64,000 bases of DNA from Arthrobacter endolithicus (GTDB lineage Bacteria; Actinomycetota; Actinomycetes; Actinomycetales; Micrococcaceae), in NCBI RefSeq assembly GCF_026627425.1, contig NZ_JAPNLH010000001.1:1-64000 (forward strand), written 5' to 3'. The notes under the pieces were generated by a model. It saw nothing but the letters and a program-made list of their open reading frames with translations. It did no database searches and had not been told where the DNA came from. The translations under genes were made by a program, and so were the position numbers. Of the stretch, positions 1 to 64,000 are shown one piece after another. The first letter of the stretch is position 1, and each line of letters opens with the position of its first letter.

Positions 1-34
1 CCACAGACACCGTCCTGGCCTTCCTCGTGGCGCT

Positions 35-152
35 GTGATTATGCCGACCTTTTTGTCCCTTCCACCGCCTGGAACCAGGGATCGCAGACCAACATCGGCA
101 TAATCACAACGTCGGCATAACAGGTGTTATGCCGACGTCGGCATAACACCTG
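35..152. repeat. Palindromic TTATGCCGAC / GTCGGCATAA array
   Basis: Five copies of a 10-base half-site occur in about 110 bases: TTATGCCGAC at 39-48, a variant ATCGGCATAA at 94-103, GTCGGCATAA at 111-120, TTATGCCGAC at 127-136 and GTCGGCATAA at 137-146. Positions 121-136 and 137-152 form a perfect 16+16 base inverted repeat with no spacer. The array abuts the truncated transposase at about base 150. It looks like the end or recombination site of a second mobile element that cut into the IS; binding by a tyrosine recombinase is inference only. Confidence 0.6.
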
Positions 153-768
153 GGACATCACCAAGCTCGCTGGCCCGGTCAAGGGCACGTACTTTGATTG
201 CTACGTGATGATCGATATCTATTCGCGCTACATCGTGGGTGCTTACGTCCACGCGCACGAATCCGGGGAACTGGCAGTGGAAATGATGAAGGAAATCTTC
301 GGCATCCACGGCGTCCCGGAAATCGTGCACGCGGACCGTGGGACGTCGATGACGTCCAAAACCGTCGCTGCCTTGCTCTCGGACCTAGAGGTCACCAGAT
401 CCCATTCCCGCCCCCGGGTAAGCAACGATAACCCTTACAGCGAGTCGTGGTTTAAATCGTTAAAGTTCGCACCGGTCTTCCCTGAGCGCTTCGGCTCCCT
501 CGCCGATGCAAGGACGTTCATAGCCTCCTTCGTGGACGGGTACAACCACACCCACTGCCACACCGGCATAGGACTGAACACGCCAGCAGATGTCCACTAC
601 GGACTGGCTGCCGGTAAGGCCATCGAACGGGCCAAAACACTATCCACTGCCCGCCGGAAAAACCCCGAACGATTCGCCACCACCAAGGACCCCAAAATCC
701 TGGCCCTGCCCGAAACGGTATGGATCAACAAGCCACCAGAAAAACCCGAGACAAAGAAAGCAGCCTAA
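124..768 (+). pseudogene. IS3-type transposase (orfB), 5'-truncated
   Basis: This is the C-terminal part of a DDE/rve integrase-core transposase. The catalytic triad is visible as WDITK (first Asp, right at the break), HADRG (second Asp) and NPYSESWFKSLK (Glu), and the tail YNHTHCHTGIGLNTPADVHYG is typical of IS3-family orfB. The N-terminal helix-turn-helix part and orfA are missing; the reading frame begins inside the flanking palindrome, so the apparent ATG is fortuitous. Downstream bases near 790-803 (CCTTGACAAATTCCG) may be the right terminal repeat. Not expected to be active. Confidence 0.85.
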
Positions 769-1002
769 CTCCCACTGGCCTCATCCACCTTGACAAATTC
801 CGCGTCGGGCACTAGGGATGCGCGGGCCTAGCGAGTGCACGTCACAAGGTTTTGACCTCTTGATACTCTTATCCGCGCGTGCGCCAGAGCTGTCTTAGGG
901 GCAGCTTTAAACTGGCCACTGATGGCATTTTGATTGACCGTCTGTAGCGGGGAGCGTATTCTGCGACATGTCCGGCCCTATCCGAGACGAGCAGGAGTCA
1001 TC

Positions 1003-1317
1003 ATGTCGACAGACCAATATCACGAGCCGCCGCAGGAGCTTTCTGCGCAGGTGCGAACCTTCGCCCGGATGTGCGCGAGCCTGTCAGAGGAATCGGAGGC
1101 GATTGGATGGTACGAGCAACGGATCGCCGTTGAGGAGGATCCGGCCGCACGGGAAATTATGATGGATTCGCTGGGGGAGGAATACAAGCACTTCAGCATG
1201 GAGTTGGAATTTCTCCTTCGCGCGAAGCCGAAGTGGCGCGAGATCGCACAGGGCATCCTGTTCAAAGACGGCGACATCGTCTCGCACGGTGAGAAAGCCG
1301 AGAAAACCGCCGACTGA
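1003..1317 (+). CDS. Encapsulated-ferritin-like protein (EncFtn family), orphan
   Basis: A 104-residue protein that matches the EncFtn family: the N-terminus carries the YHEP motif, followed by SEESEAIGWYEQR and SLGEEYKHF. The ferroxidase ligands known in Rhodospirillum EncFtn (E32, E62, H65) correspond here to E30, E60 and H63, with W36 conserved. EncFtn normally forms an annular decamer inside an encapsulin shell and oxidises Fe(II). The start is set by AGGAG at 993-997; an in-frame upstream ATG at 934 is not needed. No encapsulin shell gene follows, and the C-terminus (GEKAEKTAD) shows no recognisable shell-targeting peptide, so it may act without a compartment or the shell gene may lie elsewhere. 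Confidence 0.78.
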   Translation: MSTDQYHEPPQELSAQVRTFARMCASLSEESEAIGWYEQRIAVEEDPAAREIMMDSLGEEYKHFSMELEFLLRAKPKWREIAQGILFKDGDIVSHGEKAEKTAD

Positions 1318-1470
1318 GCGTGAGACTACTCAGCTCACAGCACACCCGTCTGGGTCCATCCGTCGGCGCGAGGGGATCAACAGTCCGGTGCCGGCCGGGA
1401 TCGAAGTTGCCGATTATGTAAGCGCAGTGATGGGAAAGCTGCCGTTGAGCGCCACGACGGACTCGCCTGT

Positions 1471-2457
1471 TTAGCCTATCGTCGTGGGACTTCCAGTCCG
1501 CAGCAGGTGGTTGGGGAGCCTGTTTCCTGGGGCCCGGCCGCGGATTTCGAGCAGGTCCCGAGCATGGGCATGCAGCTGCATATCCTCGTCGGAAACGGGA
1601 ACCCAAGTGGGAACCGGCAGCGAATTGCCGGAGTCGTCTCGTGCCACCATCACGGTCAGGCAGTAGGTGGTCAGCTTCATCTGGCGTCCCTTGGGATCTC
1701 CCGAACGGACGTGGACGGCGATGTGCATGCCCTTCGTTCCCGTGTAGACCAGCCTGGCCTCCACTTCCACCAGGTGGCCGATCAGCAGCGGCCGGTAGAA
1801 GCGTACCCCGCCGGAGAAAACCGCTACGGTGTCATTTCCGCAGTATCGTGAGGCACACACATAGGCGGCTTCGTCGATCCATTTCATCACCATCCCACCG
1901 TGAACCTTGCCACCCCAGTTGACGTCCGTGGGGGCGGCCATGAATCTTAGGACCACGCGTTCGGCTGTTCCGGCATCGGTATAGTTCTGGGCCTTCATGG
2001 CCGCCACGATTTCTTCCCGGACTTTGATTCGGGCCAGAGCGTCATCGTGGTGTTCTATTTCCTCCGCCGTGGCGGGTTCGAACCGTGGTACCGGGCTGGG
2101 TTTGCCGTCCTCGCCGACGGCCACGAATATCACCATGCACTGACTGCGCATCGTAGGCCTGCCACCTCTTGGGTCACCCGAGGACACTACGGTGCGGATG
2201 TGCATCGAGGACCGTCCGGTGTAGACGATGGTTGCCTCCACTTCCACCATGTCGCCATTGTTGACGGGGTCGGCAAAGTGGATGTTCCCCACGTAGGCGG
2301 TCACACAGTAAGACTTGGACCAGCCGACGGCGGCGGCGTAGGCTGCCTTATCCACCCACTCCAGCACCGTGCCGGCATCCACCGAACCGCTGTGCCCGAC
2401 GTCGGTGGGGGCTGCAAGGAAACGAAGGGTCACCGAGTTAGCGGCAGTCTCACTCAT
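1471..2457 (-). CDS. Acyl-CoA thioesterase, double hotdog
   Basis: A 328-residue protein made of two homologous hotdog domains, each starting with LRF(L/M)AAPTDV (about residues 11 and 169) and each carrying a VEVEA...VYTG segment. This is the architecture of cytosolic long-chain acyl-CoA hydrolases, which cleave acyl-CoA to free acid and CoA. The second repeat has the usual GG..HGGMVMKWIDEAAY helix; the first has HSGSVDAGTVLEWVDKAAY. No ribosome binding site is visible; a candidate promoter (TTGGGA, 16-base spacer, TAGACT, at 2491-2464 on this strand) would start transcription almost at the ATG, suggesting a leaderless message. Substrate unknown. Confidence 0.85.
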   Translation of the reverse strand: MSETAANSVTLRFLAAPTDVGHSGSVDAGTVLEWVDKAAYAAAVGWSKSYCVTAYVGNIHFADPVNNGDMVEVEATIVYTGRSSMHIRTVVSSGDPRGGRPTMRSQCMVIFVAVGEDGKPSPVPRFEPATAEEIEHHDDALARIKVREEIVAAMKAQNYTDAGTAERVVLRFMAAPTDVNWGGKVHGGMVMKWIDEAAYVCASRYCGNDTVAVFSGGVRFYRPLLIGHLVEVEARLVYTGTKGMHIAVHVRSGDPKGRQMKLTTYCLTVMVARDDSGNSLPVPTWVPVSDEDMQLHAHARDLLEIRGRAPGNRLPNHLLRTGSPTTIG

Positions 2458-2641
2458 GAAACGAGTCTATTGACATAGCAGAGAGTCCCAACGCGGGTAA
2501 GTCTCATACGCTGTTCCCCCCGTCATAATCGGCAGGCCGCTCGCCGAAATTTGGAAAACCAAGGTCTGGGTTCTGATCAACTATCCGGGGCTCCGGTTCC
2601 ACGAAGTCCTCTTTCACGACCCAGGCCTTAAGGGGGCTGGT

Positions 2642-3337
2642 TCAGGGCGTGAATGGGCCCCGCAGGACTCGGAGCGCGAGGTCAGCGTCACCCTCAATGA
2701 CGGCGGTTTCCGCGAGGTTGGAGCGGCCCCAGAGGCCGAGGTACAGATTATGCATCGGGGCGGTAATCGAAGCCATGACGGGCCCTTGTCCCAGGGTCCA
2801 GCCGGGGGTCCCTGGCACGTGGAAGGCCACGGCTTCTTCCGGGTGTGGCATGCGCTTCTGCCGGAACTGGCGTGGGGTCAACATTGCCAGGACTTCGTCG
2901 ATTCCGTCCAGCATGACGTCCTCCCCGAGAGCGGGGACCTCCCGATCTGATGCTTGGCAGGCATCGACAAGGTGGATGGCGTGTTCGTGCGCCTGCCGCC
3001 GAAGCCAGAATCCGGCCTTTCGCGGCGGTGGGCCAAAGTTCCAGCACGGTGTCTCGGGATCAAGAGCCGCCATCGCCCTAAGGAAGGTATCCGCCCCTTT
3101 AAGGAACCAGGCTGCCGCGCCCATTGCCGGCGCTTCGGGTTCCTTAACGACGTTCCCGTCACGAACCACTTGAGCAGCCCACCGTTCGATTGAGCCGATG
3201 TGCCCGAAAAGTGCGTCGAGGGTCCAGCCCGGACAGGCAGGAACAGCACGGGTCAGTACGTCGTCCGTCTGGCGCGCGAGGGCGCTGAGAGTGTGGAGAT
3301 AGCTGGCCAGCTCGGCAAGGTAACGATCGGGCCCCAT
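2642..3337 (-). CDS. MDMPI-family (mycothiol-dependent maleylpyruvate isomerase-like) protein
   Basis: A 231-residue protein with the N-terminal DinB/MDMPI four-helix fold (VPACPGWTLDALFGHIGSIERW, about residues 33-54) and the C-terminal MDMPI domain. The histidines expected to bind metal are H46 (GHIG) and those in RRQAHEHAIHLVDA. Members use mycothiol, which fits an actinobacterium. The family is large and mostly uncharacterised, so isomerase activity should not be assumed. The gene is monocistronic, transcribed away from the TPP riboswitch unit. A second family member lies at 31934-32737. Confidence 0.8.
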   Translation of the reverse strand: MGPDRYLAELASYLHTLSALARQTDDVLTRAVPACPGWTLDALFGHIGSIERWAAQVVRDGNVVKEPEAPAMGAAAWFLKGADTFLRAMAALDPETPCWNFGPPPRKAGFWLRRQAHEHAIHLVDACQASDREVPALGEDVMLDGIDEVLAMLTPRQFRQKRMPHPEEAVAFHVPGTPGWTLGQGPVMASITAPMHNLYLGLWGRSNLAETAVIEGDADLALRVLRGPFTP

Positions 3338-3479
3338 GAGTTGAGCTTAGTGGACTCCCGGAAAAGGCAGATCCTGGGTTCAAGGGGACGGGTGCCGGCG
3401 GCGCCCGCACCGAGGTTTGTTGCACGCAGCAGGGCCGGGTGCTGGTGTTGGTGTGGCTGGGAGTGGGTATACTCGCTCC

Positions 3480-3568
3480 CAGTGACACGGGGTGCCGGGC
3501 GGCTTTTTTGCGCGGCTGAGATGACACCCGTTGAACCTGATCTAGTTGACACTAGCGAAGGGATGTCC
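3480..3568 (+). ncRNA. TPP (THI-element) riboswitch
   Basis: The aptamer core is clear: CGGGGTGCC near 3488, then GGCTGAGATGACACCC (the CUGAGA...ACCC signature), then TTGAACCTGATCTAGTT, and ACTAGCGAAGGGATGT ending at 3566. The 5' GGGGTG pairs with CACCC, and CTAG(T)/ACTAG forms the third helix. It lies about 57 bases upstream of an SDR gene that has only a weak ribosome binding site, so control is probably by RBS masking. No poly-U terminator is seen before the gene. Confidence 0.93.
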
Positions 3569-3624
3569 TGTAACGATTCGCATGGTCTTGGCGCCCGGGT
3601 CGCATCCTTTCGCCTTATCCGAAG

Positions 3625-4401
3625 GTGAAGAATCTGATGGAACTGGCAGAACAGATCGTTCTTGTGACCGGCGGCGGACGGGGCTTGGGCAGCAGTATTG
3701 TGCAGGCGTTCGCGGCCAGGGGCGCGCGGGTGGTCATCAATTATCGCCGCAGTGCCGAAGCTGCCGGGGAGCTGGCCGCCGGTTTTGGCCCCGCGCAGGT
3801 TGTTGCCCTGCAGGCGGACGTCACCGACGCCGGTCAGGTGTCGGTGATGCTGGAGCAGGCCCGGGCCCATTTCGGTTCCGCCGTCACCACTGTGGTCAAT
3901 AATGCGCTGGCCGATTTCTCGTTTAACGGGGATGCCCGCTCCGGTGCCGGGGATATTTCATGGGCGATGTTCGAGGCACAGTTTGCGGGAAGTGTCCGGG
4001 GTGCTTTGAACACGACCCAGCAGGCTTTAGAGGGGATGCGCGGCCACGGGTTTGGGCGCATCATCAATGTTGGGACCAATCTGTTCCAGAACCCGGTGGT
4101 CCCGTACCACGACTACACCGCGGCCAAGGCCGCCCTGCTGTCTTTGACCCGCACCATGGCCAAGGACCTCGGGCAGCACAATATTGCCGTGAACATGGTC
4201 TCCGGCGGACTGCTGCGCACCACCGATGCCAGCGCCGCAACCCCGGAGGAGGTCTTTGACTACATTGCCGCTTCAACACCCCTGGGCAAGGTCACCACCC
4301 CGGCCGAGTTCGCCGATGCCATCTTGTTTTTCGCCTCGCCTTGGGCGCGGTCGGTTACCGGTCAGAACCTGGTGGTCGACGGCGGCCTGGTCATGGACTA
4401 G
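3625..4401 (+). CDS. SDR-family oxidoreductase under TPP riboswitch control
   Basis: A 258-residue short-chain dehydrogenase with nucleotide-binding TGGGRGLG (near residue 15), an NNALAD motif in place of NNAG, and the active-site YTAAK. Thirteen residues before that Tyr, where the catalytic Ser usually sits, there is Thr (INVGTNLF). A GTG start at 3625 or an ATG at 3637 are both possible; neither has a strong ribosome binding site. It is the first gene after a TPP riboswitch and is followed 11 bases later by a flavin monooxygenase, so it should be expressed when thiamin pyrophosphate is low. The likely role is thiamin precursor salvage; the reaction is unknown. SDR genes have been reported in THI-element regulons, but I do not assign a name. 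Confidence 0.85.
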   Translation: MKNLMELAEQIVLVTGGGRGLGSSIVQAFAARGARVVINYRRSAEAAGELAAGFGPAQVVALQADVTDAGQVSVMLEQARAHFGSAVTTVVNNALADFSFNGDARSGAGDISWAMFEAQFAGSVRGALNTTQQALEGMRGHGFGRIINVGTNLFQNPVVPYHDYTAAKAALLSLTRTMAKDLGQHNIAVNMVSGGLLRTTDASAATPEEVFDYIAASTPLGKVTTPAEFADAILFFASPWARSVTGQNLVVDGGLVMD

Positions 4402-4412
4402 GCGGCTTGGCG

Positions 4413-5729
4413 ATGAATGGGAAACGGCAACTGCATTTAAACGCTTTTCTGCTGGGAGCCGGCCACCACGGTGCTGCCTGGCGGAGGCCCGGATCGCCGC
4501 TGGAGCTGCTCGGAGAGATCGGTTATTATGAGCGGCTCGCACAAAGCGCCGAGCGCGGCCTGTTCGATGCCGTGTTTTTCGCCGACGGGCAGTCCGCCGG
4601 TGACGTCGGCGCCGGTCCGAGGTGGTTTTTGGAACCATTAACCGCGCTGGCGGCCATGGCCCGGGCAACGGAAAACATCGGGCTTATCAGCACCGTCTCG
4701 GCCACCTTTTATTCCCCTTTTCATGCCGCCCGGATGCTCGCGTCCCTGGATCACATCAGTGCCGGACGTATCGGGGTGAACGTGGTCACCTCGATGTTCG
4801 ATGCTGAAGCCCGCAATCATGGGCTGGAAGCGATGCCCGGCCACGCGCAGCGCTATGGCCGCGCTGCGGAGTTCATTGAGGTAGCGCTGGGGTTGTGGGA
4901 CTCGTGGGCTGATGATGCGCTGGTTCGGGACAGGGCCGGGTTCTATGCCGATCCGGCCCTGGTCCGGCCCTCGCATCATGAGGGGGATCACTTCCGGGTG
5001 GAGGGGCCCTTGAATGTTCCCCGGGGTCCGCAGGGACGCCCCGTGCTGTTCCAAGCCGGTGCTTCCGGGGCCGGCCGGGATCTTGCCGCCCGGTACGCGG
5101 AAGGGATTTACGCCGTGGCCTACGATCTTCCCAGCGCCCAGGCCTACTATTCGGATATGAAACAGCGGATCGCTGCGGCCGGGCGTGATCCGGAAAAGGT
5201 AGCGATCATGCCCGGTTTGGTGACGTATGTGGGCTCCACCGCGGCCGAAGCCCGGGCCAAACAGGACCGGGCGGATGCGCTGCTGCCTACCGGAGAATCC
5301 CTGACACGGCTAGGTACGTTCGTGCAGCAGGACTGTACCGGCTGGGAGTTGGACGCCCCCGTGCCGTCCCTGCCGCCGGCGGCAGAATTTACTGGGCCGC
5401 AGGGCCGTTATGCCACCATATTGCGCATTATTGAAGCCGAACGTCCCACCGTGCGGCAGTTGCTGGGGCGCCTGGCAGCAGGAGGGGGCCACTGCACCCT
5501 GGTCGGCACGCCAGAGCAGATCGCTGATCAGATGGAGCTCTGGTTCCGATCCGGGGGCGCTGACGGGTTCAACCTGATGCCGCCGTTGCTGCCCGATTCG
5601 TTGGACGAGTTCGTCGATGACGTCATCCCCGTCCTTCAGCGCCGGGGACTCTTCCGCACCCGCTACAAAGCCTCGACGCTACGCGGTCATCTGGGACTGG
5701 ACCGCCCGGCCGTCGGCGCCCCAGCCTAA
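4413..5729 (+). CDS. LLM-class flavin-dependent monooxygenase (NtaA/SnaA/DszA type)
   Basis: A 438-residue bacterial-luciferase-fold enzyme of the NtaA/SnaA/SoxA/DszA branch. Signatures are FDAVFFADG, LDHISAGRIGVNVVTSMFD and YVGSTAAEARAKQD; the length matches the branch (about 440-450). These enzymes use reduced FMN from a separate reductase to oxygenate small substrates. The ATG at 4413 is chosen because the family N-terminus (QLHLNAFLLGAGHH) begins there and it sits 11 bases after the SDR stop; the open frame upstream overlaps the SDR. Co-transcription with the SDR places it under the TPP riboswitch, implying a substrate linked to thiamin or its breakdown products. Confidence 0.87.
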   Translation: MNGKRQLHLNAFLLGAGHHGAAWRRPGSPLELLGEIGYYERLAQSAERGLFDAVFFADGQSAGDVGAGPRWFLEPLTALAAMARATENIGLISTVSATFYSPFHAARMLASLDHISAGRIGVNVVTSMFDAEARNHGLEAMPGHAQRYGRAAEFIEVALGLWDSWADDALVRDRAGFYADPALVRPSHHEGDHFRVEGPLNVPRGPQGRPVLFQAGASGAGRDLAARYAEGIYAVAYDLPSAQAYYSDMKQRIAAAGRDPEKVAIMPGLVTYVGSTAAEARAKQDRADALLPTGESLTRLGTFVQQDCTGWELDAPVPSLPPAAEFTGPQGRYATILRIIEAERPTVRQLLGRLAAGGGHCTLVGTPEQIADQMELWFRSGGADGFNLMPPLLPDSLDEFVDDVIPVLQRRGLFRTRYKASTLRGHLGLDRPAVGAPA

Positions 5730-5903
5730 TGAAGATGACCTGTCCAGCTGACGTGCTGTTTCCTAAATTGTGGCAGCGATGACGTACTTGCGCTGCCCTA
5801 CCGAAACAGATTTTTTGGTGGGGCCGGCGCCCCCTGTGCGGACTGAGGGCGTTGGCACGCGCGTAGGATAACGGCAGGGTTTGAAGACGAGGAGAAGACA
5901 AGG

Positions 5904-6329
5904 ATGCCCATGGAAACCGTGAACTGGGGAGAAGCCGGCAGCAGGGAAAATCCGTGGACACTGATGACCCCGCCGGGGACGTCGGAGTACACGATGTACC
6001 GCGACGAAGGCGCCGACCCGCAAGAGCTGGTCTGTACCGTCGGCAAGACGGTGTTGAAGTACCAGCTGCGGATTGTCGGTGAGCTGCACGCCATGCTCCG
6101 CGACCACGGCGGCTGGGTGGAACTGGGCAGCGCGGACGAACAGAAATCCGCCAAGGACGGCACAGTGGAGTCCTGGGGCCGGGACATTGCGAATCCCGTG
6201 GGCGGTTGGTACGGGCTGAAAAAGGGATATCGCGGCAGGGTCGGCATGTACCTGCCTCCGCTCCTGGAAGCGCTGGGCCTTGCGGAGCTCGAACACAACC
6301 CGCGGAACAACCGCATGCGGGCGATCTAG
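5904..6329 (+). CDS. Conserved hypothetical protein (DUF6855-like)
   Basis: A 141-residue soluble protein preceded by a good ribosome binding site (GAGGAGA at 5889-5895). It has no signal peptide or membrane segment. Recognisable stretches are NPWTLMTPPGTSEYTMYRDE at the N-terminus and NPVGGWYGLKKGYRGRVGMY plus HNPRNNRMRA at the C-terminus; I recall this layout from a conserved actinobacterial family, possibly DUF6855, but function is unknown. It is monocistronic, between the thiamin-regulated pair and the decayed arsenic cluster. Confidence 0.7.
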   Translation: MPMETVNWGEAGSRENPWTLMTPPGTSEYTMYRDEGADPQELVCTVGKTVLKYQLRIVGELHAMLRDHGGWVELGSADEQKSAKDGTVESWGRDIANPVGGWYGLKKGYRGRVGMYLPPLLEALGLAELEHNPRNNRMRAI

Positions 6330-6415
6330 CGCGGAGTGTTTAACGATGCCGCGGCAGGCTTCCCAGCTGCCGGCAGCCATGCGGAGCACCTGGCCGCCGG
6401 GGCAGGGATTCAGGC

Positions 6416-6612
6416 TCAAAGCTGCGTAAATAACGAGGCAGCCCGTTCGAGGGCGCCGGGAACCAAAGAATAACACGCCCACGTGCCGTGTTTCTCGCGC
6501 TCCAACAATCCGGCGTCGACAAGTATCTTGAGATGGTGGGAGACGGTGGGTTGGCCCAAATCCAGGGGTTCGGTGAGGTCGCACACGCAGGCTTTGCCGC
6601 CGTCGCCGGTTT
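6416..6612 (-). pseudogene. arsR: ArsR remnant (C-terminal part)
   Basis: On the minus strand, bases 6600 down to 6416 read GKACVCDLTEPLDLGQPTVS..., then HHLKILVDAGLLEREKHG, ending in LFTQL and a stop. This is the metal-sensing helix (Cys-Val-Cys-Asp) and winged helix of an arsenic-responsive ArsR. The N-terminal 40-50 residues and start codon are gone: upstream of about 6608 the sequence becomes the acr3 fragment on the other strand. A deletion that removed the original arsR-acr3 intergenic region explains both losses. Confidence 0.75.
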
Positions 6613-7473
6613 GGGCAAACTCTCCACCGTGGACAGGTTTCTGCCGGTGTGGATCATTGCGGCTATGGCAGTCGGTCTGCTGCTGGGTAAATTCATTCCT
6701 GGCTTGAACACCGCGCTGGACGAGCTGAAGATCGGCTCCGTTTCGCTGCCGATCGCTGTGGGTCTACTGGAATGATCTGGGACGATCTGGCGTGCGGGGA
6801 CCGGGAAGCTGCCGCCGTGCTGGTCTTCATAAATTCCGTTTTTCAGGTCCTTGCCTTCGGCGCCTTAGGTTGGTTCTACCTCCAGGTCATGCCTGGCTGG
6901 CTGGGCCTGCTGGTCACCAGCGCCGACTTCTCGTTCGGGTCGATTACCCTCTCCGTTTTGGTGTTTCTGGGACTTCCGCTGCTGGCGGGTTTCCTGACGC
7001 GCACTGTGGGGGAAAGGGCAAAGGGGTGCGACTGGTATGAGTGGACGTTCCTGCCAAGGCTGGGACCGTGGGCCCTTTACGGCTTGTTGTTCACCATCAC
7101 ACTGCTTTTCGGCCTGCAAGGGCAGACCATCACGTCCCGACCGTTCGACGTCGTCCGCATCGCCGTGCCGCTGCTGGTCTACTTTGTGGTGGTGTTTGGT
7201 ACCGGCATGGGCATCGGCCGTGCGCTGGGCCTTGGCTACGCCAAGACCACAACCCTGGCGTTCACCGCGGCCGGCAACAACTTTGAACTCGCCATCGCCG
7301 TCGCGATTGGCATCTTCGGGGTCACCTCCGGCCAGGCTCTGGCAGGAGTCGTCGGACCCCTGATTGAGGTGCCGGTCCTTATTGACCTGGTCTACGTCGC
7401 CCTGTGGGCGCGAACACGGTTCTTTACCGCCCAGCCCCGGTCAGTCTGGCCAACGTCCCGCGATTTTCGCTAG
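6608..7473 (+). pseudogene. acr3: Acr3 arsenite efflux permease, broken
   Basis: The first piece (to 6775) encodes GLGKLSTVDRFLPVWI... and ends SLPIAVGLLE-stop; the second (from 6772, shifted frame) resumes with MIWDDLACGDREAAAVLVF, contains GLGYAKTTTLAFTAAGNNFE and runs to 7473. An intact Acr3 has about 75 more residues between these pieces, plus a normal start. The gene thus has a 5' truncation, an internal deletion and a frame change. It would have pumped arsenite in antiport with protons. Because the 3' half keeps a long frame with ATG at 6772, an annotator might call it a gene; it lacks half of the transporter. Confidence 0.85.
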
Positions 7474-7485
7474 GAGCCTGTAGTC

Positions 7486-7935
7486 ATGAGTACCACCGAT
7501 ACCAACAAAAAGCCCTCGGTTATGTTCGTTTGCGTGCATAACGCCGGGCGTTCACAAATGGCTGCCGCTTACCTGGCCGCTCTCTCCGGCGGAGCCATCG
7601 AGGTTTGTTCGGCCGGCTCCGAACCCGCCGAGTCGGTCAACCCTGCCGCCGTGGCTGCGATGGCAGAGGACGGCATCGACATGTCGGCCGAGATTCCCAA
7701 GGTCCTCAGCGCCGGCGCCGTGCGGGAGTCAGACGTCGTCATCACCATGGGATGCGGGGATACCTGTCCGATCTTTCCCGGCAAACGCTACGAGGACTGG
7801 GAACTGGAAGACCCCGCTGGGCAGGGCGTGGTTGCTGTCCGCTCCATCCGGGACGACATCAAGTCCCGCGTTCGGGCGCTTATCAGCCAGCTGCTCCAGG
7901 TTCCTGGATCTCCAACAGGAAAACTAAAACCATGA
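7486..7935 (+). CDS. arsC: Arsenate reductase, low-molecular-weight phosphatase fold
   Basis: A 149-residue protein with the LMW-phosphatase loop CVHNAGRSQ (C16, R22), further cysteines in MGCGDTCPIFPG (C90, C94), and the DWELEDPAGQ segment. It reduces arsenate to arsenite; in actinobacteria electrons come from mycothiol/mycoredoxin or thioredoxin, and the two downstream cysteines favour an intramolecular disulfide cascade. A ribosome binding site (TAGGAG at 7471-7476) overlaps the acr3 stop. It shares an ATGA overlap with the next, broken gene. It is the only intact gene of the arsenic cluster. Confidence 0.9.
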   Translation: MSTTDTNKKPSVMFVCVHNAGRSQMAAAYLAALSGGAIEVCSAGSEPAESVNPAAVAAMAEDGIDMSAEIPKVLSAGAVRESDVVITMGCGDTCPIFPGKRYEDWELEDPAGQGVVAVRSIRDDIKSRVRALISQLLQVPGSPTGKLKP

Positions 7936-8830
7936 CGAAACAGCCACATGGCCTGCCTGTTGCCATCATCGGGGCCGGCCCGGTGGGCCTGGCCGCGGCA
8001 GCAAACCTGATCGAACGCGGCCTGACCCCCCATCATTTTCGAAGCGGGGCCGCGTAGGCATGGACAAGACCCATTCCCGTGGCCCCGGCGGGAGGCCTTT
8101 TCTGGTCCGGGTTGAGGTGGCTGACGGAACCGTGACAGACCATGCGGTGAGCGCAGTGATTGACGCCTCTGGTACTTGGGCGCAGCCCAACCCGCTCGGA
8201 CAGGCAGGGCTGGTTGCCCGTGGCGAGGCCCAAGGCATTGAACGCGGCTTGATTACCGGGCCGCTGCCCGATGTGACTGGGACCGACCGTGCCCGGTTCG
8301 CCGGCCGGCACGTTCTGGTTATCGGGGCTGGTCACTCGGCAGCCAACATCCTGATTTCGCTGGGGCAGCTCGCCAAGAATGAACAGGGTACACGGGTCAG
8401 CTGGGCAGTCCGAGGTGCTGACCCCTCACGAATTTATGGCGGGGGAGACGTTGACGCTCTGCCGGCCCGCGGCCGGCTCGGCATCCGGCTGCGCGGACTC
8501 GTTGCTGACGGCTACATCGAACTGCATACCTGCTTCACCACCATTTCCTTCGCGGTGGGGGACGGCCTGGCTGTTACCGGCGCGTCACCGGATGGTCCGG
8601 TGACGTTGGCTGTGGACTTTTGATCCCGGCCACCGGATTCCGGCCAGACCTGGGCATCCTGCGGGAGATTCGTTTGGAACTTGATCCCGCAGTGGAGGCA
8701 CCACGGGAGCTTGGACCGCTCATTGACCCCGAGTTCCACTCCTGCCGCACCGTCCCTGCTCACGGTGCGAAGGCGCTGGCCCACCGGGAGAAGGATTTCT
8801 ACATTGCCGGAATGTTATCCTACGGCCGCG
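7932..8830 (+). pseudogene. Arsenic-cluster FAD/NAD(P)-binding flavoprotein, broken
   Basis: The start overlaps the arsC stop (ATGA at 7932) and encodes AIIGAGPVGLAAAANLIERG, a Rossmann FAD-binding motif, then stops at 8057 after TPHHFRSGAA. Homologous sequence resumes at 8060 (MDKTHSRG..., with the second dinucleotide motif VLVIGAGHSAANI) and stops at 8623. It continues in another frame as LIPATGFRPDLGILRE to YIAGMLSYGRA near 8828, where family similarity ends. So there is an internal deletion near 8050, a frameshift near 8620 and a 3' truncation. Flavoproteins of this kind often follow arsC in actinobacterial arsenic operons; the role is not settled. Confidence 0.8.
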
Positions 8831-8864
8831 CAGCAGCGACACACCCGCCGAACGCGCAGACAAT

Positions 8865-9572
8865 TCAGGTCTCCGAACAAGCACGCTCCTGCTTACGAAA
8901 GCGCACCGAAACCACGGCGAGCCAGATCCATGCGAGGACGACGGCGGCTGTGAAACCGAGAACGATGAGAGCCCGAGTAGAACCTGTTGCAATACCGACG
9001 AAGGCCAGCAAGAACAGCACTCCGGTGACGACAGAGAACCAGCCGAGGAAGCGTTCACCGTCGGCAAGGAACCGTCGGGAGATAACGAGAGCACCGGCGA
9101 TGAATCCAATGAATCCGATGCCGCCGGTCACAAAATGCAAGAACCCATGCAAGGTGGGGTTGGTCGGGTGGCCCGCTGGAGTGCCGAGCGGGAATCCGTT
9201 CATCGGGTCTGCGACGAATAGCCCGGCCCCAATGAGTCCGATGGCAAAGACTCCGATCAGCAGCGGCCCCCAGAGCTGGCCGCTCCCGCCATGAAGCACG
9301 CGACGCAGTCCGGCAGCGCACAGGAGAGTCAGCACACCGGTGATGATCAGGTTAGCAATCTGAATCCAGCCGAGCGCACCGTTGGCGAGGACGCTAAGGT
9401 CATTGTGCGCGGGATCGAAGCCCTTGCGCGTGAATGCTTGGGCGAAGCCGAGGACAAGGTACAGTGGCCCGGCTGCGACCCCGCACGCGAGTAGTCCCCG
9501 CGTTGTCGCGTCGACGTTGCTGAGAGTATCTGATACTGGTGGGTTTGCGGAACCCACCCTGGATCTAGCCAT
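8865..9572 (-). CDS. DUF998-like integral membrane protein
   Basis: A 235-residue protein with about six hydrophobic segments (near residues 26-44, 70-90, 102-120, 143-166, 178-195 and 202-225), separated by short loops. The segments FDPAHNDLSVLANGALGWIQ and FVADPMNGFPLGTP resemble DUF998 family proteins. Function unknown. GGAGAGG lies a few bases upstream of the ATG on this strand. It follows, in the same direction, the arsR/SRPBCC/hydrolase operon with only a 28-base gap and could be its last gene. Confidence 0.75.
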   Translation of the reverse strand: MARSRVGSANPPVSDTLSNVDATTRGLLACGVAAGPLYLVLGFAQAFTRKGFDPAHNDLSVLANGALGWIQIANLIITGVLTLLCAAGLRRVLHGGSGQLWGPLLIGVFAIGLIGAGLFVADPMNGFPLGTPAGHPTNPTLHGFLHFVTGGIGFIGFIAGALVISRRFLADGERFLGWFSVVTGVLFLLAFVGIATGSTRALIVLGFTAAVVLAWIWLAVVSVRFRKQERACSET

Positions 9573-9600
9573 AGTTATGCCTCTCCTGGGGTGCCCGACG

Positions 9601-10434
9601 TCAGGACCGGGCAGCGGGTCCGTCTGCGAAAAATTCTCTTAGCTGCGCGGCGATGACTGCCGGGCTCACCTGGTGCGTCTGCCCTACCAGGACCCGATGT
9701 TCACTCCCTGGTATGGCGGCCGCCACCGCCGCCTGCGCGTCCATCATCGCCGCTCCCGCTTTTCCTCCGACCATCACGCGAGTCGGAACGGAGATCCGGC
9801 GGAATCTCTCCAGCGGGGCGGAAAAGTTGTTCATGACTTCCGTGTCGTACGGAAGGGTGTTGGCGGCGGCGGTCTGCTTCTTCCAGATCCCTGGCATGAG
9901 GTGCAGCATGAGGGGAACAAACGCTGGAACCCCGATCATCTTCACGAGAAAGTATGACACCGCGGCTCCCCGTTTCCCCGCCCGGAGGAAGCCCTCGAGG
10001 TGTGCCTGGTGATCGACCGGGACACCATCTTTGATGCCGACGCCTGTGTAGGGAGCTTCGTAGGTAGCCAGGCGCCGGATATTAACACCGGAAGCGGCGG
10101 CTTCGAGCGCGAGTGCGGAGCCGGACGAGGTCGCGTAGACGTAGGAGTCCGGGCCAGCTTCCCGCAGAACAGACGAGAGGTCTTCGATCTCCCGTTCCAC
10201 GGCGTAGGGCATTGTGTCACCGCTGTCACCTCTTCCTCGGCGGTCGTAGAAGTAGACGGTGAACGAATCCGCGAGTTTCGCAGCGAGGGCCCGTGCGGGG
10301 CCAAACGATCTGCCGCAGAACGCTCCGTCTATGAGAACCAGGCTCGGCCCGGTGCCAAGTCGTTCGACAGCAATCCGCGTCCCGTCCAGCGACACGACGG
10401 TGAGGACAGTTCCAATGTTCGTGTTCTTGGTCAT
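9601..10434 (-). CDS. Alpha/beta-fold hydrolase
   Basis: A 277-residue alpha/beta hydrolase with YFYDRRGRGDSGDT (strand/loop after the oxyanion region), a nucleophile elbow ATSSGSA where the first Gly of GxSxG is Ala, and a late histidine in LVGQTHQVSPAV. Substrate unknown. Its ATG overlaps the stop of the upstream SRPBCC gene as ATGA, so it is translationally coupled in an operon headed by an ArsR repressor. No signal peptide. Confidence 0.83.
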   Translation of the reverse strand: MTKNTNIGTVLTVVSLDGTRIAVERLGTGPSLVLIDGAFCGRSFGPARALAAKLADSFTVYFYDRRGRGDSGDTMPYAVEREIEDLSSVLREAGPDSYVYATSSGSALALEAAASGVNIRRLATYEAPYTGVGIKDGVPVDHQAHLEGFLRAGKRGAAVSYFLVKMIGVPAFVPLMLHLMPGIWKKQTAAANTLPYDTEVMNNFSAPLERFRRISVPTRVMVGGKAGAAMMDAQAAVAAAIPGSEHRVLVGQTHQVSPAVIAAQLREFFADGPAARS

Positions 10435-10904
10435 TTCGTTGCGGCCTTCAGCTGGGTGTCGAGTTGATGGAATGAAAGGTGCCAGCCCTCCGCCGTGAGA
10501 TCGCGAAGATCAGCGGTGAAGGGTCCTTGGTGAAGAGTGACGCGGGTGCGGCTGCCATGGTCGTGAAACTCCACGCGCAGGAGGATGTCGTGAAGTGCTC
10601 CGCCGTTCGCGTCTGCGTCCATCTTTATTTCGAGGTACTCGGGACGCTTGAACGAGACGATCTTTCCCCGGATGGGATTTAATTCGCCGGTCTGGTCGTT
10701 GCGCATCGCTAATTCCCACCGGCCGCCCGCCACCAGTTCGATCAGGACGCTGTCAACGGGAACGGAAACTCCGGTGGGGCCAAACCAGGAGGCCAATGCT
10801 GCGGGCTCGGTCCAGAAACGCCATACGAGTTCCCGCGGGGCGTTGAACGCGCGGGTAATAAAAACGTCCCGGCTTGTCACCTCGGTCTTGTCGTTAGGCG
10901 TCAT
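10431..10904 (-). CDS. SRPBCC (AHSA1-like) domain protein
   Basis: A 157-residue START-like protein: RAFNAPRELVWRFWTEPAAL at the N-terminus and the closing helix LTAEGWHLSFHQLDTQLK are typical of AHSA1/SRPBCC proteins, which bind hydrophobic ligands in a helix-grip fold. The ATG at 10904 is chosen because the family N-terminus begins at VFITRAFNAP; longer readings extend into the upstream arsR. It overlaps arsR by 11 bases and the hydrolase by 4. ArsR-plus-SRPBCC pairs are common in soil actinobacteria, and the SRPBCC protein may sense or carry the inducer. Confidence 0.82.
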   Translation of the reverse strand: MTPNDKTEVTSRDVFITRAFNAPRELVWRFWTEPAALASWFGPTGVSVPVDSVLIELVAGGRWELAMRNDQTGELNPIRGKIVSFKRPEYLEIKMDADANGGALHDILLRVEFHDHGSRTRVTLHQGPFTADLRDLTAEGWHLSFHQLDTQLKAATK

Positions 10905-11247
10905 GTTCGACCCCTGGTACATCGTCCTGGCCTTGGAAGGTCCGGAGGGCAGCGTCCAACTGATCGAACGACTCTGTCCAAAAGCGTCGGTATCTCTCGA
11001 CGTATTCATTGGCCTCTTTCAATCGACTCGCCTCTAAGTGGCTTAGCCGCGCGGTTGCGACTCTTCTTCTGGAAATGAGGCCAGCCTTTTCCAGGACCCG
11101 GAGGTGATTGGAAATCGCGGGCTGACTCATGTCGAACGGGCGGCCCAACTCTGTGACGGGCGCATCCCCCAGCATGAGTTGCTGCAGAATTGCACGCCGC
11201 GTTGGGTCGGCCAGTGCGCCGAAAACGGAGCTAAGAGTATCACTCAC
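10894..11247 (-). CDS. ArsR-family winged-helix regulator
   Basis: A 117-residue HTH protein: FGALADPTRRAILQQL, then PFDMSQPAISNHLRVLEKAG as the recognition region, and HLEASRLKEANEYVERYRRFW. No metal-binding cysteines are present, so it belongs to the non-metal group that controls SRPBCC partners. It starts with GTG at 11247 with GGAAAGG upstream. It is the first gene of a three-gene operon and probably represses itself through the palindrome at 11271-11293. Confidence 0.86.
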   Translation of the reverse strand: MSDTLSSVFGALADPTRRAILQQLMLGDAPVTELGRPFDMSQPAISNHLRVLEKAGLISRRRVATARLSHLEASRLKEANEYVERYRRFWTESFDQLDAALRTFQGQDDVPGVEHDA

Positions 11248-11270
11248 TGATTTTATAAACCTTTCCTTTT

Positions 11271-11293
11271 ATAATCTTATTTTGATAGATTAT
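11271..11293. promoter_or_regulatory. Candidate ArsR operator
   Basis: ATAATCT at 11271-11277 and AGATTAT at 11287-11293 form an inverted repeat (with partial extension inward) in a strikingly AT-rich stretch directly upstream of the arsR-family gene. Spacing of about 9 bases between arms suits a winged-helix dimer. Assigned by position and symmetry only. Confidence 0.5.
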
Positions 11294-11404
11294 GCCCCTG
11301 CGGTAACGGACGTCAATAGGTCGCAGCGGAACACCGGGCGCCCCTGGTCCAGCGCGGTGGGCGCGTGACCGAGTGCTGTAATCGCCGCATCGGCAAAAAA
11401 CGTG

Positions 11405-11447
11405 TTGACCATCACACGTGAACTCCGTACAGTGTGTACTGTATACA
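11405..11447 (+). promoter_or_regulatory. Promoter with GntR operator, importer 1
   Basis: TTGACC (11405-11410), a 17-base spacer and TACAGT (11428-11433) form a sigma-70-like promoter. Directly after it lies TGTACTGTATACA (11435-11447), sharing the core CTGTATACA with the sites at 16712 and 26826. The same promoter/operator spacing recurs before the P-protein genes, so both should be repressed by the same GntR protein. Confidence 0.6.
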
Positions 11448-11473
11448 AAATAACCACTGAGATGAGGAAGTTC

Positions 11474-12781
11474 ATGCCGAAATCCGTGAAGTTCGCCGCG
11501 CCGCTGCTTGCTCTGGCACTGCTGTCCGGCTGTGCCAGCGGTGGTGTGCCCGCCGCGTCCGGCGTGAAGCTGGAAAGCCAGGCCGCCGTATCCGGTCAAA
11601 TCACCGTTTGGAGCTGGGATGTTGCCGCCACGGCCTTGAAGCGGCTGGCGGATTCCTACACTAAGGAGCATCCGGGAACAACCATCAATGTGGTGGACAT
11701 CGGCTACGACAATGCCTACGACAAGATGTCAGTAGGCCTTCAGGCCAACAGTGGGCTTCCAGACGTAATCACCGTCGAGACGGATCACATGCCCGCCTAC
11801 ATTCACCAGTTCCCCAAGGCCTTTACTGATCTGAGCCCGCTGGTTGGCGCGGACAAGGCGAAATTCGATCCCTCCAAAGTCTCGGCCTCCTCCGATGCCA
11901 GCGGCCAACTACTCTCCCTGCCGTGGGATTCTGGCACCGTAGCACTCTATGCCCGCACTGATTACTTTAAGGCCGCCGGCATCGATCCAGGCACCCTGGG
12001 CACCTGGGACCAGTTTCTGGCCGCGGGGGAAAAGGTTAAGGCAGCTACGGGCCATGCCCTGATATCCACAGACCTCTCCACCGGAGGCCTCTTCCAGATG
12101 CTCCTCCAGCAGCAGGGCCGGGGCGTCTTCACCTCCGGCGGGCAAATCGACCTGACCTCACCGGCTGCGGTCAACGCGCTCACGTTGATCAAGTCGATGA
12201 ACGATAGGGGCCTGCTGGACAACGTCAAGGGCTGGGATGGTCGGGTGACGGCCACCAAGAACGGTAATTCCGCCATCATGCCCGAGGCCGTTTGGTGGAT
12301 CGGCACGCTGACTTCCGAAATGCCGGAGCTTGCCAACAAGTTCACGGTGCTTCCGCTGCCTGCCTTTACCGCCGGAGGAACGCAGACCTCCAACGACGGT
12401 GGCTCAACCCTGGCCGTGCCGGCCCAGTCCAAGAATCCCCAGTTGGCGGGCTCCTTCGTGAAATACATGCTCGCCAGCACCGATAATCAAGTCTCGATGA
12501 TGAAGGAGGAGGGCCTGTTCCCGTCCTACCTGCCGGCCCTGGACGCCCCACTGTTCCATGAGCCGCAAAGTTACTTCGGCGGCGAAAAAGTCTATGAGCT
12601 CTTCGCCGACCAAACCCCTAAAATTCCTTCCATCACCTACACCAGCGACACCGCCAAGGCGGGGGATATCGTAGCCAACGCCGTCGTCGCGTCGGTGCTC
12701 AATCACCAGGATCCGGCCGCGGCGCTGAAGTCTGCGGCTGACCAGATTGCCACCGCCACCGGGCGAAAGCTTGCGCAGTAA
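11474..12781 (+). CDS. Sugar ABC importer, substrate-binding lipoprotein (importer 1)
   Basis: A family-1 extracellular solute-binding protein of about 435 residues. The N-terminus is a lipoprotein signal: FAAPLLALALLSGC, with the LSGC lipobox giving a lipid-anchored Cys. The mature part starts with QITVWSWDVAATALKRLADS and includes TVETDHMPAYI and AVWWIGTLTSE. The ATG at 11474 is preferred because GAGGAAG (11464-11470) precedes it; ATG at 11462 is in frame but has no ribosome binding site. It precedes two permease genes and a GH42 glycosidase, so the cargo is probably an oligosaccharide or glycoside. Confidence 0.88.
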   Translation: MPKSVKFAAPLLALALLSGCASGGVPAASGVKLESQAAVSGQITVWSWDVAATALKRLADSYTKEHPGTTINVVDIGYDNAYDKMSVGLQANSGLPDVITVETDHMPAYIHQFPKAFTDLSPLVGADKAKFDPSKVSASSDASGQLLSLPWDSGTVALYARTDYFKAAGIDPGTLGTWDQFLAAGEKVKAATGHALISTDLSTGGLFQMLLQQQGRGVFTSGGQIDLTSPAAVNALTLIKSMNDRGLLDNVKGWDGRVTATKNGNSAIMPEAVWWIGTLTSEMPELANKFTVLPLPAFTAGGTQTSNDGGSTLAVPAQSKNPQLAGSFVKYMLASTDNQVSMMKEEGLFPSYLPALDAPLFHEPQSYFGGEKVYELFADQTPKIPSITYTSDTAKAGDIVANAVVASVLNHQDPAAALKSAADQIATATGRKLAQ

Positions 12782-12784
12782 CCC

Positions 12785-13702
12785 ATGGTCAGCACACTGT
12801 TGCGCCCTGTCGTGAAGGCGCCCGGGCGGGCCGGGGCTCGGAGCTCAGCCCGCCGTCGTCGCCCGGGCTATTGGTTCGTCCTGCCGGCTGCGGTGCTCTT
12901 CGTCATCTTCTTCCTATATCCGCTGCTGTCCTCGTTGTGGCAGAGTTTTTTCTCCACAGCGGGCGGGGAGTCAAGCTGGGTGGGAGGGGCGCAGTATCTG
13001 CGCCTTTTCCACGACCCGCTGGTGGCCAAGAGCCTGTTCAACGCGTTCCTGATCCTGGTCATTCAGGTCCCGCTGATGGTCTGCGTGGCCCTCGCACTGG
13101 CCTACCTGCTCAACCAGTCCTGGTTACGTTTCCGCACAGGCTTGCGTGCCATCTACTTCCTTCCGGCGGTCACCACGCTGGTAGCTTACTCTCTGGTGTT
13201 CCGGGTCATGCTGGCCACCGACGGCGGCGCCGCCAACCAGATCCTGGGCCTCGTGGGCGTCGCCCCGGTGGACTGGCTGAACAGTGAAGTCTGGTCCCGC
13301 GTAGCCCTGATCGCCTCGATCACCTGGCGCTGGACCGGCTACAACATGGTCATCATTTTGGCCGGTCTGCAGGGGATTCCCACCGAGCTGTATGAGGCCG
13401 CCCGCATTGACGGCGCCGGCCGCTGGGCCATCTTTACCAAGATCGTCATTCCGCAGCTTCGCCCGGTAATCCTGTTCAGCTCCATTACCTCCACCATCGG
13501 TGCCCTGCAGCTCTTCGATGAGAATTTTATCCTCACCGGCGGAGGACCCAACAACGCGACCTTGACGCCCGTGCTGTACCTGTACAAGGTGGGCTTCCAG
13601 CAGTTCGATTTCGGCTACGCATCCGCGATCGCTTGGCTGCTGGTGGCGATTATCGCCGTGATTTCCGTCCTCCAGTTCGTGATCCTGAAGGAGAAAAAAT
13701 GA
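12785..13702 (+). CDS. Sugar ABC permease, MalF type (importer 1)
   Basis: A 305-residue membrane permease with an N-terminal segment (YWFVLPAAVLFVIFFLYPLL) and five more. The cytoplasmic EAA loop reads YEAARIDGAGRWAIFTKIVI. Such proteins pair with a MalG-type partner and a shared ATPase (MsiK-like), which is not encoded here. It starts 3 bases after the binding-protein stop and overlaps the next permease by ATGA. Confidence 0.9.
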   Translation: MVSTLLRPVVKAPGRAGARSSARRRRPGYWFVLPAAVLFVIFFLYPLLSSLWQSFFSTAGGESSWVGGAQYLRLFHDPLVAKSLFNAFLILVIQVPLMVCVALALAYLLNQSWLRFRTGLRAIYFLPAVTTLVAYSLVFRVMLATDGGAANQILGLVGVAPVDWLNSEVWSRVALIASITWRWTGYNMVIILAGLQGIPTELYEAARIDGAGRWAIFTKIVIPQLRPVILFSSITSTIGALQLFDENFILTGGGPNNATLTPVLYLYKVGFQQFDFGYASAIAWLLVAIIAVISVLQFVILKEKK

Positions 13703-14520
13703 CGCAGACGCTCAAGAGGCTGCCGGTCTACCTGGTCCTGTTGGTCGGGGCGGTGCTGAGCATCATTCCCTTTTTGTGGATGGTGATCGCCTCAACGCAT
13801 ACGACCTCTGCACTGTTCGCCACGCCGTTGCCGCTGCTGCCGGGCGGCCAGCTTTGGACTAACCTTGCGCGGCTCCAGCAGGAGACCAACTTCGCCCAGG
13901 TCATGCTGAACTCGGTTGTCGTGGCCATCATCTACACGGCCTTCTCCGCGGTGGTCAGTGCCATGTGCGGCTACGGCCTGGCCAAGTTCCGCTTCCGTGG
14001 CCGCGGTCTGGTGCTCGCCGCCGTGCTGCTGACCATGATGATCCCGATGCAGGTGCTGCTTGTGCCGCTTTTCCAGATGATGGCGAGCCTGGGCTGGGTG
14101 AACACCTACCAGGCGCTGATCCTGCCCTTCCTTGCCAACGCCTTCGGCATCTTCTTGATGCGCCAGGCCTTTTTGGACTTCCCGGACAGCCTGATCGAAG
14201 CGGCCCGTATCGACGGCGCGGGGGAGTTAAAGACGTTCTACCGCATCGTGATGCCCGTGGCACGGCCGCAGCTGGCTGCCCTGCTGATCTACACCTTCAT
14301 CAGTCAGTGGAATTCGTTCATCTGGCCCCTGCTCATGCTCAACACCGAGGACAAGTACACGCTGCCGGTGGCGCTGAACACCATGATCGGGCTGTCGCGG
14401 GTGGATTATTCGGGCCTGATGCTCGGTTCCTTGCTGGCCACGCTGCCACTGCTGCTGGTCTTCATCGTTTTCCAAAAACACTTCGTATCAGGACTTATGG
14501 GAGGGGCGGTCAAGGGATGA
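13699..14520 (+). CDS. Sugar ABC permease, MalG type (importer 1)
   Basis: A 273-residue permease; TTQ-like start MTQTLKRLPVYLVLLVGAVL, EAA loop IEAARIDGAGELKTFYRIVM, and terminal FVSGLMGGAVKG typical of MalG-type proteins. The ATG overlaps the stop of the MalF-type gene (ATGA) and is preceded by GAAGGAG. Its own stop overlaps the ATG of the GH42 gene. No ATPase gene is present in the operon. Confidence 0.9.
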   Translation: MTQTLKRLPVYLVLLVGAVLSIIPFLWMVIASTHTTSALFATPLPLLPGGQLWTNLARLQQETNFAQVMLNSVVVAIIYTAFSAVVSAMCGYGLAKFRFRGRGLVLAAVLLTMMIPMQVLLVPLFQMMASLGWVNTYQALILPFLANAFGIFLMRQAFLDFPDSLIEAARIDGAGELKTFYRIVMPVARPQLAALLIYTFISQWNSFIWPLLMLNTEDKYTLPVALNTMIGLSRVDYSGLMLGSLLATLPLLLVFIVFQKHFVSGLMGGAVKG

Positions 14521-16592
14521 CCCGGACGCTAAAACTCGATGGGATCGCCTTTGGCGGCGACTACAATCCCGAGCAATGGCCGCGGGAGGTATGGGAGGAA
14601 GATGTCCGGTTGATGCGAAAGGCCGGGGTCAATTTCATTACGGTATCCGTCTTTTCCTGGCCGCTGCTGGAACCGGAAGAAGGGCGCTTTGACTTCGGTT
14701 GGCTCGATGACGTCATCGAGCTGCTGCACGGTGCTGGGATTGCCGTTGACCTGGCAACGGCGACCGCAACGCCGCCAGCGTGGCTCATCCGGAAATATCC
14801 GCAGATTCTCCCCGTCACTGCAGACGGCACCCAGCTGGAGTTCGGCTCCCGGCAGGCCTACTGTTTCAGCTCCCCGCTGTTCCGCGAGTACGCGCTGCGG
14901 CTCACCCGTGCCATGGCCGAACGCTACGGCAAGCACCCGGCCGTGCGTCTCTGGCATGTGTCCAACGAATATGGTGACCACGTCTCACGGTGTTGGTGTC
15001 CGGCGTCCGCAATCGCCTTCCGTGCGTGGCTGCGCGCTAAGTACGCCAGCATCCAGACGCTGAACGACTCCTGGGGCACCAGTTGCTGGGGCCAGCACTA
15101 CCTTGACTTCGACGCGATCGAACCGCCCCGCGAATCCACCGGGCCGGTCAATTCCACCCAAAGGCTCGATTTCGAGCGTTTCTCCTCGGACGCGATGCTG
15201 GAACTGTTCCGCTCTGAGGTTGCGGTGCTGCGCGACGTTACCCCGGAACTGCCGGTGACCACCAACTTCATGTCCATACTGCACGATCTGGACTACTTTG
15301 CCTTCGCCGACGCCGAGGACCTCGTCACGGATGACGCCTACCCGGACCCGGCCGACCCGGGTGCGCACGTGGACGCGTCTTTGAACTATGCCCTGATGCG
15401 TGGGGCGAAGGGGGGCGCCCCCTGGCTGCTGTTGGAGCAGTCGGCCAGCGCCGTCAGCTGGCGGGACGTCAATGTCCCCAAGGCGCCCGGGGTGATGCGG
15501 CTGGACAGCTATCAGGCGCTGGCCCACGGCGCCGACGGCGTCATGTACTTCCAGTGGCGCGCCGCCAGGTTTGGACCGGAAAAATTCCATGCCGCCATCC
15601 TGGGGCACCGTGGCGAGGCGAGCAGGACATTCCAGGAATGCAGCCGACTCGGTGCCGAATTGCGGCAGCTGGGCGCGCTGAAAGGCAGCAGGGTGACGGC
15701 GGACGTCGCGATGCTCTGCGACTGGGACTCCAACTGGGCTCTGGCCGCGCCGAACTCGCTGCCGACCAACCGGATCAGCTGGATTGGCCAGGCGCGGGCC
15801 TGGCACCGTGCAGCGTTCAACCTCGGTGTGACGGTGGACCTGGTGCGTGCTGCGGCAGACTGGTCAGCATACAAGGTGCTGCTGGTACCCAATCTGTATC
15901 TGGCCACCGAGGCTTTGGCAGCCCAGCTCGCGGCGTACACCGCAGCAGGGGGGACCGTCGTTATCGGCCCGTTTTCCGGTGTGGTCGACGAAAACGACCA
16001 TGTCCACCCCGGCGGGGCACCGGGTCCGCTGCGCCCGCTGCTGGGCATCGAGGTGGATGAGGTGTGGCCGGTCCCCGACGGCGAGACCGGTGCAGTGCAG
16101 ATGGAGGGCGTGCCATGCGGTATCCACACGGTCAGCGAATGGCTCGACGCGATAGACGCACGCACCGTGGCAACCTACACTAACGGCGAGCTGAACGGCC
16201 GCCCGGCTGTGACCATGAGGCACCACGGCCGCGGGTCTGCGTGGTACCTGAGTGCATGTTTTGAGGATGCCGGACTGCAGGCGTTAGTGCGGCAGATCTT
16301 CGCGCACAGCGGTGTTCTGGTCCGCGTCGGCGCCGGGCCGGATATCGAGATCGTCGTCCGCCGGGGCAGACGGACAGCCTTTACCTTCGTGCTCAACCGC
16401 TCAGCGATGGCGCTGGACGTTTCGGTGCCTGCCGGAGCAGCCGTTCTGGTCGGCGACGGAAGGAGTGCGGCCGGGATAGGCAGCGCTGGGGGCACCTATC
16501 TGCTGCCGGCCCGTGGCGTCCTCGTGATCGAGCATGCGCATGAGGATACCGTGCACCTGCTGGGCGAACCCGCGCAGCTGCAATCCGTGTAG
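14517..16592 (+). CDS. GH42 beta-galactosidase-type glycoside hydrolase
   Basis: A 691-residue cytoplasmic GH42 enzyme. The N-terminus FGGDYNPEQWP is the family start. The acid/base Glu is E151 in WHVSNEYG and the nucleophile is E307 in LLLEQSAS. CRCWC-like cysteines follow the acid/base (SRCWCPAS), as in zinc-containing GH42 members. The trimerisation (flavodoxin-like) domain and a small beta domain follow. The start overlaps the permease stop; the longer open frame upstream is the permease read in another frame. GH42 enzymes cleave beta-galactosides and sometimes alpha-arabinosides or other beta-glycosides; the imported glycoside is the likely substrate. Confidence 0.9.
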   Translation: MTRTLKLDGIAFGGDYNPEQWPREVWEEDVRLMRKAGVNFITVSVFSWPLLEPEEGRFDFGWLDDVIELLHGAGIAVDLATATATPPAWLIRKYPQILPVTADGTQLEFGSRQAYCFSSPLFREYALRLTRAMAERYGKHPAVRLWHVSNEYGDHVSRCWCPASAIAFRAWLRAKYASIQTLNDSWGTSCWGQHYLDFDAIEPPRESTGPVNSTQRLDFERFSSDAMLELFRSEVAVLRDVTPELPVTTNFMSILHDLDYFAFADAEDLVTDDAYPDPADPGAHVDASLNYALMRGAKGGAPWLLLEQSASAVSWRDVNVPKAPGVMRLDSYQALAHGADGVMYFQWRAARFGPEKFHAAILGHRGEASRTFQECSRLGAELRQLGALKGSRVTADVAMLCDWDSNWALAAPNSLPTNRISWIGQARAWHRAAFNLGVTVDLVRAAADWSAYKVLLVPNLYLATEALAAQLAAYTAAGGTVVIGPFSGVVDENDHVHPGGAPGPLRPLLGIEVDEVWPVPDGETGAVQMEGVPCGIHTVSEWLDAIDARTVATYTNGELNGRPAVTMRHHGRGSAWYLSACFEDAGLQALVRQIFAHSGVLVRVGAGPDIEIVVRRGRRTAFTFVLNRSAMALDVSVPAGAAVLVGDGRSAAGIGSAGGTYLLPARGVLVIEHAHEDTVHLLGEPAQLQSV

Positions 16593-16679
16593 TCCCGTCG
16601 ATTTGCCGGTTGCAGCCGGCGCCGTGCCTTAGGGGCCGGCGCGGCAGGACCGGACGCACAAGTGAGATTGCGGTCACTG

Positions 16680-16724
16680 TTGACCGGAGGCAGCTCAAAG
16701 CATATTGTATTCTGTATACAGAAT
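16680..16724 (+). promoter_or_regulatory. Promoter with GntR operator, P-protein-like operon
   Basis: TTGACC (16680-16685), 17-base spacer and TATTGT (16703-16708) are followed at once by ATTCTGTATACAGAAT (16709-16724), a perfect 16-base palindrome. Its core matches the sites before importer 1 and the regulator gene. A repressor bound here would cover the transcription start. Confidence 0.7.
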
Positions 16725-16784
16725 TCAGTAACTGTTTTTCGCACCATGCGGCGGTGTGACCGCCACAACACCAGAGGTGAAGCC

Positions 16785-18155
16785 ATGAGCAACCAAGTAA
16801 CCCATCCATACATCCCCAACTCGGTTCCGGCCGTGCGGGAGCAGATGCTGGCCGCCGTGGGAGCTGCCGACATCGAGGAGTTCTACGCTGACATTCCGGC
16901 AAGCCTGCGCGTTCAAGGCAGCCTGAACCTGCCGGCACCCTTCCTCGCTGAGGCCGAGCTGGAGCGGCACGTCAGTTCGCTGCTGAACAAAAACACGAGT
17001 ACCCGCGAAACCCTAAGTTTCCTGGGCGCCGGGACCTATAACCACTACGTGCCTGCTGTCGTGGACGAGGTCATCAGCCGCAGCGAATTTCTTACCGCCT
17101 ACGCGGGGGAGCCGTACGAGGACCACGGCCGCTTCCAGGCGTTGTTTGAATACCAGTCGATGATGGCGGAGCTGCTGAACATGGACGTCGTGAACGTCCC
17201 TACCTACGACGGCATGCAGGCCGCTGCCACGGCCCTGGCCATGGCGGGCCGCATTACCGGCCGCCGCGGCATAGTCCTGGTCAGCGACGCAAACCCGGAC
17301 GCACTGTCCAAGGTTTCCGACTATGTGCGCTCCTTCATGGACCTGAGCATCGTGCCGTCAATCAACGGCACCGCGGACCTGCAGGCCGCGGCCCTGGCCA
17401 TCGGCGCGGACACCGCAGCTCTCTGGATCCAGACGCCCAGCTTCCACGGTGCGTTGGAGGACCAAGGTGAGCAGCTGGCCCGGTTGGCGCACGACGCCGG
17501 TGCACTCGTCGTTGTCGGCACGGACCCGATTGCCTACGGTGCGCTGGCTCCGCCCGCAGACTGGGGGGCGGACATTGTCTGCGGCGACATCCAGTCCCTG
17601 GGGATCCACCAGTGGTTTGGCGGTGGACGGGGCGGCTTCATCGCCGTCCATGACGATCCGACGTTTGTGCTGGAAATGCCTTCCCGTTTGTTCGGCCTTG
17701 AGTCCACCGATGTCGAGGGCGAGTACGGCTTCGGTGACGTGGCCTGGGACCGCACATCGTTCGCGCTGCGCGAAGAAGGGAAGGAATGGGTGGGCACAGC
17801 GGCCGCCCTGTGGGGTATCGCCGCCGGCGTCTACCTTGCCTCAATGGGACCCACCGGCATGGCGGAGCTGGGAGAGACCCTGCTGGCACGCACGGCCTAC
17901 GCCGCGCAGAAGCTGGCCGGCGTTGACGGCGTGCAGCTGTGCGACTCCGCCCTGCACCTGCGCGAGTTCGCCATCGATTTTTCCAATGCCGCCTTGTCCA
18001 GTACTGAGGCTGTCGCGGCCTTGCGGGTCCGGGGGATTGAGCCAGGCGTTGTATTGCCCGGCAACTGTCTGCTCGTATGCGTGACCGAACAGATCACCGC
18101 CGCGGACATCGATACCCTTGCGGCCACCCTCACCGCCGTTTTGAAGGAGAACTAA
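16785..18155 (+). CDS. GcvPA-like subunit of a glycine-decarboxylase-type (P-protein) enzyme, divergent
   Basis: A 456-residue protein of the GcvPA type (usual length about 450): SLLNKNTSTRETLSFLGAGT, NHYVPAVVDEVISRSEF, FEYQSMMAELLNMDVVNVPT, and IVCGDIQSLGIHQWFGGG are recognisable. Classical GcvPA has TAYTPYQPEISQG; here T104-R116 reads TAYAGEPYEDHGR. The usual RREKATSNICTNQ signature is replaced by REEGKEWVGTAA near residue 330. The ATG has AGAGGTGA at 16773-16780. It is followed by the GcvPB-like gene. No gcvT, gcvH or lpd is present. The pair may act on an amino acid other than glycine or without the glycine-cleavage cycle. Confidence 0.82.
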   Translation: MSNQVTHPYIPNSVPAVREQMLAAVGAADIEEFYADIPASLRVQGSLNLPAPFLAEAELERHVSSLLNKNTSTRETLSFLGAGTYNHYVPAVVDEVISRSEFLTAYAGEPYEDHGRFQALFEYQSMMAELLNMDVVNVPTYDGMQAAATALAMAGRITGRRGIVLVSDANPDALSKVSDYVRSFMDLSIVPSINGTADLQAAALAIGADTAALWIQTPSFHGALEDQGEQLARLAHDAGALVVVGTDPIAYGALAPPADWGADIVCGDIQSLGIHQWFGGGRGGFIAVHDDPTFVLEMPSRLFGLESTDVEGEYGFGDVAWDRTSFALREEGKEWVGTAAALWGIAAGVYLASMGPTGMAELGETLLARTAYAAQKLAGVDGVQLCDSALHLREFAIDFSNAALSSTEAVAALRVRGIEPGVVLPGNCLLVCVTEQITAADIDTLAATLTAVLKEN

Positions 18156-18156
18156 G

Positions 18157-19719
18157 ATGGCACTTCCTGTTGCCCCGAAGCCCGTCCTGCGCCGCTTTCA
18201 TCAGGCACGCTGGGATGAAAAGATCATTTTCGAACTGAGCACGCCCGGCGAACGGGGCATCCTGGTCCAGCAGAGCGAGCCGGCTGCCACCGAGGCACTG
18301 GCCTTGCGCGAGGACCGCTTGGCCCCGCTGCGCCGGACCGCCGCCCCCGTGCTGCCGGAACTGGCCCAGATGCGGGTGGTGCGGCACTACCTGCGTCTGA
18401 GCCAGGAAAACCTGGGTGCGGACTTCAACATTGACATCGGCCAGGGCACCTGCACCATGAAGTACAGTCCCAAAATTAATGAGACCCTCATCGGCACGCC
18501 GAAGCTGATGGACCTGCACCCGCTGCAGGACGAGGCCAGCATCCAGGGCGTGTTGGAGATCTTCTGGCGGATGGAACAGCTGTTGGCGGAGATCTCGGGG
18601 ATGGCACGCGTCAGCCTGCAGACCCAGGGCGGCTCGGCCGCCATCTGGGCCAACATTGCCATGATCCGCGCGTACCACGAGTCCAACGGGGACGGACAGG
18701 TCAGGGATGAGGTCATCACGACCATTTTCTCGCATCCCTCCAACGCCGCCTGCGCCAAGGCGGCCGGTTACAAGGTCATCACGCTGATGCCGGACGCTGA
18801 CGGCTACCCGGACATCGACGCCCTTCGGGCAGCGGTCTCCCCCCGCACGGCGGCCCTGATGATCACCAACCCCGAGGACACCGGCATCTACAACGCCAAG
18901 ATCCGTGAGTTCGTGGACATTGTCCACGAGGCCGGTGGCCTGGCGGCGTATGACCAAGCTAATGCCAATGGCATTCTTGGCATCACCCGGGCCTCCGACG
19001 CCGGCTTTGACCTGTGCCACTTCAACCTGCACAAAACGTTCAGCACCCCGCACGCCAGCGGCGGCCCCGGCGCCGGCGCCAGCTGCGTCTCGGAGAAGCT
19101 CGTGCCGTTCCTGCCCGGCCCCACCATTGACAAGGTGGCGGAGAAGTTCGTCATCAACCGCGACCACCCGCAGTCGGTGGGCGTTGTGGCCCCGTTTTAC
19201 GGGGTGGCCCCAAACGTGGTCCGTGCCTACGCCTGGATCATGGCGCTCGGTGCAGACGGCCTGCGCCAGGCCGCCGAGACTGCCGTACTGAACAACAATT
19301 ATCTGCTGGCCAAGGTCCTGGAAATTCCCGGTGCCTCCGCTCCGTATGCGGAGGGCAAGCGGCGCATCGAGCAGGTCCGCTACTCCTGGCAGGAGCTCTT
19401 TGAGGACACCGGCGTTTCCTCGGAGGAGATCGGCATTCGGATGTCCGACTTCGGCATGCATTATTGGACCAGCCACCACCCGTACCTTGTCCCGCAGCCG
19501 TTCACGCTCGAACCCACCGAGTCCTACTCGAAGGCGGAGATTGACGAGTACGTGGCCGTGCTGGCCCATGTCGCCGGCGAGGCGCGCAGCAACCCGGAGA
19601 TCGTCCGCACCGCCCCGCACAACCAGACGGTGCACCACATCCACCATGATGATCTGGACGATCCGGCGCGCTGGGCCATTAGCTGGCGCGCCTATCAGAG
19701 GAAATATCCGAGCAACTGA
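18157..19719 (+). CDS. GcvPB-like, PLP-binding subunit of a P-protein-type enzyme, divergent
   Basis: A 520-residue protein like GcvPB (usual about 490). The PLP lysine is K293 in HFNLHKTFSTPHASGGPGAG; classical P-proteins have [20 protein letters not shown], so the Gly-rich loop is altered. LVPFLPGPTI replaces the usual LAPFLPGH. ADFNIDIGQGTCTMKYSPK matches the family's LGSCTMKYNPK region. AAGGAGA (18144-18150) sets the start, one base after the upstream stop. A strong hairpin follows at 19730. Family reaction: PLP-dependent decarboxylation of glycine with transfer of aminomethyl to lipoyl-GcvH; without H-protein nearby the true reaction is open. Confidence 0.83.
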   Translation: MALPVAPKPVLRRFHQARWDEKIIFELSTPGERGILVQQSEPAATEALALREDRLAPLRRTAAPVLPELAQMRVVRHYLRLSQENLGADFNIDIGQGTCTMKYSPKINETLIGTPKLMDLHPLQDEASIQGVLEIFWRMEQLLAEISGMARVSLQTQGGSAAIWANIAMIRAYHESNGDGQVRDEVITTIFSHPSNAACAKAAGYKVITLMPDADGYPDIDALRAAVSPRTAALMITNPEDTGIYNAKIREFVDIVHEAGGLAAYDQANANGILGITRASDAGFDLCHFNLHKTFSTPHASGGPGAGASCVSEKLVPFLPGPTIDKVAEKFVINRDHPQSVGVVAPFYGVAPNVVRAYAWIMALGADGLRQAAETAVLNNNYLLAKVLEIPGASAPYAEGKRRIEQVRYSWQELFEDTGVSSEEIGIRMSDFGMHYWTSHHPYLVPQPFTLEPTESYSKAEIDEYVAVLAHVAGEARSNPEIVRTAPHNQTVHHIHHDDLDDPARWAISWRAYQRKYPSN

Positions 19720-19729
19720 CACAGGAAAA

Positions 19730-19797
19730 GGGCGACGGCGGCACGCACCAAGGCGTTCATACCGCCGGCCGTAAAGCCGGCCGTGCCGCCGTCGCCC
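19730..19797 (+). terminator. Hairpin after the P-protein-like pair
   Basis: A perfect 16-base stem (GGGCGACGGCGGCACG at 19730-19745 with its complement at 19782-19797) encloses a second GC-rich hairpin around CCGGCCGTAAAGCCGG. There is no U-tract. It can stop or reduce readthrough into importer 2, which starts 64 bases downstream. Confidence 0.6.
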
Positions 19798-19860
19798 TGA
19801 GGCTCCGCCCGTGTCAATCGTTCCATCCCACCCCCAGTACCAATCACCCAGGAGTATCCC

Positions 19861-21153
19861 GTGAACAGCATCACCTTCAGCCGTAGGAATTTCGTGGCGG
19901 GCGCTCTCGGCGTCGGCGCACTGCTGGCCACATCGGCCTGCGGCGGATCGGCCGGCGGCAACAGCGCATCCCAGATCACCTGGTCCACCTGGGGGACCCC
20001 AGAGGAGGGGCAGCGCTTCAAAACGTTCAACACCGCATTCAAGGCCGACAACCCCAGCATCAACGCCACCTTGCAGATGGTGCCGTCTTACTCGGACTAC
20101 CACTCCAAGCTCCTGACCCAACTGACGTCCGGCACTGCACCGGACGTTTTCTATGTCGGTGATGACTACCTCGGGAAATTCGTCTCCGCCGGCGTGCTCA
20201 TGGACCTGACCCCGGTGGTCAGCGGACCGGACGCCAAGGTCACGCTGGCGGACTTCAACGAGGCCCTGTTTGGCGCCGGCAAGACGGACAAGGGCATCTT
20301 CGCCCTGCCCAACGACTGTAACCCGGACGTTTTCTGGTTCGATAAGAAGGCTTTGGCTGCTGCCGGCATCACCGAAAATCCGGCCGAGCTCGCCGCAGCC
20401 GGCAACTGGACCATCGAGACCTTTTTGGCCATGTGCGCCAAGCTGGCCGCCAACGGCATGACCGGTGCCATCTTCTGGAACTACTGGTCCACCCACTGGA
20501 GCTGGGTGACGGCCAACGGCGGCGAGGTCTTCGATTCGGCCGGTAAGTTCGTACTCCCGCAGGACCCGAAGAGCGTCGCCGCCATCGCATCTCTGGCCGA
20601 TGCCTTCGCCAACAAGTCCTTCACCGTGGCCGACACCCTGCCGGATGGATCCGGCGCGGACAGCCTGTTCGTCTCCCACAAGGCGGGCTTCTACGTTCAG
20701 GGCCGCTACGGCATAGCCACGGCCGAACAGTCAGGCAACAAAGACGATTACGACATCGCTCCGTGGCCTACAGTTTCGGGCAAGCCCGGCAGCAGCGGCG
20801 TTGCCGCATCCTATCTGGTGATCAATGCCAAGACCAAGGCGCCCAAGACAGCATCGACCTTCGTGGGCGAGTTCCTCAGCTCCAAGGGCCAGACCCTACG
20901 CCTGGCCGACGGCGGCAATGCCGTCCCATCGGTCAAGGGCGCCGACTCCGTGGTCCTGGGCGGGAACTACCCCGCGCATGCGAAGTCCTTCCTCGACATG
21001 ACCCACACCGGCTTCGAGGACTTTTCCAAAGAGGCAAGTGTTCCAGGCCTGTCCTCCGACGTCAGCAAGGCCATGCTCTCCATGTACCAGGGCAAAGCCA
21101 GCGCGGGGGACACCATCGCGGCCGTGTCAACGCTGATCGAAAAGGCGGTCTGA
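19861..21153 (+). CDS. Sugar ABC importer, substrate-binding lipoprotein (importer 2)
   Basis: A 430-residue solute-binding protein. The N-terminus FSRRNFVAGALGVGALLATSAC combines a twin-arginine motif (SRRNF) with a lipobox (TSAC), indicating Tat export and lipid anchoring. The mature part starts QITWSTWGTPEEGQRFKTFN. GTG start at 19861 with GGAG eight bases upstream. No GntR-type site is seen directly upstream; expression may come from readthrough past the 19730 hairpin or from its own promoter. Belongs with the two permeases and GH63-like hydrolase that follow. Confidence 0.87.
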   Translation: MNSITFSRRNFVAGALGVGALLATSACGGSAGGNSASQITWSTWGTPEEGQRFKTFNTAFKADNPSINATLQMVPSYSDYHSKLLTQLTSGTAPDVFYVGDDYLGKFVSAGVLMDLTPVVSGPDAKVTLADFNEALFGAGKTDKGIFALPNDCNPDVFWFDKKALAAAGITENPAELAAAGNWTIETFLAMCAKLAANGMTGAIFWNYWSTHWSWVTANGGEVFDSAGKFVLPQDPKSVAAIASLADAFANKSFTVADTLPDGSGADSLFVSHKAGFYVQGRYGIATAEQSGNKDDYDIAPWPTVSGKPGSSGVAASYLVINAKTKAPKTASTFVGEFLSSKGQTLRLADGGNAVPSVKGADSVVLGGNYPAHAKSFLDMTHTGFEDFSKEASVPGLSSDVSKAMLSMYQGKASAGDTIAAVSTLIEKAV

Positions 21154-21157
21154 CGTC

Positions 21158-22096
21158 GTGACGGCTGTCCTGGCCAAGGCTGGCACCCCCGGGGCCGGCC
21201 TGGAAGAGCGGAAGGAGGCGGGATGGCGCAAACGTGACCGCTGGTCCGGGCTCGTCTTCGTCAGTCCGCAGCTGATCGGCATGAGCGTTTTCGTGCTGCT
21301 GCCCTTCGCCGTCGGATTGGTCCTGGCCTTCGCCCAATGGGACGGGCTGACCGAGCTGAGCTGGGTGGGGCTGGCAAACTTCCAGGCCCAACTGGCCGAC
21401 CCCGTGTTTTTGCGCTCCATCCTGAACACCCTGGGCCTGGCCATGATCACCGTGCCCGTGGGCCTGGCCTTGTCGCTGCTGATTGCCGTCGCCTTGGACC
21501 GGCTGCGCGGACGCACCGGCTATCTGCTGCTCTACTTCGCCCCGGTGATGACCAGCTCCATCGCTGTGTCCCTGGTATGGCAGCAGATCCTCCGGGCCGA
21601 CGGGCCTCTGAATGAGGCGTTTTCCACAGTCTTCGGCATCCCCGGCCCGGGCTGGCTCAGTGATCCCCGCTTTGTGCTGCTGGCCGTGAGCATCGTGACC
21701 ATCTGGTCCTCCCTGGGTCTGAACGTCATCATCTTCCTGGCGGGCCTGCAGGGCATCAACCCGACGATTCTGGAAGCCGCGCGGGTGGATGGCGCGGGGC
21801 CGCTGCGGACCATGCTGGCGATCCGCTTGCCGCTGCTGTCCCCGGTGGTGTTCTTTTCCACGGTAGTGGCCGTCATCAGCTCCTTCCAGACCTTTGACGT
21901 GGTCTTCATCCTGACCAAAGACGGCGGGCCGGAGAACTCGGCCCGGACTATCGTCTACCAGATCTATGACGAAGGCTTCAAGCATTTCCAATTCGGGATG
22001 GCCAGTGCGGCATCCATCATCTTGCTCATCCTGACCCTCGTCGTCACCGCCGTGCAGCTCGGACTGCAACGCCGGTTCGTGCACTACGAAAGCTGA
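21158..22096 (+). CDS. Sugar ABC permease, MalF type (importer 2)
   Basis: A 312-residue permease with six membrane segments and EAA loop LEAARVDGAGPLRTMLAIRL. GTG start 4 bases after the binding-protein stop. It resembles the first importer's MalF-type permease only at family level, so the two importers are probably not recent duplicates and may carry different cargo. ATPase absent. Confidence 0.88.
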   Translation: MTAVLAKAGTPGAGLEERKEAGWRKRDRWSGLVFVSPQLIGMSVFVLLPFAVGLVLAFAQWDGLTELSWVGLANFQAQLADPVFLRSILNTLGLAMITVPVGLALSLLIAVALDRLRGRTGYLLLYFAPVMTSSIAVSLVWQQILRADGPLNEAFSTVFGIPGPGWLSDPRFVLLAVSIVTIWSSLGLNVIIFLAGLQGINPTILEAARVDGAGPLRTMLAIRLPLLSPVVFFSTVVAVISSFQTFDVVFILTKDGGPENSARTIVYQIYDEGFKHFQFGMASAASIILLILTLVVTAVQLGLQRRFVHYES

Positions 22097-22100
22097 GACC

Positions 22101-23000
22101 GTGACAACCACACTGCAGAAGGCACCGGTCCGCAAAGTCCCGGCCCCGATCGGCCGCCGGAGACGGACACACAGCGCCAAGGGGTCCAGGGTCACTCTGC
22201 ACGTGCTGTTGGCCGTGGGCGGCTTCCTGATGGTGGCCCCGTTCCTGTGGATGCTGCTGACCTCCTTCAAGACCCTGCCGCAGATCCTGGCGAACCCACT
22301 GGGCCTTTTTCCCTCACCCTGGAACTTCAATAATTATGCCGACGCCTGGCAGGCCGCCCCCTTCGGGCTCGCCTACTGGAACAGCATCTACATCTGTATC
22401 CTGACCGTCGCCGGAACCATCCTGACCGCCTCGATGGCCGCGTACGCATTCGCCCGGATCGAGTTCAGGGGAAGCAAATTCCTCTTCATCTTGTTCCTGG
22501 CCACCCAAATGGTCCCGCAGCAGGTCACCATTGTGCCGCTGTACATGATCTTCTCGAAGCTGGGTTGGGTGGACACGCACCTGGCGCTGATCATCCCGGC
22601 CGTGCTGTGCAACCCGTTCGCGGTGTTCCTGGTACGCCAGTTTATTCGCTCGCTTCCCGTGGAACTTGAGGAGGCGGCCCGGCTGGATGGGGCCGGCCGC
22701 TGGCGGATCCTGTTCAGCATCGTGATGCCGAACATCAAGCCGGGCCTGGCCGCCCTATCCATCGTCGTGGCGCTGGGGGCCTGGAACAACTTTTTCCTGC
22801 CCTTGATTGTGCTCAACAGCGAGAACCAGTTCACGGTGCCGCTGCTGCTCTCGCAATTCACCGGACAGTACGGCGGTGTCAATTACTCCCTGGTCATGGC
22901 AGCATCGGCCATTTCCATCGTGCCGATGCTTATCGCGTTCCTCATCGGCAACCGCAAAATCCTCAATTCCATGGCCATGTCCGGCATGGGCGGCTCCTGA
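22101..23000 (+). CDS. Sugar ABC permease, MalG type (importer 2)
   Basis: A 299-residue permease: a 30-residue basic N-terminal extension, then GGFLMVAPFLWMLLTSFKTL and an EAA loop LEEAARLDGAGRWRILFSIV. GTG start 4 bases after the upstream stop; its stop shares a base with the ATG of the next gene, giving tight coupling to the GH63-like hydrolase. Confidence 0.88.
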   Translation: MTTTLQKAPVRKVPAPIGRRRRTHSAKGSRVTLHVLLAVGGFLMVAPFLWMLLTSFKTLPQILANPLGLFPSPWNFNNYADAWQAAPFGLAYWNSIYICILTVAGTILTASMAAYAFARIEFRGSKFLFILFLATQMVPQQVTIVPLYMIFSKLGWVDTHLALIIPAVLCNPFAVFLVRQFIRSLPVELEEAARLDGAGRWRILFSIVMPNIKPGLAALSIVVALGAWNNFFLPLIVLNSENQFTVPLLLSQFTGQYGGVNYSLVMAASAISIVPMLIAFLIGNRKILNSMAMSGMGGS

Positions 23001-24745
23001 TGGGTCCGTGGCCCGGCGCCGGCGCCTTCATCGATCTGGACGCGGTGCCGCTGACGGACCGGGGCTCGCGCCTGCTCGTCTTTGTCCGGCCCGACGGCGA
23101 CCTCCGGGTGGCGGGAGCGGTCTACGAACGCAGCGCGGAGCGGTGCACGCATTTGCGCCGGCTCGCGGTGACGGACGCCGCAGGCCGGCGCCTGCCGGTC
23201 ACGGCCGTGGGCCCGGAGGGAATCAGCTTTGCCGGTGGGGCGGCGTCGCTGACGTTTGTCGACGCGGAAACCCTCAGTGTCGGGGTTGCCGAGGACGGCG
23301 GCCCGGTCACCGTCGAAATGGAGGCATTCGGTGTCGACAGTCTCGGCCAGCCCGTCTCCGAAGTTGACGGCGCGCCGATCCGCTGGTGCAGCACCGAAGG
23401 CCCCGGCACGTTGGGCGCCGCCGGCACTGTGCTGCCGGCGGGGGGCAGCGTAAGCGTGCGGATGGGCGGCCCCGTCCGCACCACACCGCAGTCCGGCAGC
23501 CACCGGCAGTACCTGTCCGCGGCGTGCGCCCGCTGGCAAGACTGGTTCGACAAGCTGCCGGCTGTCCGGGACCAGGACGTCGAAATGGTCCGCTATGCGT
23601 GGTGGATCCTAGCCAGCAACATTGTCCGGCTGGCCACGCACCCCGAAATCGAGGCCGTGGTGCCGTCCAAGCAGGGCTATGTTGCCGCCTGGCAATGGGA
23701 CTCGTATTTCATCAGTTTCGGGCTGCGCCACGGCGATCCGGAGCTGGCCGCCGACCAGCTCCGGCTGTTTTTTTCCGAGCAGGCGTCCGACGGCGGCCTA
23801 CCGGATGTGGTGCACGACGGCGGCACGCTGGCCTGCGTGGCGGACGTGCCGCCGGGGGACCTGGCCACGCTGGCGCGGTTACATGGGGCCGACTCGCCGA
23901 TGGTCAGCCAGGCGGACATGCCCATTACCAAACCGCCGCTGGCCGCGTGGGCGGCCCGTGCAGTGGACCAGGCGGCCGGAAACGCAATGCCGATGTCGCT
24001 GCAGAGCGAGCTAAAGGAGGGCCTGGACCGGCTGCATCGGTGGTGGTTCCAGCGGCCCTCACCGGACGGGCTGCCGGGATACGAACACGTCTATTCCTCC
24101 GGGCTGGACGATTCGCCGCTGTTCGACGACGGCGGTCCGGTGTTCGCGCCCGATCTGCCCAGCTACCTGGTGCTGGCCCTGGATGCCATGTCCGGGCTGG
24201 CGGATGACATCGGCGACGCCGCCGAAGCGTCGGCCCAGCGTTCCTTGGCGGACTCGACCGCGGAACGGCTGATCTCCGAGCGCTTTGATCCGAAGCTGGG
24301 CCGGTTTGTGGCGCTGACTCCGGCCGGGCGCCGCGAAACCCTGACTCCGTTCGCCCTGATGCCGCTGCTGACCGGCAGGCTCCCTTACCGGGTGCTGGAA
24401 GGGCTCCGGAAATCGCTCAGTGGGCCTGGTGCCTTGGGAGCGGCCTATCCGCTGCCTACCGTCGCGCTGAACGAACCCGAATTCAACGCCGACCGGATGT
24501 GGCGCGGCCCCGTCTGGCTGAACGTGAATTGGCTGATCGTTCAAGGTCTGCTGCGCAGTGGCCTGGACACCGAGGCCGCAGAGCTGGCCGAGCGGACAGT
24601 CCAGATGGTGCGCAAGAGCGGCGGTCTGCACGAGTACTGGAATCCGCTGACCGGGACCAGGGCAGCCGGTGCCACCACCGGCTTCGGCTGGTCGGCGGCG
24701 CTGTTTCTGGATCTGGCCGTGTGGCTGGAGGCCAGGGACAACTGA
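23000..24745 (+). CDS. GH63-like (alpha/alpha)6 glycoside hydrolase
   Basis: A 581-residue cytoplasmic protein. An N-terminal beta domain (about 1-170) is followed by an (alpha/alpha)6 barrel with WQWDSYF, YEHVYSSGLDDSP (candidate acid D370), RMWRGPVWLNVNWLI and HEYWNPLTGTRAAGATTGF (candidate base E545). This layout fits the GH63 branch that includes mannosylglycerate and glucosylglycerate hydrolases, and more distantly GH37 trehalase. By context it may hydrolyse an alpha-glycosidic compatible solute or oligosaccharide brought in by importer 2. Substrate is inference. Confidence 0.78.
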   Translation: MGPWPGAGAFIDLDAVPLTDRGSRLLVFVRPDGDLRVAGAVYERSAERCTHLRRLAVTDAAGRRLPVTAVGPEGISFAGGAASLTFVDAETLSVGVAEDGGPVTVEMEAFGVDSLGQPVSEVDGAPIRWCSTEGPGTLGAAGTVLPAGGSVSVRMGGPVRTTPQSGSHRQYLSAACARWQDWFDKLPAVRDQDVEMVRYAWWILASNIVRLATHPEIEAVVPSKQGYVAAWQWDSYFISFGLRHGDPELAADQLRLFFSEQASDGGLPDVVHDGGTLACVADVPPGDLATLARLHGADSPMVSQADMPITKPPLAAWAARAVDQAAGNAMPMSLQSELKEGLDRLHRWWFQRPSPDGLPGYEHVYSSGLDDSPLFDDGGPVFAPDLPSYLVLALDAMSGLADDIGDAAEASAQRSLADSTAERLISERFDPKLGRFVALTPAGRRETLTPFALMPLLTGRLPYRVLEGLRKSLSGPGALGAAYPLPTVALNEPEFNADRMWRGPVWLNVNWLIVQGLLRSGLDTEAAELAERTVQMVRKSGGLHEYWNPLTGTRAAGATTGFGWSAALFLDLAVWLEARDN

Positions 24746-24781
24746 CCGTTGCGGGTTCTGCAACCCCCTCGGTTCCATAAC

Positions 24782-24831
24782 CGCATCAGGAAGCCCGTCC
24801 CGGAAGAATCCGGGACGGGCTTCCTGATGCG
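24782..24831. terminator. Bidirectional terminator, perfect 22-base stem
   Basis: A perfect 22-base inverted repeat (24782-24803 and 24810-24831) with a 6-base AAGAAT loop lies between the convergent glycosidase and SDR genes, 9 bases from the SDR stop. It should end transcription from both sides. Confidence 0.85.
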
Positions 24832-24839
24832 TGGGCAGC

Positions 24840-25598
24840 TTAAGCGATGCCGCCGCCGTCGACCACCAGTGCCGAACCGGTGACATAGGAGCTGGCGTCG
24901 CTGGCGAGCCACACCACTGCCTCGGCGATTTCCTCCGGGGTGCCCATGCGCTTGAGCGGGCGGTCGTTGGACTCGGCCAGGAAGCTCTGCTCCTCCTGGG
25001 AAAGTTGGCGGGCCTCCTCACGGAGCATGGGGGTATTCGTGTCGCCGGGGTTTACCGAGTTGACCCGGATGTTGTCCGGTCCATGGTCGATGGCCAGTGC
25101 GCGGGTCATATTCACCACTGCCGCCTTGGACGTGCAGTAGGAGATCGCGTCGCCGCCGCCCTTCAACCCCCAGCCGGAACCGGTGTTGACGATCGAGCCG
25201 CCACCGGCGGCCTGCATCAGCGGCACCACGTGCTTGCACAGCAGGAACGGTCCGCGGACGTTGACGGCCATGACCTGGTCCCAGTCCTCAATGGACGTTT
25301 CCAGCACGTTGGCCCGGCGGATGATGCCTGCATTGTTGAACAGCACATTGACACTGCCGAACGCCTCCACCACCTGCGCCACGCCGGACTGAACCTGCTC
25401 GTCGTCGGCCACGTTGACCGCAATGCCGACCGCCTTCACACCCAGCGCACTGGCCTCGTCGGCCACAGCTTTGGCGGCTGCCTCATTGATGTCGAAGATG
25501 GCCACGTTGGCGCCCTCGGCTGCCATGGCCAGGGCCGTGGCACGGCCGATGCCGGAACCGCCGCCGGTGATAATGGCATTTTTGTCCTGCAAACGCAT
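24840..25598 (-). CDS. SDR-family dehydrogenase in the GntR block
   Basis: A 252-residue classical SDR: TGGGSGIG, NNAG (LFNNAGIIRRANV), active-site Ser in VNTGSGWG, and YCTSK. GAAGGAG sits just upstream of the ATG. Typical reaction: NAD(P)-dependent oxidation of a secondary alcohol. It is downstream of the ATP-NAD-kinase-like gene with no gap (stop of one at 25599, start of the other at 25598), so the two are coupled and probably driven from the GntR-bound intergenic region at 26821. Confidence 0.87.
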   Translation of the reverse strand: MRLQDKNAIITGGGSGIGRATALAMAAEGANVAIFDINEAAAKAVADEASALGVKAVGIAVNVADDEQVQSGVAQVVEAFGSVNVLFNNAGIIRRANVLETSIEDWDQVMAVNVRGPFLLCKHVVPLMQAAGGGSIVNTGSGWGLKGGGDAISYCTSKAAVVNMTRALAIDHGPDNIRVNSVNPGDTNTPMLREEARQLSQEEQSFLAESNDRPLKRMGTPEEIAEAVVWLASDASSYVTGSALVVDGGGIA

Positions 25599-26807
25599 TC
25601 AGTACTCCTTCGTTGTGGTGGTGCCTTGACTTTCTTCCGACACCCGGCTGACCGGGTAGACCGTGTGGGTACTAGCACCCGTGAAAACTTTCGCGTAACC
25701 GCTCAGCCGGGCATCTACGTCGTCGTCGCCGGAATCCACCCACAGCGGCCGCCCGGCCAGGGCGGCGAGCTTGGCGTCGGTGGCGACAATCTGCAGCGGG
25801 AGGCTGGAGAGCAACCGTGGGGTGATCTGTTGGTTACCCCGCCCGACGACGAAGCCCTGGCCACCCAGCGGTGTCAGCACTATCGTCGCCTTGAGTCGAT
25901 CCAACAATCCCTCCGGGCCGCCCCGGAGCGCGGCTTCCAAGGCGTGGGCATCAACGTCGGAGGAGAGCAGGGTACCGTCGCGGACAACATCCACGCCAAG
26001 ACGGGTGGTCGCCAGACCGAGCTCGCGGCCGATCGCGGCGGTGGTTCCGCCAGGGCCCAGGACGTATGCGTGATCTGGCTCCATACCGCGAACGAAGGCG
26101 CGGGCCAGGGAGGCTACGGCGTTAGCGTCCGATGCCGGGGTGGGCGCCTTTCGAGCCTGCAGCCGGCTCGGGTCCACGGGGACATTCAACGCACCGTAGA
26201 GGGCGGGCGAGGCGAGCCCGGCGCGCAGCAGGACCTCGTCCATGTCCACTACCTCGCGTTCCGCAACCATTCTTTCGGCGCCTTTGTCGCTGCGGCCCAG
26301 CAGCCAATTGGCAGCCAACGTTCCGGCGGCCGTGGGGGTCAATGCGAAAACCGCCGAATAGATCTTCACGCCGGTCGGGATGCCCAGTACCGGAATGCTG
26401 CCGCCCACGGTGTCCAGCACATCCCGGGCCGTTCCGTCGCCGCCGGCAAACAGAATCAGGTCCACGCGTTCGGTTTTTAACAGCATGGCCAGCCGGCGGG
26501 TGTCCGCCGCGCTTGTTTCGTCAGTGCCTGCGGTGCGGGGCCACAGCAGCGTGGTGGGGCACAGTCCCTTGCCGATGTCCCCGCCCAAGGTGCCCGGACC
26601 GGTATAGAGGCGCAGTTCCCGTCCGGCCTGCCCCAGCAGGGAAACCAGCTGCTGGATCGTGCGCTTGGCCCGAACAGGCGACGTCATAGCGTAGCCCGCC
26701 GTCCGTGCAGTCACCCGAATATCCGCGGCGTCGCTGCCTTTCTGGCCGGCCGGGCCGCCGAGTCCCGCGACAGGGTTGACTATCAGCCCTACTCTGAGAA
26801 CGTCCAT
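25599..26807 (-). CDS. ATP-NAD kinase-like protein (AcoX-like)
   Basis: A 402-residue protein with VNPVAGLGGPAGQKGSD at the N-terminus and the kinase motif AGGDGTARDVLD (residues 121-132), as in NAD/diacylglycerol-kinase superfamily members of the AcoX-like group. GIPTGVKIYSAVFA follows. The start is set by GGAGGTG upstream of ATG 26807; the open frame further upstream runs across the GntR operator. AcoX-like proteins sit in several catabolic operons without a proven activity. Here the link to the P-protein pair and SDR suggests phosphorylation of a pathway intermediate or cofactor. Confidence 0.78.
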   Translation of the reverse strand: MDVLRVGLIVNPVAGLGGPAGQKGSDAADIRVTARTAGYAMTSPVRAKRTIQQLVSLLGQAGRELRLYTGPGTLGGDIGKGLCPTTLLWPRTAGTDETSAADTRRLAMLLKTERVDLILFAGGDGTARDVLDTVGGSIPVLGIPTGVKIYSAVFALTPTAAGTLAANWLLGRSDKGAERMVAEREVVDMDEVLLRAGLASPALYGALNVPVDPSRLQARKAPTPASDANAVASLARAFVRGMEPDHAYVLGPGGTTAAIGRELGLATTRLGVDVVRDGTLLSSDVDAHALEAALRGGPEGLLDRLKATIVLTPLGGQGFVVGRGNQQITPRLLSSLPLQIVATDAKLAALAGRPLWVDSGDDDVDARLSGYAKVFTGASTHTVYPVSRVSEESQGTTTTKEY

Positions 26808-26820
26808 ATGTTTACACCTC

Positions 26821-26847
26821 CAATTCTGTATACAGTATACTGAATTG
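26821..26847. promoter_or_regulatory. GntR operator, kinase-gntR divergent region
   Basis: A 27-base hyphenated palindrome centred on A26834: CAATTC, one base, GTATAC, centre, GTATAC, one base, GAATTG. It contains CTGTATACAG and is related to the sites at 11439 and 16709. It lies 14 bases from the kinase start codon and 68 bases before the regulator, so it can control both directions, including autoregulation. Confidence 0.7.
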
Positions 26848-26914
26848 TGAAGCGAGTGGTAGGTCTGCCGCCTTATCGCTCGATGTCCGATATAGCGGCG
26901 CAAGGGGGAACGGG

Positions 26915-27574
26915 ATGTCCATACAGCGCCAGACTCTGCGCGAGCAGATTGAAGCGGAAATCATGAATCGTGTTTCTGCCGGGGATTTTGGCATGGGCGA
27001 CAGTATTAATGAGGTGGCCCTTTCCGTTGAGCTGGGAGTGAGCCGCACGCCGCTGCGGGAGGCGCTGATCTCCCTCTCGCAGCAGGGCGTCATCAGCCGG
27101 GTGTCCGGCAAGGGGTTTCGCTGGGCGCCGATCGGCGCCCAGGATTTTCAGGAAGCCGTGCAGATTATCGCAGCCCTGGAATCTCTGGCGTTGACCCTGA
27201 CCCCGGCGGAGTACCTTGCTAAAATCGCGCCACAATTGGTGGAGCAGGCAAGGGAGTTCACAGCTTCCGTCAGCTCCGCCCAGGAAATCCATGACCACGA
27301 CGATGCATTCCATTCGCTGCTGACCTCCGGAAGCCCGAACAAGCGTCTGGCCGAGGGCATTGCCTCCTACAAGCTCGCACTTCGCCGATACGAACGTCTC
27401 TACGTGGGCAATACGGATCTGATGGAACGCGCGGCAGCCGAACATGAAACCATTTCAGAGGCCCTGCAGGCAGGGGACGTGCCGGCCGCGATCGAAGCGC
27501 TGAAAGATAACTGGAACAACAGCGTTCCCCGAATCATCAGTGCTCTGCGGGGCAGCGTGCCGGTGCGCGGCTGA
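26915..27574 (+). CDS. GntR/FadR-type (FCD domain) transcriptional regulator
   Basis: A 219-residue regulator. The winged helix spans residues 1-70 (MNRVSAGDFGMGDSINEVAL, SRTPLREAL, ISRVSGKGFRWAP) and the C-terminal FCD ligand domain carries HDHDDAFHSLL and later AAEHETISEAL, with Asp/His residues that bind metal in this family. FCD members usually sense carboxylic acids or small metabolites. Palindromes upstream of this gene, of importer 1 and of the P-protein-like pair share a core, so it probably represses the whole block until a pathway intermediate binds. Confidence 0.88.
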   Translation: MSIQRQTLREQIEAEIMNRVSAGDFGMGDSINEVALSVELGVSRTPLREALISLSQQGVISRVSGKGFRWAPIGAQDFQEAVQIIAALESLALTLTPAEYLAKIAPQLVEQAREFTASVSSAQEIHDHDDAFHSLLTSGSPNKRLAEGIASYKLALRRYERLYVGNTDLMERAAAEHETISEALQAGDVPAAIEALKDNWNNSVPRIISALRGSVPVRG

Positions 27575-27733
27575 CCTCCCCGAGCCGTTGACCCCCTGCC
27601 TCAGGCACACAATCGCTGGGCGCATGCTCTTCGGCCTCTGTAGAACATAATTTGCCGCGGGACCGACCCGGGCGAGAGGGACCTGCACCCGGATGAGGTT
27701 CCTGCCACCACTAATTTAGGGGCGCTGTAGAAC
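27575..27733 (+). other. Leader region before acetamidase/formamidase
   Basis: CTGTAGAACAT occurs at 27638-27648 and again at 27725-27735, where it includes the ATG of the next gene; AATTT follows or precedes each copy. The 76 bases between are GC-rich and can fold (GGGACC near 27680 with GGTTCC near 27700, and ACCCGGG). It may be a structured leader, but it does not match a riboswitch class I can name. No classical ribosome binding site precedes ATG 27734. Confidence 0.35.
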
Positions 27734-28654
27734 ATGGACCACTTCCTGGATAAGACCAACGGTAAGTTCAGCTTTTCGGCGGATGAGAGTCCAGCGCTCC
27801 GCGTCATACCCGGCACCGGTGAGTTGATCGGTTTCGAAACGAGCGACGAGGTCTATCGCCAGCTGCACGAATACGGTGATCTGGAAAAACTCACGGTAGG
27901 GATCAACCCGGTCACCGGTCCCGTTTACGTCGAGGGGGCCGCGCCGGGCGACGCGTTAGCCGTCACGATCCACGAGATTCGCCTCAAGGACTGTGGCTGG
28001 TCCGTGAGCCTGCCCGGCACCGGGGCGCTACAGCACGTTATGGGTGGGGAGATCTTCGCCCGGCGGGTCCCCATCGACGAGGCCGGCGTACACGCGACAG
28101 ACCGGCACACGTTCGTGCCGCGGCCGATGATCGGATGCATTGGCACAGCTCCAGCAGCAGGTGCCAATTCCACGATCATGCCCAGCTATGGGCAGGGCGG
28201 AAACATGGACCTCACCGAATGCCGCCCCGGCTCCACCGTCTACCTGCCGGTCATGGTCGACGGCGCCTACCTGTCCATCGGCGACATCCACGCCATCATG
28301 GCCGAGGGCGAATCTTCGTTCGTAGCGATTGAGGCCGAGGGGATCGCCGTCGTCACCGTGGACCTCGTGAAGGACATGCCACTGCGTGCCCCGCGGGTGG
28401 AAACGGCTGACGAATGGATCTTTGTCGGTCTGGGAGATCCGGTGCAGGAAAGCATCGTCCGGGGCTACGAAGACATGTTCGGCTTTTTGGTCAAGGATCA
28501 CGGCTGGGACGCCGGCGACGCCTACGTTGTGATGAGCGCCGTCGGCCATTCACGCCTGGGCGGCCCGACCGGTGCCTTGAACCCCGACCCGTTGCACCCG
28601 ATGGCGCCCCTCGGAGCGGTGACGACGCACCGGCTACCGAAGAGCGTGCTATGA
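27734..28654 (+). CDS. Acetamidase/formamidase family protein
   Basis: A 306-residue FmdA/AmdA-family amidohydrolase: VTGPVYVEGAAPGDALAV, GCIGTAPAAG, the Asn/Asp-rich GQGGNMDLTE and the YLPVMVDGAYLSIGDIHAIM segment are family hallmarks. It would hydrolyse a small amide to acid and ammonia, probably with zinc. The C-terminal VMSAVGHSRLGG is typical. The stop overlaps a 27-codon open frame (ATGA), after which a racemase-fold gene follows, so these may be one operon for a nitrogen source. No signal peptide. Confidence 0.87.
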   Translation: MDHFLDKTNGKFSFSADESPALRVIPGTGELIGFETSDEVYRQLHEYGDLEKLTVGINPVTGPVYVEGAAPGDALAVTIHEIRLKDCGWSVSLPGTGALQHVMGGEIFARRVPIDEAGVHATDRHTFVPRPMIGCIGTAPAAGANSTIMPSYGQGGNMDLTECRPGSTVYLPVMVDGAYLSIGDIHAIMAEGESSFVAIEAEGIAVVTVDLVKDMPLRAPRVETADEWIFVGLGDPVQESIVRGYEDMFGFLVKDHGWDAGDAYVVMSAVGHSRLGGPTGALNPDPLHPMAPLGAVTTHRLPKSVL

Positions 28655-28734
28655 GCACTCAGAGCGAGGGGAACGGACTCGGCGGAGGCCGCCGGAAACC
28701 TTTGGCACACCACGTGCGGAAGGTGATCAGGTAG
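28651..28734 (+). CDS. Small open frame, 27 codons, possibly a remnant
   Basis: ATGAG at 28651 overlaps the acetamidase stop. It encodes MSTQSEGNGLGGGRRKPLAH and a basic tail ending RKVIR, and stops 3 bases before the GTG of the next gene. The tight overlap suggests it is or was translated. It could be a small protein, or the N-terminus of a deleted transporter; I recognise no family. Confidence 0.3.
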   Translation: MSTQSEGNGLGGGRRKPLAHHVRKVIR

Positions 28735-28737
28735 CCT

Positions 28738-29433
28738 GTGTCCGCTAAAGTCCCCCTTGTTTTGCTCGTCAATCCCAACACCAACACGTCCACCACGCTG
28801 ATGATGCGAGAGCTGGCTGCTGCTGAATTTACCGATAGTGATCTGTTGGTCGTGGGTATCACGGCCTTGGCGGGCCCGCGGATGCTGATTGACCCGGCGA
28901 ACCTGGACGGCGCAAAAGTCCATGTCCGGGAGGTGGTGAAGGACTATCTGTCTGGCCCCGATGGGTCTCGCGTGATAGCAATCATCGTTGCCGCCATCGG
29001 CGACCCCGGGCGGGCCGAACTCTCCTTGGAACTGGCTATTCCCGTGGTGGGGATCGGGGAAGCAGCAATTCTGGCGGCTTCCCGGAATGGCAGACGCTTC
29101 GGGATGGCCACCAGTACGCCACTTCTTGTGCCGTCCTTGACGGAGTTGGTGATGGCTCATCAACGAACCGAGTACTTTTGCGGAGTGCGACTGACGGAGT
29201 CGGATCCGCTCACGCTGGCTGCAAATCCAGAGGCCCAGTTCCTGGAGCTGCAGGCGGCAGTCCGGCGGTGCGTCGCGGACGGTGCGAAGGCAGTAATTAT
29301 CGCGGGTGGGCCTCTGAGCGAAACCGCCCGACGGCTGTCCAAAGAACCTAATGCTGCCATCATTGAACCCCTGCCCAGCGCCTGCCAGCTCATCCGGGAG
29401 CGGCTAAGAACCGGTGAGCCCGCAACGCTATAA
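28738..29433 (+). CDS. Asp/Glu-racemase-fold protein (hydantoin racemase-like) lacking catalytic cysteines
   Basis: A 231-residue protein with NPNTNTSTT at residues 12-20 and VVGIGEAAILAA at 103-114, both typical of hydantoin/Asp-Glu racemases. The family uses two cysteines: in CF(G/S)DPG and in GCAGM. Here these positions read AAIGDPG (A86) and IAGGPLS (G190), so both are lost; the two cysteines present (C148, C178) are elsewhere. It may be a non-racemase such as a maleate-isomerase-like or decarboxylase-like member, or inactive. GTG start at 28738 with CAGGTAG upstream. Confidence 0.75.
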   Translation: MSAKVPLVLLVNPNTNTSTTLMMRELAAAEFTDSDLLVVGITALAGPRMLIDPANLDGAKVHVREVVKDYLSGPDGSRVIAIIVAAIGDPGRAELSLELAIPVVGIGEAAILAASRNGRRFGMATSTPLLVPSLTELVMAHQRTEYFCGVRLTESDPLTLAANPEAQFLELQAAVRRCVADGAKAVIIAGGPLSETARRLSKEPNAAIIEPLPSACQLIRERLRTGEPATL

Positions 29434-29460
29434 AGCGCACGAGCCCGACAAGGCGCAAGG

Positions 29461-29517
29461 GAGGCTGGCTTCATCACCATGCACGATCCGGAGGGCAACG
29501 AGTTCTGCATCGATTAG
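29461..29517 (+). pseudogene. VOC/glyoxalase C-terminal scrap
   Basis: The frame ending at TAG 29517 reads EAGFITMHDPEGNEFCID. DPEGNEFC near the C-terminus is characteristic of vicinal-oxygen-chelate (glyoxalase-like) proteins. Only about 18 codons remain, without the metal-binding N-terminal half or a start, so this is a relic of a deleted gene in the gap before the PadR gene. Confidence 0.55.
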
Positions 29518-29580
29518 CCGCCGCAAATCTCGTGAGGGGGTGCCCGCTGCGAGGAGTCCGGCACCCTTGTTTTTTGTGCG

Positions 29581-29619
29581 TAACGAGGGATATCGTTAAC
29601 TATCGTTGTATATCGTTAG
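29581..29619 (+). promoter_or_regulatory. Candidate PadR operator: three TATCGTT repeats 10 bases apart
   Basis: TATCGTT begins at 29591, 29601 and 29611, an exact 10-base period that puts the copies on one face of the helix. TAACGA at 29581-29586 forms an inverted repeat with TCGTTA at 29593-29598. The array ends 20 bases before the PadR start region, so autoregulation is likely. Confidence 0.6.
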
Positions 29620-29641
29620 CGGTTCACCTAAGGAGAGCATG

Positions 29642-30184
29642 ATGCATAATTCATTCCCGGCAGGCGGATTTGGCGGCCCCAACATTGACGGCGTGTGGCA
29701 GGCCGTAGAGGAGCTGCGTGCAAAGTTTGAGAAGCGCTCGGGCACCCGCGCGGGTCGAGGCGAGGTACGCTCGGCCGTGCTGGCCCTGCTCGCGGAGCGG
29801 CCGATGCATGGCTACCAGATCATCCACGAAATCGAGGAGCGCACCGGTGGCAGCTGGAAGCCCAGTGCCGGCTCCGTCTACCCGACGCTGCAGCTGCTGG
29901 CCGATGAGGGGCTCATCAGTGCCGAGGAATCAAATGGCCGCAAGGTCTACTCGCTGACAGAGGCAGGCCGGGAAGAGGTGGCGGGGGCCGATGCATCGGC
30001 GCCATGGAACTCCACGGGTCCGGCCTCAGGCACAGGGTTCGCGGCGCTGCCCAAGGCCGGCGTTGAGCTCGCGCAGGCCGCGGCCCAGGTGGGCCGTACT
30101 GGCTCGCCTAAGCAGGTACAGGAGGCGGTGAAGGTGCTCGACGAGGCGCGTCGTCGGCTGTATTCGATCCTCGCCCAGGACTGA
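29642..30184 (+). CDS. PadR-family transcriptional regulator
   Basis: A 180-residue regulator with the PadR winged helix: VRSAVLALLAERPMHGYQII, SAGSVYPTLQLLADEGLI and NGRKVYSLTEAGREE, then an Ala-rich linker and a C-terminal helical part ending VKVLDEARRRLYSILAQD. ATGATG gives two possible starts; AGGAG at 29631-29635 fits 29642 best. It is followed 5 bases later by an AarF/UbiB-like kinase gene and preceded by a repeated TATCGTT operator. Confidence 0.85.
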   Translation: MHNSFPAGGFGGPNIDGVWQAVEELRAKFEKRSGTRAGRGEVRSAVLALLAERPMHGYQIIHEIEERTGGSWKPSAGSVYPTLQLLADEGLISAEESNGRKVYSLTEAGREEVAGADASAPWNSTGPASGTGFAALPKAGVELAQAAAQVGRTGSPKQVQEAVKVLDEARRRLYSILAQD

Positions 30185-30189
30185 AGGGG

Positions 30190-31902
30190 GTGACGTCGGC
30201 CCGTCGGGTCCCGGCAATTCCGGTGTCCGGCGCCGGGGACACCCGTGTCCGCTACCGTCGCATCCTGCGCTTCGCCGCGTGGCATCTCGCGGTGACGTGG
30301 TGGTTTGAGCTGGTCCTGCCTCGCATCGGGCTAGGCAGGATTGCCGAACGTACCCGGACAAAGCGGATGCGGCGCTTCGCGCAGCGCTTCCATGCGCTCG
30401 CGGTGGAGCTTGGCGGTCTGATGATCAAGGTTGGTCAGTTCATGTCGTCCAGGCTCGATGTGCTGCCGCCGGAGATAACAGCCGAACTGGAAGGGCTGCA
30501 GGACGAGGTTCCCCCCGTCGCGTTCCCTGCAATCCGTGCCCTGGCCGAGGCAGAGCTTGGTGCGCCGCTGGAGAAGGTGTTCGCCACAGTCGCGCAGACG
30601 CCGATCGCCGCTGCATCCCTCGGGCAGGCCCACCGTGCCCATCTCCGCCCCGCCGATGCTGCCGACACCGGGCTCGCCAGCGTGGTCATGAAGGTGCAGC
30701 GACCGGGCATCGACGCGATTGTCGACGTCGATCTGGCCGCGCTGCGCAAAGTGGGCGGCTGGCTCAGCCACGTGCGCGTGGTCTCCAAACGTGCCGATAT
30801 GCCCGCACTAGTCAAGGAGTTTGCGCAGACCAGTCTGGAGGAGATCGACTACCTGAATGAGGCGGCGAATGCGGAACGCTTTGCCGCGGATTTCGCCGAC
30901 GACACCAGGGTGAGCGTCCCGGAGGTTGTATGGGAGCGGACCACACGCCGCGTGCTCACGCTTGAAGACGTCACGGCGATCAAGATCACGGACTCGGCGG
31001 CCCTTCTTGCGGCGGGCATCGACCCGGCGCTGGTGGCCCCTGTTTTCGCGTCGGTCATGTTCGACCAGCTGTTTACCAACGGCTTTTTCCATGCCGATCC
31101 GCACCCGGGCAATATCTTTGTCACTCCGAGTGCCGATTCATCTTCGGAGCGCCCGTGGAAGCTGACGTTCATCGACTTCGGCATGATGGGCGAGGTTCCG
31201 CCCAAGACCCGCAGCGGCCTGAGGAAGCTGTTGATCGCGGCCGCCGCCCGTGACGGGAAGGGGTTGGTGACGGCGATCAGCGACGTGGGCGTGCTGGTTC
31301 CCTCGGCCGACACTGCCGAGCTGGAACGTGCGATGACCCACCTCTTTGCCCGGTTTGGCGGGATGGGCTTCGCAGAGCTTCGCGATGTGGACCCGCGGGA
31401 ATTCCGTGATTTTGGCGTGGAGTTCGGTGACGTAGTCCGTTCGTTGCCGTTCCAGCTGCCGGAAAACTTCCTGCTCATCATCCGTGCCATGTCGCTGACA
31501 TCGGGGGTATGTAGCTCGCTGGACGCCCGGTTCAATCTGTGGGACTCGGTCGAACCTTATGCGGCGCGGCTGCTGCGCGACGAGCGTGGCAACATCGTCC
31601 AAGACGTAGCCCAGCAGGCGCTCGACGCCGCCGCGGCCGTCGTTCGTCTGCCGAGGCGCCTGGATGGGCTGATCACCCGAATCGAGGACGGTTCACTGTC
31701 GGTGGTCAATCCGCGCCTCGAAAGGCAGGTGGCGCGGCTTAACCGCATGGCGCAACGGTCGGCATCGGCACTGATCTTCGGCGCCCTGCTGATCGCAGGT
31801 TCCGTGGTCAGGGGGGACGACATGGTGCTCGGCAATGTGCTCATGATCGTCTCGGTGGTTCCGCTGCTGCATGGGCTGTGGGTGGGCCGGGGCCGCCTCT
31901 AA
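30190..31902 (+). CDS. AarF/UbiB (ABC1) family atypical kinase-like protein
   Basis: A 570-residue protein with the family's KxGQ motif (LMIKVGQFMSSRLDVLP), Ala-rich loop (AAASLGQAHRA), VMKVQRPGID lysine, EEIDYLNEAANA, catalytic HADPHPGNIFV and metal-binding FIDFGMMG. Two hydrophobic segments at the C-terminus (ASALIFGALLIAGSVV and VLMIVSVVPLLHGLWV) suggest membrane anchoring. UbiB/Coq8 members bind ATP and support quinone or lipid metabolism. GTG start, AAGGGG upstream. Operon with padR. Confidence 0.88.
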   Translation: MTSARRVPAIPVSGAGDTRVRYRRILRFAAWHLAVTWWFELVLPRIGLGRIAERTRTKRMRRFAQRFHALAVELGGLMIKVGQFMSSRLDVLPPEITAELEGLQDEVPPVAFPAIRALAEAELGAPLEKVFATVAQTPIAAASLGQAHRAHLRPADAADTGLASVVMKVQRPGIDAIVDVDLAALRKVGGWLSHVRVVSKRADMPALVKEFAQTSLEEIDYLNEAANAERFAADFADDTRVSVPEVVWERTTRRVLTLEDVTAIKITDSAALLAAGIDPALVAPVFASVMFDQLFTNGFFHADPHPGNIFVTPSADSSSERPWKLTFIDFGMMGEVPPKTRSGLRKLLIAAAARDGKGLVTAISDVGVLVPSADTAELERAMTHLFARFGGMGFAELRDVDPREFRDFGVEFGDVVRSLPFQLPENFLLIIRAMSLTSGVCSSLDARFNLWDSVEPYAARLLRDERGNIVQDVAQQALDAAAAVVRLPRRLDGLITRIEDGSLSVVNPRLERQVARLNRMAQRSASALIFGALLIAGSVVRGDDMVLGNVLMIVSVVPLLHGLWVGRGRL

Positions 31903-31933
31903 GTCAGCCGGTGAACCGGGACACGGGCGCGTG

Positions 31934-32737
31934 CTAGAACACGACGCGTAAGTCCTCCACCAGGCCCAGCACCTCCGGGTCGCCGGTCAGCAAGGATATC
32001 CCTGTGTTCGGTGGGCGTCCGGAAAGGCGCCGGCAGAAGTCTATGCCATCGGCAGTGACCCGGGCCGCAGTGCCTCCCATCCGGCCCAGCCGCCACGTCC
32101 CGCAGACATTGCCGGTCAGCTCGAGCTCGACATTGGGGCCTTGCGCCCATACGACGGCCACGTCGCGGAGGACCTGTCTGGCCACCATGGCGTCGGCGCC
32201 AGTGGCGACCCGAGGAAGGCCCGAGGCCAGGGATAGATCAATGCTGTGCATCCATGCATCCCGCAGGTAGATCGTCGTAAACAAGTAGCCGAGCCGCAGC
32301 GGCAGCCCGCCAGGGGCCATCGTCTTGTCAACCGGGATCCACGTCGCCAGGGTGGGGAATGCTGAAACCCTGCGCGCCACCAGCGGCGTGTTTGCCCGGT
32401 ACTGGGTCAGGACGTCGTCGTGCGTGTCGGAGGAATGATCGTCGATTTGCTGCTGGTTCGCGGCATCCAACAACGACAGCTGAGGGTAGTTCCGGTGACC
32501 GAGCCGCCGTCGCAACAACGTCCGGCGCACACTCCTCATGTCCTCCTGAGCGCCCAGCAGATGGGAGGCCATGTCACGGATGGTCCATCCGGCGCAGTCG
32601 GTGCCGGCAGCCCAAAGGGCCGATGGAAGAGCGGCCAGCTGATCGGCCAGACCGGCCATGACGGAGGCGTAGCCGACTGCGGCCTCGTGTCGATCGGTGG
32701 CCGGGATGTCAGTTGCCAAAATAGTGGTGGTGCTCAT
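31934..32737 (-). CDS. MDMPI-family (maleylpyruvate isomerase-like) protein
   Basis: A 267-residue protein with an MDMPI N-terminal domain: DCAGWTIRDMASHLLGAQED (H near residue 59) and YLRDAWMHSIDLSLASG supply the likely metal-binding histidines. The C-terminal part GMGGTAARVTADGIDFCRRL resembles SCP2-like MDMPI-C. Presumed mycothiol dependent; substrate unknown. The ATG overlaps the stop of the upstream TetR gene (ATGA), so the regulator and enzyme form one unit. Confidence 0.8.
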   Translation of the reverse strand: MSTTTILATDIPATDRHEAAVGYASVMAGLADQLAALPSALWAAGTDCAGWTIRDMASHLLGAQEDMRSVRRTLLRRRLGHRNYPQLSLLDAANQQQIDDHSSDTHDDVLTQYRANTPLVARRVSAFPTLATWIPVDKTMAPGGLPLRLGYLFTTIYLRDAWMHSIDLSLASGLPRVATGADAMVARQVLRDVAVVWAQGPNVELELTGNVCGTWRLGRMGGTAARVTADGIDFCRRLSGRPPNTGISLLTGDPEVLGLVEDLRVVF

Positions 32738-33372
32738 GGCTCATTCCTTAATGCGTAGTATGTCAGCCACATCGTCACTGCGGGGTCAACCAGACGGGCA
32801 AACCGCCCGGCTGCCAGATCCGCCGACGGTTCGTTGGCCAGTTGTTGCGATACGACGCCGGCAATCACCGAGATGAAAAGCAGAAGTGCGTCTTCGCCTG
32901 CTGCAGCAGGATCCAGAAGATCCTGTGCCACTGCGAGCGCCAGGAGCGCCCGTATGTCATGGACCATGCTGAGGCTGGCCGTAAATGCCTGTCGCGAGGG
33001 TTCAAATCCTGGTACGGGGCGCCAGTTCAGCAGTTGGGCCGGTACCGGGTTAGCCATGGACCACTCAACGTAGGAGTGGGCGCAGGCGCGCAGCGTAGCG
33101 AGCGGTGCGCCAGCGTGCTGTGGGTCCGTCCCCGCCCGCAGGACGGCGGAACGCAGTTCGCGCGCGCCGCGTTCGAATAGAGCGTCATATAGTGCGTTTT
33201 TGGACGGAAAGTACTCGTACAAGGAGGGCGGCCGCATGCCGACGCTGCGGGCGACTGCGGAGAGCGACATGCCGGCCACCCCATCCCGCGCCATGAGCGC
33301 AACGGCAGCGCCGAGGATTTCCTCTTGGGTGGAGCGCCAGCGCAAAGTGCGCCGGTCCGGCGCGGTGCTCAT
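32734..33372 (-). CDS. TetR/AcrR-family regulator
   Basis: A 212-residue TetR regulator: HTH from about residue 15 to 62 (STQEEILGAAVALMARDGVA, LSAVARSVGMRPPSLYEYFP). The C-terminal domain has the WHG-like stretch YVEWSMANPVPAQLLNWRPV. It is the first gene of a two-gene unit with the MDMPI protein and likely regulates it. No clear palindrome was found in the short upstream gap. Confidence 0.86.
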   Translation of the reverse strand: MSTAPDRRTLRWRSTQEEILGAAVALMARDGVAGMSLSAVARSVGMRPPSLYEYFPSKNALYDALFERGARELRSAVLRAGTDPQHAGAPLATLRACAHSYVEWSMANPVPAQLLNWRPVPGFEPSRQAFTASLSMVHDIRALLALAVAQDLLDPAAAGEDALLLFISVIAGVVSQQLANEPSADLAAGRFARLVDPAVTMWLTYYALRNEP

Positions 33373-33636
33373 ACCTCATAGTGCGCCTAACGGTATTAGG
33401 AAGCAAGGGTTCAGGAGGGTTTTTGGCTGCCGGTCCGACCTTTGCCTGAGCTCGGTTTTCCAGGACCGGCCGCTGCTGACCCTTGCCGCCAAATCCGACG
33501 CCGCTGGCGCTACTGCACAGGTGCGCGCACATCGGGTGGCCGGACCAAGACCAAGCCCGCTTCCCATTCCCCTGCAGGGTGTCCTCTCCGGGTTAGGATT
33601 CAGTGTTGCTCGAAATTCCCAACAGGCAAGGACGAC

Positions 33637-34563
33637 ATGGCGCAGCACCATCCCCGGCAGGGCAAGCGTGCCGCCGTGGTTATCAATCCGACGAAGTCCC
33701 CGGACGAGAATTTCAAACCGACAGTCTTCCGGCTGTGCGCGGAGGCAGGCTGGGCTGAGCCGCTGTGGCTGGAAACCACCGAGGGCGACCCTGGCCGCGG
33801 CCAGGCCAGGGAAGCCGTTGATGCCGGCGTGGATGTTGTCATTGCCGCCGGTGGAGACGGCACCGTCCGGTGTGTCGCTGGGATCCTTGCCGGCACGGAT
33901 ACCGCCATGGGGCTGGTGCCGCTCGGAACGGGTAACCTGCTGGCCCGCAACCTTGGGATTTATATCACCGATCCAGTGACCGCAGCCCGCAACGTTCTGC
34001 ACGGCACCGAGACCAAGATCGACGTCATTCAGGCCCGGCTCGACCACGAAGAGCAGGGACGGATTTTCCTCGTAGCAGCCGGGCTGGGCTACGATGCATC
34101 CATCATGGCCGACACCGTCGATGAGCTCAAGGACCGTGTGGGCTGGCTAGCCTACGTGGACGCCGGCATCCGCAATCTGTCGGGGAAACCTGTGACTGCC
34201 AGAATCAGCGTTGACGGCAAGGCGGAGACGCACCGCAAGGTCCGCAGTGTCATGGTGGGCAATTGCGGAAAGTTAATGGGCGGGGTGGAAATCTTCCCGG
34301 GGGCTGTGAACACCGATGGCATCCTCGATCTCCTGACCCTCGCCCCCCGCGGCAAGTTTGGTTGGGTCGGCGTTATCGCGGGGGTCTTAGGCAAAAACAA
34401 GAGCACTAACCGGTCAGTGCGGAGCCTTACGGGTAAAACCGCGGACATCACCTTGGACCGCCCGCAGGAATTCCAACTCGACGGCGATCACGTGGGCCAG
34501 GCAACGCATCTGAGGGTTACCGTGGATCCGTTCGCACTGACCATCAGGATGACGGCGCCATGA
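33637..34563 (+). CDS. Diacylglycerol/lipid kinase family protein
   Basis: A 308-residue DAGK-catalytic-domain protein: VVINPTKSPDENFKPTV, the glycine-rich IAAGGDGTVRCVAGIL and LVPLGTGNLLARNLGI, then AAGLGYDAS and the C-terminal FQLDGDHVG. It phosphorylates a lipid alcohol such as diacylglycerol or a sphingosine-like base with ATP. The ATG at 33637 follows CAAGGA; an upstream frame extension has no family sequence. Monocistronic. Confidence 0.88.
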   Translation: MAQHHPRQGKRAAVVINPTKSPDENFKPTVFRLCAEAGWAEPLWLETTEGDPGRGQAREAVDAGVDVVIAAGGDGTVRCVAGILAGTDTAMGLVPLGTGNLLARNLGIYITDPVTAARNVLHGTETKIDVIQARLDHEEQGRIFLVAAGLGYDASIMADTVDELKDRVGWLAYVDAGIRNLSGKPVTARISVDGKAETHRKVRSVMVGNCGKLMGGVEIFPGAVNTDGILDLLTLAPRGKFGWVGVIAGVLGKNKSTNRSVRSLTGKTADITLDRPQEFQLDGDHVGQATHLRVTVDPFALTIRMTAP

Positions 34564-34619
34564 GAGCCCTCTTGCTCCGCTGACGCCAACGGCCTGCCAA
34601 GCGTGGCGGACGGTATTGA

Positions 34620-35264
34620 ACTGTAGCCGGAGCGATTGAGCTTCGGGAGCTGATTACGACGGCAGGCGGGAAAGCCATCTCGGTCATCGCCGATTTGACT
34701 GACTTCGCACAGATTGAGGCCATGCGCTCGGTCATCGAGGACGAACTCGGGATGATCGACGTCCTTGTCGCCAACGCAGGGGGAAACCCGATCCCTCCCG
34801 GGCCGGTCGAGGACATCACCGGGGAGGGGTGGTGTGCCACGATCGACGCCAACCTCACCACCACTTTCCTCACCATCAAAGCATTCCTCGCTGGGATGAA
34901 AGACCGCCACCGGGGAATCATTATCACCATGTCATCGTCGGCTGCCCGCCATCCCACCGTCGGCTCGCCGATTGCCTACGCCGCTGCCAAGGCTGGCATC
35001 GAGTTGCTGACCAAGGAAGTAGCACTTCAGGCCGGCCCCTCTGGCGTCCGGATAAACTGCATTGCGCCAGGGACCATCCTGACCGAACGCAACAGCGAAC
35101 GGATCCCCGCGGCCATCCAAGACCAGCTTCGCCAAGTCCATCCGATCCGACGTCTGGGAACCCCTGAAGATGTTGCCAATGCCGCGCTTTTCCTGGCCTC
35201 CGGGCACTCGGACTGGATCAGCGGCACAACCCTCGACGTAGCGGGCGGCTCGGTCCTCGCCTGA
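34620..35264 (+). pseudogene. SDR-family dehydrogenase, 5'-truncated
   Basis: The frame after an in-frame stop at 34617-34619 reads GAIELRELITTAGGKAISVI, ADLTDFAQIEAM, NAGG (NNAG equivalent), ITMSSSAARHP (catalytic Ser), YAAAK and SGTTLDVAGGSVLA. The family's N-terminal dinucleotide motif TGxxxGIG and first beta strands (30-40 residues) are missing. A TTG at 34695 could serve as start but would yield a protein without cofactor binding. Decayed gene next to a lipid kinase. Confidence 0.75.
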
Positions 35265-35460
35265 GCACGGCAGAATTCGCTCCGGTCCGCTGCGGAAACT
35301 GTCGTCCACGGCGCGCTGCTTTGCAATTAGGGGCATCCAGCAGGCTTGAAAGGTGCTGCCCTGAATCGCAGACGGTCCGGGCATCCTGCCCTTCTACCGG
35401 TGCCGATCCTCACGTAGGCTCGACGGATATGCGGCAGGCCGATTCACGAGGGAGAACGCC

Positions 35461-36789
35461 ATGGCTACCAAATACTGGTCAAGCACACTTGATGCTGATC
35501 CTGCCGCGGCGCCACCGGCCGTCCAGCGGAGCGATGGAGCCGAACACCATGCCGTAGTCATCATTGGCGGGGGGAACGCCGGCATCTCGCTGGCGGCGCG
35601 GCTGCACCGATACGGATTCAGGGACATCGTGATCGTCGAGCCCAGCAACAGGCACCTGTATCAACCGCTGTTCTCTCACATTGGCGGCGGAACGGCGAGG
35701 GCGGAAGAGGCCGTGCGGCCGCAGGCTGACGTCATGCCCAAGAGTGTTCGTTGGATTCGCGACGCGGCCGTGGATATCGCACCGCAAGCGCAAACCGTCC
35801 TACTCGCCTCGGGGACGACGCTGGCCTACCGTCAGCTGGTTATCTGCCCGGGCATGCGGTTGGACTGGGATGCGGTGCCGGGTTTGGCAGCGGCTATGAG
35901 CACTCCCTCCGCGTCCTCCAACTATGTGTTCGAGCTGGCCCCGAAGACGTGGGACCTTATCCGCGGACTCCAGCGCGGGACGGCCGTTTTCACCATGCCG
36001 TCCGGGACAGTGAAATGTGATGGGGCCACCCAGAAAATCATGTATCTTGCCTGCGACTACTGGCGACAGGAAGGTGTCCTCGACGATATCCGCGTGGTCA
36101 TGGTGGTGCCGACTCGCACCGTTTACGGTGTGGACGTGGTGGATGAGGAATTGAATCGGAAGATTGCCGAGTATGGGGTCGAACTGCGCTGCAGCAGCGA
36201 GGTCACTGCTGTGGACGGCGCCGCGCAAACGGTCACGATCTCAGCTGTGACGACCTCCGCCGTGAGGGCCTCAGCGGTGACCCACCCGCCCGCCCGGGCC
36301 AGACCGGCGGCAGCGGGCAGCGAGGTCCTTCGCTACGATCTGCTGCACGGCGTACCCCCTCAGGTGGCACCGGACTGGCTCCGGACCAGTGGCCTGACCC
36401 GCACCGGAGACCAGGGCGGCTTTGTGGACGTAAACCCGGAAACCCTGCAGCACAGCCGCTACCGGGACATCTGGTCCCTTGGTGACGCAGCCGGCACCAA
36501 GAACTTCAAGTCGGGCGCATCGCTGCGGAAACAAACCCTGGCCCTGGCGAAAAATCTCAAGGCCGCCAGCAAGGGAAAGGCCCCCCGCCACAAGTACAAC
36601 CATTACTCCGCGACGCCCTTCACCGTTTCCCGGTCCACGGTGGTCTTCGCCGAGTTTGACCACCTGCACAGGCCCAAACCGACGTTGCCGTGGAAAGGCA
36701 GCATGAAAGAGCACCATTCCACCTGGATCCTGGAGCGCAATATTCTCCCTCGGGTCTACTGGCACCTCATCCTCAAAGGACGCGCTTAG
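35461..36789 (+). CDS. Sulfide:quinone oxidoreductase-like flavoprotein (SQRDL type), second cysteine missing
   Basis: A 442-residue two-dinucleotide-binding flavoprotein. FAD motif VVIIGGGNAGISLAARL (33-49), then GTVKCDGATQKIMYLACDYW with the first redox cysteine C186, as in mitochondrial-type SQR (VKCAGAPQKIMYL). The C-terminal FAD segment SLGDAAGTKNFKSGAS aligns with GIGDCTNLPTSKT; the second redox Cys is A343. An Ala/Thr/Val/Pro-rich insert lies at about 259-286. GAGGGAG precedes the ATG. It may use another acceptor chemistry, or not oxidise sulfide. Monocistronic, convergent with the next cluster. Confidence 0.82.
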   Translation: MATKYWSSTLDADPAAAPPAVQRSDGAEHHAVVIIGGGNAGISLAARLHRYGFRDIVIVEPSNRHLYQPLFSHIGGGTARAEEAVRPQADVMPKSVRWIRDAAVDIAPQAQTVLLASGTTLAYRQLVICPGMRLDWDAVPGLAAAMSTPSASSNYVFELAPKTWDLIRGLQRGTAVFTMPSGTVKCDGATQKIMYLACDYWRQEGVLDDIRVVMVVPTRTVYGVDVVDEELNRKIAEYGVELRCSSEVTAVDGAAQTVTISAVTTSAVRASAVTHPPARARPAAAGSEVLRYDLLHGVPPQVAPDWLRTSGLTRTGDQGGFVDVNPETLQHSRYRDIWSLGDAAGTKNFKSGASLRKQTLALAKNLKAASKGKAPRHKYNHYSATPFTVSRSTVVFAEFDHLHRPKPTLPWKGSMKEHHSTWILERNILPRVYWHLILKGRA

Positions 36790-36810
36790 ATAGGCCGCCC
36801 GGGGCACCGC

Positions 36811-37296
36811 TCAGGGCACCCAGCCGATGGAGCCGGTGCCCTTGAGTCGAATCACGGCGACGGTGGCATCGATGTTAGACCCTGGCTCGATCCGCAGGAA
36901 GTATGGATCATCGCCCTCCAGAATGAGCGCATCCAATTCGCGAAGCCGGTGACGGCCTTCGGCCAGCGTCGAGCCGGATCCGACAATGACGGCCACCACC
37001 TCCTGCAACTCTCGTTCGACGTCGAAGCCGGTGCCGACGCTACGTATTTGTATTTCCGGACGGACCAGTTCCGCGTCGGCGCGCACCTCTATGCGCGATG
37101 CCGAGCCATCGCCACGCCCAAGGTTGGCGCGGACCGGAACGCCCTGGCCCTGACTTCCATTCGGCGCGGTGGCGGCTTCAAACACGCGGATATCCCATTG
37201 CCACCGTTCCCGGCGCGGAGTGTCGGGGGAGGCGGCCACTTCGAGGGTCCCGTCGGCAACCTCGCGATGGGACCCTGCCCTCAAGACCAGCCTCAC
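36811..37296 (-). CDS. Small cupin-like protein (possibly HutD/Ves-like)
   Basis: A 161-residue protein with a GTG start whose GTGA overlaps the stop of the Rieske oxygenase, so it is translationally coupled to it. The C-terminal half (VVAVIVGSGSTL, LRELDALILEGDD, ATVAVIRLKGTGSIGW) resembles HutD/Ves-type double-stranded beta-helix proteins; the resemblance is weak. No metal-binding His cluster or reductase motif is seen, so it is not the electron-transfer partner of the oxygenase. Confidence 0.5.
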   Translation of the reverse strand: MRLVLRAGSHREVADGTLEVAASPDTPRRERWQWDIRVFEAATAPNGSQGQGVPVRANLGRGDGSASRIEVRADAELVRPEIQIRSVGTGFDVERELQEVVAVIVGSGSTLAEGRHRLRELDALILEGDDPYFLRIEPGSNIDATVAVIRLKGTGSIGWVP

Positions 37297-38321
37297 GGCA
37301 GCTGCCCCGCATTGGCCAATTCCTTGGCTTCTGCGGCCAGCATCCGCGCCAGGATCCTTCGGGCCTTGGCGACCCCGGCATCTTGGGCGATCAGCACATC
37401 CGGAAGACGTGCCGGACGGGTTTCCATTCGCTCCTGCTGCAGAGCCAAGGCGTCTTCGTCCTCGGTCAAAACTTCGCCCAGGCTTTGTTGGAGCAGCTCG
37501 TTCATCGCCTCGTCACCAACGGCGAAGTCGCGGCAGAATGCGTAGAAGTACCATGCGGTGTTCTCGGTTGCCGGAGTAATGGCATTGAGCACAGTGAGCA
37601 GATGCCCGTCTTCACGGCGGCCGCCTGGCTCCACCACACCGGCGTGGATTACGTGCAGGCTGGGGATCTGGAATTCGGTCGTGTGCCAGCGGTCTACCAA
37701 AGTCAACCCGGTGGCCTTTTCAAACAGTGGTGACGGGTGGCACCCTGGCATCCATCGGTCGACGCTGACCGTCTGGGCCTCAACTTCCACGGTGATGCCA
37801 TTTTCGTAAACGGCCTCATCGCCGATGGTGGACTGGTGCAGGAAACTTTCATGAGTCAGGTCCAGTAAATTGTCATGGATCAAATCCGCGCTGCTGTGGA
37901 AGAGCCTGATGTGGGTCACCCGGTCCCAGGCCGGATCCGTCATCCAGTGGGTATCGGGCACGGGAACCGCCGCGGCTTTTTCCGGATCCCCCATCCATAT
38001 CCACACCCAGCGGTGAGCTTCAACGACGGGAAAGGCCTGCACTACCGCACGTTCCGGGATACGCTCCTGAGCCGGCACCCGGACGCAGATTCCGGCGCAA
38101 TTATACTCGAACCCGTGGTAGCCGCACTGGATGTTGTCGCCGACAAGCCGGCCTGCCGAGAGCGGGTATGCTCGGTGGGCGCACCGGTCGTCAAGCGCGA
38201 CGACGGCGCCGTCGCGCTTTCGGTAGAGCACGACGTCGTCTCCGAGTATGGTTCGCTTCATCGGTTCGTGGACAACTTCGTCAGATGCAGCGATGACGTA
38301 CCAGGCATTCTTGATGAACAT
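37293..38321 (-). CDS. Rieske non-heme iron oxygenase, VanA-like
   Basis: A 342-residue oxygenase subunit. The N-terminal Rieske [2Fe-2S] domain has CAHRAYPLSAG and CGYHGFEYNCAG. The catalytic mononuclear iron site is in the segment HDNLLDLTHESFLH (Asp plus two His). Length and order match vanillate O-demethylase oxygenase subunits, which hydroxylate O- or N-methyl groups. The reductase subunit (VanB-like) is not in the window. GAGGAGAG precedes the ATG. It follows the aminotransferase gene by 10 bases and likely shares its transcript. Confidence 0.88.
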   Translation of the reverse strand: MFIKNAWYVIAASDEVVHEPMKRTILGDDVVLYRKRDGAVVALDDRCAHRAYPLSAGRLVGDNIQCGYHGFEYNCAGICVRVPAQERIPERAVVQAFPVVEAHRWVWIWMGDPEKAAAVPVPDTHWMTDPAWDRVTHIRLFHSSADLIHDNLLDLTHESFLHQSTIGDEAVYENGITVEVEAQTVSVDRWMPGCHPSPLFEKATGLTLVDRWHTTEFQIPSLHVIHAGVVEPGGRREDGHLLTVLNAITPATENTAWYFYAFCRDFAVGDEAMNELLQQSLGEVLTEDEDALALQQERMETRPARLPDVLIAQDAGVAKARRILARMLAAEAKELANAGQLP

Positions 38322-38331
38322 GGACTCTCCT

Positions 38332-39417
38332 CTAAACAAGGCCGCTGGCAGCGGCGGCGGTCGGTTGTGGCAGTTCTCGGGCGGGAGGCAAGGCTCCCCG
38401 CAGCAATTCCAGCCCGCGCTGGGTAGGCATGCTGATCCGCACGGTTCCCGGTAGCCCCAGGCTGCTTCCCGGGCGCACCGAGATTCCATGCCGCAGCATG
38501 GCTGAGACGAACTCCGTCTCGTCAAGAGTCTGGACGAGGAGAAAGTTCGCCTGAGACGGGATAGCCGGGTAACCGGCCTGTTCAAGCAGGAGGACCATTT
38601 CGGCGCGGATCCGCAGCGTGTGTTCGCGCACGGCGAGCTGGTGTGCGGGGTCCCGCAGAGCCGCCAAGGCGGCAGCCTGTGCCACAGAGCCGACCGAAAA
38701 CGGCGGCCGGATCTTTTGTAGCGTCGCGATGACGTCCTCCTCCGCCACCAGGTAGCCCACCCGCAGGCCGGCCAGACCATGAATCTTGGAGAAGGTCCGC
38801 AGGACGGCAACCCCTCCGCCCGCCACGAGCGGGATGGCAGTTCGGGCGTCCGGATCGTCGGTGAAATCGATATACGCCTCATCAATGACCACGAGCCGCG
38901 CCGGGCTTCGTGCCACGAAATTGCGGATCCCCGCCGGTGTGCACACCGTTCCCGTCGGATTGTGTGGGTTAACCACATAGGCGATATCCGCCTCAACGGC
39001 AGCCATCGTTTCCAGATCATGCGCCCAATCGCGCAACGGGACCTGTGTCAGGCGTGCGTTGACCGCATAGGTGCTGATCCTGTCGATCTGATAGGGGGGA
39101 GCTGCGCAGACAGCATGGCCTCCTTGGGCAAGGTAGGCCGAAGCAAGCAGGAAGATCAGCTCGTCGGAACCATTGCCGATGAGGATCTGGTCCGGGGCAA
39201 CGTGATGCAGTGACGCTAGCTCTGACCTCAATTCCTGCGCGAGCGGGTCGGGGTAACGATGTGCGTTCGCCAGCGCAACGCAGATTGCCGGCGTGACTTC
39301 GGGACTGGCTCCCAAGGGGGATTCATTCGCTGCCATTGATCCGTCCGCAATCGGGGCTCGATTCCCCGGCTGGTAGGGCTGCAAGCGGTTTAGCCACGGG
39401 CGTTCAGCAATGGTCAT
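38332..39417 (-). CDS. HisC-like PLP aminotransferase (class I/II)
   Basis: A 361-residue fold-type I aminotransferase: ESPLGASPEV, GNGSDELIFLLASAYL, YVVNPHNPTGT, VIDEAYIDF and the PLP-lysine segment TFSKIHGLAGLRVGY, all close to histidinol-phosphate aminotransferases. It is not in a histidine operon, so a catabolic or aromatic amino acid role is likely. GAAGG upstream fits ATG 39417; a longer frame to 39630 crosses the operator region and is not used. Heads the minus-strand unit with the Rieske oxygenase. Confidence 0.85.
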   Translation of the reverse strand: MTIAERPWLNRLQPYQPGNRAPIADGSMAANESPLGASPEVTPAICVALANAHRYPDPLAQELRSELASLHHVAPDQILIGNGSDELIFLLASAYLAQGGHAVCAAPPYQIDRISTYAVNARLTQVPLRDWAHDLETMAAVEADIAYVVNPHNPTGTVCTPAGIRNFVARSPARLVVIDEAYIDFTDDPDARTAIPLVAGGGVAVLRTFSKIHGLAGLRVGYLVAEEDVIATLQKIRPPFSVGSVAQAAALAALRDPAHQLAVREHTLRIRAEMVLLLEQAGYPAIPSQANFLLVQTLDETEFVSAMLRHGISVRPGSSLGLPGTVRISMPTQRGLELLRGALPPARELPQPTAAAASGLV

Positions 39418-39750
39418 TAGGTGAACCTTCAGGGTAGGGAATGTCATGAAGAGGCGCCAGATGGGTTGTGGTCGGCGGCGTCGTCCTGAGCCTTCGTTCC
39501 GGCTTTCGCCCGTAATTTGTTCATATATACGATCGTCATACGAATATGTGAACACGTTACAAAGCCGTGTGCGGTAAGTCAATGGCCCGGGTGGAGTTAC
39601 CGTCGGGCGGGATTTAAGGTGGTCCCTCATTTAGCCCACCCATTGACAGTGATGTCGACCACACCCTACTGTTTCTCTCATATCGAACAGTGTTCGTATA
39701 TGTGAATTTGTCAGCGAGTTTTAGTTGCCCACACCCTTGGAGGATGCCCC
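39418..39750. promoter_or_regulatory. Divergent promoter region with two similar operators
   Basis: Plus strand: TTGACA (39643-39648), 18-base spacer, TACTGT (39667-39672), then a 24-base imperfect palindrome (39679-39702) with CGTATATG arms. Minus strand: TTGACT (39581-39576), 17-base spacer, TAACGT (39558-39553), then a 33-base imperfect palindrome (39551-39519). Both palindromes contain (A/T)TATGTGAA and CG(T/A)ATATG-type arms and lie just downstream of their -10 boxes. One repressor, probably the IclR protein at 42441, could close both promoters. Confidence 0.65.
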
Positions 39751-40689
39751 GTGAGTGCCATCGATCCCCGCCACAAAATCCGCAAAAGAGCCCTATTAGC
39801 CGTCCCGGTTCTTGCCGGCCTCCTGCTGTCCGGGTGCAGTTCTGCCACCCCCGGTGACGTGAACGGGGCAGTGAAGGACCAGGCTGCCAACAGCACGGCA
39901 CCGCTGTACAAGTCGCTGCCGGAGTCCATCCAGAAGGCGGGCACCATCCAAATTGGGTCCGCCATCGATTACCCGCCGTTCGAGTACTACGAGGCCGCGG
40001 GCCCGCTGGCCGGCTTCGAAGTCGAGTTGTCCAAGGAGCTGGAAAAGCAGCTCGGTGTCTCCTTCACCTGGAACAACGCCAGTTTTGACACTCTGCTGCC
40101 GGCACTGACCACCAAGCGCTACGACGTAATCTTTGGTGCTGTCAATGACACGGCTGAACGCGAAAAGACCTTCGATATGGTGTCGTATCTACAGTCCTCC
40201 CAGGGTTTTGTCGTCCAAAAGGGTAACCCGACCGGACTAGCCACGGTTGAAGACCTCTGCGGAAAGCCCATCGCGGCCGTGCGCGGAGGCGTTCAGCCAC
40301 AGTATCTCGAGGCCCAATCCAAGGTGTGCACCGATGCCGGCAAACAGCCCATCGACGTACTCACTTTTGACGGCAACGCCGCCGAGCAGCTCGCGGTAAA
40401 ACAAGGCAAGGCTGTGGCACTGCTGGAGAACTACCCGACGGCCGCGTACTTCGCGCAGCAGTCCGAGGGCAAACTTGAGGTCGTTAGTGGGCTGCAAGTG
40501 GAGAAGCGCTTCTTCTCGATGGTCTTCAGCAAGAAGGAATCAACGTTGCGTGATGCCCTGGGGAAGGCTTGGCAGGCCATCATCGACGACGGCTCGTACC
40601 AAGCGGTACTGAAGAAGTGGGATCTGGGCAGCATCGGCATCACCGAGTCCACGGTAAACCCCGTGACGGCCGGAATCAGTCCTAAGTAG
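39751..40689 (+). CDS. Amino-acid ABC importer, substrate-binding lipoprotein
   Basis: A 312-residue family-3 solute-binding protein. Signal: KRALLAVPVLAGLLLSGCSS with lipobox LSGC. The mature domain has GTIQIGSAIDYPPFEYYE and RYDVIFGAVNDTAERE, typical of polar amino acid binding proteins. GTG start at 39751 with GGAGG upstream. First gene of the plus-strand unit with permease, ATPase, IclR and two oxidases. Confidence 0.88.
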   Translation: MSAIDPRHKIRKRALLAVPVLAGLLLSGCSSATPGDVNGAVKDQAANSTAPLYKSLPESIQKAGTIQIGSAIDYPPFEYYEAAGPLAGFEVELSKELEKQLGVSFTWNNASFDTLLPALTTKRYDVIFGAVNDTAEREKTFDMVSYLQSSQGFVVQKGNPTGLATVEDLCGKPIAAVRGGVQPQYLEAQSKVCTDAGKQPIDVLTFDGNAAEQLAVKQGKAVALLENYPTAAYFAQQSEGKLEVVSGLQVEKRFFSMVFSKKESTLRDALGKAWQAIIDDGSYQAVLKKWDLGSIGITESTVNPVTAGISPK

Positions 40690-40729
40690 CCCACCGTGCC
40701 CGAGGAACTGACAACAGGAAAAGGAGCAC

Positions 40730-41656
40730 GTGGTGGTCGTCGAAAACAAGCTTGAGACCGGGCGCGAAGTGCCCGCGGTGCCAACGTCCGCCAGGGCGCT
40801 GACAGTTGTCCCGCTGAAATACCCCGGACGGTGGGTGCTGGCCATCGTGATTCTGGTGTTGCTGGCCCTGCTCGTGCGGGCATTCGTGGTCGCTGACATC
40901 GATTACTCCGCGGTGGTCGAGTACTTGACGGTCCCCGGAATCCTGGAGGGAGTGCGCAATACGCTGCTGCTCCTGCTGCTGTCCATGGCGTTGGGACTGG
41001 TCCTTGGCGTGCTGACCGCAGTGATGCGCCAGTCGCCGAATCCAGTCCTGCGCTGGGTCGGCGGCGGGTACGTTTGGTTGTTCCGGGGTACTCCACTGCT
41101 GGTACAGCTGCTGATCTGGTTCAACCTGGCGATCATTTTCAATACCTTCACGATCCCGGGCCTGGTGTCCATGCCCATGAACGCGCTGATGACGCCGTTT
41201 GTGGCGGCTTTGCTGGGGCTGGGCATAAATGAGGGTGCTTACATTTCGGAAATCGTACGCGGTGGCATCCTCTCCGTCGATCACGGCCAACGCGAGGCTG
41301 CCTCGGCCATCGGAATGCCGCGCGCCAAAATCATGCGCAGGATCGTCCTGCCACAGGCGATGCGCGTGATCATTCCGCCACTGGGCAATGAGTTCATTGC
41401 ATGCCTGAAGTTCACGTCCCTGGCGTACACCATTTCCTTCAGCGAACTGCTGCACTCGGCGAACAAGATTTACACCGCCAACTTCAAGGTGATCGAGCTG
41501 CTCTTCACCGTTACCATCTGGTATTTGGCCCTGACTACCGTGTTCAGCGTCCTGCAGCAGATGCTCGAGGACCGGCTTGGTCGCAGTGCGCCGGGATCCA
41601 GACCCAGTTTTGCGCGCCGGCTTCGTAAAAACCTGGCCCTCAGGAGGACCGCATGA
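40730..41656 (+). CDS. Amino-acid ABC importer permease (HisM/GlnP type)
   Basis: A 308-residue permease. After about 45 cytoplasmic residues there are several membrane segments, with [20 protein letters not shown] starting the transport domain and [20 protein letters not shown] as the EAA loop. GTG codons at 40730 and 40733 are both possible after AAGGAG (40721-40726). The stop overlaps the ATPase start (ATGA). A single permease gene suggests a homodimeric channel. Confidence 0.87.
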
Positions 41657-42420
41657 GCAAGCAACTGATCGTCCATGCCGAGCAGGTCACCAAATCATTC
41701 GGCGACCTGGAGATCCTCAAGGGGATTGACCTGCAGGTTTTCCGTGGTGAGGTGCTGTGTATCATCGGTCCCTCGGGATCGGGTAAATCCACGTTTCTGC
41801 GGTGCATCAACCACTTGGAGAAGATCGACGGCGGGCGCCTATCGGTCAACGGCTCGCTGGTGGGTTACCGCCAGAACGGGGACAGGTTATACGAGCTAAA
41901 GGACAAGGACGTCTGCCGCGAACGGGCCAATATCGGCATGGTGTTCCAGCATTTCAACCTCTTCGGCCACAAGACTGCGCTGGAAAATGTCATCGAGGGT
42001 CCGGTGCAGGTTAAAGGGATCTCGAAGAAGAAGGCAACCGAACAGGGCATGGCGCTGCTGGAGCGCGTGGGGCTGGGGAGCCGGGCACATGCCTACCCGT
42101 ATGCCATGTCCGGCGGCCAGCAGCAACGAGTCGCTATCGCCCGGGCACTGGCGATGGAACCGCAGCTGATGCTTTTCGACGAGCCCACCTCCTCGCTGGA
42201 CCCCGAATTGGTGGGGGAGGTCCTGGACGTGATGAAAGACCTGGCCAGTTCCGGGATGACCATGGTGGTGGTGACCCATGAGATGGGCTTTGCCCGTGAG
42301 GTCGCGGACGGAATAGTCTTCATTGATAATGGCTGCGTCGTTGAGCGGGGCCAGCCGCACGACGTTTTGGGTAACCCCCAAGAGGAGCGCACCCGGGCGT
42401 TCCTCAGTGCGGTCCTTTGA
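41653..42420 (+). CDS. Amino-acid ABC importer ATP-binding protein
   Basis: A 255-residue ABC ATPase of the polar amino acid uptake family: Walker [10 protein letters not shown], signature [15 protein letters not shown], Walker [15 protein letters not shown], and H-loop [13 protein letters not shown]. Complete, cytoplasmic, coupled to the permease by a 4-base overlap. Cargo presumably an amino acid or hydroxy acid handled by the downstream oxidases and divergent aminotransferase. Confidence 0.92.
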
Positions 42421-42440
42421 TAGGCGAGGAGTAGGAACAG

Positions 42441-43178
42441 ATGAGCACCTCGGTTTTACGAGCCCTGAAGATCCTCGAACTACTATCGGGCTCGGACAAA
42501 CCGTTGCCACTGACCCGGATAGCCGAGCAATTGGACATCCCCAAAAGCACCGCGCATGCTATTCTTCGGGCCCTGGCCAGTCGGGAGTTCCTGGAAGTCA
42601 CCGAGCACGCGTCGTACTCCATCGGGCTGCGGGCGTTCGAAGTCGGTGCCGCGCACCTGCGTTCCAATAACGCCGTCGACATTGTCATCCCCCAACTGGC
42701 GGGTTTGACGAAAGAGCTGGGCATCACCTCGCACTACGCGGTTCTCGACGGAACCGACGCCGTCTACCTCTGCAAACAGGACCCTCCCGGCCTGGGCATC
42801 AAACTGGCAAGTTCCGTGGGTGCCAGGCTGCCGGCCGTTGTCACGGCGGTAGGGAAGGCAGCCTTAGCTTGGCTGCCGGGGAACGAGCTGGCAGCTCACC
42901 TGCCGTCCGGTGGCGAGGTGGGGCGGGACGTCGGGATCATGGCCGAGCTTGCCCAGGTGCGGGAGCGCGGCTACAGCCTCGATGACGGCGAAACAGCTTC
43001 CGGTGTCCGGTGCATCGCTGCGCCGGTTTTTAGCCCCTCCGGCGGGCCGGGCGCCATCGGTGTCAGCTACATGCTCGGTTCGACGCTGGACGCCGACGCC
43101 GTTGCAGCGCACGTCATGAACTCTGCCAGCCGGTTAACGCAACTGTTGGGCACATTGACCCGAAAGGCCACCGCATGA
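42441..43178 (+). CDS. IclR-family transcriptional regulator
   Basis: A 245-residue IclR protein: HTH TSVLRALKILELLSGSDKPL and LDIPKSTAHAILRALASREF, then the GAF-like effector domain with AVGKAALAWLP and GVRCIAAPVFSPSGGPGAIG. It sits inside the transport/oxidase operon (20 bases after the ATPase, ATGA overlap with the next oxidase), and its probable targets are the paired operators at 39519-39551 and 39679-39702. Confidence 0.9.
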   Translation: MSTSVLRALKILELLSGSDKPLPLTRIAEQLDIPKSTAHAILRALASREFLEVTEHASYSIGLRAFEVGAAHLRSNNAVDIVIPQLAGLTKELGITSHYAVLDGTDAVYLCKQDPPGLGIKLASSVGARLPAVVTAVGKAALAWLPGNELAAHLPSGGEVGRDVGIMAELAQVRERGYSLDDGETASGVRCIAAPVFSPSGGPGAIGVSYMLGSTLDADAVAAHVMNSASRLTQLLGTLTRKATA

Positions 43179-44389
43179 AAGTTTCACAGGCCCTGAAACT
43201 TGTCTCGATCAAGCCGCCCTCGGGTAGCCGGACCAGCCGGCGGCTGGAGCGGTGCCGGACCATCGATGATGTTCGGCTGGCCGCCAAACGCCGCTTGCCG
43301 CGGCCTGTCTTCGACTATGTCGACGGCGGAGCGGACAGTGAGGACTCGTTGCGGAACAACACAGACGCACTGGGTCGCTACCATTACCTTCCCAGAGTCC
43401 TGACCGATGTAGGCAACCCGGACCTTTCCGCTACGATCCTGGGGCGTAAAACCGCCGTCCCCCTGGGTTTTGCGCCCACCGGCTACACCAGAATGATCGA
43501 TCCGCGCGGTGAGCCTGCCGTCGCGCGGGCGGCCGCAAGGGCGGGCATTCCTTATGTTCTCTCCACTATGGCCAGCACGTCATTAGAGGATTTGGCCGAA
43601 GCCGAAGGCGTGAACTCTGCGGACCTCTGGTTTCAGCTGTATGTCTGGAAAGATCGTGCCCTGACGCTCGAGCTGGTCAGGCGGGCGTGGGCCAGTGGGT
43701 ACCGCGTGCTGGAAGTCGCCGTGGATACGGCGGTCACCGGTAATAGGTTACGTGACGTGAGAAATGGCCTGACCATTCCCCCAGCTCTCTCGCTGAGGAG
43801 CCTGGCGGACATTGGCAGCCGACCCGGATACTGGGCGGGCATGCTGGCTGGTCCGGCCCTGACATTTGCCAATGTGGAGGGCCGGTCCAGCGGCTACAGC
43901 GTTGATAACATCGGCCGACAGTTTGACCCCGGCGTGACGTGGGAGGACCTGGACACCCTGCGTCAGGCGTGGCCCGGCAAGCTGGTCCTGAAGGGGCCGA
44001 TCGGCCCCGCTGACGCCAAACGCGCCCAGAGCCTGGGCGTGGACGGTGTGCATTTGTCCAACCATGGAGGCAGGCAGCTCGACCGGACCCTGGCCCCGGT
44101 GGAACTTGTTCGGCCGGTCCGGGCCGCCGTCGGCGAAGATTTCGCCATTCTGGTGGATTCGGGCATCCGGCATGGTTCGGACGTCGCCACCGCCATCGCC
44201 CTTGGAGCTGACGCCTGCATGGTGGGGCGCGCCTACCTGTGGGGGCTGGTGGCCGGCGGCCAGGAGGGGGTGGAACATGTTGCGGACCTGCTCACCGGTC
44301 AGTTCCGTCGGACACTCCAATTGCTGGGAATGGCCAGCGTCGAGGAGCTGCGTGCAGCCGGACCAGGCCTACTGGCACAGCGCTGCTGA
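43175..44389 (+). CDS. FMN-dependent alpha-hydroxy-acid oxidase/dehydrogenase
   Basis: A 404-residue member of the lactate/glycolate/mandelate oxidase family: RRLPRPVFDYVDGGADSE at the N-terminus, PLGFAPTGYTRM, LVLKGPIGPADAKRA, and the active-site loop GVHLSNHGGRQLD with the catalytic His, followed by ILVDSGIRHGSDV. Such enzymes oxidise (S)-2-hydroxy acids to 2-oxo acids. ATGA overlap with iclR. Next to an FAD oxidase of the opposite typical stereospecificity. Confidence 0.9.
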   Translation: MKVSQALKLVSIKPPSGSRTSRRLERCRTIDDVRLAAKRRLPRPVFDYVDGGADSEDSLRNNTDALGRYHYLPRVLTDVGNPDLSATILGRKTAVPLGFAPTGYTRMIDPRGEPAVARAAARAGIPYVLSTMASTSLEDLAEAEGVNSADLWFQLYVWKDRALTLELVRRAWASGYRVLEVAVDTAVTGNRLRDVRNGLTIPPALSLRSLADIGSRPGYWAGMLAGPALTFANVEGRSSGYSVDNIGRQFDPGVTWEDLDTLRQAWPGKLVLKGPIGPADAKRAQSLGVDGVHLSNHGGRQLDRTLAPVELVRPVRAAVGEDFAILVDSGIRHGSDVATAIALGADACMVGRAYLWGLVAGGQEGVEHVADLLTGQFRRTLQLLGMASVEELRAAGPGLLAQRC

Positions 44390-44486
44390 GGGCACTACCG
44401 GTCCTCTGTCTGCCTTCGAAGCGCGGCGGTCGGAGCCCCTGGCGGGAAACGCCTGCAGTATCCAACGAAACCGAAAGAGGGAAAGC

Positions 44487-45878
44487 ATGGATGTCGTCCA
44501 CCACTTGTCCGCAGCGTTGCCCGGCCTGGTACAGACTGATCCTTCGGTCTTGCAGATGTACCGGGCGGACCGCTCCGGCCATCTGGCCTCCGGCACGGCT
44601 CTGGCGGTGGTGCAGGCCCGCACCGTCGACGATGTGCAGACTGTGTGCAGAATTGCCCACGAGCATCGCACCCCAGTGGTCACCAGAGGCGCCGGCACCG
44701 GCCTCTCCGGCGGCGCCATTGCCGGAGCCGGTGAAATTATCCTCTCCACGACGTCCATGACGCGGATTTTGGAGGTGTCACCCGATAACCGGCTTGCCGT
44801 CGTCGAGCCCGGCATCCTCAACGGTGACCTGAACCGTGAACTGGCAAAGCAGGGCATGTGGTGGCCGCCGGATCCAGCCAGCAAGGACATCTCAACCGTT
44901 GGCGGGAATATCGCGATGAATTCCGGCGGCCTGCTGTGCGCCAAATACGGCGTCACCCGCGAAGCCGTCCTGGCACTGAAGGTCGTCCTGGCTGACGGCC
45001 AGCTGATTTCGGTGGGACACCGGACGGTCAAGGGGGTCACCGGCTACGATGTGTGTGCGTTGATGGTCGGCTCCGAGGGTACCTTGGGCGTGATTGTGGA
45101 GGCCACGCTGAAACTGCGTTCTCTGGTAACCGGCACGGTGGCCACTATTGCCGCCTTCTTCGATTCGGTCGCCGAGGCCGCTGCGGCCTCGGCCGCCATT
45201 ACGGCCGCCGGACTGCAGCCGGCAATGATGGAGTTGCTGGACCGGCGCACGCTGGAATGTGTGAGCCGCTATACCGGCGTGGACCTCGTCTTACGAGGAA
45301 ATGCGTATTTTCTTCTCCAGTGTGATGGCCCCGGCGCGGAATCAGAGGCCTCGGAGATGGCCGGGATCATCCGCGATGCCGGGGGAAGGGTGGAAATTAC
45401 CACCGACCCGGAGACTGCCAAGGCCCTGGTGGACGTCCGGCGGCAGGTGTTCCCGTCCCTGGAGGCCATGGGGACCTTGCTGGTTGAAGACATCGCCGTG
45501 CCCCGATCTGAAATGACTGAGGCGTTTGCTAAAATCTCCGACCTTGAAGCCAAGTACGGTGTCATGATCCCCACCACGTGCCATGCGGGGGACGGCAATC
45601 TTCACCCGAGCTTCGTCTTCAGTGGTGAATCGGTCCCGGACTCCATTTGGGCCGCCGCAGAGGAACTTTTCGCCCACGCCTTGGCGCTGGGCGGCACGCT
45701 GTCCGGCGAACACGGCATCGGACTTCTTAAACGGCGCTGGCTCGGCGACGAACTCGGCGGCATCCAGCTTGGGCTGCAACGGCAGATCAAGGCGGTCTTT
45801 GACCCGCACAACCTGCTCAACCCCGGCAAGGTGTTTGATCCGGTGCGGGCGCCGCTCGTGGAATCGTCGACTGTCTGA
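44487..45878 (+). CDS. FAD-linked oxidase, GlcD/D-lactate dehydrogenase type
   Basis: A 463-residue protein: PCMH-type FAD domain with TRGAGTGLSGGAI, STVGGNIAMNSGGLLCAKYG, KGVTGYDVCALMVGSEGTLG, and the C-terminal cap ending with HAGDGNLHPSF and SGEHGIGLLKRRWL. Family enzymes oxidise (R)-2-hydroxy acids such as glycolate or D-lactate. The GlcE/GlcF partners are absent, so it is a single-subunit type. GAGGGAAAG upstream. Last catabolic gene in the unit. Confidence 0.9.
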   Translation: MDVVHHLSAALPGLVQTDPSVLQMYRADRSGHLASGTALAVVQARTVDDVQTVCRIAHEHRTPVVTRGAGTGLSGGAIAGAGEIILSTTSMTRILEVSPDNRLAVVEPGILNGDLNRELAKQGMWWPPDPASKDISTVGGNIAMNSGGLLCAKYGVTREAVLALKVVLADGQLISVGHRTVKGVTGYDVCALMVGSEGTLGVIVEATLKLRSLVTGTVATIAAFFDSVAEAAAASAAITAAGLQPAMMELLDRRTLECVSRYTGVDLVLRGNAYFLLQCDGPGAESEASEMAGIIRDAGGRVEITTDPETAKALVDVRRQVFPSLEAMGTLLVEDIAVPRSEMTEAFAKISDLEAKYGVMIPTTCHAGDGNLHPSFVFSGESVPDSIWAAAEELFAHALALGGTLSGEHGIGLLKRRWLGDELGGIQLGLQRQIKAVFDPHNLLNPGKVFDPVRAPLVESSTV

Positions 45879-45890
45879 GGAGTACCCACA

Positions 45891-46835
45891 ATGAACGTCA
45901 CCCTGACGACCAGCGACAGTCGCGAGGCGCTCCGGTTTGAGCGCCGGCTGGCGCATCCGATCGAGCGGGTGTGGCGCGCCGTCGTCCTGCCCGCCGAACT
46001 CGGGCAATGGTTTCCCGCTGCGGCCTACTGGACACCTGAAGCGGGCGAGACCTTTGAAGCGGGAGGACAAACCGGACAGATCACCGAACTCAGCGCGCCG
46101 CAGCTGATCGAATGGACCTTCGGCGGCCAGCTGTTCCGCTTTGAGCTGCACGCGGAGCAGGACGACTGCGTGTTGGTGTTCACCCACATCTTTGACGATG
46201 GTGGGGCTGCAGCCCAGACGGCAGCCGGATGGGCCTGTTACTTCGACCGGCTCGAGCCACACCTCAGCGGGGGTAACCTGTCCGAAGAGAGCGCGCACGC
46301 ACCGATCGGGGAGCGGCACGAGCGCTACGCAGCGCAATTCGGGGTCGATCCCGCTCCCGGCCGCATGTTCGTCGCGGGGCTGGACTTCCGGGACCCCGTC
46401 CTCGAGGACGGCCCGGTACTGCGGCTGGAACGTCGCTACGATCAGCCGATCGAGCGGCTGTGGCAGGCCCTGACCGATCCCGCCGAGCTGCACCAGTGGT
46501 TCCCCGGCGGGCTGGAGGTCGGTGACAGTGAGGCGCCCCGTTTACTGACCGGCTCCTGGCAAGGGGAGGGAACCCTGCGGTTCGAGCTGCGGCCCGAGGG
46601 CACCGGATGCGTGCTCGGGTTCAGCCACACCTTCACCGACCGCGACCAGGCCGCGCTGGCCGGGGCCGGCTGGGACCGCTGTTTCGCCCGCCTGGACGCC
46701 TTACTCGCCGACCAAATGATGAGCGAGGCCGCCTCCCTGGTCAGCTGGCCTGAGGTGCACGAACGACTCGCCGCAAGGTGGAACGTGGACCCCGAAATTG
46801 GGCGCACCGCCTACGCCCAACGCCCTCGCGACTGA
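45891..46835 (+). CDS. Tandem SRPBCC protein, two fused START-like domains
   Basis: A 314-residue protein with two homologous halves. Repeat 1 starts LRFERRLAHPIERVWRAVVL (about 11) and ends with YAAQFGVDPAPGR; repeat 2 starts LRLERRYDQPIERLWQALTD (about 168) and ends LAARWNVDPEIGR. Each has a PAELxQWFP helix and a hotdog-like CVL(V/G)F(T/S)H strand. Function unknown; the family binds hydrophobic ligands. It begins 12 bases after the FAD oxidase stop and could be in that operon. Confidence 0.82.
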   Translation: MNVTLTTSDSREALRFERRLAHPIERVWRAVVLPAELGQWFPAAAYWTPEAGETFEAGGQTGQITELSAPQLIEWTFGGQLFRFELHAEQDDCVLVFTHIFDDGGAAAQTAAGWACYFDRLEPHLSGGNLSEESAHAPIGERHERYAAQFGVDPAPGRMFVAGLDFRDPVLEDGPVLRLERRYDQPIERLWQALTDPAELHQWFPGGLEVGDSEAPRLLTGSWQGEGTLRFELRPEGTGCVLGFSHTFTDRDQAALAGAGWDRCFARLDALLADQMMSEAASLVSWPEVHERLAARWNVDPEIGRTAYAQRPRD

Positions 46836-46927
46836 CGGACGGCGAGGCCCTTATGGGCGCAGAGGCGATGGCAGCCAGCAAGATCCGGCTTCCCAGCATC
46901 AATGGCAGGGCACAGTCGAGCATGCTC

Positions 46928-46976
46928 TGTGCAGTGGCTGTGCAGTGGCTGTGCAGTGGCTGTGCAGTGGCTGTGC
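46928..46976. repeat. Tandem repeat, 11-base unit, 4.5 copies
   Basis: TGTGCAGTGGC is repeated four times without error at 46928, 46939, 46950 and 46961, followed by a partial copy. It lies between two convergent genes, in a 176-base gap otherwise without features. Exact repeats of this kind can expand or contract by slippage. Confidence 0.9.
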
Positions 46977-47011
46977 TGGAAGCTGACGGAGCACTGTCGC
47001 GTACTATGCCG

Positions 47012-48232
47012 TCAGACGATTGCCAGCTGGTCCGCGACGACGCGTCCCCGGTGGATTACGGTTCGATCCGATGGCCGGTCCATGACGGCGGCGCTGACGC
47101 ACTCCCCGGACACCAGCAGAAAGTCGGCGGGATCACCGACGTTGGTACCGGGCCGGTCCGTCACGGAGGCCAGCCGGGGGACCGAGCGGTCCAGGATGGA
47201 TGCCCCGCCAGCCGTGGCCACGGCCAGAGCGTGCTCGATCAGGTGGTCGGAGCGGTAGCCGTTGACAAAGGCCAGCTGCCACGTGCGGTCGAGCATGTCG
47301 GCGTTCCCGTAGGGAGACCAGTAGTCGCGCTGTCCGTCCTGGCCCAAGCCCACCCGGACGCCGGCGTCGGTCAGGTCGGCCAGCGGCAGTTGGAACGGAC
47401 CACCGGGCGCGACGGTAGCCGTCGAGATGTCCAGCTCGGCCCAGGTCTGAATCAACGTGCGGGTGTGGGCCTCGCTGACACCCCAAAGTGGGTAGCCGTG
47501 GGAGATCGTCACATTGCCCTGCATGCCCAGGGCGCGGGTGCGCTCAGCGATCAGCGCGGCGCTGAAGTGCCCTAACTCGCCGGGTTCGTGCAGATGGATG
47601 TCGATGGGCACCTGATATTTTTCGGCCAGGCCGAAGACGATATCCAGATGACGGACGGGATCCTTGTCCAAAGCGCAGGGATCGATGCCGCCCATTACAT
47701 CGGCGCCTGCCTTCAGCGCCTCCTCCATGAGCTCAGCCGTGCCGTTTTCCAGCAATAGTCCGGCCTGCGGGAAGGCGATGATCTTCACCTCGGCCCGATC
47801 CTGGTACATCTGGCGGGCGGCGAGGACGGCCTCGAACTTTTCCATCCCGCAGTCGGTGTCAACCTGGGCGAAGCTGCGCACGCGCGTGGTCCCGCGCTCG
47901 ATCATCATGCGCAGCGCCGTCTGGGCACGCTCGCCGATCGACGTTTCAGCGTCGCGCCAATTGCCGCGGTCGTTGAGCATCATGCCCCACACACCAGGGG
48001 CGCCGGTATGTCCGCGAAAGGGCAGCGCCAACCGGTTGGAGTCAAGATGAACATGGACATCGGAGAAGGACGGCAGCAACAGCCTGCCCCTTCCTTCGAT
48101 CACGATGACACCGGACGGGGACGACGACGGATCGTGCGCGACGACGCTGCCGACCCGGTCATCACTGATCGTGACGTCGGCGGCGGATTGGCCCCAGGGC
48201 CGTACGTTCCTAATAACGGTGGGGTCAGACAT
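47012..48232 (-). CDS. Cytosine-deaminase-like metal-dependent amidohydrolase
   Basis: A 406-residue amidohydrolase. Metal ligands are visible as DVHVHLDS (HxH), DIHLHEPGE, SHGYPLW and GLGQDGQRDYW (Asp). The order fits the CodA/cytosine deaminase branch, which removes amino groups from pyrimidines or related rings. GGAGGTT precedes ATG 48232; a longer frame to 48295 is unlikely. Convergent with the tandem SRPBCC gene. Substrate cannot be read from sequence. Confidence 0.83.
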   Translation of the reverse strand: MSDPTVIRNVRPWGQSAADVTISDDRVGSVVAHDPSSSPSGVIVIEGRGRLLLPSFSDVHVHLDSNRLALPFRGHTGAPGVWGMMLNDRGNWRDAETSIGERAQTALRMMIERGTTRVRSFAQVDTDCGMEKFEAVLAARQMYQDRAEVKIIAFPQAGLLLENGTAELMEEALKAGADVMGGIDPCALDKDPVRHLDIVFGLAEKYQVPIDIHLHEPGELGHFSAALIAERTRALGMQGNVTISHGYPLWGVSEAHTRTLIQTWAELDISTATVAPGGPFQLPLADLTDAGVRVGLGQDGQRDYWSPYGNADMLDRTWQLAFVNGYRSDHLIEHALAVATAGGASILDRSVPRLASVTDRPGTNVGDPADFLLVSGECVSAAVMDRPSDRTVIHRGRVVADQLAIV

Positions 48233-48421
48233 GGGCAACCTCCAGTGGCTTGGCTTTGGATGCCACGGTAGTTCAAGAAGTGCGGGATATTCCATTTAGC
48301 TGCGGGTTTTCTCCCTTCGGGTGAGGGGAATCGGCACGCCGCGGCCAATGATGACCGCAGACCGGGAGCACCGAAGGGTGCCCCCTACCGGTCTGACGCG
48401 CGGCGGACTAGCCTATGGCGC

Positions 48422-48799
48422 ATGGACTGGAAACTTGAACTTGTTTTTGTCCCAGTGTCCGATGTGGACCGTGCCAAGGACTTCTATGTGAATAAGGTTG
48501 GCTTCAACGCCGACTACGATGAACGACCGAGCGAATCGATGCGCTTCGTTCAGCTGACCCCGCCGGGTTCAGCTTGTTCCATCTGCATCGGCGAAGGCCT
48601 CAGTGATGCGGCTCCCGGGACGGCCCCGAATATGCAGATAGTGGTCGACGATATTGAGGCCGCGCATACGCAGCTGAAGAACAGCGGCGTGGAGGTCAGC
48701 GACATCGACGTCCAGGACTGGGGCCACTTCGTGTATTTCGCCGACCCCGACGGCAATAGCTGGTCATTGCAGTACATCCCGAACCGGTCCAAAGGATAG
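48422..48799 (+). CDS. VOC-family (glyoxalase-like) protein
   Basis: A 125-residue single-domain VOC protein: VFVPVSDVDRAKDFYVNKVG at the start and FVYFADPDGNSWSLQYIP at the end. The metal-binding positions typical of glyoxalase I are only partly kept. VOC proteins include dioxygenases, resistance proteins and isomerases; function unknown. Monocistronic; ends before a hairpin shared with the convergent aldo/keto reductase gene. Confidence 0.82.
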   Translation: MDWKLELVFVPVSDVDRAKDFYVNKVGFNADYDERPSESMRFVQLTPPGSACSICIGEGLSDAAPGTAPNMQIVVDDIEAAHTQLKNSGVEVSDIDVQDWGHFVYFADPDGNSWSLQYIPNRSKG

Positions 48800-48807
48800 G
48801 TCTGGTG

Positions 48808-48863
48808 GGATGGGAGGCAGACGCGGTGGTGGTTTAGCCGTCCGGTGTGGGACCCTCCCATCC
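48808..48863. terminator. Candidate bidirectional terminator
   Basis: GGATGGGAGG at 48808-48817 pairs perfectly with CCTCCCATCC at 48854-48863 across a 36-base loop, between the convergent VOC and aldo/keto reductase genes. The long loop makes it a weaker candidate than the 24782 hairpin. Confidence 0.4.
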
Positions 48864-48872
48864 GGCCACAGG

Positions 48873-49919
48873 TCAGCGCCGTCGGCGCTCGGGCGTCAGC
48901 CAGAAATTGCTGAAACCGGCATCATCGGGATTCACATTCATCCCCGGCGGAACGATTTCGTCGATGCGCTCGAGGGTTGACGCGTCAAGCTCGAGCGAAG
49001 CGGCCGCAAGCTGTGACTCAAGCTGGTCCATTGTCCGGGGCCCGATGATCGCGCTTGTGACCGCGGGGTGACGCAGCACGAAAGCGATGGCTAGGTGCAC
49101 CAGCGGGACGCCGAGTTCGTCGGCCAGCGCGCCTAACTTGTCCGCGGCGTCGAACTTGGCGGCTATTTTGGGATTGTCCAGGTCGTAGCGACCAGGATCG
49201 CGATCGCTGCGATGGGTGGCCGGTAGATCCTGTCCCTTGCGGAACTTACCGCTGAGCCATCCGCCCGCCAGCGGGCTCCAGACCAGGGCCCCCATGGCGT
49301 GCCGTTGCGTCGTCGGCAGCAGATCGGCCTCGATGCCTCGAGTGAGCATTGAGTACGGTGGCTGCTCGGTGACGAAGCGAGCCAGGTGGCGCTCACGCGA
49401 AGTCCACTGGGCCTCGACGACCTGCGATGGCTGGAACGTGGACGAGCCGATGTAGCGCACCTTTCCCTGGGTGACCAGATCGGTGAGGGCGCCGAGGCTT
49501 TCCTCAATGTCGGTGTACTCATCGGGACGGTGCATCTGGTAAAGGTCAAGGTAGTCGGTACCGAGCCGGCGCAGCGAATCTTCCACCGAGCGGACAATCC
49601 AGCGGCGCGAACCGCCACGGTAGTTAGGCTGCTGCTTCATGCCGTTGAAAAACTTGGTGGCGAGGATAATGTCTTCTCGCTTGCCGGATTGGGCAATTGC
49701 CTTGCCGACGATCTCCTCCGACTCCCCGAACGAGTAGATATCAGCGGTGTCAATGAAGTTGATGCCGGCATCAAGGGCGCGGTGGATAATGCGGGCCGAA
49801 GCGTCGTGGTCTTTGTTGCCCCAATCGCCGAACATCATGGTGCCGAGGGCGAGGCGGCTGACTTCCACCCCCGTGCGTCCGAGGTAAGTGGTGGGCTGGG
49901 CTGGGCTTTGCTCTGTCAT
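48873..49919 (-). CDS. Aldo/keto reductase
   Basis: A 348-residue AKR: TIM-barrel start YLGRTGVEVSRLALGTMMFG, NFIDTADIYSFGESEEIVGK (active-site Asp and Tyr), DIILATKFF (Lys), and DYLDLYQMHRPDEYTD (His). The C-terminal SAIIGPRTMDQLESQL is the NADP(H)-binding region. Reduces carbonyls with NADPH; close to the YajO/NADP-dependent AKR group. ATG at 49919 is taken, with an in-frame GTG at 49928 as alternative; neither has a strong ribosome binding site. Monocistronic. Confidence 0.88.
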   Translation of the reverse strand: MTEQSPAQPTTYLGRTGVEVSRLALGTMMFGDWGNKDHDASARIIHRALDAGINFIDTADIYSFGESEEIVGKAIAQSGKREDIILATKFFNGMKQQPNYRGGSRRWIVRSVEDSLRRLGTDYLDLYQMHRPDEYTDIEESLGALTDLVTQGKVRYIGSSTFQPSQVVEAQWTSRERHLARFVTEQPPYSMLTRGIEADLLPTTQRHAMGALVWSPLAGGWLSGKFRKGQDLPATHRSDRDPGRYDLDNPKIAAKFDAADKLGALADELGVPLVHLAIAFVLRHPAVTSAIIGPRTMDQLESQLAAASLELDASTLERIDEIVPPGMNVNPDDAGFSNFWLTPERRRR

Positions 49920-50197
49920 GTTTTTCACTTTACGCCTGCGCTCGGCGGGCGGTTTCGGCCAGCTCTACGACCGGGAATTAGTCGTTCTCCCGACCGAAGC
50001 GATGCGCAGCCACACGGCCTTAATGGCCCTCCGGCGATTCAGTGCGGCCAGGCCGGCGTCTTTCATCGGCGAGCCTTCCTGCCGACGGCATCTTCAATGC
50101 TCATGCCCCACTTTAAGAGCCAATCGAGCCCTTCCCTTATCAGGTCAATATGATCTAAAATTTCGAAGATCACACGCTAGAAGTGGAGCCATTTCGC

Positions 50198-51076
50198 ATG
50201 TCCCGCATCCTGCCCTTGGTCGCCGTTCAGGCGCCGCCACGCTTAATCGGCGGAGCGCTCACAGATTTTGCGGCAGAGGTCAGCAAGGCGGTCGCGGACC
50301 ATCCCGGCACTCAGCTTGTTGTCTTCCCGGAGCTGCACCTTTTCGGCGATGGCGAGCCTGACCGGCAGCGCAGCGAGGCACTGCAGGAATCGGCGCAACT
50401 ACTTGACGGGCCGCGGGTCACCGGGCTTAAGGAGATCGCAGCGGATTTTGGGATCTGGCTCATTCCGGGCAGTGTCTGCGAGCGGGGCAACGACGGCCGG
50501 CTGTTCAACACCGCCCTGGTGCTCTCTCCCTCCGGGGAACTGGCCGGTCACTACCGAAAGATTTTCCCGTGGCGCCCCTTTGAGCCCTATGATCCCGGTG
50601 CGCGTTTCAGCACCGTGGATCTCGACGGGATCGGCCGGGTCGGGCTGAACATTTGCTACGACGCGTGGTTCCCCGAGGTTACTCGGCAGCTGGCATGGAT
50701 GGGCGCCGAGGTGATCGTCAACGTCGTCAAAACCACCACGGCGGACCGCGCCCAGGAACTGATTCTCGCCAGGGCCAATGCAATCGTCAATCAGGTGTTC
50801 ATGGTCAGCGTGAATTGCGCCGGTCCCACCGGTCGTGGGGAGTCTCTCATCGTGGACCCCGAGGGGGCGGTCATTGCCAGTGCTCCCGGTATGGAAGCTA
50901 CGATCCTGGCGGCGGAACTCGATCTGGCCGCCGTCGAACGTGTCCGTCAGCAAGGAACAGCAGGCCTGAACCGCATGTGGTCACAGTTCCGTCCCGGCGA
51001 GCCTGCCATTGAGCTCCCCGTGTACCGGGGCCAGATCGATCCAGCCACCTGGACACCCCGCATGCCTACCCCCTAG
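50198..51076 (+). CDS. Carbon-nitrogen hydrolase (nitrilase superfamily)
   Basis: A 292-residue hydrolase with the Glu-Lys-Cys triad: VVFPELHLFGD (Glu), YRKIFPWRPFEPYDPG (Lys) and GLNICYDAWFPEV (Cys). These enzymes cleave amides, ureido groups or nitriles in the cytoplasm. ATG 50198 is chosen, preceded by GGAG at 50185-50188; an in-frame GTG at 50183 is possible. It is not linked to a transporter or regulator; the amidohydrolase at 47012 is on the other strand. Confidence 0.87.
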   Translation: MSRILPLVAVQAPPRLIGGALTDFAAEVSKAVADHPGTQLVVFPELHLFGDGEPDRQRSEALQESAQLLDGPRVTGLKEIAADFGIWLIPGSVCERGNDGRLFNTALVLSPSGELAGHYRKIFPWRPFEPYDPGARFSTVDLDGIGRVGLNICYDAWFPEVTRQLAWMGAEVIVNVVKTTTADRAQELILARANAIVNQVFMVSVNCAGPTGRGESLIVDPEGAVIASAPGMEATILAAELDLAAVERVRQQGTAGLNRMWSQFRPGEPAIELPVYRGQIDPATWTPRMPTP

Positions 51077-51479
51077 AAGTCACCGATGCCAAACACAACC
51101 AACCCTGATCCTTTTCGGTCTGGCCATCTGACCTCGCTGATTATGCTGGGCACTTCGGCGTGATCGCCGGGACCACCGGGGGTGCGTCGCCGTCGACGTA
51201 TCTGGTGAAAAATGTAGGCGTCTGACGCCGGAGGCCGCTGACTAAGGCTTCGTCCACGTCCACGTCCACGTCCAAGGCCGTCTTCGCGTCCGCGTCCGCG
51301 TCGAAGGCCGCGTTCGCGCCCAAAACCTGGTGGCTCATCGTCGGGTTCACCGCCGAAGCCGCCGAGGGCGCCGCATTGATGGCTATTCCCGACTACGCCA
51401 CCTATGAATAGCAAGTCATATGAATAGAAAGTCATCGCTGCGTCCTTCCCGCTGGTTGCGGGCGTGGTGGAGGCGTCCG
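51077..51479 (+). other. Gap with low-complexity and duplicated sequence
   Basis: No clear gene. Bases 51248-51320 hold runs of GTCCAC and GCGTCC hexamers. The frame 51226-51411 (no start codon) would read a Ser/Thr/Ala-rich stretch followed by APKTWWLIVGFTAEAAEGAA and IPDYATYE, perhaps a gene relic. Right after it, TATGAATAGCAAGTCA (51403-51418) is tandemly repeated with one change at 51419-51434. Confidence 0.5.
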
Positions 51480-52235
51480 TTAGCCGCTGTAGCCGTACAT
51501 CAAGGAGCCGGGGGTAGTGAGGATCTCGCCGGACTCGAGCCAGGTCTTCAGGCCGGAAAGGACCATTGGCCAGCCGCCGAAGAGGTGCTCGTCGGCGCCG
51601 TCGCGCATTTGGTCCTGCGTGACGACGAGACGGCAGGAATCGCCGACCGTCTCGATGTCCCAGCTGATCCGGGAGAAGCCTTCGGCCTTGACCTCTTCGC
51701 TGTAGAGCTGGCGCATGCGCTGCACGAGCCGGCGGGGCGGATCCGCCTCCAAGGTCTCGCCCTCCCCGAGAAGTGCGCCGTTGCCGAACATCTGAATGGG
51801 AGAGCCCGGTGTCATGCCGCCGCTGAACTCGGCCCCGAAGTTGTACTTGCTGCGGATGGCGGGGTCGGTAATGGCGTGCCAGAGCAGCTCCGGTGTGGTG
51901 CGGATGTAGATCTCGAATACTTTTTGCATGGTTTTCTCCAAGTCGGACTTGAGGTCACTGAGTCCGGCGGCCCAGGATTCTGCGTACTTGCTCACCCATC
52001 GGTCGTAGATGAGACGGATCGGCACGGCATTGAGGAAGTGAAGCTTTTCCCTCCCGCGCCGTTTGACGACAATGAGTCCGGCGTCTTCGAGCTGCTTGAG
52101 ATGCTTCATCACGCCAAAGCGCGTCATCTCGAAGCGTCCCTCCAGCGCGCCCAGCGTCTGGCCGTCCGCACGATACAGCTCATCGAGCAGGCTGCGCCGG
52201 GTCGGATCGGCAAGGGCTTTGAAAACGGCGTCCAC
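51480..52235 (-). CDS. Fused ArsR HTH - SRPBCC protein
   Basis: A 251-residue protein whose N-terminal 95 residues are an ArsR-type winged helix (FKALADPTRRSLLDELYRAD, FGVMKHLKQLEDAGLIVVKR) and whose remainder is an AHSA1/SRPBCC domain (EIYIRTTPELLWHAITDPAI to GWPMVLSGLKTWLESGEIL). ArsR and SRPBCC are usually adjacent genes, as at 10431-11247 in this window; here they are one polypeptide, so the ligand pocket may control DNA binding directly. The palindrome at 52248 is the likely operator. Confidence 0.85.
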   Translation of the reverse strand: MDAVFKALADPTRRSLLDELYRADGQTLGALEGRFEMTRFGVMKHLKQLEDAGLIVVKRRGREKLHFLNAVPIRLIYDRWVSKYAESWAAGLSDLKSDLEKTMQKVFEIYIRTTPELLWHAITDPAIRSKYNFGAEFSGGMTPGSPIQMFGNGALLGEGETLEADPPRRLVQRMRQLYSEEVKAEGFSRISWDIETVGDSCRLVVTQDQMRDGADEHLFGGWPMVLSGLKTWLESGEILTTPGSLMYGYSG

Positions 52236-52247
52236 AAGACAAACATT

Positions 52248-52267
52248 AGGTGACTATATGGTCACCT
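52248..52267. promoter_or_regulatory. Candidate ArsR-SRPBCC operator
   Basis: AGGTGAC (52248-52254) and GTCACCT (52261-52267) form a perfect 7-base inverted repeat around TATATG, 12 bases upstream of the ATG of the fused regulator. Position and symmetry suggest autorepression. Confidence 0.6.
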
Positions 52268-52335
52268 GTCAAGGGGTGGGGACGAGAGACCCTAGGCGGG
52301 CAGACTGCAGTGGGAGGCCGCAGGTAGGCAGCCCC

Positions 52336-52403
52336 GTATTGCCGGTTGAATGGACGACTGCCATTGAAATTTCCACGGCAGCGGTCCATTCAACCGGCAA
52401 TAC
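52336..52403 (-). terminator. Terminator-like hairpin after the biotin operon
   Basis: A perfect 20-base inverted repeat (52336-52355 and 52384-52403) encloses a smaller CTGCC/GGCAG stem. It starts 4 bases after the bioD stop on the minus strand, so it probably ends the biotin transcript. No T-tract follows. Confidence 0.65.
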
Positions 52404-52406
52404 AGC

Positions 52407-53093
52407 TCAGAGGCCTGTCAGCCAGCCCGGTGCTACCCGTTGGAAGTCCGACGGGGCAAGCGCCGACGCGCGTTCGGGCAGATAGCCCAGCAGCGGCACA
52501 TCCAGCGCCTCGAAGTAGGCAAAATTGCTCAGCTCGATGACCGACGGCTCGGCCGGGCGGGAACCAACCACCAGGCCGGCGACGGCCAGGCCCCTGCCCC
52601 GGAGCGCCGCCAGGGTCAGCTGCGTGTGGTTCAGGGTGCCCAGGCCGCTGCGGCATACCACCAGCGTGCTCGACCTGCCCGGAAACAGGGCGGCCAGGTC
52701 CGCAATGGTGCCCCCGCCGGCATCCAGCTCCACCAACAGGCCGCCTGCCCCCTCGACCAGAACGTGGTCATAGTCGGCCGCCAGGATGCGTATCCGCGCC
52801 GCATGCACTTCCAACGTCGGCAGCACGGCCCCCTCCCTGGCCGCAGCCGCGGCCGGGGACATGGGGTCACGGAGCCGGATGCCTTCGAACACCGCGGTGG
52901 TACCGCTGAGCCGCCGGACCTCGCCCGTGTCGCCACCGTCGCCGGGTCCCACCCCTGTCTGCGCCGGCTTGTAGACGGCCACGGTGGCGCCGCCGGCCGT
53001 CAAGGACGCGGCCAGCGCCGCCGTCGTCAGCGTTTTCCCGACATCGGTGTCCGTCCCGGTCACGAAGATGACGGTGCTCAGCGGTGCGGTCAT
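52407..53093 (-). CDS. bioD: ATP-dependent dethiobiotin synthetase
   Basis: A 228-residue BioD: P-loop TGTDTDVGKT at residues 12-21, substrate segment YKPAQTGVGPGDGGDTGEV, and LVEGAGGLLVELD. It closes the ureido ring of 7,8-diaminopelargonate with CO2 and ATP. Last gene of the biotin operon; its ATG overlaps the stop of the P450 gene. Length and motifs normal. Confidence 0.94.
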   Translation of the reverse strand: MTAPLSTVIFVTGTDTDVGKTLTTAALAASLTAGGATVAVYKPAQTGVGPGDGGDTGEVRRLSGTTAVFEGIRLRDPMSPAAAAAREGAVLPTLEVHAARIRILAADYDHVLVEGAGGLLVELDAGGGTIADLAALFPGRSSTLVVCRSGLGTLNHTQLTLAALRGRGLAVAGLVVGSRPAEPSVIELSNFAYFEALDVPLLGYLPERASALAPSDFQRVAPGWLTGL

Positions 53094-54169
53094 GGGGTCC
53101 CTCTGGCCACGATGACGGACAGCGGGGTTTGGAAGGACAGCAGCCGGAGCCAGCCGGGGTCCGTGTCCACGAGCCGAAGGTCGGGCAGCGCGCGGGCTGA
53201 TTCCTCGACCACAAGGGCGGTCTCCAGTTCGGCCAGTTTGGCACCCAGGCAGCGGTGCAGTCCATGGCCGAACGCCAGCGAATAGGCGCTCGGGGCGGCT
53301 TCAGGGGGATGATGGCCGGTGAGTTCGAGCAGGATTTCGGCGCCGGCCGGCAGCACCGTCCCGGCCAGATGCGTCTCCCGTGCAGCCGCGCGGCGCCATG
53401 TGGGCACCGACGATTCGGTGGCAAGGACGTGGCGGACAAATGTGCCGGCAGATCCGGTGCCCCCGCCGTCCGTGCCCAGCTGATGCCACCGTTGGCGGTC
53501 CGCAATGCCGCGGAACAGTGCTGTGTTGATCAGCTGGGAGGTGGTCTCCTGGCCGGCGATGACCAGGAAATAGCCCAGCGAACAGATTTCGGCTGCGGAA
53601 AGTCCCGCGGCGTCCAGTACGCCGAAGAGCGAATCCGTGCCACGGTCCGCGGCGACTTCGCCGTTGAGCCAGACGTAGAATTCCGCAGCACTATGCGCCA
53701 GGTGCACCTGGCGGTCCTCGTCCGGCCAGCCCCAAAATAACTCCAGCGAATCCCGGCTCCAGCGCTTGAGCAAGGTCAGCTCCGGGCAGTCCAGTCCGGT
53801 CAGCTCGCTCATGATCACCGGCGGGATATGCCGCGCCAGAACGTCCGCCAGATCCACCGGCCCATCGTCCAGTGCGGCGGCGGTAATCCCCAGCCGCTCC
53901 CGGGTCAGCTCACGAATCCGCGGCCCTATCGCGGCTACTTTCGCGGGGGTGAAGAATCCGGCCACCAGACGACGGACCCTTCGGTGCTGCTCGCCGGTAG
54001 CAGAGGCCAGCACCGGCGGCAGCGCAAACCTGACTCTGCTGAGGATCCGTCGGGCGGCTGCACCGAGCGGCATCACGGACGTTAGGGCGTTGGCCGGGAC
54101 GAAGTCGTCCGTGCGGCGCATGATCTCCTTGACCTGTTCGGGATCGCTGACAACGTGAAAGGTCATCAC
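53090..54169 (-). CDS. Cytochrome P450 in the biotin operon (BioI-like role proposed), ExxR motif lost
   Basis: A 359-residue P450, shorter than the usual 400. The I-helix AGQETTS (205-211) and heme-binding FGHGLHRCLGAKLAELE (Cys307) are intact. The K-helix ExxR, expected in VEExLRxxSPV, reads VRHVLATESSVP (245-256), so Glu and Arg are replaced by His247 and Ala250. The PERF region is shortened and the N-terminus lacks about 35 residues. It is coupled to bioF (ATG at 54169, bioF stop at 54166) and bioD. Bacillus BioI (CYP107H1) cleaves acyl-ACP to pimeloyl-ACP from a similar operon position; the same role here is inference. Confidence 0.85.
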   Translation of the reverse strand: MMTFHVVSDPEQVKEIMRRTDDFVPANALTSVMPLGAAARRILSRVRFALPPVLASATGEQHRRVRRLVAGFFTPAKVAAIGPRIRELTRERLGITAAALDDGPVDLADVLARHIPPVIMSELTGLDCPELTLLKRWSRDSLELFWGWPDEDRQVHLAHSAAEFYVWLNGEVAADRGTDSLFGVLDAAGLSAAEICSLGYFLVIAGQETTSQLINTALFRGIADRQRWHQLGTDGGGTGSAGTFVRHVLATESSVPTWRRAAARETHLAGTVLPAGAEILLELTGHHPPEAAPSAYSLAFGHGLHRCLGAKLAELETALVVEESARALPDLRLVDTDPGWLRLLSFQTPLSVIVARGTP

Positions 54170-55284
54170 CGGGCCGCCAGTAGCTGTGCCACCAGGCCGG
54201 CGGCCATCCGGACCTGCCCGGTGCTGAGATCCGCGCGGACGGTGAGCCGTAGACGCGAAATACCGTCCGGCACGCTCGGCGGCCGGAAGCAGCCGACCAG
54301 GACGCCGTCCTCGGCCAGCGCGGACGCAAGGTACGCCGCTCGCTCGGCGGAACCCACCGGGATGGATTGCACCACGCCCGCTGCGCGCTCAATTCCGCAG
54401 CCTGCGGCGAGATCAGCGGCATTGCCCAGCACGTGCTGCGCCAGCTCTGGTTCGGCCATAATGATCCGGCAGGCCTCGGCGGCCGCCGCGGCGCAGGCCG
54501 GAGCCAGCCCGGTGTCAAAGATGAAGGTCCGGGCGGTATTGACCAGATGCCCGCGCAGGGCGGCCGAACCGAGCACGGCTCCACCTTGGGAACCGAGTGC
54601 CTTGGACAGGGTCGCGGTGACCGCCACATGTTCCGTGCCCGCCAGCCCCGCCGCGTGCACGGCACCGCGCCCGTGCCCTGCCACGCCGAGTCCGTGGGCT
54701 TCATCGACGACCAGCAGCGCGTCGTACTCGGCGCAGAGCCGGGCGGCCGCGGATAGGTCGGCCGCATCGCCCAGTACAGAATAAATGGATTCGAGGACGA
54801 CGACGGCACGCGGCTGAGTGCGCGCGGCCAGCAGGCGGCGCACGGCCGTGAGGTCCCCGTGCGGGACGGTCTCGACGGAGGACCGGCTGAGCCGGGCGGC
54901 GTCGATCATCGAGGCATGGATGTGTTCATCGGTGATGATCAGCGTGCCGGGGCCGCCCAGTGCGGTGAGGATGCCAAGATTGGCGGCGTAGCCGCTGGAA
55001 AAGGCCAGGGCAGCGGGTTGGCCGGTCAGCCGGCAGAGTTGATCCTCCAAGTCCAGATGCGGAGGAAGGGTGCCGACGACGACGCGGGAGGCGCGCGCCC
55101 CGGTGCCGTAGGTGTCCACGGCGGCGTTGGCCGCGGCCTTGAGCCGCGGATCCGTGGAAAGGCCGAGGTAATCGTTGGACGCCAGATCCAGGGCTTTACG
55201 GGTCCGGACCTCTGTGCTCCGGACAACGCCGCGGCGGCTGCGCACACGGGCCTGATCCGCCAACCATTGTTGCATTGCACTCAT
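54166..55284 (-). CDS. bioF: 8-amino-7-oxononanoate synthase
   Basis: A 372-residue alpha-oxoamine synthase: LDLASNDYLGLSTDPRL, YGTGARASRVVVGT, VVDEAHGLGVAG, and PLP-lysine K228 in TATLSKALGSQGG. It condenses pimeloyl-ACP/CoA with alanine. One-base overlap with bioA upstream and 4-base overlap with the P450 gene downstream. Numerous Ala residues but normal length. Confidence 0.93.
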   Translation of the reverse strand: MSAMQQWLADQARVRSRRGVVRSTEVRTRKALDLASNDYLGLSTDPRLKAAANAAVDTYGTGARASRVVVGTLPPHLDLEDQLCRLTGQPAALAFSSGYAANLGILTALGGPGTLIITDEHIHASMIDAARLSRSSVETVPHGDLTAVRRLLAARTQPRAVVVLESIYSVLGDAADLSAAARLCAEYDALLVVDEAHGLGVAGHGRGAVHAAGLAGTEHVAVTATLSKALGSQGGAVLGSAALRGHLVNTARTFIFDTGLAPACAAAAAEACRIIMAEPELAQHVLGNAADLAAGCGIERAAGVVQSIPVGSAERAAYLASALAEDGVLVGCFRPPSVPDGISRLRLTVRADLSTGQVRMAAGLVAQLLAAR

Positions 55285-56633
55285 TAGCCGTGCACCTGCG
55301 CAATCGCGGCAGTTATGCCGCTGCCGATCACGGCGACCTCATCCGGGCTGCTGATGTACGGCGGCATGGTGTAGACCAAGTCGCGGAAGGGCCGCAGCCA
55401 GACGCCGTGCTCGAGCGCCGCGCGGGTCAGCGCGGGAACATCCACCGGCGTCTTCAACTGGACGACTCCCACCGCGCCGAGAACGCGGACATCGCGCACC
55501 GACGCCAGGTCAGTGGCCGGGGCCAGCGCGGCGGTAAGCCCCTTTTCCACTCCTGCCACCTGCTGCTGCCAGCCGGCGGAGTCGAGCAGCCCCAGGGCGG
55601 CCAGGGCCACGGCGCAGGCGAGCGGGTTGGCCATGAAGGTGGGGCCGTGCAGCAGCGCACTGACCGGTGAGGCGGTGATAGCGTCGGCCACGGCGCGGGA
55701 GCAGAGCATTGCGGCCAGAGTCAGGTATCCGCCGGTGAGCGCCTTGCCGACGCACATCACATCGGGGGCCACGCCGGCCCATTCGGCGGCGAAGAGTTTT
55801 CCTGTCCGCCCGAACCCGGTGGCAATTTCGTCGAAAATCAGCAGCAGCCGGTGTTCATCGGAGACCCGGCGGGCAGCGGCCAGGCATTCGGGGGCATAGA
55901 CGTACATTCCCCCCGCACCCTGGAGCACCGGCTCAACGATGATCCCGGCGAGTTCGCCGGCGTGCCGGGCAGCCGTTTCGCTCAGCAGAGCAACCCAGGC
56001 TGCGACCTCGGCCGGATCGGAGACCAGCACGCCGTCGACCAACCGGGCAGAGGGCGGCCGCGGCAGGAAATACTGCTGTGCGACAAGAGACGGGAAGGCG
56101 GAGTGCATGCCGTCCACCGGATCGCACACACTCATCGCCGCGAAGGTGTCGCCGTGGTAAGCGCCGCGCAGGGCCAGGAATTTCTGCCTGTGTGCACTGC
56201 CGATGGCGCCCTGGTACTGCACCGCAAGTTTAAGGGCGACTTCCACGGACACCGACCCGGAATCGGCGAAAAACACATGCTGCAGCGGTTCCGGGGTAAT
56301 CCTGACCAGCTCTTCGGCCAGTCGCACGGCCGGCTCATGGGTCAGACCGCCGAACATCACATGGCTGAACTGTTCCGTCTGATTCCGCAGCGCCGTGTCC
56401 AGCACGGGATGGCGGTAGCCGTGGACGGCGGACCACCAGGAACTCATCGCATCCATGGGGGTAAAAACCGTGCCGTCCGCCGCGTCGAGACGGAGCCGGA
56501 CCCCGGCCGCCGCGGCGACCGCATAGGGTGCCGGCCCGTTTAGCGGTGCATACGGATGCCAGAGTAACCCGCGGTCCCGGGAAATCAGTGCCCGCCCGGT
56601 GGGGCCCTGCGCGGTGTGGGACCGCTCAGACAT
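55284..56633 (-). CDS. bioA: Adenosylmethionine-8-amino-7-oxononanoate aminotransferase
   Basis: A 449-residue class III aminotransferase: [81 protein letters not shown] and the PLP-lysine in [14 protein letters not shown]. Uses S-adenosylmethionine as amino donor. ATG 56633 gives the normal family N-terminus and overlaps bioB by 8 bases; the open frame above it is bioB read in another frame. Confidence 0.94.
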
Positions 56634-57690
56634 TGGCCGCGATGTCCGTCCCGGCGCCGCGCCGGCGGATGGTGACGCGTCCTGCCGCGGCCGCACCGTC
56701 GTCGGCCGTCCCTGCGCCGAGCACCACAAAACCGTTGTCCTCGATCATCTCCAGATCGGCCTTCGCCTGCTGGCCTTCACTGGTGAGGTAGTCGCCCAGG
56801 AACAGCGAGTTGGCCACCTGCAGGGCCAGCGGCTGCAGCGAGCGCAGGTGCATCTCGCGCCCGCCGGCCATCCGCAGTTCGGTGGCGGGGCAGGCGAAAC
56901 GCACCATCGCCAGGATCCGCAGGCACAGCGCGGGCGTGAGCAGCCAGGTGCCCTCCAGGGGTGTGCCGTCGAAGGGCATCAGGAAGTTGACCGGGATGGA
57001 ATCGCTCCCCAGCTCGCGCAGGGCAAAGACCGCATCGATCAAGGCGTCCTGGTTCTCGCCCAGACCGACGATGAGGCCGGAGCAGGGGGACAGTCCGGCG
57101 GCCTTGGCGTGCTCCACCGTCCGGACCCGGTCCGCGTACTCATGGGTGGTGCAGATATCGGCGTAGTTGGCTTCGCTGGTGTTGAGGTTGTGGTTGTAGG
57201 CGTCCACCCCGGCGTCCCTGAGCCGGTCCGCCTGGCCGGCTTTGAGGATACCCAGGCAGGCGCAGACCTCGACGGCGGGGTGTTCGTCCTTGAGCTGATG
57301 CACCATGTCCGAGACGCGTGCGACGTCGCGGTCCGAGGGGCCCTTGCCGCTGGCCACCAGGCAGACCCGCGAGGCGCCGGCCCGGATCCCGGTGGTCGCC
57401 TGCTGCACGGCTTCCTCGGGCTTGAGCCAGGTGTACTTGAGGATCTGCGCGGCTGAGCCCAGGCGCTGGGAACAATAGCTGCAGTCTTCCGGGCAGAGGC
57501 CGGATTTGAGATTGACCAGGTAATTGACCTTGACGGTGTTGCCGAAATGCGCCCGGCGGAGGCGCCCCGCTGCGGCCACCATCTCCAGGAGCTGATCGTC
57601 CGCCGAGTTCAGTACGGCAAGGGCTTCGGTGCGGGTTAAAGTCCCGCCGGACAGCTGGCGATCGGCCAACTCGTGAAAGTAATTGAACAC
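56626..57690 (-). CDS. bioB: Biotin synthase
   Basis: A 354-residue radical-SAM enzyme: [10 protein letters not shown] supplies C66, C70 and C73 for the 4Fe-4S cluster; [15 protein letters not shown] and the [15 protein letters not shown] segment are BioB hallmarks. It inserts sulfur into dethiobiotin. It starts with GTG at 57690, which gives the expected family N-terminus but has no ribosome binding site; a promoter ending at 57697 places the transcript start at the start codon. First gene of the operon, with a BioQ-type operator over its start. Confidence 0.94.
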
Positions 57691-57725
57691 CGTTCAAGTA
57701 TGCGAAGGACAGCGAGGGGTGTCAA
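57683..57725 (-). promoter_or_regulatory. bioB promoter overlapped by BioQ-type operator
   Basis: On the minus strand TTGACA (57725-57720), a 17-base spacer and CATACT (57702-57697) form the promoter. TTGAACACCGTTCAA at 57683-57697 is a perfect 15-base palindrome of the TGAAC/GTTCA kind bound by actinobacterial BioQ; it covers the end of the -10 box, the expected start site and the bioB GTG. Repressor binding would block initiation. Confidence 0.8.
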
Positions 57726-57792
57726 TTGTGCGGCATCATGGAGGGACGGCGGCCCGGTCATTTCGGCCGGACGTGCACGAGCAACGATCGGG

Positions 57793-58509
57793 ATGTGGAT
57801 GTCATTATCGCGGCAGCAGATTATCGGCACTGCCTTGGAAATCCTGCGCGACTACGGCCTGGCGGATCTGTCCATGCGGCGGCTGGCCCGGGATCTGGGC
57901 GTGCAGCCGGGGGCCCTGTACTGGCATGTGAAAAATAAGCAGGAGCTGCTGGGGGTCCTGGCCGAGCGGATTCTCCAGGACGTCGACGTAGACGGCGATG
58001 GCGACGGCGATGGCGATGCGGCGCCGGGAAACGCTGCCGGCGCCGGTGGCGGCGATCCAGCGGGCGGCGGCGGCGCGGCCGCGGCCGACGGCGGCGCGGG
58101 CCCCATCCGGCGGCTGACGAGGGAGATCCGTCGGGCGCTGCTGCAGGTCCGGGACGGAGCCGAGGTCGTGTCGCTGGCGCAGGCGCTGGATCCCCAGGGG
58201 CTGGCTCCGGTGACCGCGCTCCGCGGGCTGCTGGCCACCGGAGGTCTGGGGGAACTGGAGGCCGGTTGGGGTGCACGGGCGCTGACGCACTATATCCTTG
58301 GCGCGGTGGCGGAGGAGCAGACCCAGGCTGATCTCGCCCGCGCCGGACTGGTCACTCGGGACGCCGGAACCGGCCCCGGGGCCGGTTCGGATCTGGATCG
58401 GGCCTTTGAATTCGGCGTGGAGATGTTCCTGGCCGGACTGGCCGAGCGCACCGCGTCGGCAGGACGTCCGCTGACGATACGATCGTGGGATGCAGACCGA
58501 ACCGGCTAG
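57793..58509 (+). CDS. bioQ: TetR-family biotin repressor, BioQ-like, with Gly/Ala/Asp linker
   Basis: A 238-residue TetR protein. HTH: SRQQIIGTALEILRDYGLAD and LSMRRLARDLGVQPGALYWH. From about residue 63 to 105 there is a low-complexity linker with repeated Asp-Gly and runs of Gly and Ala, after which the TetR_C domain resumes (IRRLTREIRRALLQVRDGAE). Divergent to bioB, next to a TTGAAC palindrome; in Corynebacterium and Mycobacterium BioQ controls biotin genes this way. ATG 57793 or 57799. The name rests on context and motif. Confidence 0.8.
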   Translation: MWMSLSRQQIIGTALEILRDYGLADLSMRRLARDLGVQPGALYWHVKNKQELLGVLAERILQDVDVDGDGDGDGDAAPGNAAGAGGGDPAGGGGAAAADGGAGPIRRLTREIRRALLQVRDGAEVVSLAQALDPQGLAPVTALRGLLATGGLGELEAGWGARALTHYILGAVAEEQTQADLARAGLVTRDAGTGPGAGSDLDRAFEFGVEMFLAGLAERTASAGRPLTIRSWDADRTG

Positions 58510-58609
58510 TAACGTCGTCGCGCAGGGCCGTCCGCGCGCAATGGCCGCCATGGTGGCCGCGCGGTGGCGTTCGCTGCGGCGTGACCAGCCTGGCAGCGAT
58601 TGGGGGTGA
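58490..58609 (+). CDS. Possible small protein, 39 codons
   Basis: ATG 58490 overlaps the 3' end of the BioQ-like gene by 20 bases and encodes a basic peptide starting MQTEPASNVVAQGRPRAM and ending RRDQPGSDWG. It lies directly after the regulator on the same strand, but has no clear ribosome binding site and no recognisable family. It may be chance. Confidence 0.25.
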   Translation: MQTEPASNVVAQGRPRAMAAMVAARWRSLRRDQPGSDWG

Positions 58610-58800
58610 CCGCCGTCGTATGCTGCACCGACACGCAGGCCCATGGCGTGGTGCACGAGGCTCGGGCCCGGGGGACTAGCGTGCCCGTCCCGGCGGCCAG
58701 TGCGGAAGGCCCGATCCGGCGCTTGTAGAATTGGTAATGACGTCGCGCCGGTTCCAGGCAGCGAACCGCCAGGCCCGACCCCCTCGATAGGACAGCATCA

Positions 58801-60396
58801 ATGAGCCTGATCCGGCTGCAGGATATCAGCGTGCGCTTCGACCAGACCCAGATCCTGCGGGAGGCCTTCTTCCGCCTCGAACCGGGGGACCGTGTGGGGC
58901 TGATCGGCAGGAACGGCTCCGGTAAGTCCACCATTTTGAAGCTCGTCCTGGGCCAGGTGGAACCCGACGCCGGAACAGTCACGCTGGAACTGGGCACCAA
59001 GGTGGGGTATTTCTCCCAGTTTTCGGAGCTGAACGGCGAAGCAACCATCGCCGAAGTTTTGGACGGATTGTTCGTCCACATCAAAGACATCGAAGCCGAA
59101 TTGGCGGACATCGACGTGGCCATCGCGGCGGACTCCACCAGCAGCAAAGAGCTGGACCGGCTGATCCAGCGCCAGACCGAGCTGTTTGAGGACATGGACC
59201 GCCTGGACGGCTGGGACTACCAACGCACTATTGACTCCGTCCTGACCACCCTCGGCTTCGCTGCGGCGCATCGAGTCTGCCCGATCGACAAACTCTCCGG
59301 CGGATGGCGTAACAGGGCGGCGCTGGCGAAGATTCTGCTGGAGGACCCGGACGTATTGCTCCTGGACGAGCCCACCAACTTTCTGGACGTGGCCGGCGTC
59401 GAATGGCTGGAGGCGTGGTTCCGGACCTTCAAGGGCGCGGCGATCGTCGTCTCGCATGACCGGAAGTTCCTGGACGCCGTCGTCACCCGGATTATTGAGG
59501 TGGAGAACTACCACCTGCACGAGTACCCGGGGAATTTCGGCGAGTACGTCATCGCGAAGCAGTTTCGGCTCAAATCCTTGGAAAGCCAGTTTGTGCACGA
59601 GTCGGAGCTGCTGGCCTTCGAAGCGGAGGGAATCGCTGACCGCCGCGAAGCCGCCAAGGCCGCCAGCAAGGGCTTGGGGAATCAGCTGGCGAAGATCAAG
59701 AAGGCCCGCGCGCCGCGTCCGGTGGACCAGATCATCACCGAGATCTATGCCGGGCTGCATATTAAGGATGTGCTGTGCAGGGTGGAGGGGCTCGGCAAGG
59801 CCTACGGAGCGAAGACCCTGTTCAGCGGGCTCAGCTTCGAGATCCGGCGGGGCAACCGGATTGTGGTGCTCGGCGCCAACGGCAGCGGTAAGACCACGCT
59901 GCTGCGGGTGTTGACGGGAGACGAGCAGGCGGATTCCGGCGAGGCAGTCTGGGCGAAGGGTGCCGGGCTTGTCTCCTACAACCAGATGCTGGCGGAGCTC
60001 GACGACAACGACACGGTCAGCCACGCGGTCAACGCGCTGCCGGGCAGCCTGGCGCTGACGGCGACGAAGAAGTCGGTACACCGGTTCCTGGCGATGTTCC
60101 AGTTTTCCGAGGCGGACCTCAAGCAGCGGATCGGCAATTTGTCCGGGGGACAGCGGGCGCGGGTGGCCATGGCCCAGTGCCTGCTGTCCGGAGCCTCGGT
60201 CCTGCTGCTGGATGAGCCCACGAACCACCTGGACCTCTCCAGCACCCAGGTTATGGAGCGGGCGCTGCTGCATTTTCCCGGCGCAGTGGTGGTAGTCAGT
60301 CACGACCGCTTCTTTACCGACAAAATTGCCAATCGGCACCTTGTCTTCGGTTTTGACGGCGCGAAAGCCGGGGAAATCGATGTGCGGGCCGCTTAA
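58801..60396 (+). CDS. ABC-F family ATPase (translation-associated or resistance type)
   Basis: A 531-residue protein with two ABC domains and no membrane segments. First domain: IGRNGSGKST, LSGGWRNRAALAKIL, LLLDEPTNFLD; second: LGANGSGKTT, LSGGQRARVAMAQCL, LLLDEPTNHLD. A linker with charged residues joins them. ABC-F proteins act on ribosomes, either as general factors or in antibiotic resistance; the sequence does not decide. AGGAC precedes the ATG. No leader peptide or attenuator typical of resistance members was recognised upstream. Confidence 0.9.
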   Translation: MSLIRLQDISVRFDQTQILREAFFRLEPGDRVGLIGRNGSGKSTILKLVLGQVEPDAGTVTLELGTKVGYFSQFSELNGEATIAEVLDGLFVHIKDIEAELADIDVAIAADSTSSKELDRLIQRQTELFEDMDRLDGWDYQRTIDSVLTTLGFAAAHRVCPIDKLSGGWRNRAALAKILLEDPDVLLLDEPTNFLDVAGVEWLEAWFRTFKGAAIVVSHDRKFLDAVVTRIIEVENYHLHEYPGNFGEYVIAKQFRLKSLESQFVHESELLAFEAEGIADRREAAKAASKGLGNQLAKIKKARAPRPVDQIITEIYAGLHIKDVLCRVEGLGKAYGAKTLFSGLSFEIRRGNRIVVLGANGSGKTTLLRVLTGDEQADSGEAVWAKGAGLVSYNQMLAELDDNDTVSHAVNALPGSLALTATKKSVHRFLAMFQFSEADLKQRIGNLSGGQRARVAMAQCLLSGASVLLLDEPTNHLDLSSTQVMERALLHFPGAVVVVSHDRFFTDKIANRHLVFGFDGAKAGEIDVRAA

Positions 60397-60442
60397 ACGT
60401 CGCTAAACTTCGAAAAAACACATAAGACAACTCGACTATGTC

Positions 60443-60455
60443 ATGTGTCACACAT
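60443..60455. promoter_or_regulatory. Palindrome in AT-rich gap before the CAP-domain gene
   Basis: ATGTGTCACACAT is a perfect 13-base palindrome in the 176-base gap between the ABC-F and CAP-domain genes, a region much richer in A/T than its neighbours. It may be an operator for the secreted-protein gene; no regulator is adjacent. Confidence 0.3.
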
Positions 60456-60641
60456 AATGCGGGATATACTTTTCTCGCACCTACCGGAAAGCTGCGACGG
60501 TCTCCCTTTAGCGCCATCCGGAATCATTAGATTGCACCAGTACCGAAATCTTGCCCCCTTAATTTTTCTGTTATGCCTCGGCTGACCATGAAGTTTTTCG
60601 CATGCTCAATGATCCGGTGGTATGTCGAGCTAGGCGGAATT

Positions 60642-61925
60642 TTGCGTAAATGTACTTCTCTGCTGACAACTGCTTTTTTACTGGCGACCCTGTTGCTGAC
60701 GGGAGTGACGCCGGCGTCCGCGGCTACGCCATCATCCGGTGACCCTTTCATCGCTAAAGTTCTGCAACTGACTAATCAATACCGGGCCGCCAACGGCGCA
60801 CGGCCGGTGGTCTGGAATCAGGCAGTAGCGGGAATCTCCCAGCAATGGGCGGAGGAGACGGGCCGGAAGGTCAACAGCGGCACGCTGGATATGGCCGCCA
60901 TTCACCGGCCGGACGGCGGTGGTTCGCTGATCCCCCGCGGAGCGGACTGGTATTCGGAAATCATCGCCATCAACAATAGTGCGCAACTGGTGGTGGATTG
61001 GTGGATGACTTCTCCGGCCCACCGCGCCGCGCTGTTGGACAGCAGAGTCACCGATGTGGGGATTGGCTACGCCAAGACGACGGCGGCGGGCTGGGGAGCG
61101 TACGCGGTCGTTGAGAACTTTGCCGGCTATGCCGACCACCGCCCGCCTGCGCCTGCGCCGCCGGTTTCCCCGGGGCCCGTCCCGCAGGCGATTAGGCCCG
61201 GCGATATTGCCGCCATCGATCCCGCTGGGAGCGTTTACGTCTACCCCTCCGCCGGTGGCGGGGATGTCTGGCAGCGGCGGTATCTGGCCGGCGGCGGGCA
61301 GGGAGCACGGCAGGCCGATGTTGTCGACTGGAACTCAGATGGCCGGCAGGACCTGATTATTGTGTGGGCTTCCGGCAATGTCTCAGTGAGCTATGGGCAG
61401 GCGGACGGAACGCTCGGGGCGGCTCAGCGGATCGGCGACGGCGGGTGGGGCGACTATGACATCACGGTCACCCGGTGGAGCCAGGCCGATAGATACCCGA
61501 CGATCCTGGCGAAGAATAATCTGACGGGTGACCTCTTTTGGTACCAGAACCCGTCCGGTTCGGCCATCGGATCCCGGACGCGCATCGGTGCCGGAGGCTG
61601 GAGCCCGCTGAGCATTGTGGCGTTGGACTACGACGGCGACGGCCGCATGGATGTGCTCGCTAAAAACCCGCAGGGGCTGCTGTTGTTGTACCGCAGCAAC
61701 GGTGCCGGTGCTTTCGTGGAGGAGTCGCGGCGGAGCATCGATTGGGGCTGGGACATGATGAACTTTATGACCACTACAACGTCGCACCTGGGCGATGGCA
61801 AGGATGGAATTCTGGCGCGCAGCCAGTCCGGATCGCTTTATTTCTACCCGGTGTCCCCGAACGGGATCAACGCCGGCCTGATGATCGGCCGCGATGGTTG
61901 GAATACAATGCTGATCGGCGGCTAG
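60642..61925 (+). CDS. Secreted CAP-domain protein with FG-GAP/VCBS repeats
   Basis: About 427 residues. A Sec signal (LLTTAFLLATLLLTGVTPAS, cleavage after ASA) is followed by a CAP/SCP domain (NQYRAANGARPVVWNQAVAG, WAEETGRK, WWMTSPAHRAALLD), a Pro-rich linker (PPAPAPPVSPGP), and a C-terminal region with DWNSDGRQDLIIV and DYDGDGRMDVLAK calcium-binding-like FG-GAP repeats. TTG 60642 after AGGCGGA puts the signal peptide at the start; ATG 60573 is in frame but adds 23 residues with no ribosome binding site. CAP proteins are often extracellular; activity unknown. Confidence 0.83.
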   Translation: MRKCTSLLTTAFLLATLLLTGVTPASAATPSSGDPFIAKVLQLTNQYRAANGARPVVWNQAVAGISQQWAEETGRKVNSGTLDMAAIHRPDGGGSLIPRGADWYSEIIAINNSAQLVVDWWMTSPAHRAALLDSRVTDVGIGYAKTTAAGWGAYAVVENFAGYADHRPPAPAPPVSPGPVPQAIRPGDIAAIDPAGSVYVYPSAGGGDVWQRRYLAGGGQGARQADVVDWNSDGRQDLIIVWASGNVSVSYGQADGTLGAAQRIGDGGWGDYDITVTRWSQADRYPTILAKNNLTGDLFWYQNPSGSAIGSRTRIGAGGWSPLSIVALDYDGDGRMDVLAKNPQGLLLLYRSNGAGAFVEESRRSIDWGWDMMNFMTTTTSHLGDGKDGILARSQSGSLYFYPVSPNGINAGLMIGRDGWNTMLIGG

Positions 61926-62015
61926 GGAACAGCGATGCAGCGTCCGTTTGATCAGGCCGCCGTGCCTGCGGACAGGACGTTGAGCCGCCTCCCTTGGGAG
62001 GTGTAGCCTCATGCC

Positions 62016-62480
62016 ATGACACCGCAAGAGCTGGCTAACCTCGCGCATTTGCGCCGGGCGCGGGACCTGATTGACCGGGAGTTCGCCCGCCCGCTGGACG
62101 TTCCCACGATGGCCCGCCGTGCCTTGATGTCTCCGGCGCACTTCTCCCGCCAATTCCGTTCAGTCTACGGCGAGACGCCGTACAGCTATCTGATGACACG
62201 GCGGATCGAGCGGGCCATGGCGCTGCTGCGCTCGGGCATGAGTGTGACCGACGCATGCATGGCTGTTGGCTGTACCTCGCTGGGTTCTTTTAGCTCCCGC
62301 TTCGCCGGGATTACCGGTGAGTCGCCGAGCGCCTACCGTCTGCGGGAACATCACGCGGAGCTGTCCATGCCCGCGTGTGTTGCCAAGGTACGCACGCGGC
62401 CGCTGCGCGTGGACCGAGCTTCAGCGGGCAGCAGCGAATTGAGCAGGATTGAAGAAGCAGCCCCGGCCGCTGCCGTCTAA
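62016..62480 (+). CDS. AraC-family helix-turn-helix regulator
   Basis: A 154-residue protein consisting mainly of the AraC double HTH: ARDLIDREFARPLDVPTMAR, SPAHFSRQFRSVYGETPYSY, MSVTDACMAVGCTSLGSFSS and the closing FAGITGESPSAYR. No separate sensor domain. It is followed 10 bases later by a VOC gene and then a RibD-C-like reductase; this three-gene layout is frequent in soil actinobacteria and implies co-regulation. Confidence 0.87.
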   Translation: MTPQELANLAHLRRARDLIDREFARPLDVPTMARRALMSPAHFSRQFRSVYGETPYSYLMTRRIERAMALLRSGMSVTDACMAVGCTSLGSFSSRFAGITGESPSAYRLREHHAELSMPACVAKVRTRPLRVDRASAGSSELSRIEEAAPAAAV

Positions 62481-62490
62481 TGTTGGCCGC

Positions 62491-62901
62491 ATGACAATTT
62501 CCCTGCAGTTCTGCAATATCACCGTCAATGACGTGGACGAATCAGTTGCCTTTTACCGCGATGCGCTCGGCCTCCAGGTCCGTAACGACGTCGGCTCCGG
62601 TGGCTTCCGATGGGTCACCCTCGGCAGCGCCAGCCAACCGGATGTGGAGATCGTGATCTCTGAACCGCATGCCGGCCGGTCCCGTGCCGATGGAGACACC
62701 CTCCAGAAGTTGCTCACCAAGGGTGTGCTGCCGATGCTTGTGTTCCGCACCGATGATCTGGACGCGGCGTTCGAGAAGGCTCGGGAGTTCGGTGCGGAGG
62801 TGATGCAGGAGCCGATCGCGCAGCCCTGGGGCCCAAGGGACTGCGCGTTCCGTGACCCGTCGGGCAACACCGTGCGGATATCGCAGGCACCCGCTGCATA
62901 G
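62491..62901 (+). CDS. VOC-family (glyoxalase-like) protein
   Basis: A 136-residue VOC protein: ITVNDVDESVAFYRDALGLQ at the start and GPRDCAFRDPSGNTVRISQ at the end, with E in PDVEIVIS and PMLVFRTDDLDAAF typical of bleomycin-resistance/dioxygenase-like members. Function unknown. ATG 62491 is 10 bases after the AraC-type gene; they form a unit. Confidence 0.85.
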   Translation: MTISLQFCNITVNDVDESVAFYRDALGLQVRNDVGSGGFRWVTLGSASQPDVEIVISEPHAGRSRADGDTLQKLLTKGVLPMLVFRTDDLDAAFEKAREFGAEVMQEPIAQPWGPRDCAFRDPSGNTVRISQAPAA

Positions 62902-62943
62902 CGGCTTCCTGCTTCAGCTCTTCAGCGGATTGTGGAGGATATC

Positions 62944-63507
62944 GTGGCAAGACTGATCTATACAGGCATCACCTCACTCGACGGCTACACCGCGGACCGG
63001 GACGGCAATTTTGACTGGAGCGCGCCGGACGAGGAAGTGCACACCTTCATCAACGACCTGGAACGCCCGATTGGAACGTACCTGTTGGGCCGGAGAATGT
63101 ATCAGATCATGACGTACTGGGAGGCTGTGCCGAATCTGCAGGACGAGCCACTATGCATTCAGGACTTTGCGGCGATCTGGGGCACGGCCGACAAAGTGGT
63201 CTTTTCCAGGACTCTGGACGCAGCGTCCAGCGCCAGAACACGGATCGAGCGCGACTTTGACCCGGAGATGGTCCGGCACCTGAAGGAGACGGCAGGAGCC
63301 GATATTTCAGTCGGCGGTCCCGAACTTGGCGGCCATGCGATCCGGGCCGGTCTGGTGGATGAGTATCGGCGGTTTATCACTCCTTGGGTGGTGGGAGGCG
63401 GCACACCGTTTTTACCTGACGACGTGGCGCTGCGGCTCCACCTGGTCGACGAACGCCGTTTCGCCAACGGTGTGGTCTACCTTCGCTACCTGGCCCCCGG
63501 ACTATGA
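62944..63507 (+). CDS. Dihydrofolate-reductase-like (RibD C-terminal domain) protein
   Basis: A 187-residue RibD-C/DHFR-fold protein: LIYTGITSLDGYTADRDGNF, LLGRRMYQIMTYWE, and SVGGPELGGHAIRAGLVDEY for NADPH binding. The GTG at 62944 after GGAGGA gives the standard family start MARLIYTGITSLDG; a GTG at 62932 is in frame. Probably an NADPH-dependent reductase of unknown substrate. Overlaps the convergent DoxX gene by 6 bases. Confidence 0.87.
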   Translation: MARLIYTGITSLDGYTADRDGNFDWSAPDEEVHTFINDLERPIGTYLLGRRMYQIMTYWEAVPNLQDEPLCIQDFAAIWGTADKVVFSRTLDAASSARTRIERDFDPEMVRHLKETAGADISVGGPELGGHAIRAGLVDEYRRFITPWVVGGGTPFLPDDVALRLHLVDERRFANGVVYLRYLAPGL

Positions 63508-64000
63508 TTCCGGGGCGATCGGGTCCGCGGATTTCCCCTCCACGGGAGCTATGGGATGCGCGGCCGCCGCGTCTGCGGCAAGCGCCTGACGACGACGATA
63601 GACCTGTCCGCCGATGGCAGCCGGGATTGCAGCCAAAGCGGCCACGCGCATCCATGGCCGGTCGAAAATTTGACCCGTGGCCGCGTCAAGAGAGGCACGG
63701 CCGGCTCCGCCGATGGTGAAAGAAGCGGCGGCGAGTCCGAGCACTGCGGGGTACTCGAACCCACCATTCGTGGCGAAGAAGCCGTTGGGCGCGTGGACGC
63801 TCGCGGCGACTCCCATGGTGATGGCCGCGACGGAGCCCGCGGCGGGAGTCGCCAGGCCAAGGGCCAGGGCAACACCCGCACCGGCTTCACCGAGCCCGGC
63901 CAGCACAGCACTCGGCGTGGCCGGGCGGAAGCCCATCGCATGCATGCCCTTGCTGGTGCCTTCGATGCCGCTGCCACCGAACCAGCCAAAGAGTTTTTGG
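63502..64000 (-). CDS. DoxX-family membrane protein, 5' part outside the window
   Basis: The minus frame enters from the right edge with QKLFGWFGGSGIEGTSKGMH, a DoxX hallmark, and continues through AMGFRPATPSAVLAGLGEAG, hydrophobic helices and APNGFFATNGGFEYPAVLGL, also typical. The C-terminal YRRRQALAADAAAAHP is cytoplasmic. The start lies beyond base 64000. DoxX-like proteins are small four-helix membrane proteins linked to redox or catechol metabolism; role here unknown. Confidence 0.85.
   Translation of the reverse strand, partial: QKLFGWFGGSGIEGTSKGMHAMGFRPATPSAVLAGLGEAGAGVALALGLATPAAGSVAAITMGVAASVHAPNGFFATNGGFEYPAVLGLAAASFTIGGAGRASLDAATGQIFDRPWMRVAALAAIPAAIGGQVYRRRQALAADAAAAHPIAPVEGKSADPIAPES

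What the first reader, a model, noticed from the sequence alone, without database searches (positions are those of the whole stretch)
11405..27574. GntR-controlled block: two sugar importers, two glycosidases and a split P-protein-like enzyme
Seen: related operators before importer 1, before the P-protein-like pair, and between kinase and regulator; genes run importer 1-GH42, P-like A and B, importer 2-GH63-like, SDR, AcoX-like kinase, GntR. Known: GcvP decarboxylates glycine and needs H-, T- and L-proteins, none of which is encoded here. Inference: the block imports glycosides whose aglycone is an amino acid or related carboxylate; glycosidases free it, the P-like enzyme decarboxylates it, and the SDR and kinase process the product. 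I know of no described pathway with this set.
Basis: partly seen in the sequence, partly recalled or inferred. Interest (0 to 1): 0.82.

Follow-up and report, generated by a model that had tools for sequence, protein, structure and literature searches.

The report
Glycoside operon with glycine-decarboxylase-like enzyme
Some soil actinobacteria and Chloroflexota carry a conserved, jointly regulated gene set that seems to import and strip a sugar-coated amino compound and process it with an enzyme that looks like glycine decarboxylase but has lost that enzyme's hallmarks.

Summary
The genes are at the stated places, and TGTATACA occurs exactly three times in 64 kb, at the three promoter regions named. 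The set is conserved: in 68 distinct related loci with full flanks, 67 carry the AcoX-like kinase, 62 the SDR, 60 the GntR gene, 57 GH42, 51 a GH63-like gene, 56 an importer. In 90 loci, 88 of 116 GTATAC sites lie within 150 bp upstream of a cluster gene; twelve control hexamers give 0-14%.

The P-like pair is probably not the glycine cleavage P-protein. It lies beyond one fully supported branch of the tree, replaces 65 positions conserved in the comparison set while keeping PLP residues, and coexists with an ordinary gcvP in 50 of 51 genomes. The kinase is its steady partner: 17 of 20 further P-like loci, 0 of 7 loci of other split gcvPA/gcvPB genes.

The substrate is unknown. I favour an alpha-glycosyl/beta-galactosyl hydroxy-amino compound; glucosyl-galactosyl-hydroxylysine is the boldest candidate, unproven. 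Ten literature searches listed no description. Structure jobs did not return.

The parts
11440..11447 (.). operator 1 (TGTATACA) before importer 1
11474..12781 (+). importer 1 solute-binding protein
   Evidence: PF01547 6.8e-37
12785..13702 (+). importer 1 permease A
   Evidence: PF00528
13699..14520 (+). importer 1 permease B
   Evidence: PF00528
14517..16592 (+). GH42 beta-galactosidase family
   Evidence: PF02449 1.4e-147; best PDB matches are named beta-galactosidases
16713..16720 (.). operator 2 (TGTATACA) before P-like A
16785..18155 (+). P-protein-like subunit A
   Evidence: NCBIfam GcvPA 450.5 bits, cut-off 364; 33 positions conserved in the comparison set are replaced
18157..19719 (+). 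P-protein-like subunit B, PLP lysine K293
   Evidence: NCBIfam GcvPB 572 bits, cut-off 441; K293, H193, D266 kept; 32 positions replaced
19729..19798 (+). strong hairpin between P-like B and importer 2, possible terminator or attenuator
   Evidence: MFE -54.4 kcal/mol, z -5.0, 0 of 200 shuffles as low
19861..21153 (+). importer 2 solute-binding protein
   Evidence: PF01547 6.3e-30
21158..22096 (+). importer 2 permease A
   Evidence: PF00528
22101..23000 (+). importer 2 permease B
   Evidence: PF00528
23000..24745 (+). GH63-type alpha-glycosidase (MGH1-like)
   Evidence: PF22422 2.9e-58; W231, W233, D234 and E545 invariant in 24 aligned sequences
24840..25598 (-). SDR oxidoreductase
   Evidence: PF13561 5.6e-70
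25599..26807 (-). AcoX-like / ATP-NAD kinase family protein (start inferred)
   Evidence: PF01513 1.8e-16, PF20143 2.8e-12; GGDGT invariant in 30 aligned sequences
26827..26840 (.). operator 3, two GTATAC cores between kinase and regulator
26915..27574 (+). GntR-FCD regulator
   Evidence: PF00392 2.8e-15, PF07729 1.3e-13

Best explanation
A GntR-FCD regulator controls one catabolic block. The importers bring in a glycoside; a GH63-type alpha-glycosidase and a beta-galactosidase (GH42) strip the sugars; the released hydroxylated amino compound is handled by the AcoX-like kinase homologue, the SDR and the P-protein-like PLP enzyme. Shown: gene content, conserved linkage, conserved operator placement, the split in the tree between P-like and other P-proteins, retained PLP residues, and a separate gcvP in nearly all genomes examined. 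Inferred: that the GntR protein binds these operators, that the P-like two-subunit enzyme works without lipoyl H-protein, that it decarboxylates the aglycone (possibly after phosphorylation by the kinase), and that the two glycosidases act on one molecule.
For: Linkage in 68 distinct full-flank loci: P-like A 68, kinase 67, SDR 62, GntR 60, GH42 57, GH63-like 51, importer 56, both glycosidases 51. Operators: 88 of 116 GTATAC sites within 150 bp upstream of cluster genes, in 55 of 90 loci; 12 control hexamers 0-14%. A longer pattern in 7 whole genomes: 25 of 29 matches in or beside the cluster, 4 matches for the reversed control pattern. In Chloroflexota locus L106 a GH2 gene follows the SDR, beside a GH63-like gene and an importer, with no GH42 seen on this cut contig. 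Strong gcvP match besides the pair: 50 of 51 genomes. One branch (100/100, length 1.89) divides 36 P-like rows from 18 others. 33 + 32 positions replaced. PA 328/331 align, by my reading, to human GLDC R373/K376, which PMC7259800 predicts by docking to salt-bridge H-protein: R in 18 and K in 17 of 18 comparison sequences; E or D at 331 in 84 of 86 sequences of the main P-like group. Kinase beside the P-like genes in 17 of 20 further loci, and not found in 7 loci of other split gcvPA/gcvPB.
Against: No biochemistry and no substrate. GcvH is in 50 of 51 cluster genomes, so H-protein use is not excluded. The 80 loci are the best of 389 relatives (PB identity 66-93%), so linkage counts describe close relatives. 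11 of 68 distinct full-flank loci lack GH42 and 17 lack GH63 in the fetched span, so the sugars are not obligatory. 35 of 90 loci have no GTATAC within 150 bp upstream of a scored gene. 3 of 6 plasmid-borne PA proteins (5 from Alphaproteobacteria, 1 Rhodococcus) keep K at 331. Both proteins pass NCBIfam's GcvPA/GcvPB cut-offs. The 12 fused comparison sequences all come from one family, and the tree program warned of long branches in the comparison rows.
Confidence: 0.55

Rival explanations
1. The aglycone is 5-hydroxylysine, delivered as Glc-alpha1,2-Gal-beta-O-hydroxylysine from collagen-type proteins: GH63 removes glucose, GH42 removes galactose, the AcoX-like kinase phosphorylates the hydroxyl, and the P-like PLP enzyme removes phosphate and ammonia, mirroring the mammalian kinase plus phospho-lyase route (recalled).
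For: A GH63-like and a GH42 gene together in 51 of 68 distinct full-flank loci. The Glc-alpha1,2-Gal-Hyl unit is described in PMC8626586 and PMC11012932 (passages). GH63 YgjK is among the best PDB matches; PMC9061262 (passages) says its natural substrate was assumed to be another alpha-glucoside; that this is Glc-alpha1,2-Gal is recalled. In Peptoclostridium an AcoX-like gene lies before a PLP enzyme nearest HisC and CobD models, below their cut-offs. Amino-acid-type importer beside the block in L040.
Against: M9 collagenase matches in only 15 of 52 cluster genomes and in none of the 13 of the window's family, own genome included. The nearest GH63-type models also include glucosylglycerate hydrolase. 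The SDR has no role in this scheme. I know of no P-protein homologue that is a phospho-lyase (recalled).
Confidence: 0.15
2. Acetoin-like logic: the SDR oxidises a vicinal amino alcohol to an amino ketone and the P-like enzyme breaks the C-C bond next to the amine, keeping the aminomethyl-PLP carbanion chemistry of glycine decarboxylase; AcoX plays the same unknown helper role as in acetoin dehydrogenase operons.
For: Kinase and SDR are the steadiest partners (67 and 62 of 68). PMC10943186 (passages) reports acoX with a butanediol dehydrogenase and acoABC, critical for acetoin dehydrogenase activity. The SDR scores 223 bits with the meso-2,3-butanediol dehydrogenase model, below its cut-off of 270.
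Against: The SDR scores higher with other models and passes the cut-off of the subfamily named glucose 1-dehydrogenase (251.5 against 215). No proven acetoin AcoX was compared with this kinase. No SDR like the window's was found in four loci that have the kinase (L159-L162).
Confidence: 0.12
3. The pair is a second, ordinary glycine cleavage P-protein.
For: NCBIfam GcvPA/GcvPB cut-offs are passed; GcvH is present in 50 of 51 genomes.
Against: Split in the tree, replaced residues, strong gcvP match in 50 of 51 genomes; by my comparison of the coordinates the nearest strong GcvH on the same contig as the pair is 153 kb away (G181), though many assemblies are drafts.
Confidence: 0.04
4. Two modules share one regulator only because the same environment supplies both substrates: a galactoside/glucoside set and an unrelated amino-compound set.
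For: The P-like/kinase core occurs with no GH42 or GH63 match in the fetched span in L040-L046, and without annotated glycosidases beside it on the plasmids.
Against: 51 of 68 distinct full-flank loci keep both glycosidase types with the core, in different gene orders.
Confidence: 0.12

Closest known systems
Glycine cleavage P-protein, split type (GcvPA/GcvPB; PDB 1WYT)
   Same: Two-subunit PLP enzyme; K293, H193, D266 kept; NCBIfam cut-offs passed
   Different: Divided from the comparison P-proteins by a fully supported branch; 65 conserved positions replaced; no gcvH or gcvT in the block; extra to an ordinary gcvP
Acetoin operon protein AcoX (PMC10943186, passages)
   Same: Predicted small-molecule kinase of the ATP-NAD kinase type, encoded with a dehydrogenase and a cleavage or decarboxylation enzyme
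   Different: No AcoABC match among the block's proteins; sequence relation to a proven acetoin AcoX not tested
GH63 YgjK / glucosylglycerate hydrolase
   Same: Among the best PDB matches; PF22422; candidate catalytic Asp and Glu invariant
   Different: Far below the NCBIfam cut-offs of both (78 of 625 and 99 of 550 bits)
GH42 beta-galactosidases
   Same: PF02449 plus trimerisation domain PF08532
   Different: Encoded in a block with amino-compound enzymes; specificity untested

Membership tests
Glycine cleavage P-protein | PLP lysine and ring-binding residues | tested here: met
   K 101 of 101, D266 101 of 101, H193 100 of 101 plus one X; roles of H and D recalled
Glycine cleavage P-protein | NCBIfam GcvPA/GcvPB cut-offs | tested here: met
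   450.5 vs 364; 572 vs 441
Glycine cleavage P-protein | falls among other P-proteins in a tree | tested here: not met
   36 P-like rows on one side of a 100/100 branch, 18 comparison rows on the other; root by midpoint only
Glycine cleavage P-protein | residues conserved across split and fused P-proteins | tested here: not met
   33 PA and 32 PB positions replaced
Glycine cleavage P-protein | linked to gcvH/gcvT | tested here: not met
   no match in the block and GcvH only on another contig; nearest same-contig strong GcvH in other genomes 153 kb away
Glycine cleavage P-protein | glycine decarboxylation with lipoyl-H | not testable with these tools
   needs enzymology
AcoX family | ATP-NAD-kinase domains with GGDGT | tested here: met
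   PF01513/PF20143; GGDGT invariant in 30
AcoX family | sequence homology to a proven acetoin AcoX | not tested
   no proven AcoX sequence was compared
GH42 | catalytic and trimerisation domains | tested here: met
   PF02449, PF08532
GH63-type | domain and catalytic Asp/Glu | tested here: met
   PF22422; D234, E545 invariant in 24; their catalytic role is recalled from YgjK
GntR-FCD regulon | conserved palindromic operator at operon heads | tested here: met
   88 of 116 sites, 55 of 90 loci; binding by this GntR is inferred
hydroxylysine kinase/phospho-lyase pathway | activity on hydroxylysine | not testable with these tools
   needs enzymology

The most novel reading that the evidence does not exclude
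A protein family that databases name glycine dehydrogenase is an H-protein-independent PLP enzyme that, with an AcoX-type kinase, breaks down hydroxylated amino compounds; in this block it takes glucosyl-galactosyl-hydroxylysine apart, sugar by sugar and then the amino acid.
Probability: 0.13. Interest if true: 0.88.

Novelty: new variant of a known kind. Interest (0 to 1): 0.7.

Why it matters
Genes that are annotated as glycine dehydrogenase on plasmids of Rhodococcus, Alphaproteobacteria and a haloarchaeon, and that NCBIfam would name so here, probably do something else. It gives a testable biochemical partner for the unexplained AcoX-type kinases, and a genetic handle on a glycoside catabolism that I did not find described in the searches.

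Tried and rejected
GcvH absence as proof of H-independence: rejected, GcvH is in 50 of 51 genomes (the genome of L120 was not held). Collagenase co-occurrence as support for hydroxylysine: not supportive, 15 of 52. Formamidase-like and racemase-like genes behind GntR as part of the system: rejected, no match in 90 distinct loci. Further regulon members from the operator pattern: of the 4 matches outside the cluster, the own-genome one lies inside a listed ORF, the two overlapping ones in G140 lie just before the likely start of another GntR-type gene, and the one in G283 was not examined; none added. Literature: ten searches. Searches returned no paper, one unrelated ethanolamine paper; some searches listed only 20 of 3,377, 8 of 37 and 8 of 60 papers, so absence from print is not shown. 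Structure prediction of the kinase and the GH63-like protein never returned (jobs; last tries), so no fold search was made.

Full flank means 7.8 kb or more on both sides of the P-like B match; genes outside the fetched span are missed. Six of 18 fused gcvP loci were dropped because the longest ORF lacked the PLP motif. Of the 6 split comparison pairs, L138, L142, L143 and L144 have gcvT and gcvH annotated beside them; L140 has only a GcvT fragment and L141 neither. L139, one of the 7, has no annotation. The comparison loci had flanks of 5-8 kb, the P-like plasmid loci 8-12 kb. In one search the kinases of L131 and L159 were themselves queries, but both also match the window's kinase; L157 is a 9.1 kb contig that ends soon after P-like B. 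Seven P-like PA rows and eight PB rows come from plasmids, with partly different residues. The kinase was submitted with one or two codons upstream of its likely start.
Full report
What is there. Order: importer 1, GH42, P-like A, P-like B, hairpin, importer 2, GH63-type, then SDR and kinase on the other strand, then GntR. The window is contig C11:1-64000 of a 3.96 Mb assembly of 72 contigs. A genome of the same family has a contig of the same length as one of Arthrobacter silviterrae, so Micrococcaceae is likely.

Operators. TGTATACA occurs three times in 64 kb, at the three sites named. Across 90 non-duplicate loci (1.72 Mb), 88 of 116 GTATAC sites lie within 150 bp upstream of a scored cluster gene, in 55 loci; the other 35 loci have none there. 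Twelve control hexamers, chosen by me, gave 0 of 28 up to 18 of 131. A longer pattern searched in 7 whole genomes gave 29 matches, 25 of them in the cluster or, for 2 in G283, about 2 kb from a degraded second copy of P-like B; the reversed pattern gave 4 matches. That the GntR protein binds these sites is inferred.

Conservation. The search for related loci gave 389 relatives of P-like B, of which the best 80 were kept. With 12 loci from family genomes, 92 were scored, 90 of them distinct. In the 68 distinct ones with at least 7.8 kb on both sides: P-like A 68, kinase 67, SDR 62, GntR 60, GH42 57, GH63-like 51, either importer 56, both glycosidases 51 (70 with two repeats). Formamidase-like and racemase-like genes next to GntR in the window: no match in 90. 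Either importer can be missing and gene order differs between lineages, which suggests selection for the set. In Chloroflexota locus L106 a GH2 gene lies behind the SDR, with a GH63-like gene and an importer before the pair. The P-like genes are uncommon: 13 of 295 genomes of the family have a match at E below 1e-200, and 3 of 396 Actinomycetota and 8 of 301 Chloroflexota genomes one below 1e-120, each count including the centre genome already known to have it.

Probably not glycine cleavage. In the window's genome a fused gcvP scores 557.5 bits with GDC-P against 215.5 for P-like A. In 51 cluster genomes the profile finds a strong P-protein (383 bits or more) besides the weaker P-like match (up to 229 bits) in 50; the exception is the MAG G333, which has only a contig-edge fragment of 116 bits besides and no GcvH match. 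In a tree of 54 proteins one branch (100/100, length 1.89) divides 36 P-like rows from 6 split and 12 fused comparison enzymes; the comparison rows include long branches, and the root is by midpoint. Position by position, 33 PA and 32 PB sites that are at least 90% conserved in the 18 comparison sequences have that residue in under 10% of P-like sequences, often with a different nearly fixed residue; the PLP lysine, ring-stacking histidine and ring-nitrogen aspartate (roles recalled) stay. Human GLDC R373 and K376, which a docking model ties to H-protein (PMC7259800, passages), correspond by my reading of the alignment to PA 328 and 331; 328 is R in 18 of 18 comparison sequences and L, H or V in most of the main P-like group, and 331 is E or D in 84 of 86 of that group, but K in 3 of 6 plasmid-borne proteins. 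This is suggestive only, because it rests on a docking model.

Partner. The kinase neighbours the P-like genes in 17 of 20 further loci: 4 of 4 of L043-L046, 7 of 8 plasmid loci, 6 of 8; it was not found in 7 loci of other split gcvPA/gcvPB genes, which had shorter flanks. Natronosalvus, the plasmid exception, has a kinase of this family about 54 kb away on the same plasmid, in a cluster with SDR, aminotransferase and DHDPS-family genes. Plasmid-type members carry a different residue signature, so probably another substrate. Their annotated neighbours include APC permeases, acyl-CoA synthetases, a primary-amine oxidase and DHDPS-family genes. Four distant loci of the window's own family (L043-L046) keep the window-type residues at most of the listed positions but sit with an Amidohydro_3-type protein (profile in L043; the others by clustering); L043 also has MHS-type transporters (L044 and L045 by clustering). 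In Anaerolineales L127 two MttB and corrinoid pairs flank the core. Together these suggest an amino compound that can arrive glycosylated, amidated or perhaps methylated.

Mechanism. Shown: linkage, operator placement and sequence divergence. Inferred: glycoside import, removal of an alpha-linked sugar and of beta-galactose, then a PLP reaction on the hydroxy-amino aglycone with the kinase and the SDR. By ancestry I favour decarboxylation; phospho-elimination or C-C cleavage are open. Glc-alpha1,2-Gal-hydroxylysine fits the two glycosidases and the kinase, but collagenase genes do not track the cluster (15 of 52 genomes, none of 13 in the window's family) and the SDR is unexplained by it.

Literature. 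The library holds only open-licence papers and several listings were capped. The ten searches listed no paper whose title or abstract start describes the set. Seven papers were seen in passages: PMC7259800, PMC10943186, PMC9676059, PMC8626586, PMC7263609, PMC9061262 and PMC11012932; the others only as listings.

Noticed in passing
window 27734-29433: FmdA/AmdA-family and Asp/Glu-racemase-family genes follow GntR in the window but have no match in 90 distinct related loci.
   Followed up: yes
window 19729-19798: Hairpin with a 16-bp outer stem (MFE -54.4, z -5.0) between P-like B and importer 2.
   Followed up: partly
G283 C1:153796-155052 (start of L038): A second copy of P-like B with in-frame stops, about 2 kb from an operator match; SBP2 behind the intact copy matches only in pieces, and no kinase, SDR or GntR match was found in the fetched span.
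   Followed up: no
L127 1-1513 and 8361-10355: MttB-type methyltransferase and corrinoid protein pairs on both sides of the P-like core in an Anaerolineales MAG.
   Followed up: partly
L193 10031-12107: ATP-NAD-kinase-family gene directly before a HisC/CobD-like PLP enzyme in Peptoclostridium acidaminophilum.
   Followed up: partly
L040 15912-19901: Amidohydrolase-like protein and an amino-acid-type ABC importer directly behind the GntR gene in a relative of the window's family.
   Followed up: partly
L136 and L194 (same plasmid): Natronosalvus halobius carries the P-like pair and a kinase of this family about 54 kb apart on one plasmid.
   Followed up: partly
L130 about 7349-8396 (G000 contig C44): The second GcvH gene of the window's genome lies before an FHA-domain-like and a MerR-like ORF (read by eye), not beside a P-protein gene.
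   Followed up: partly
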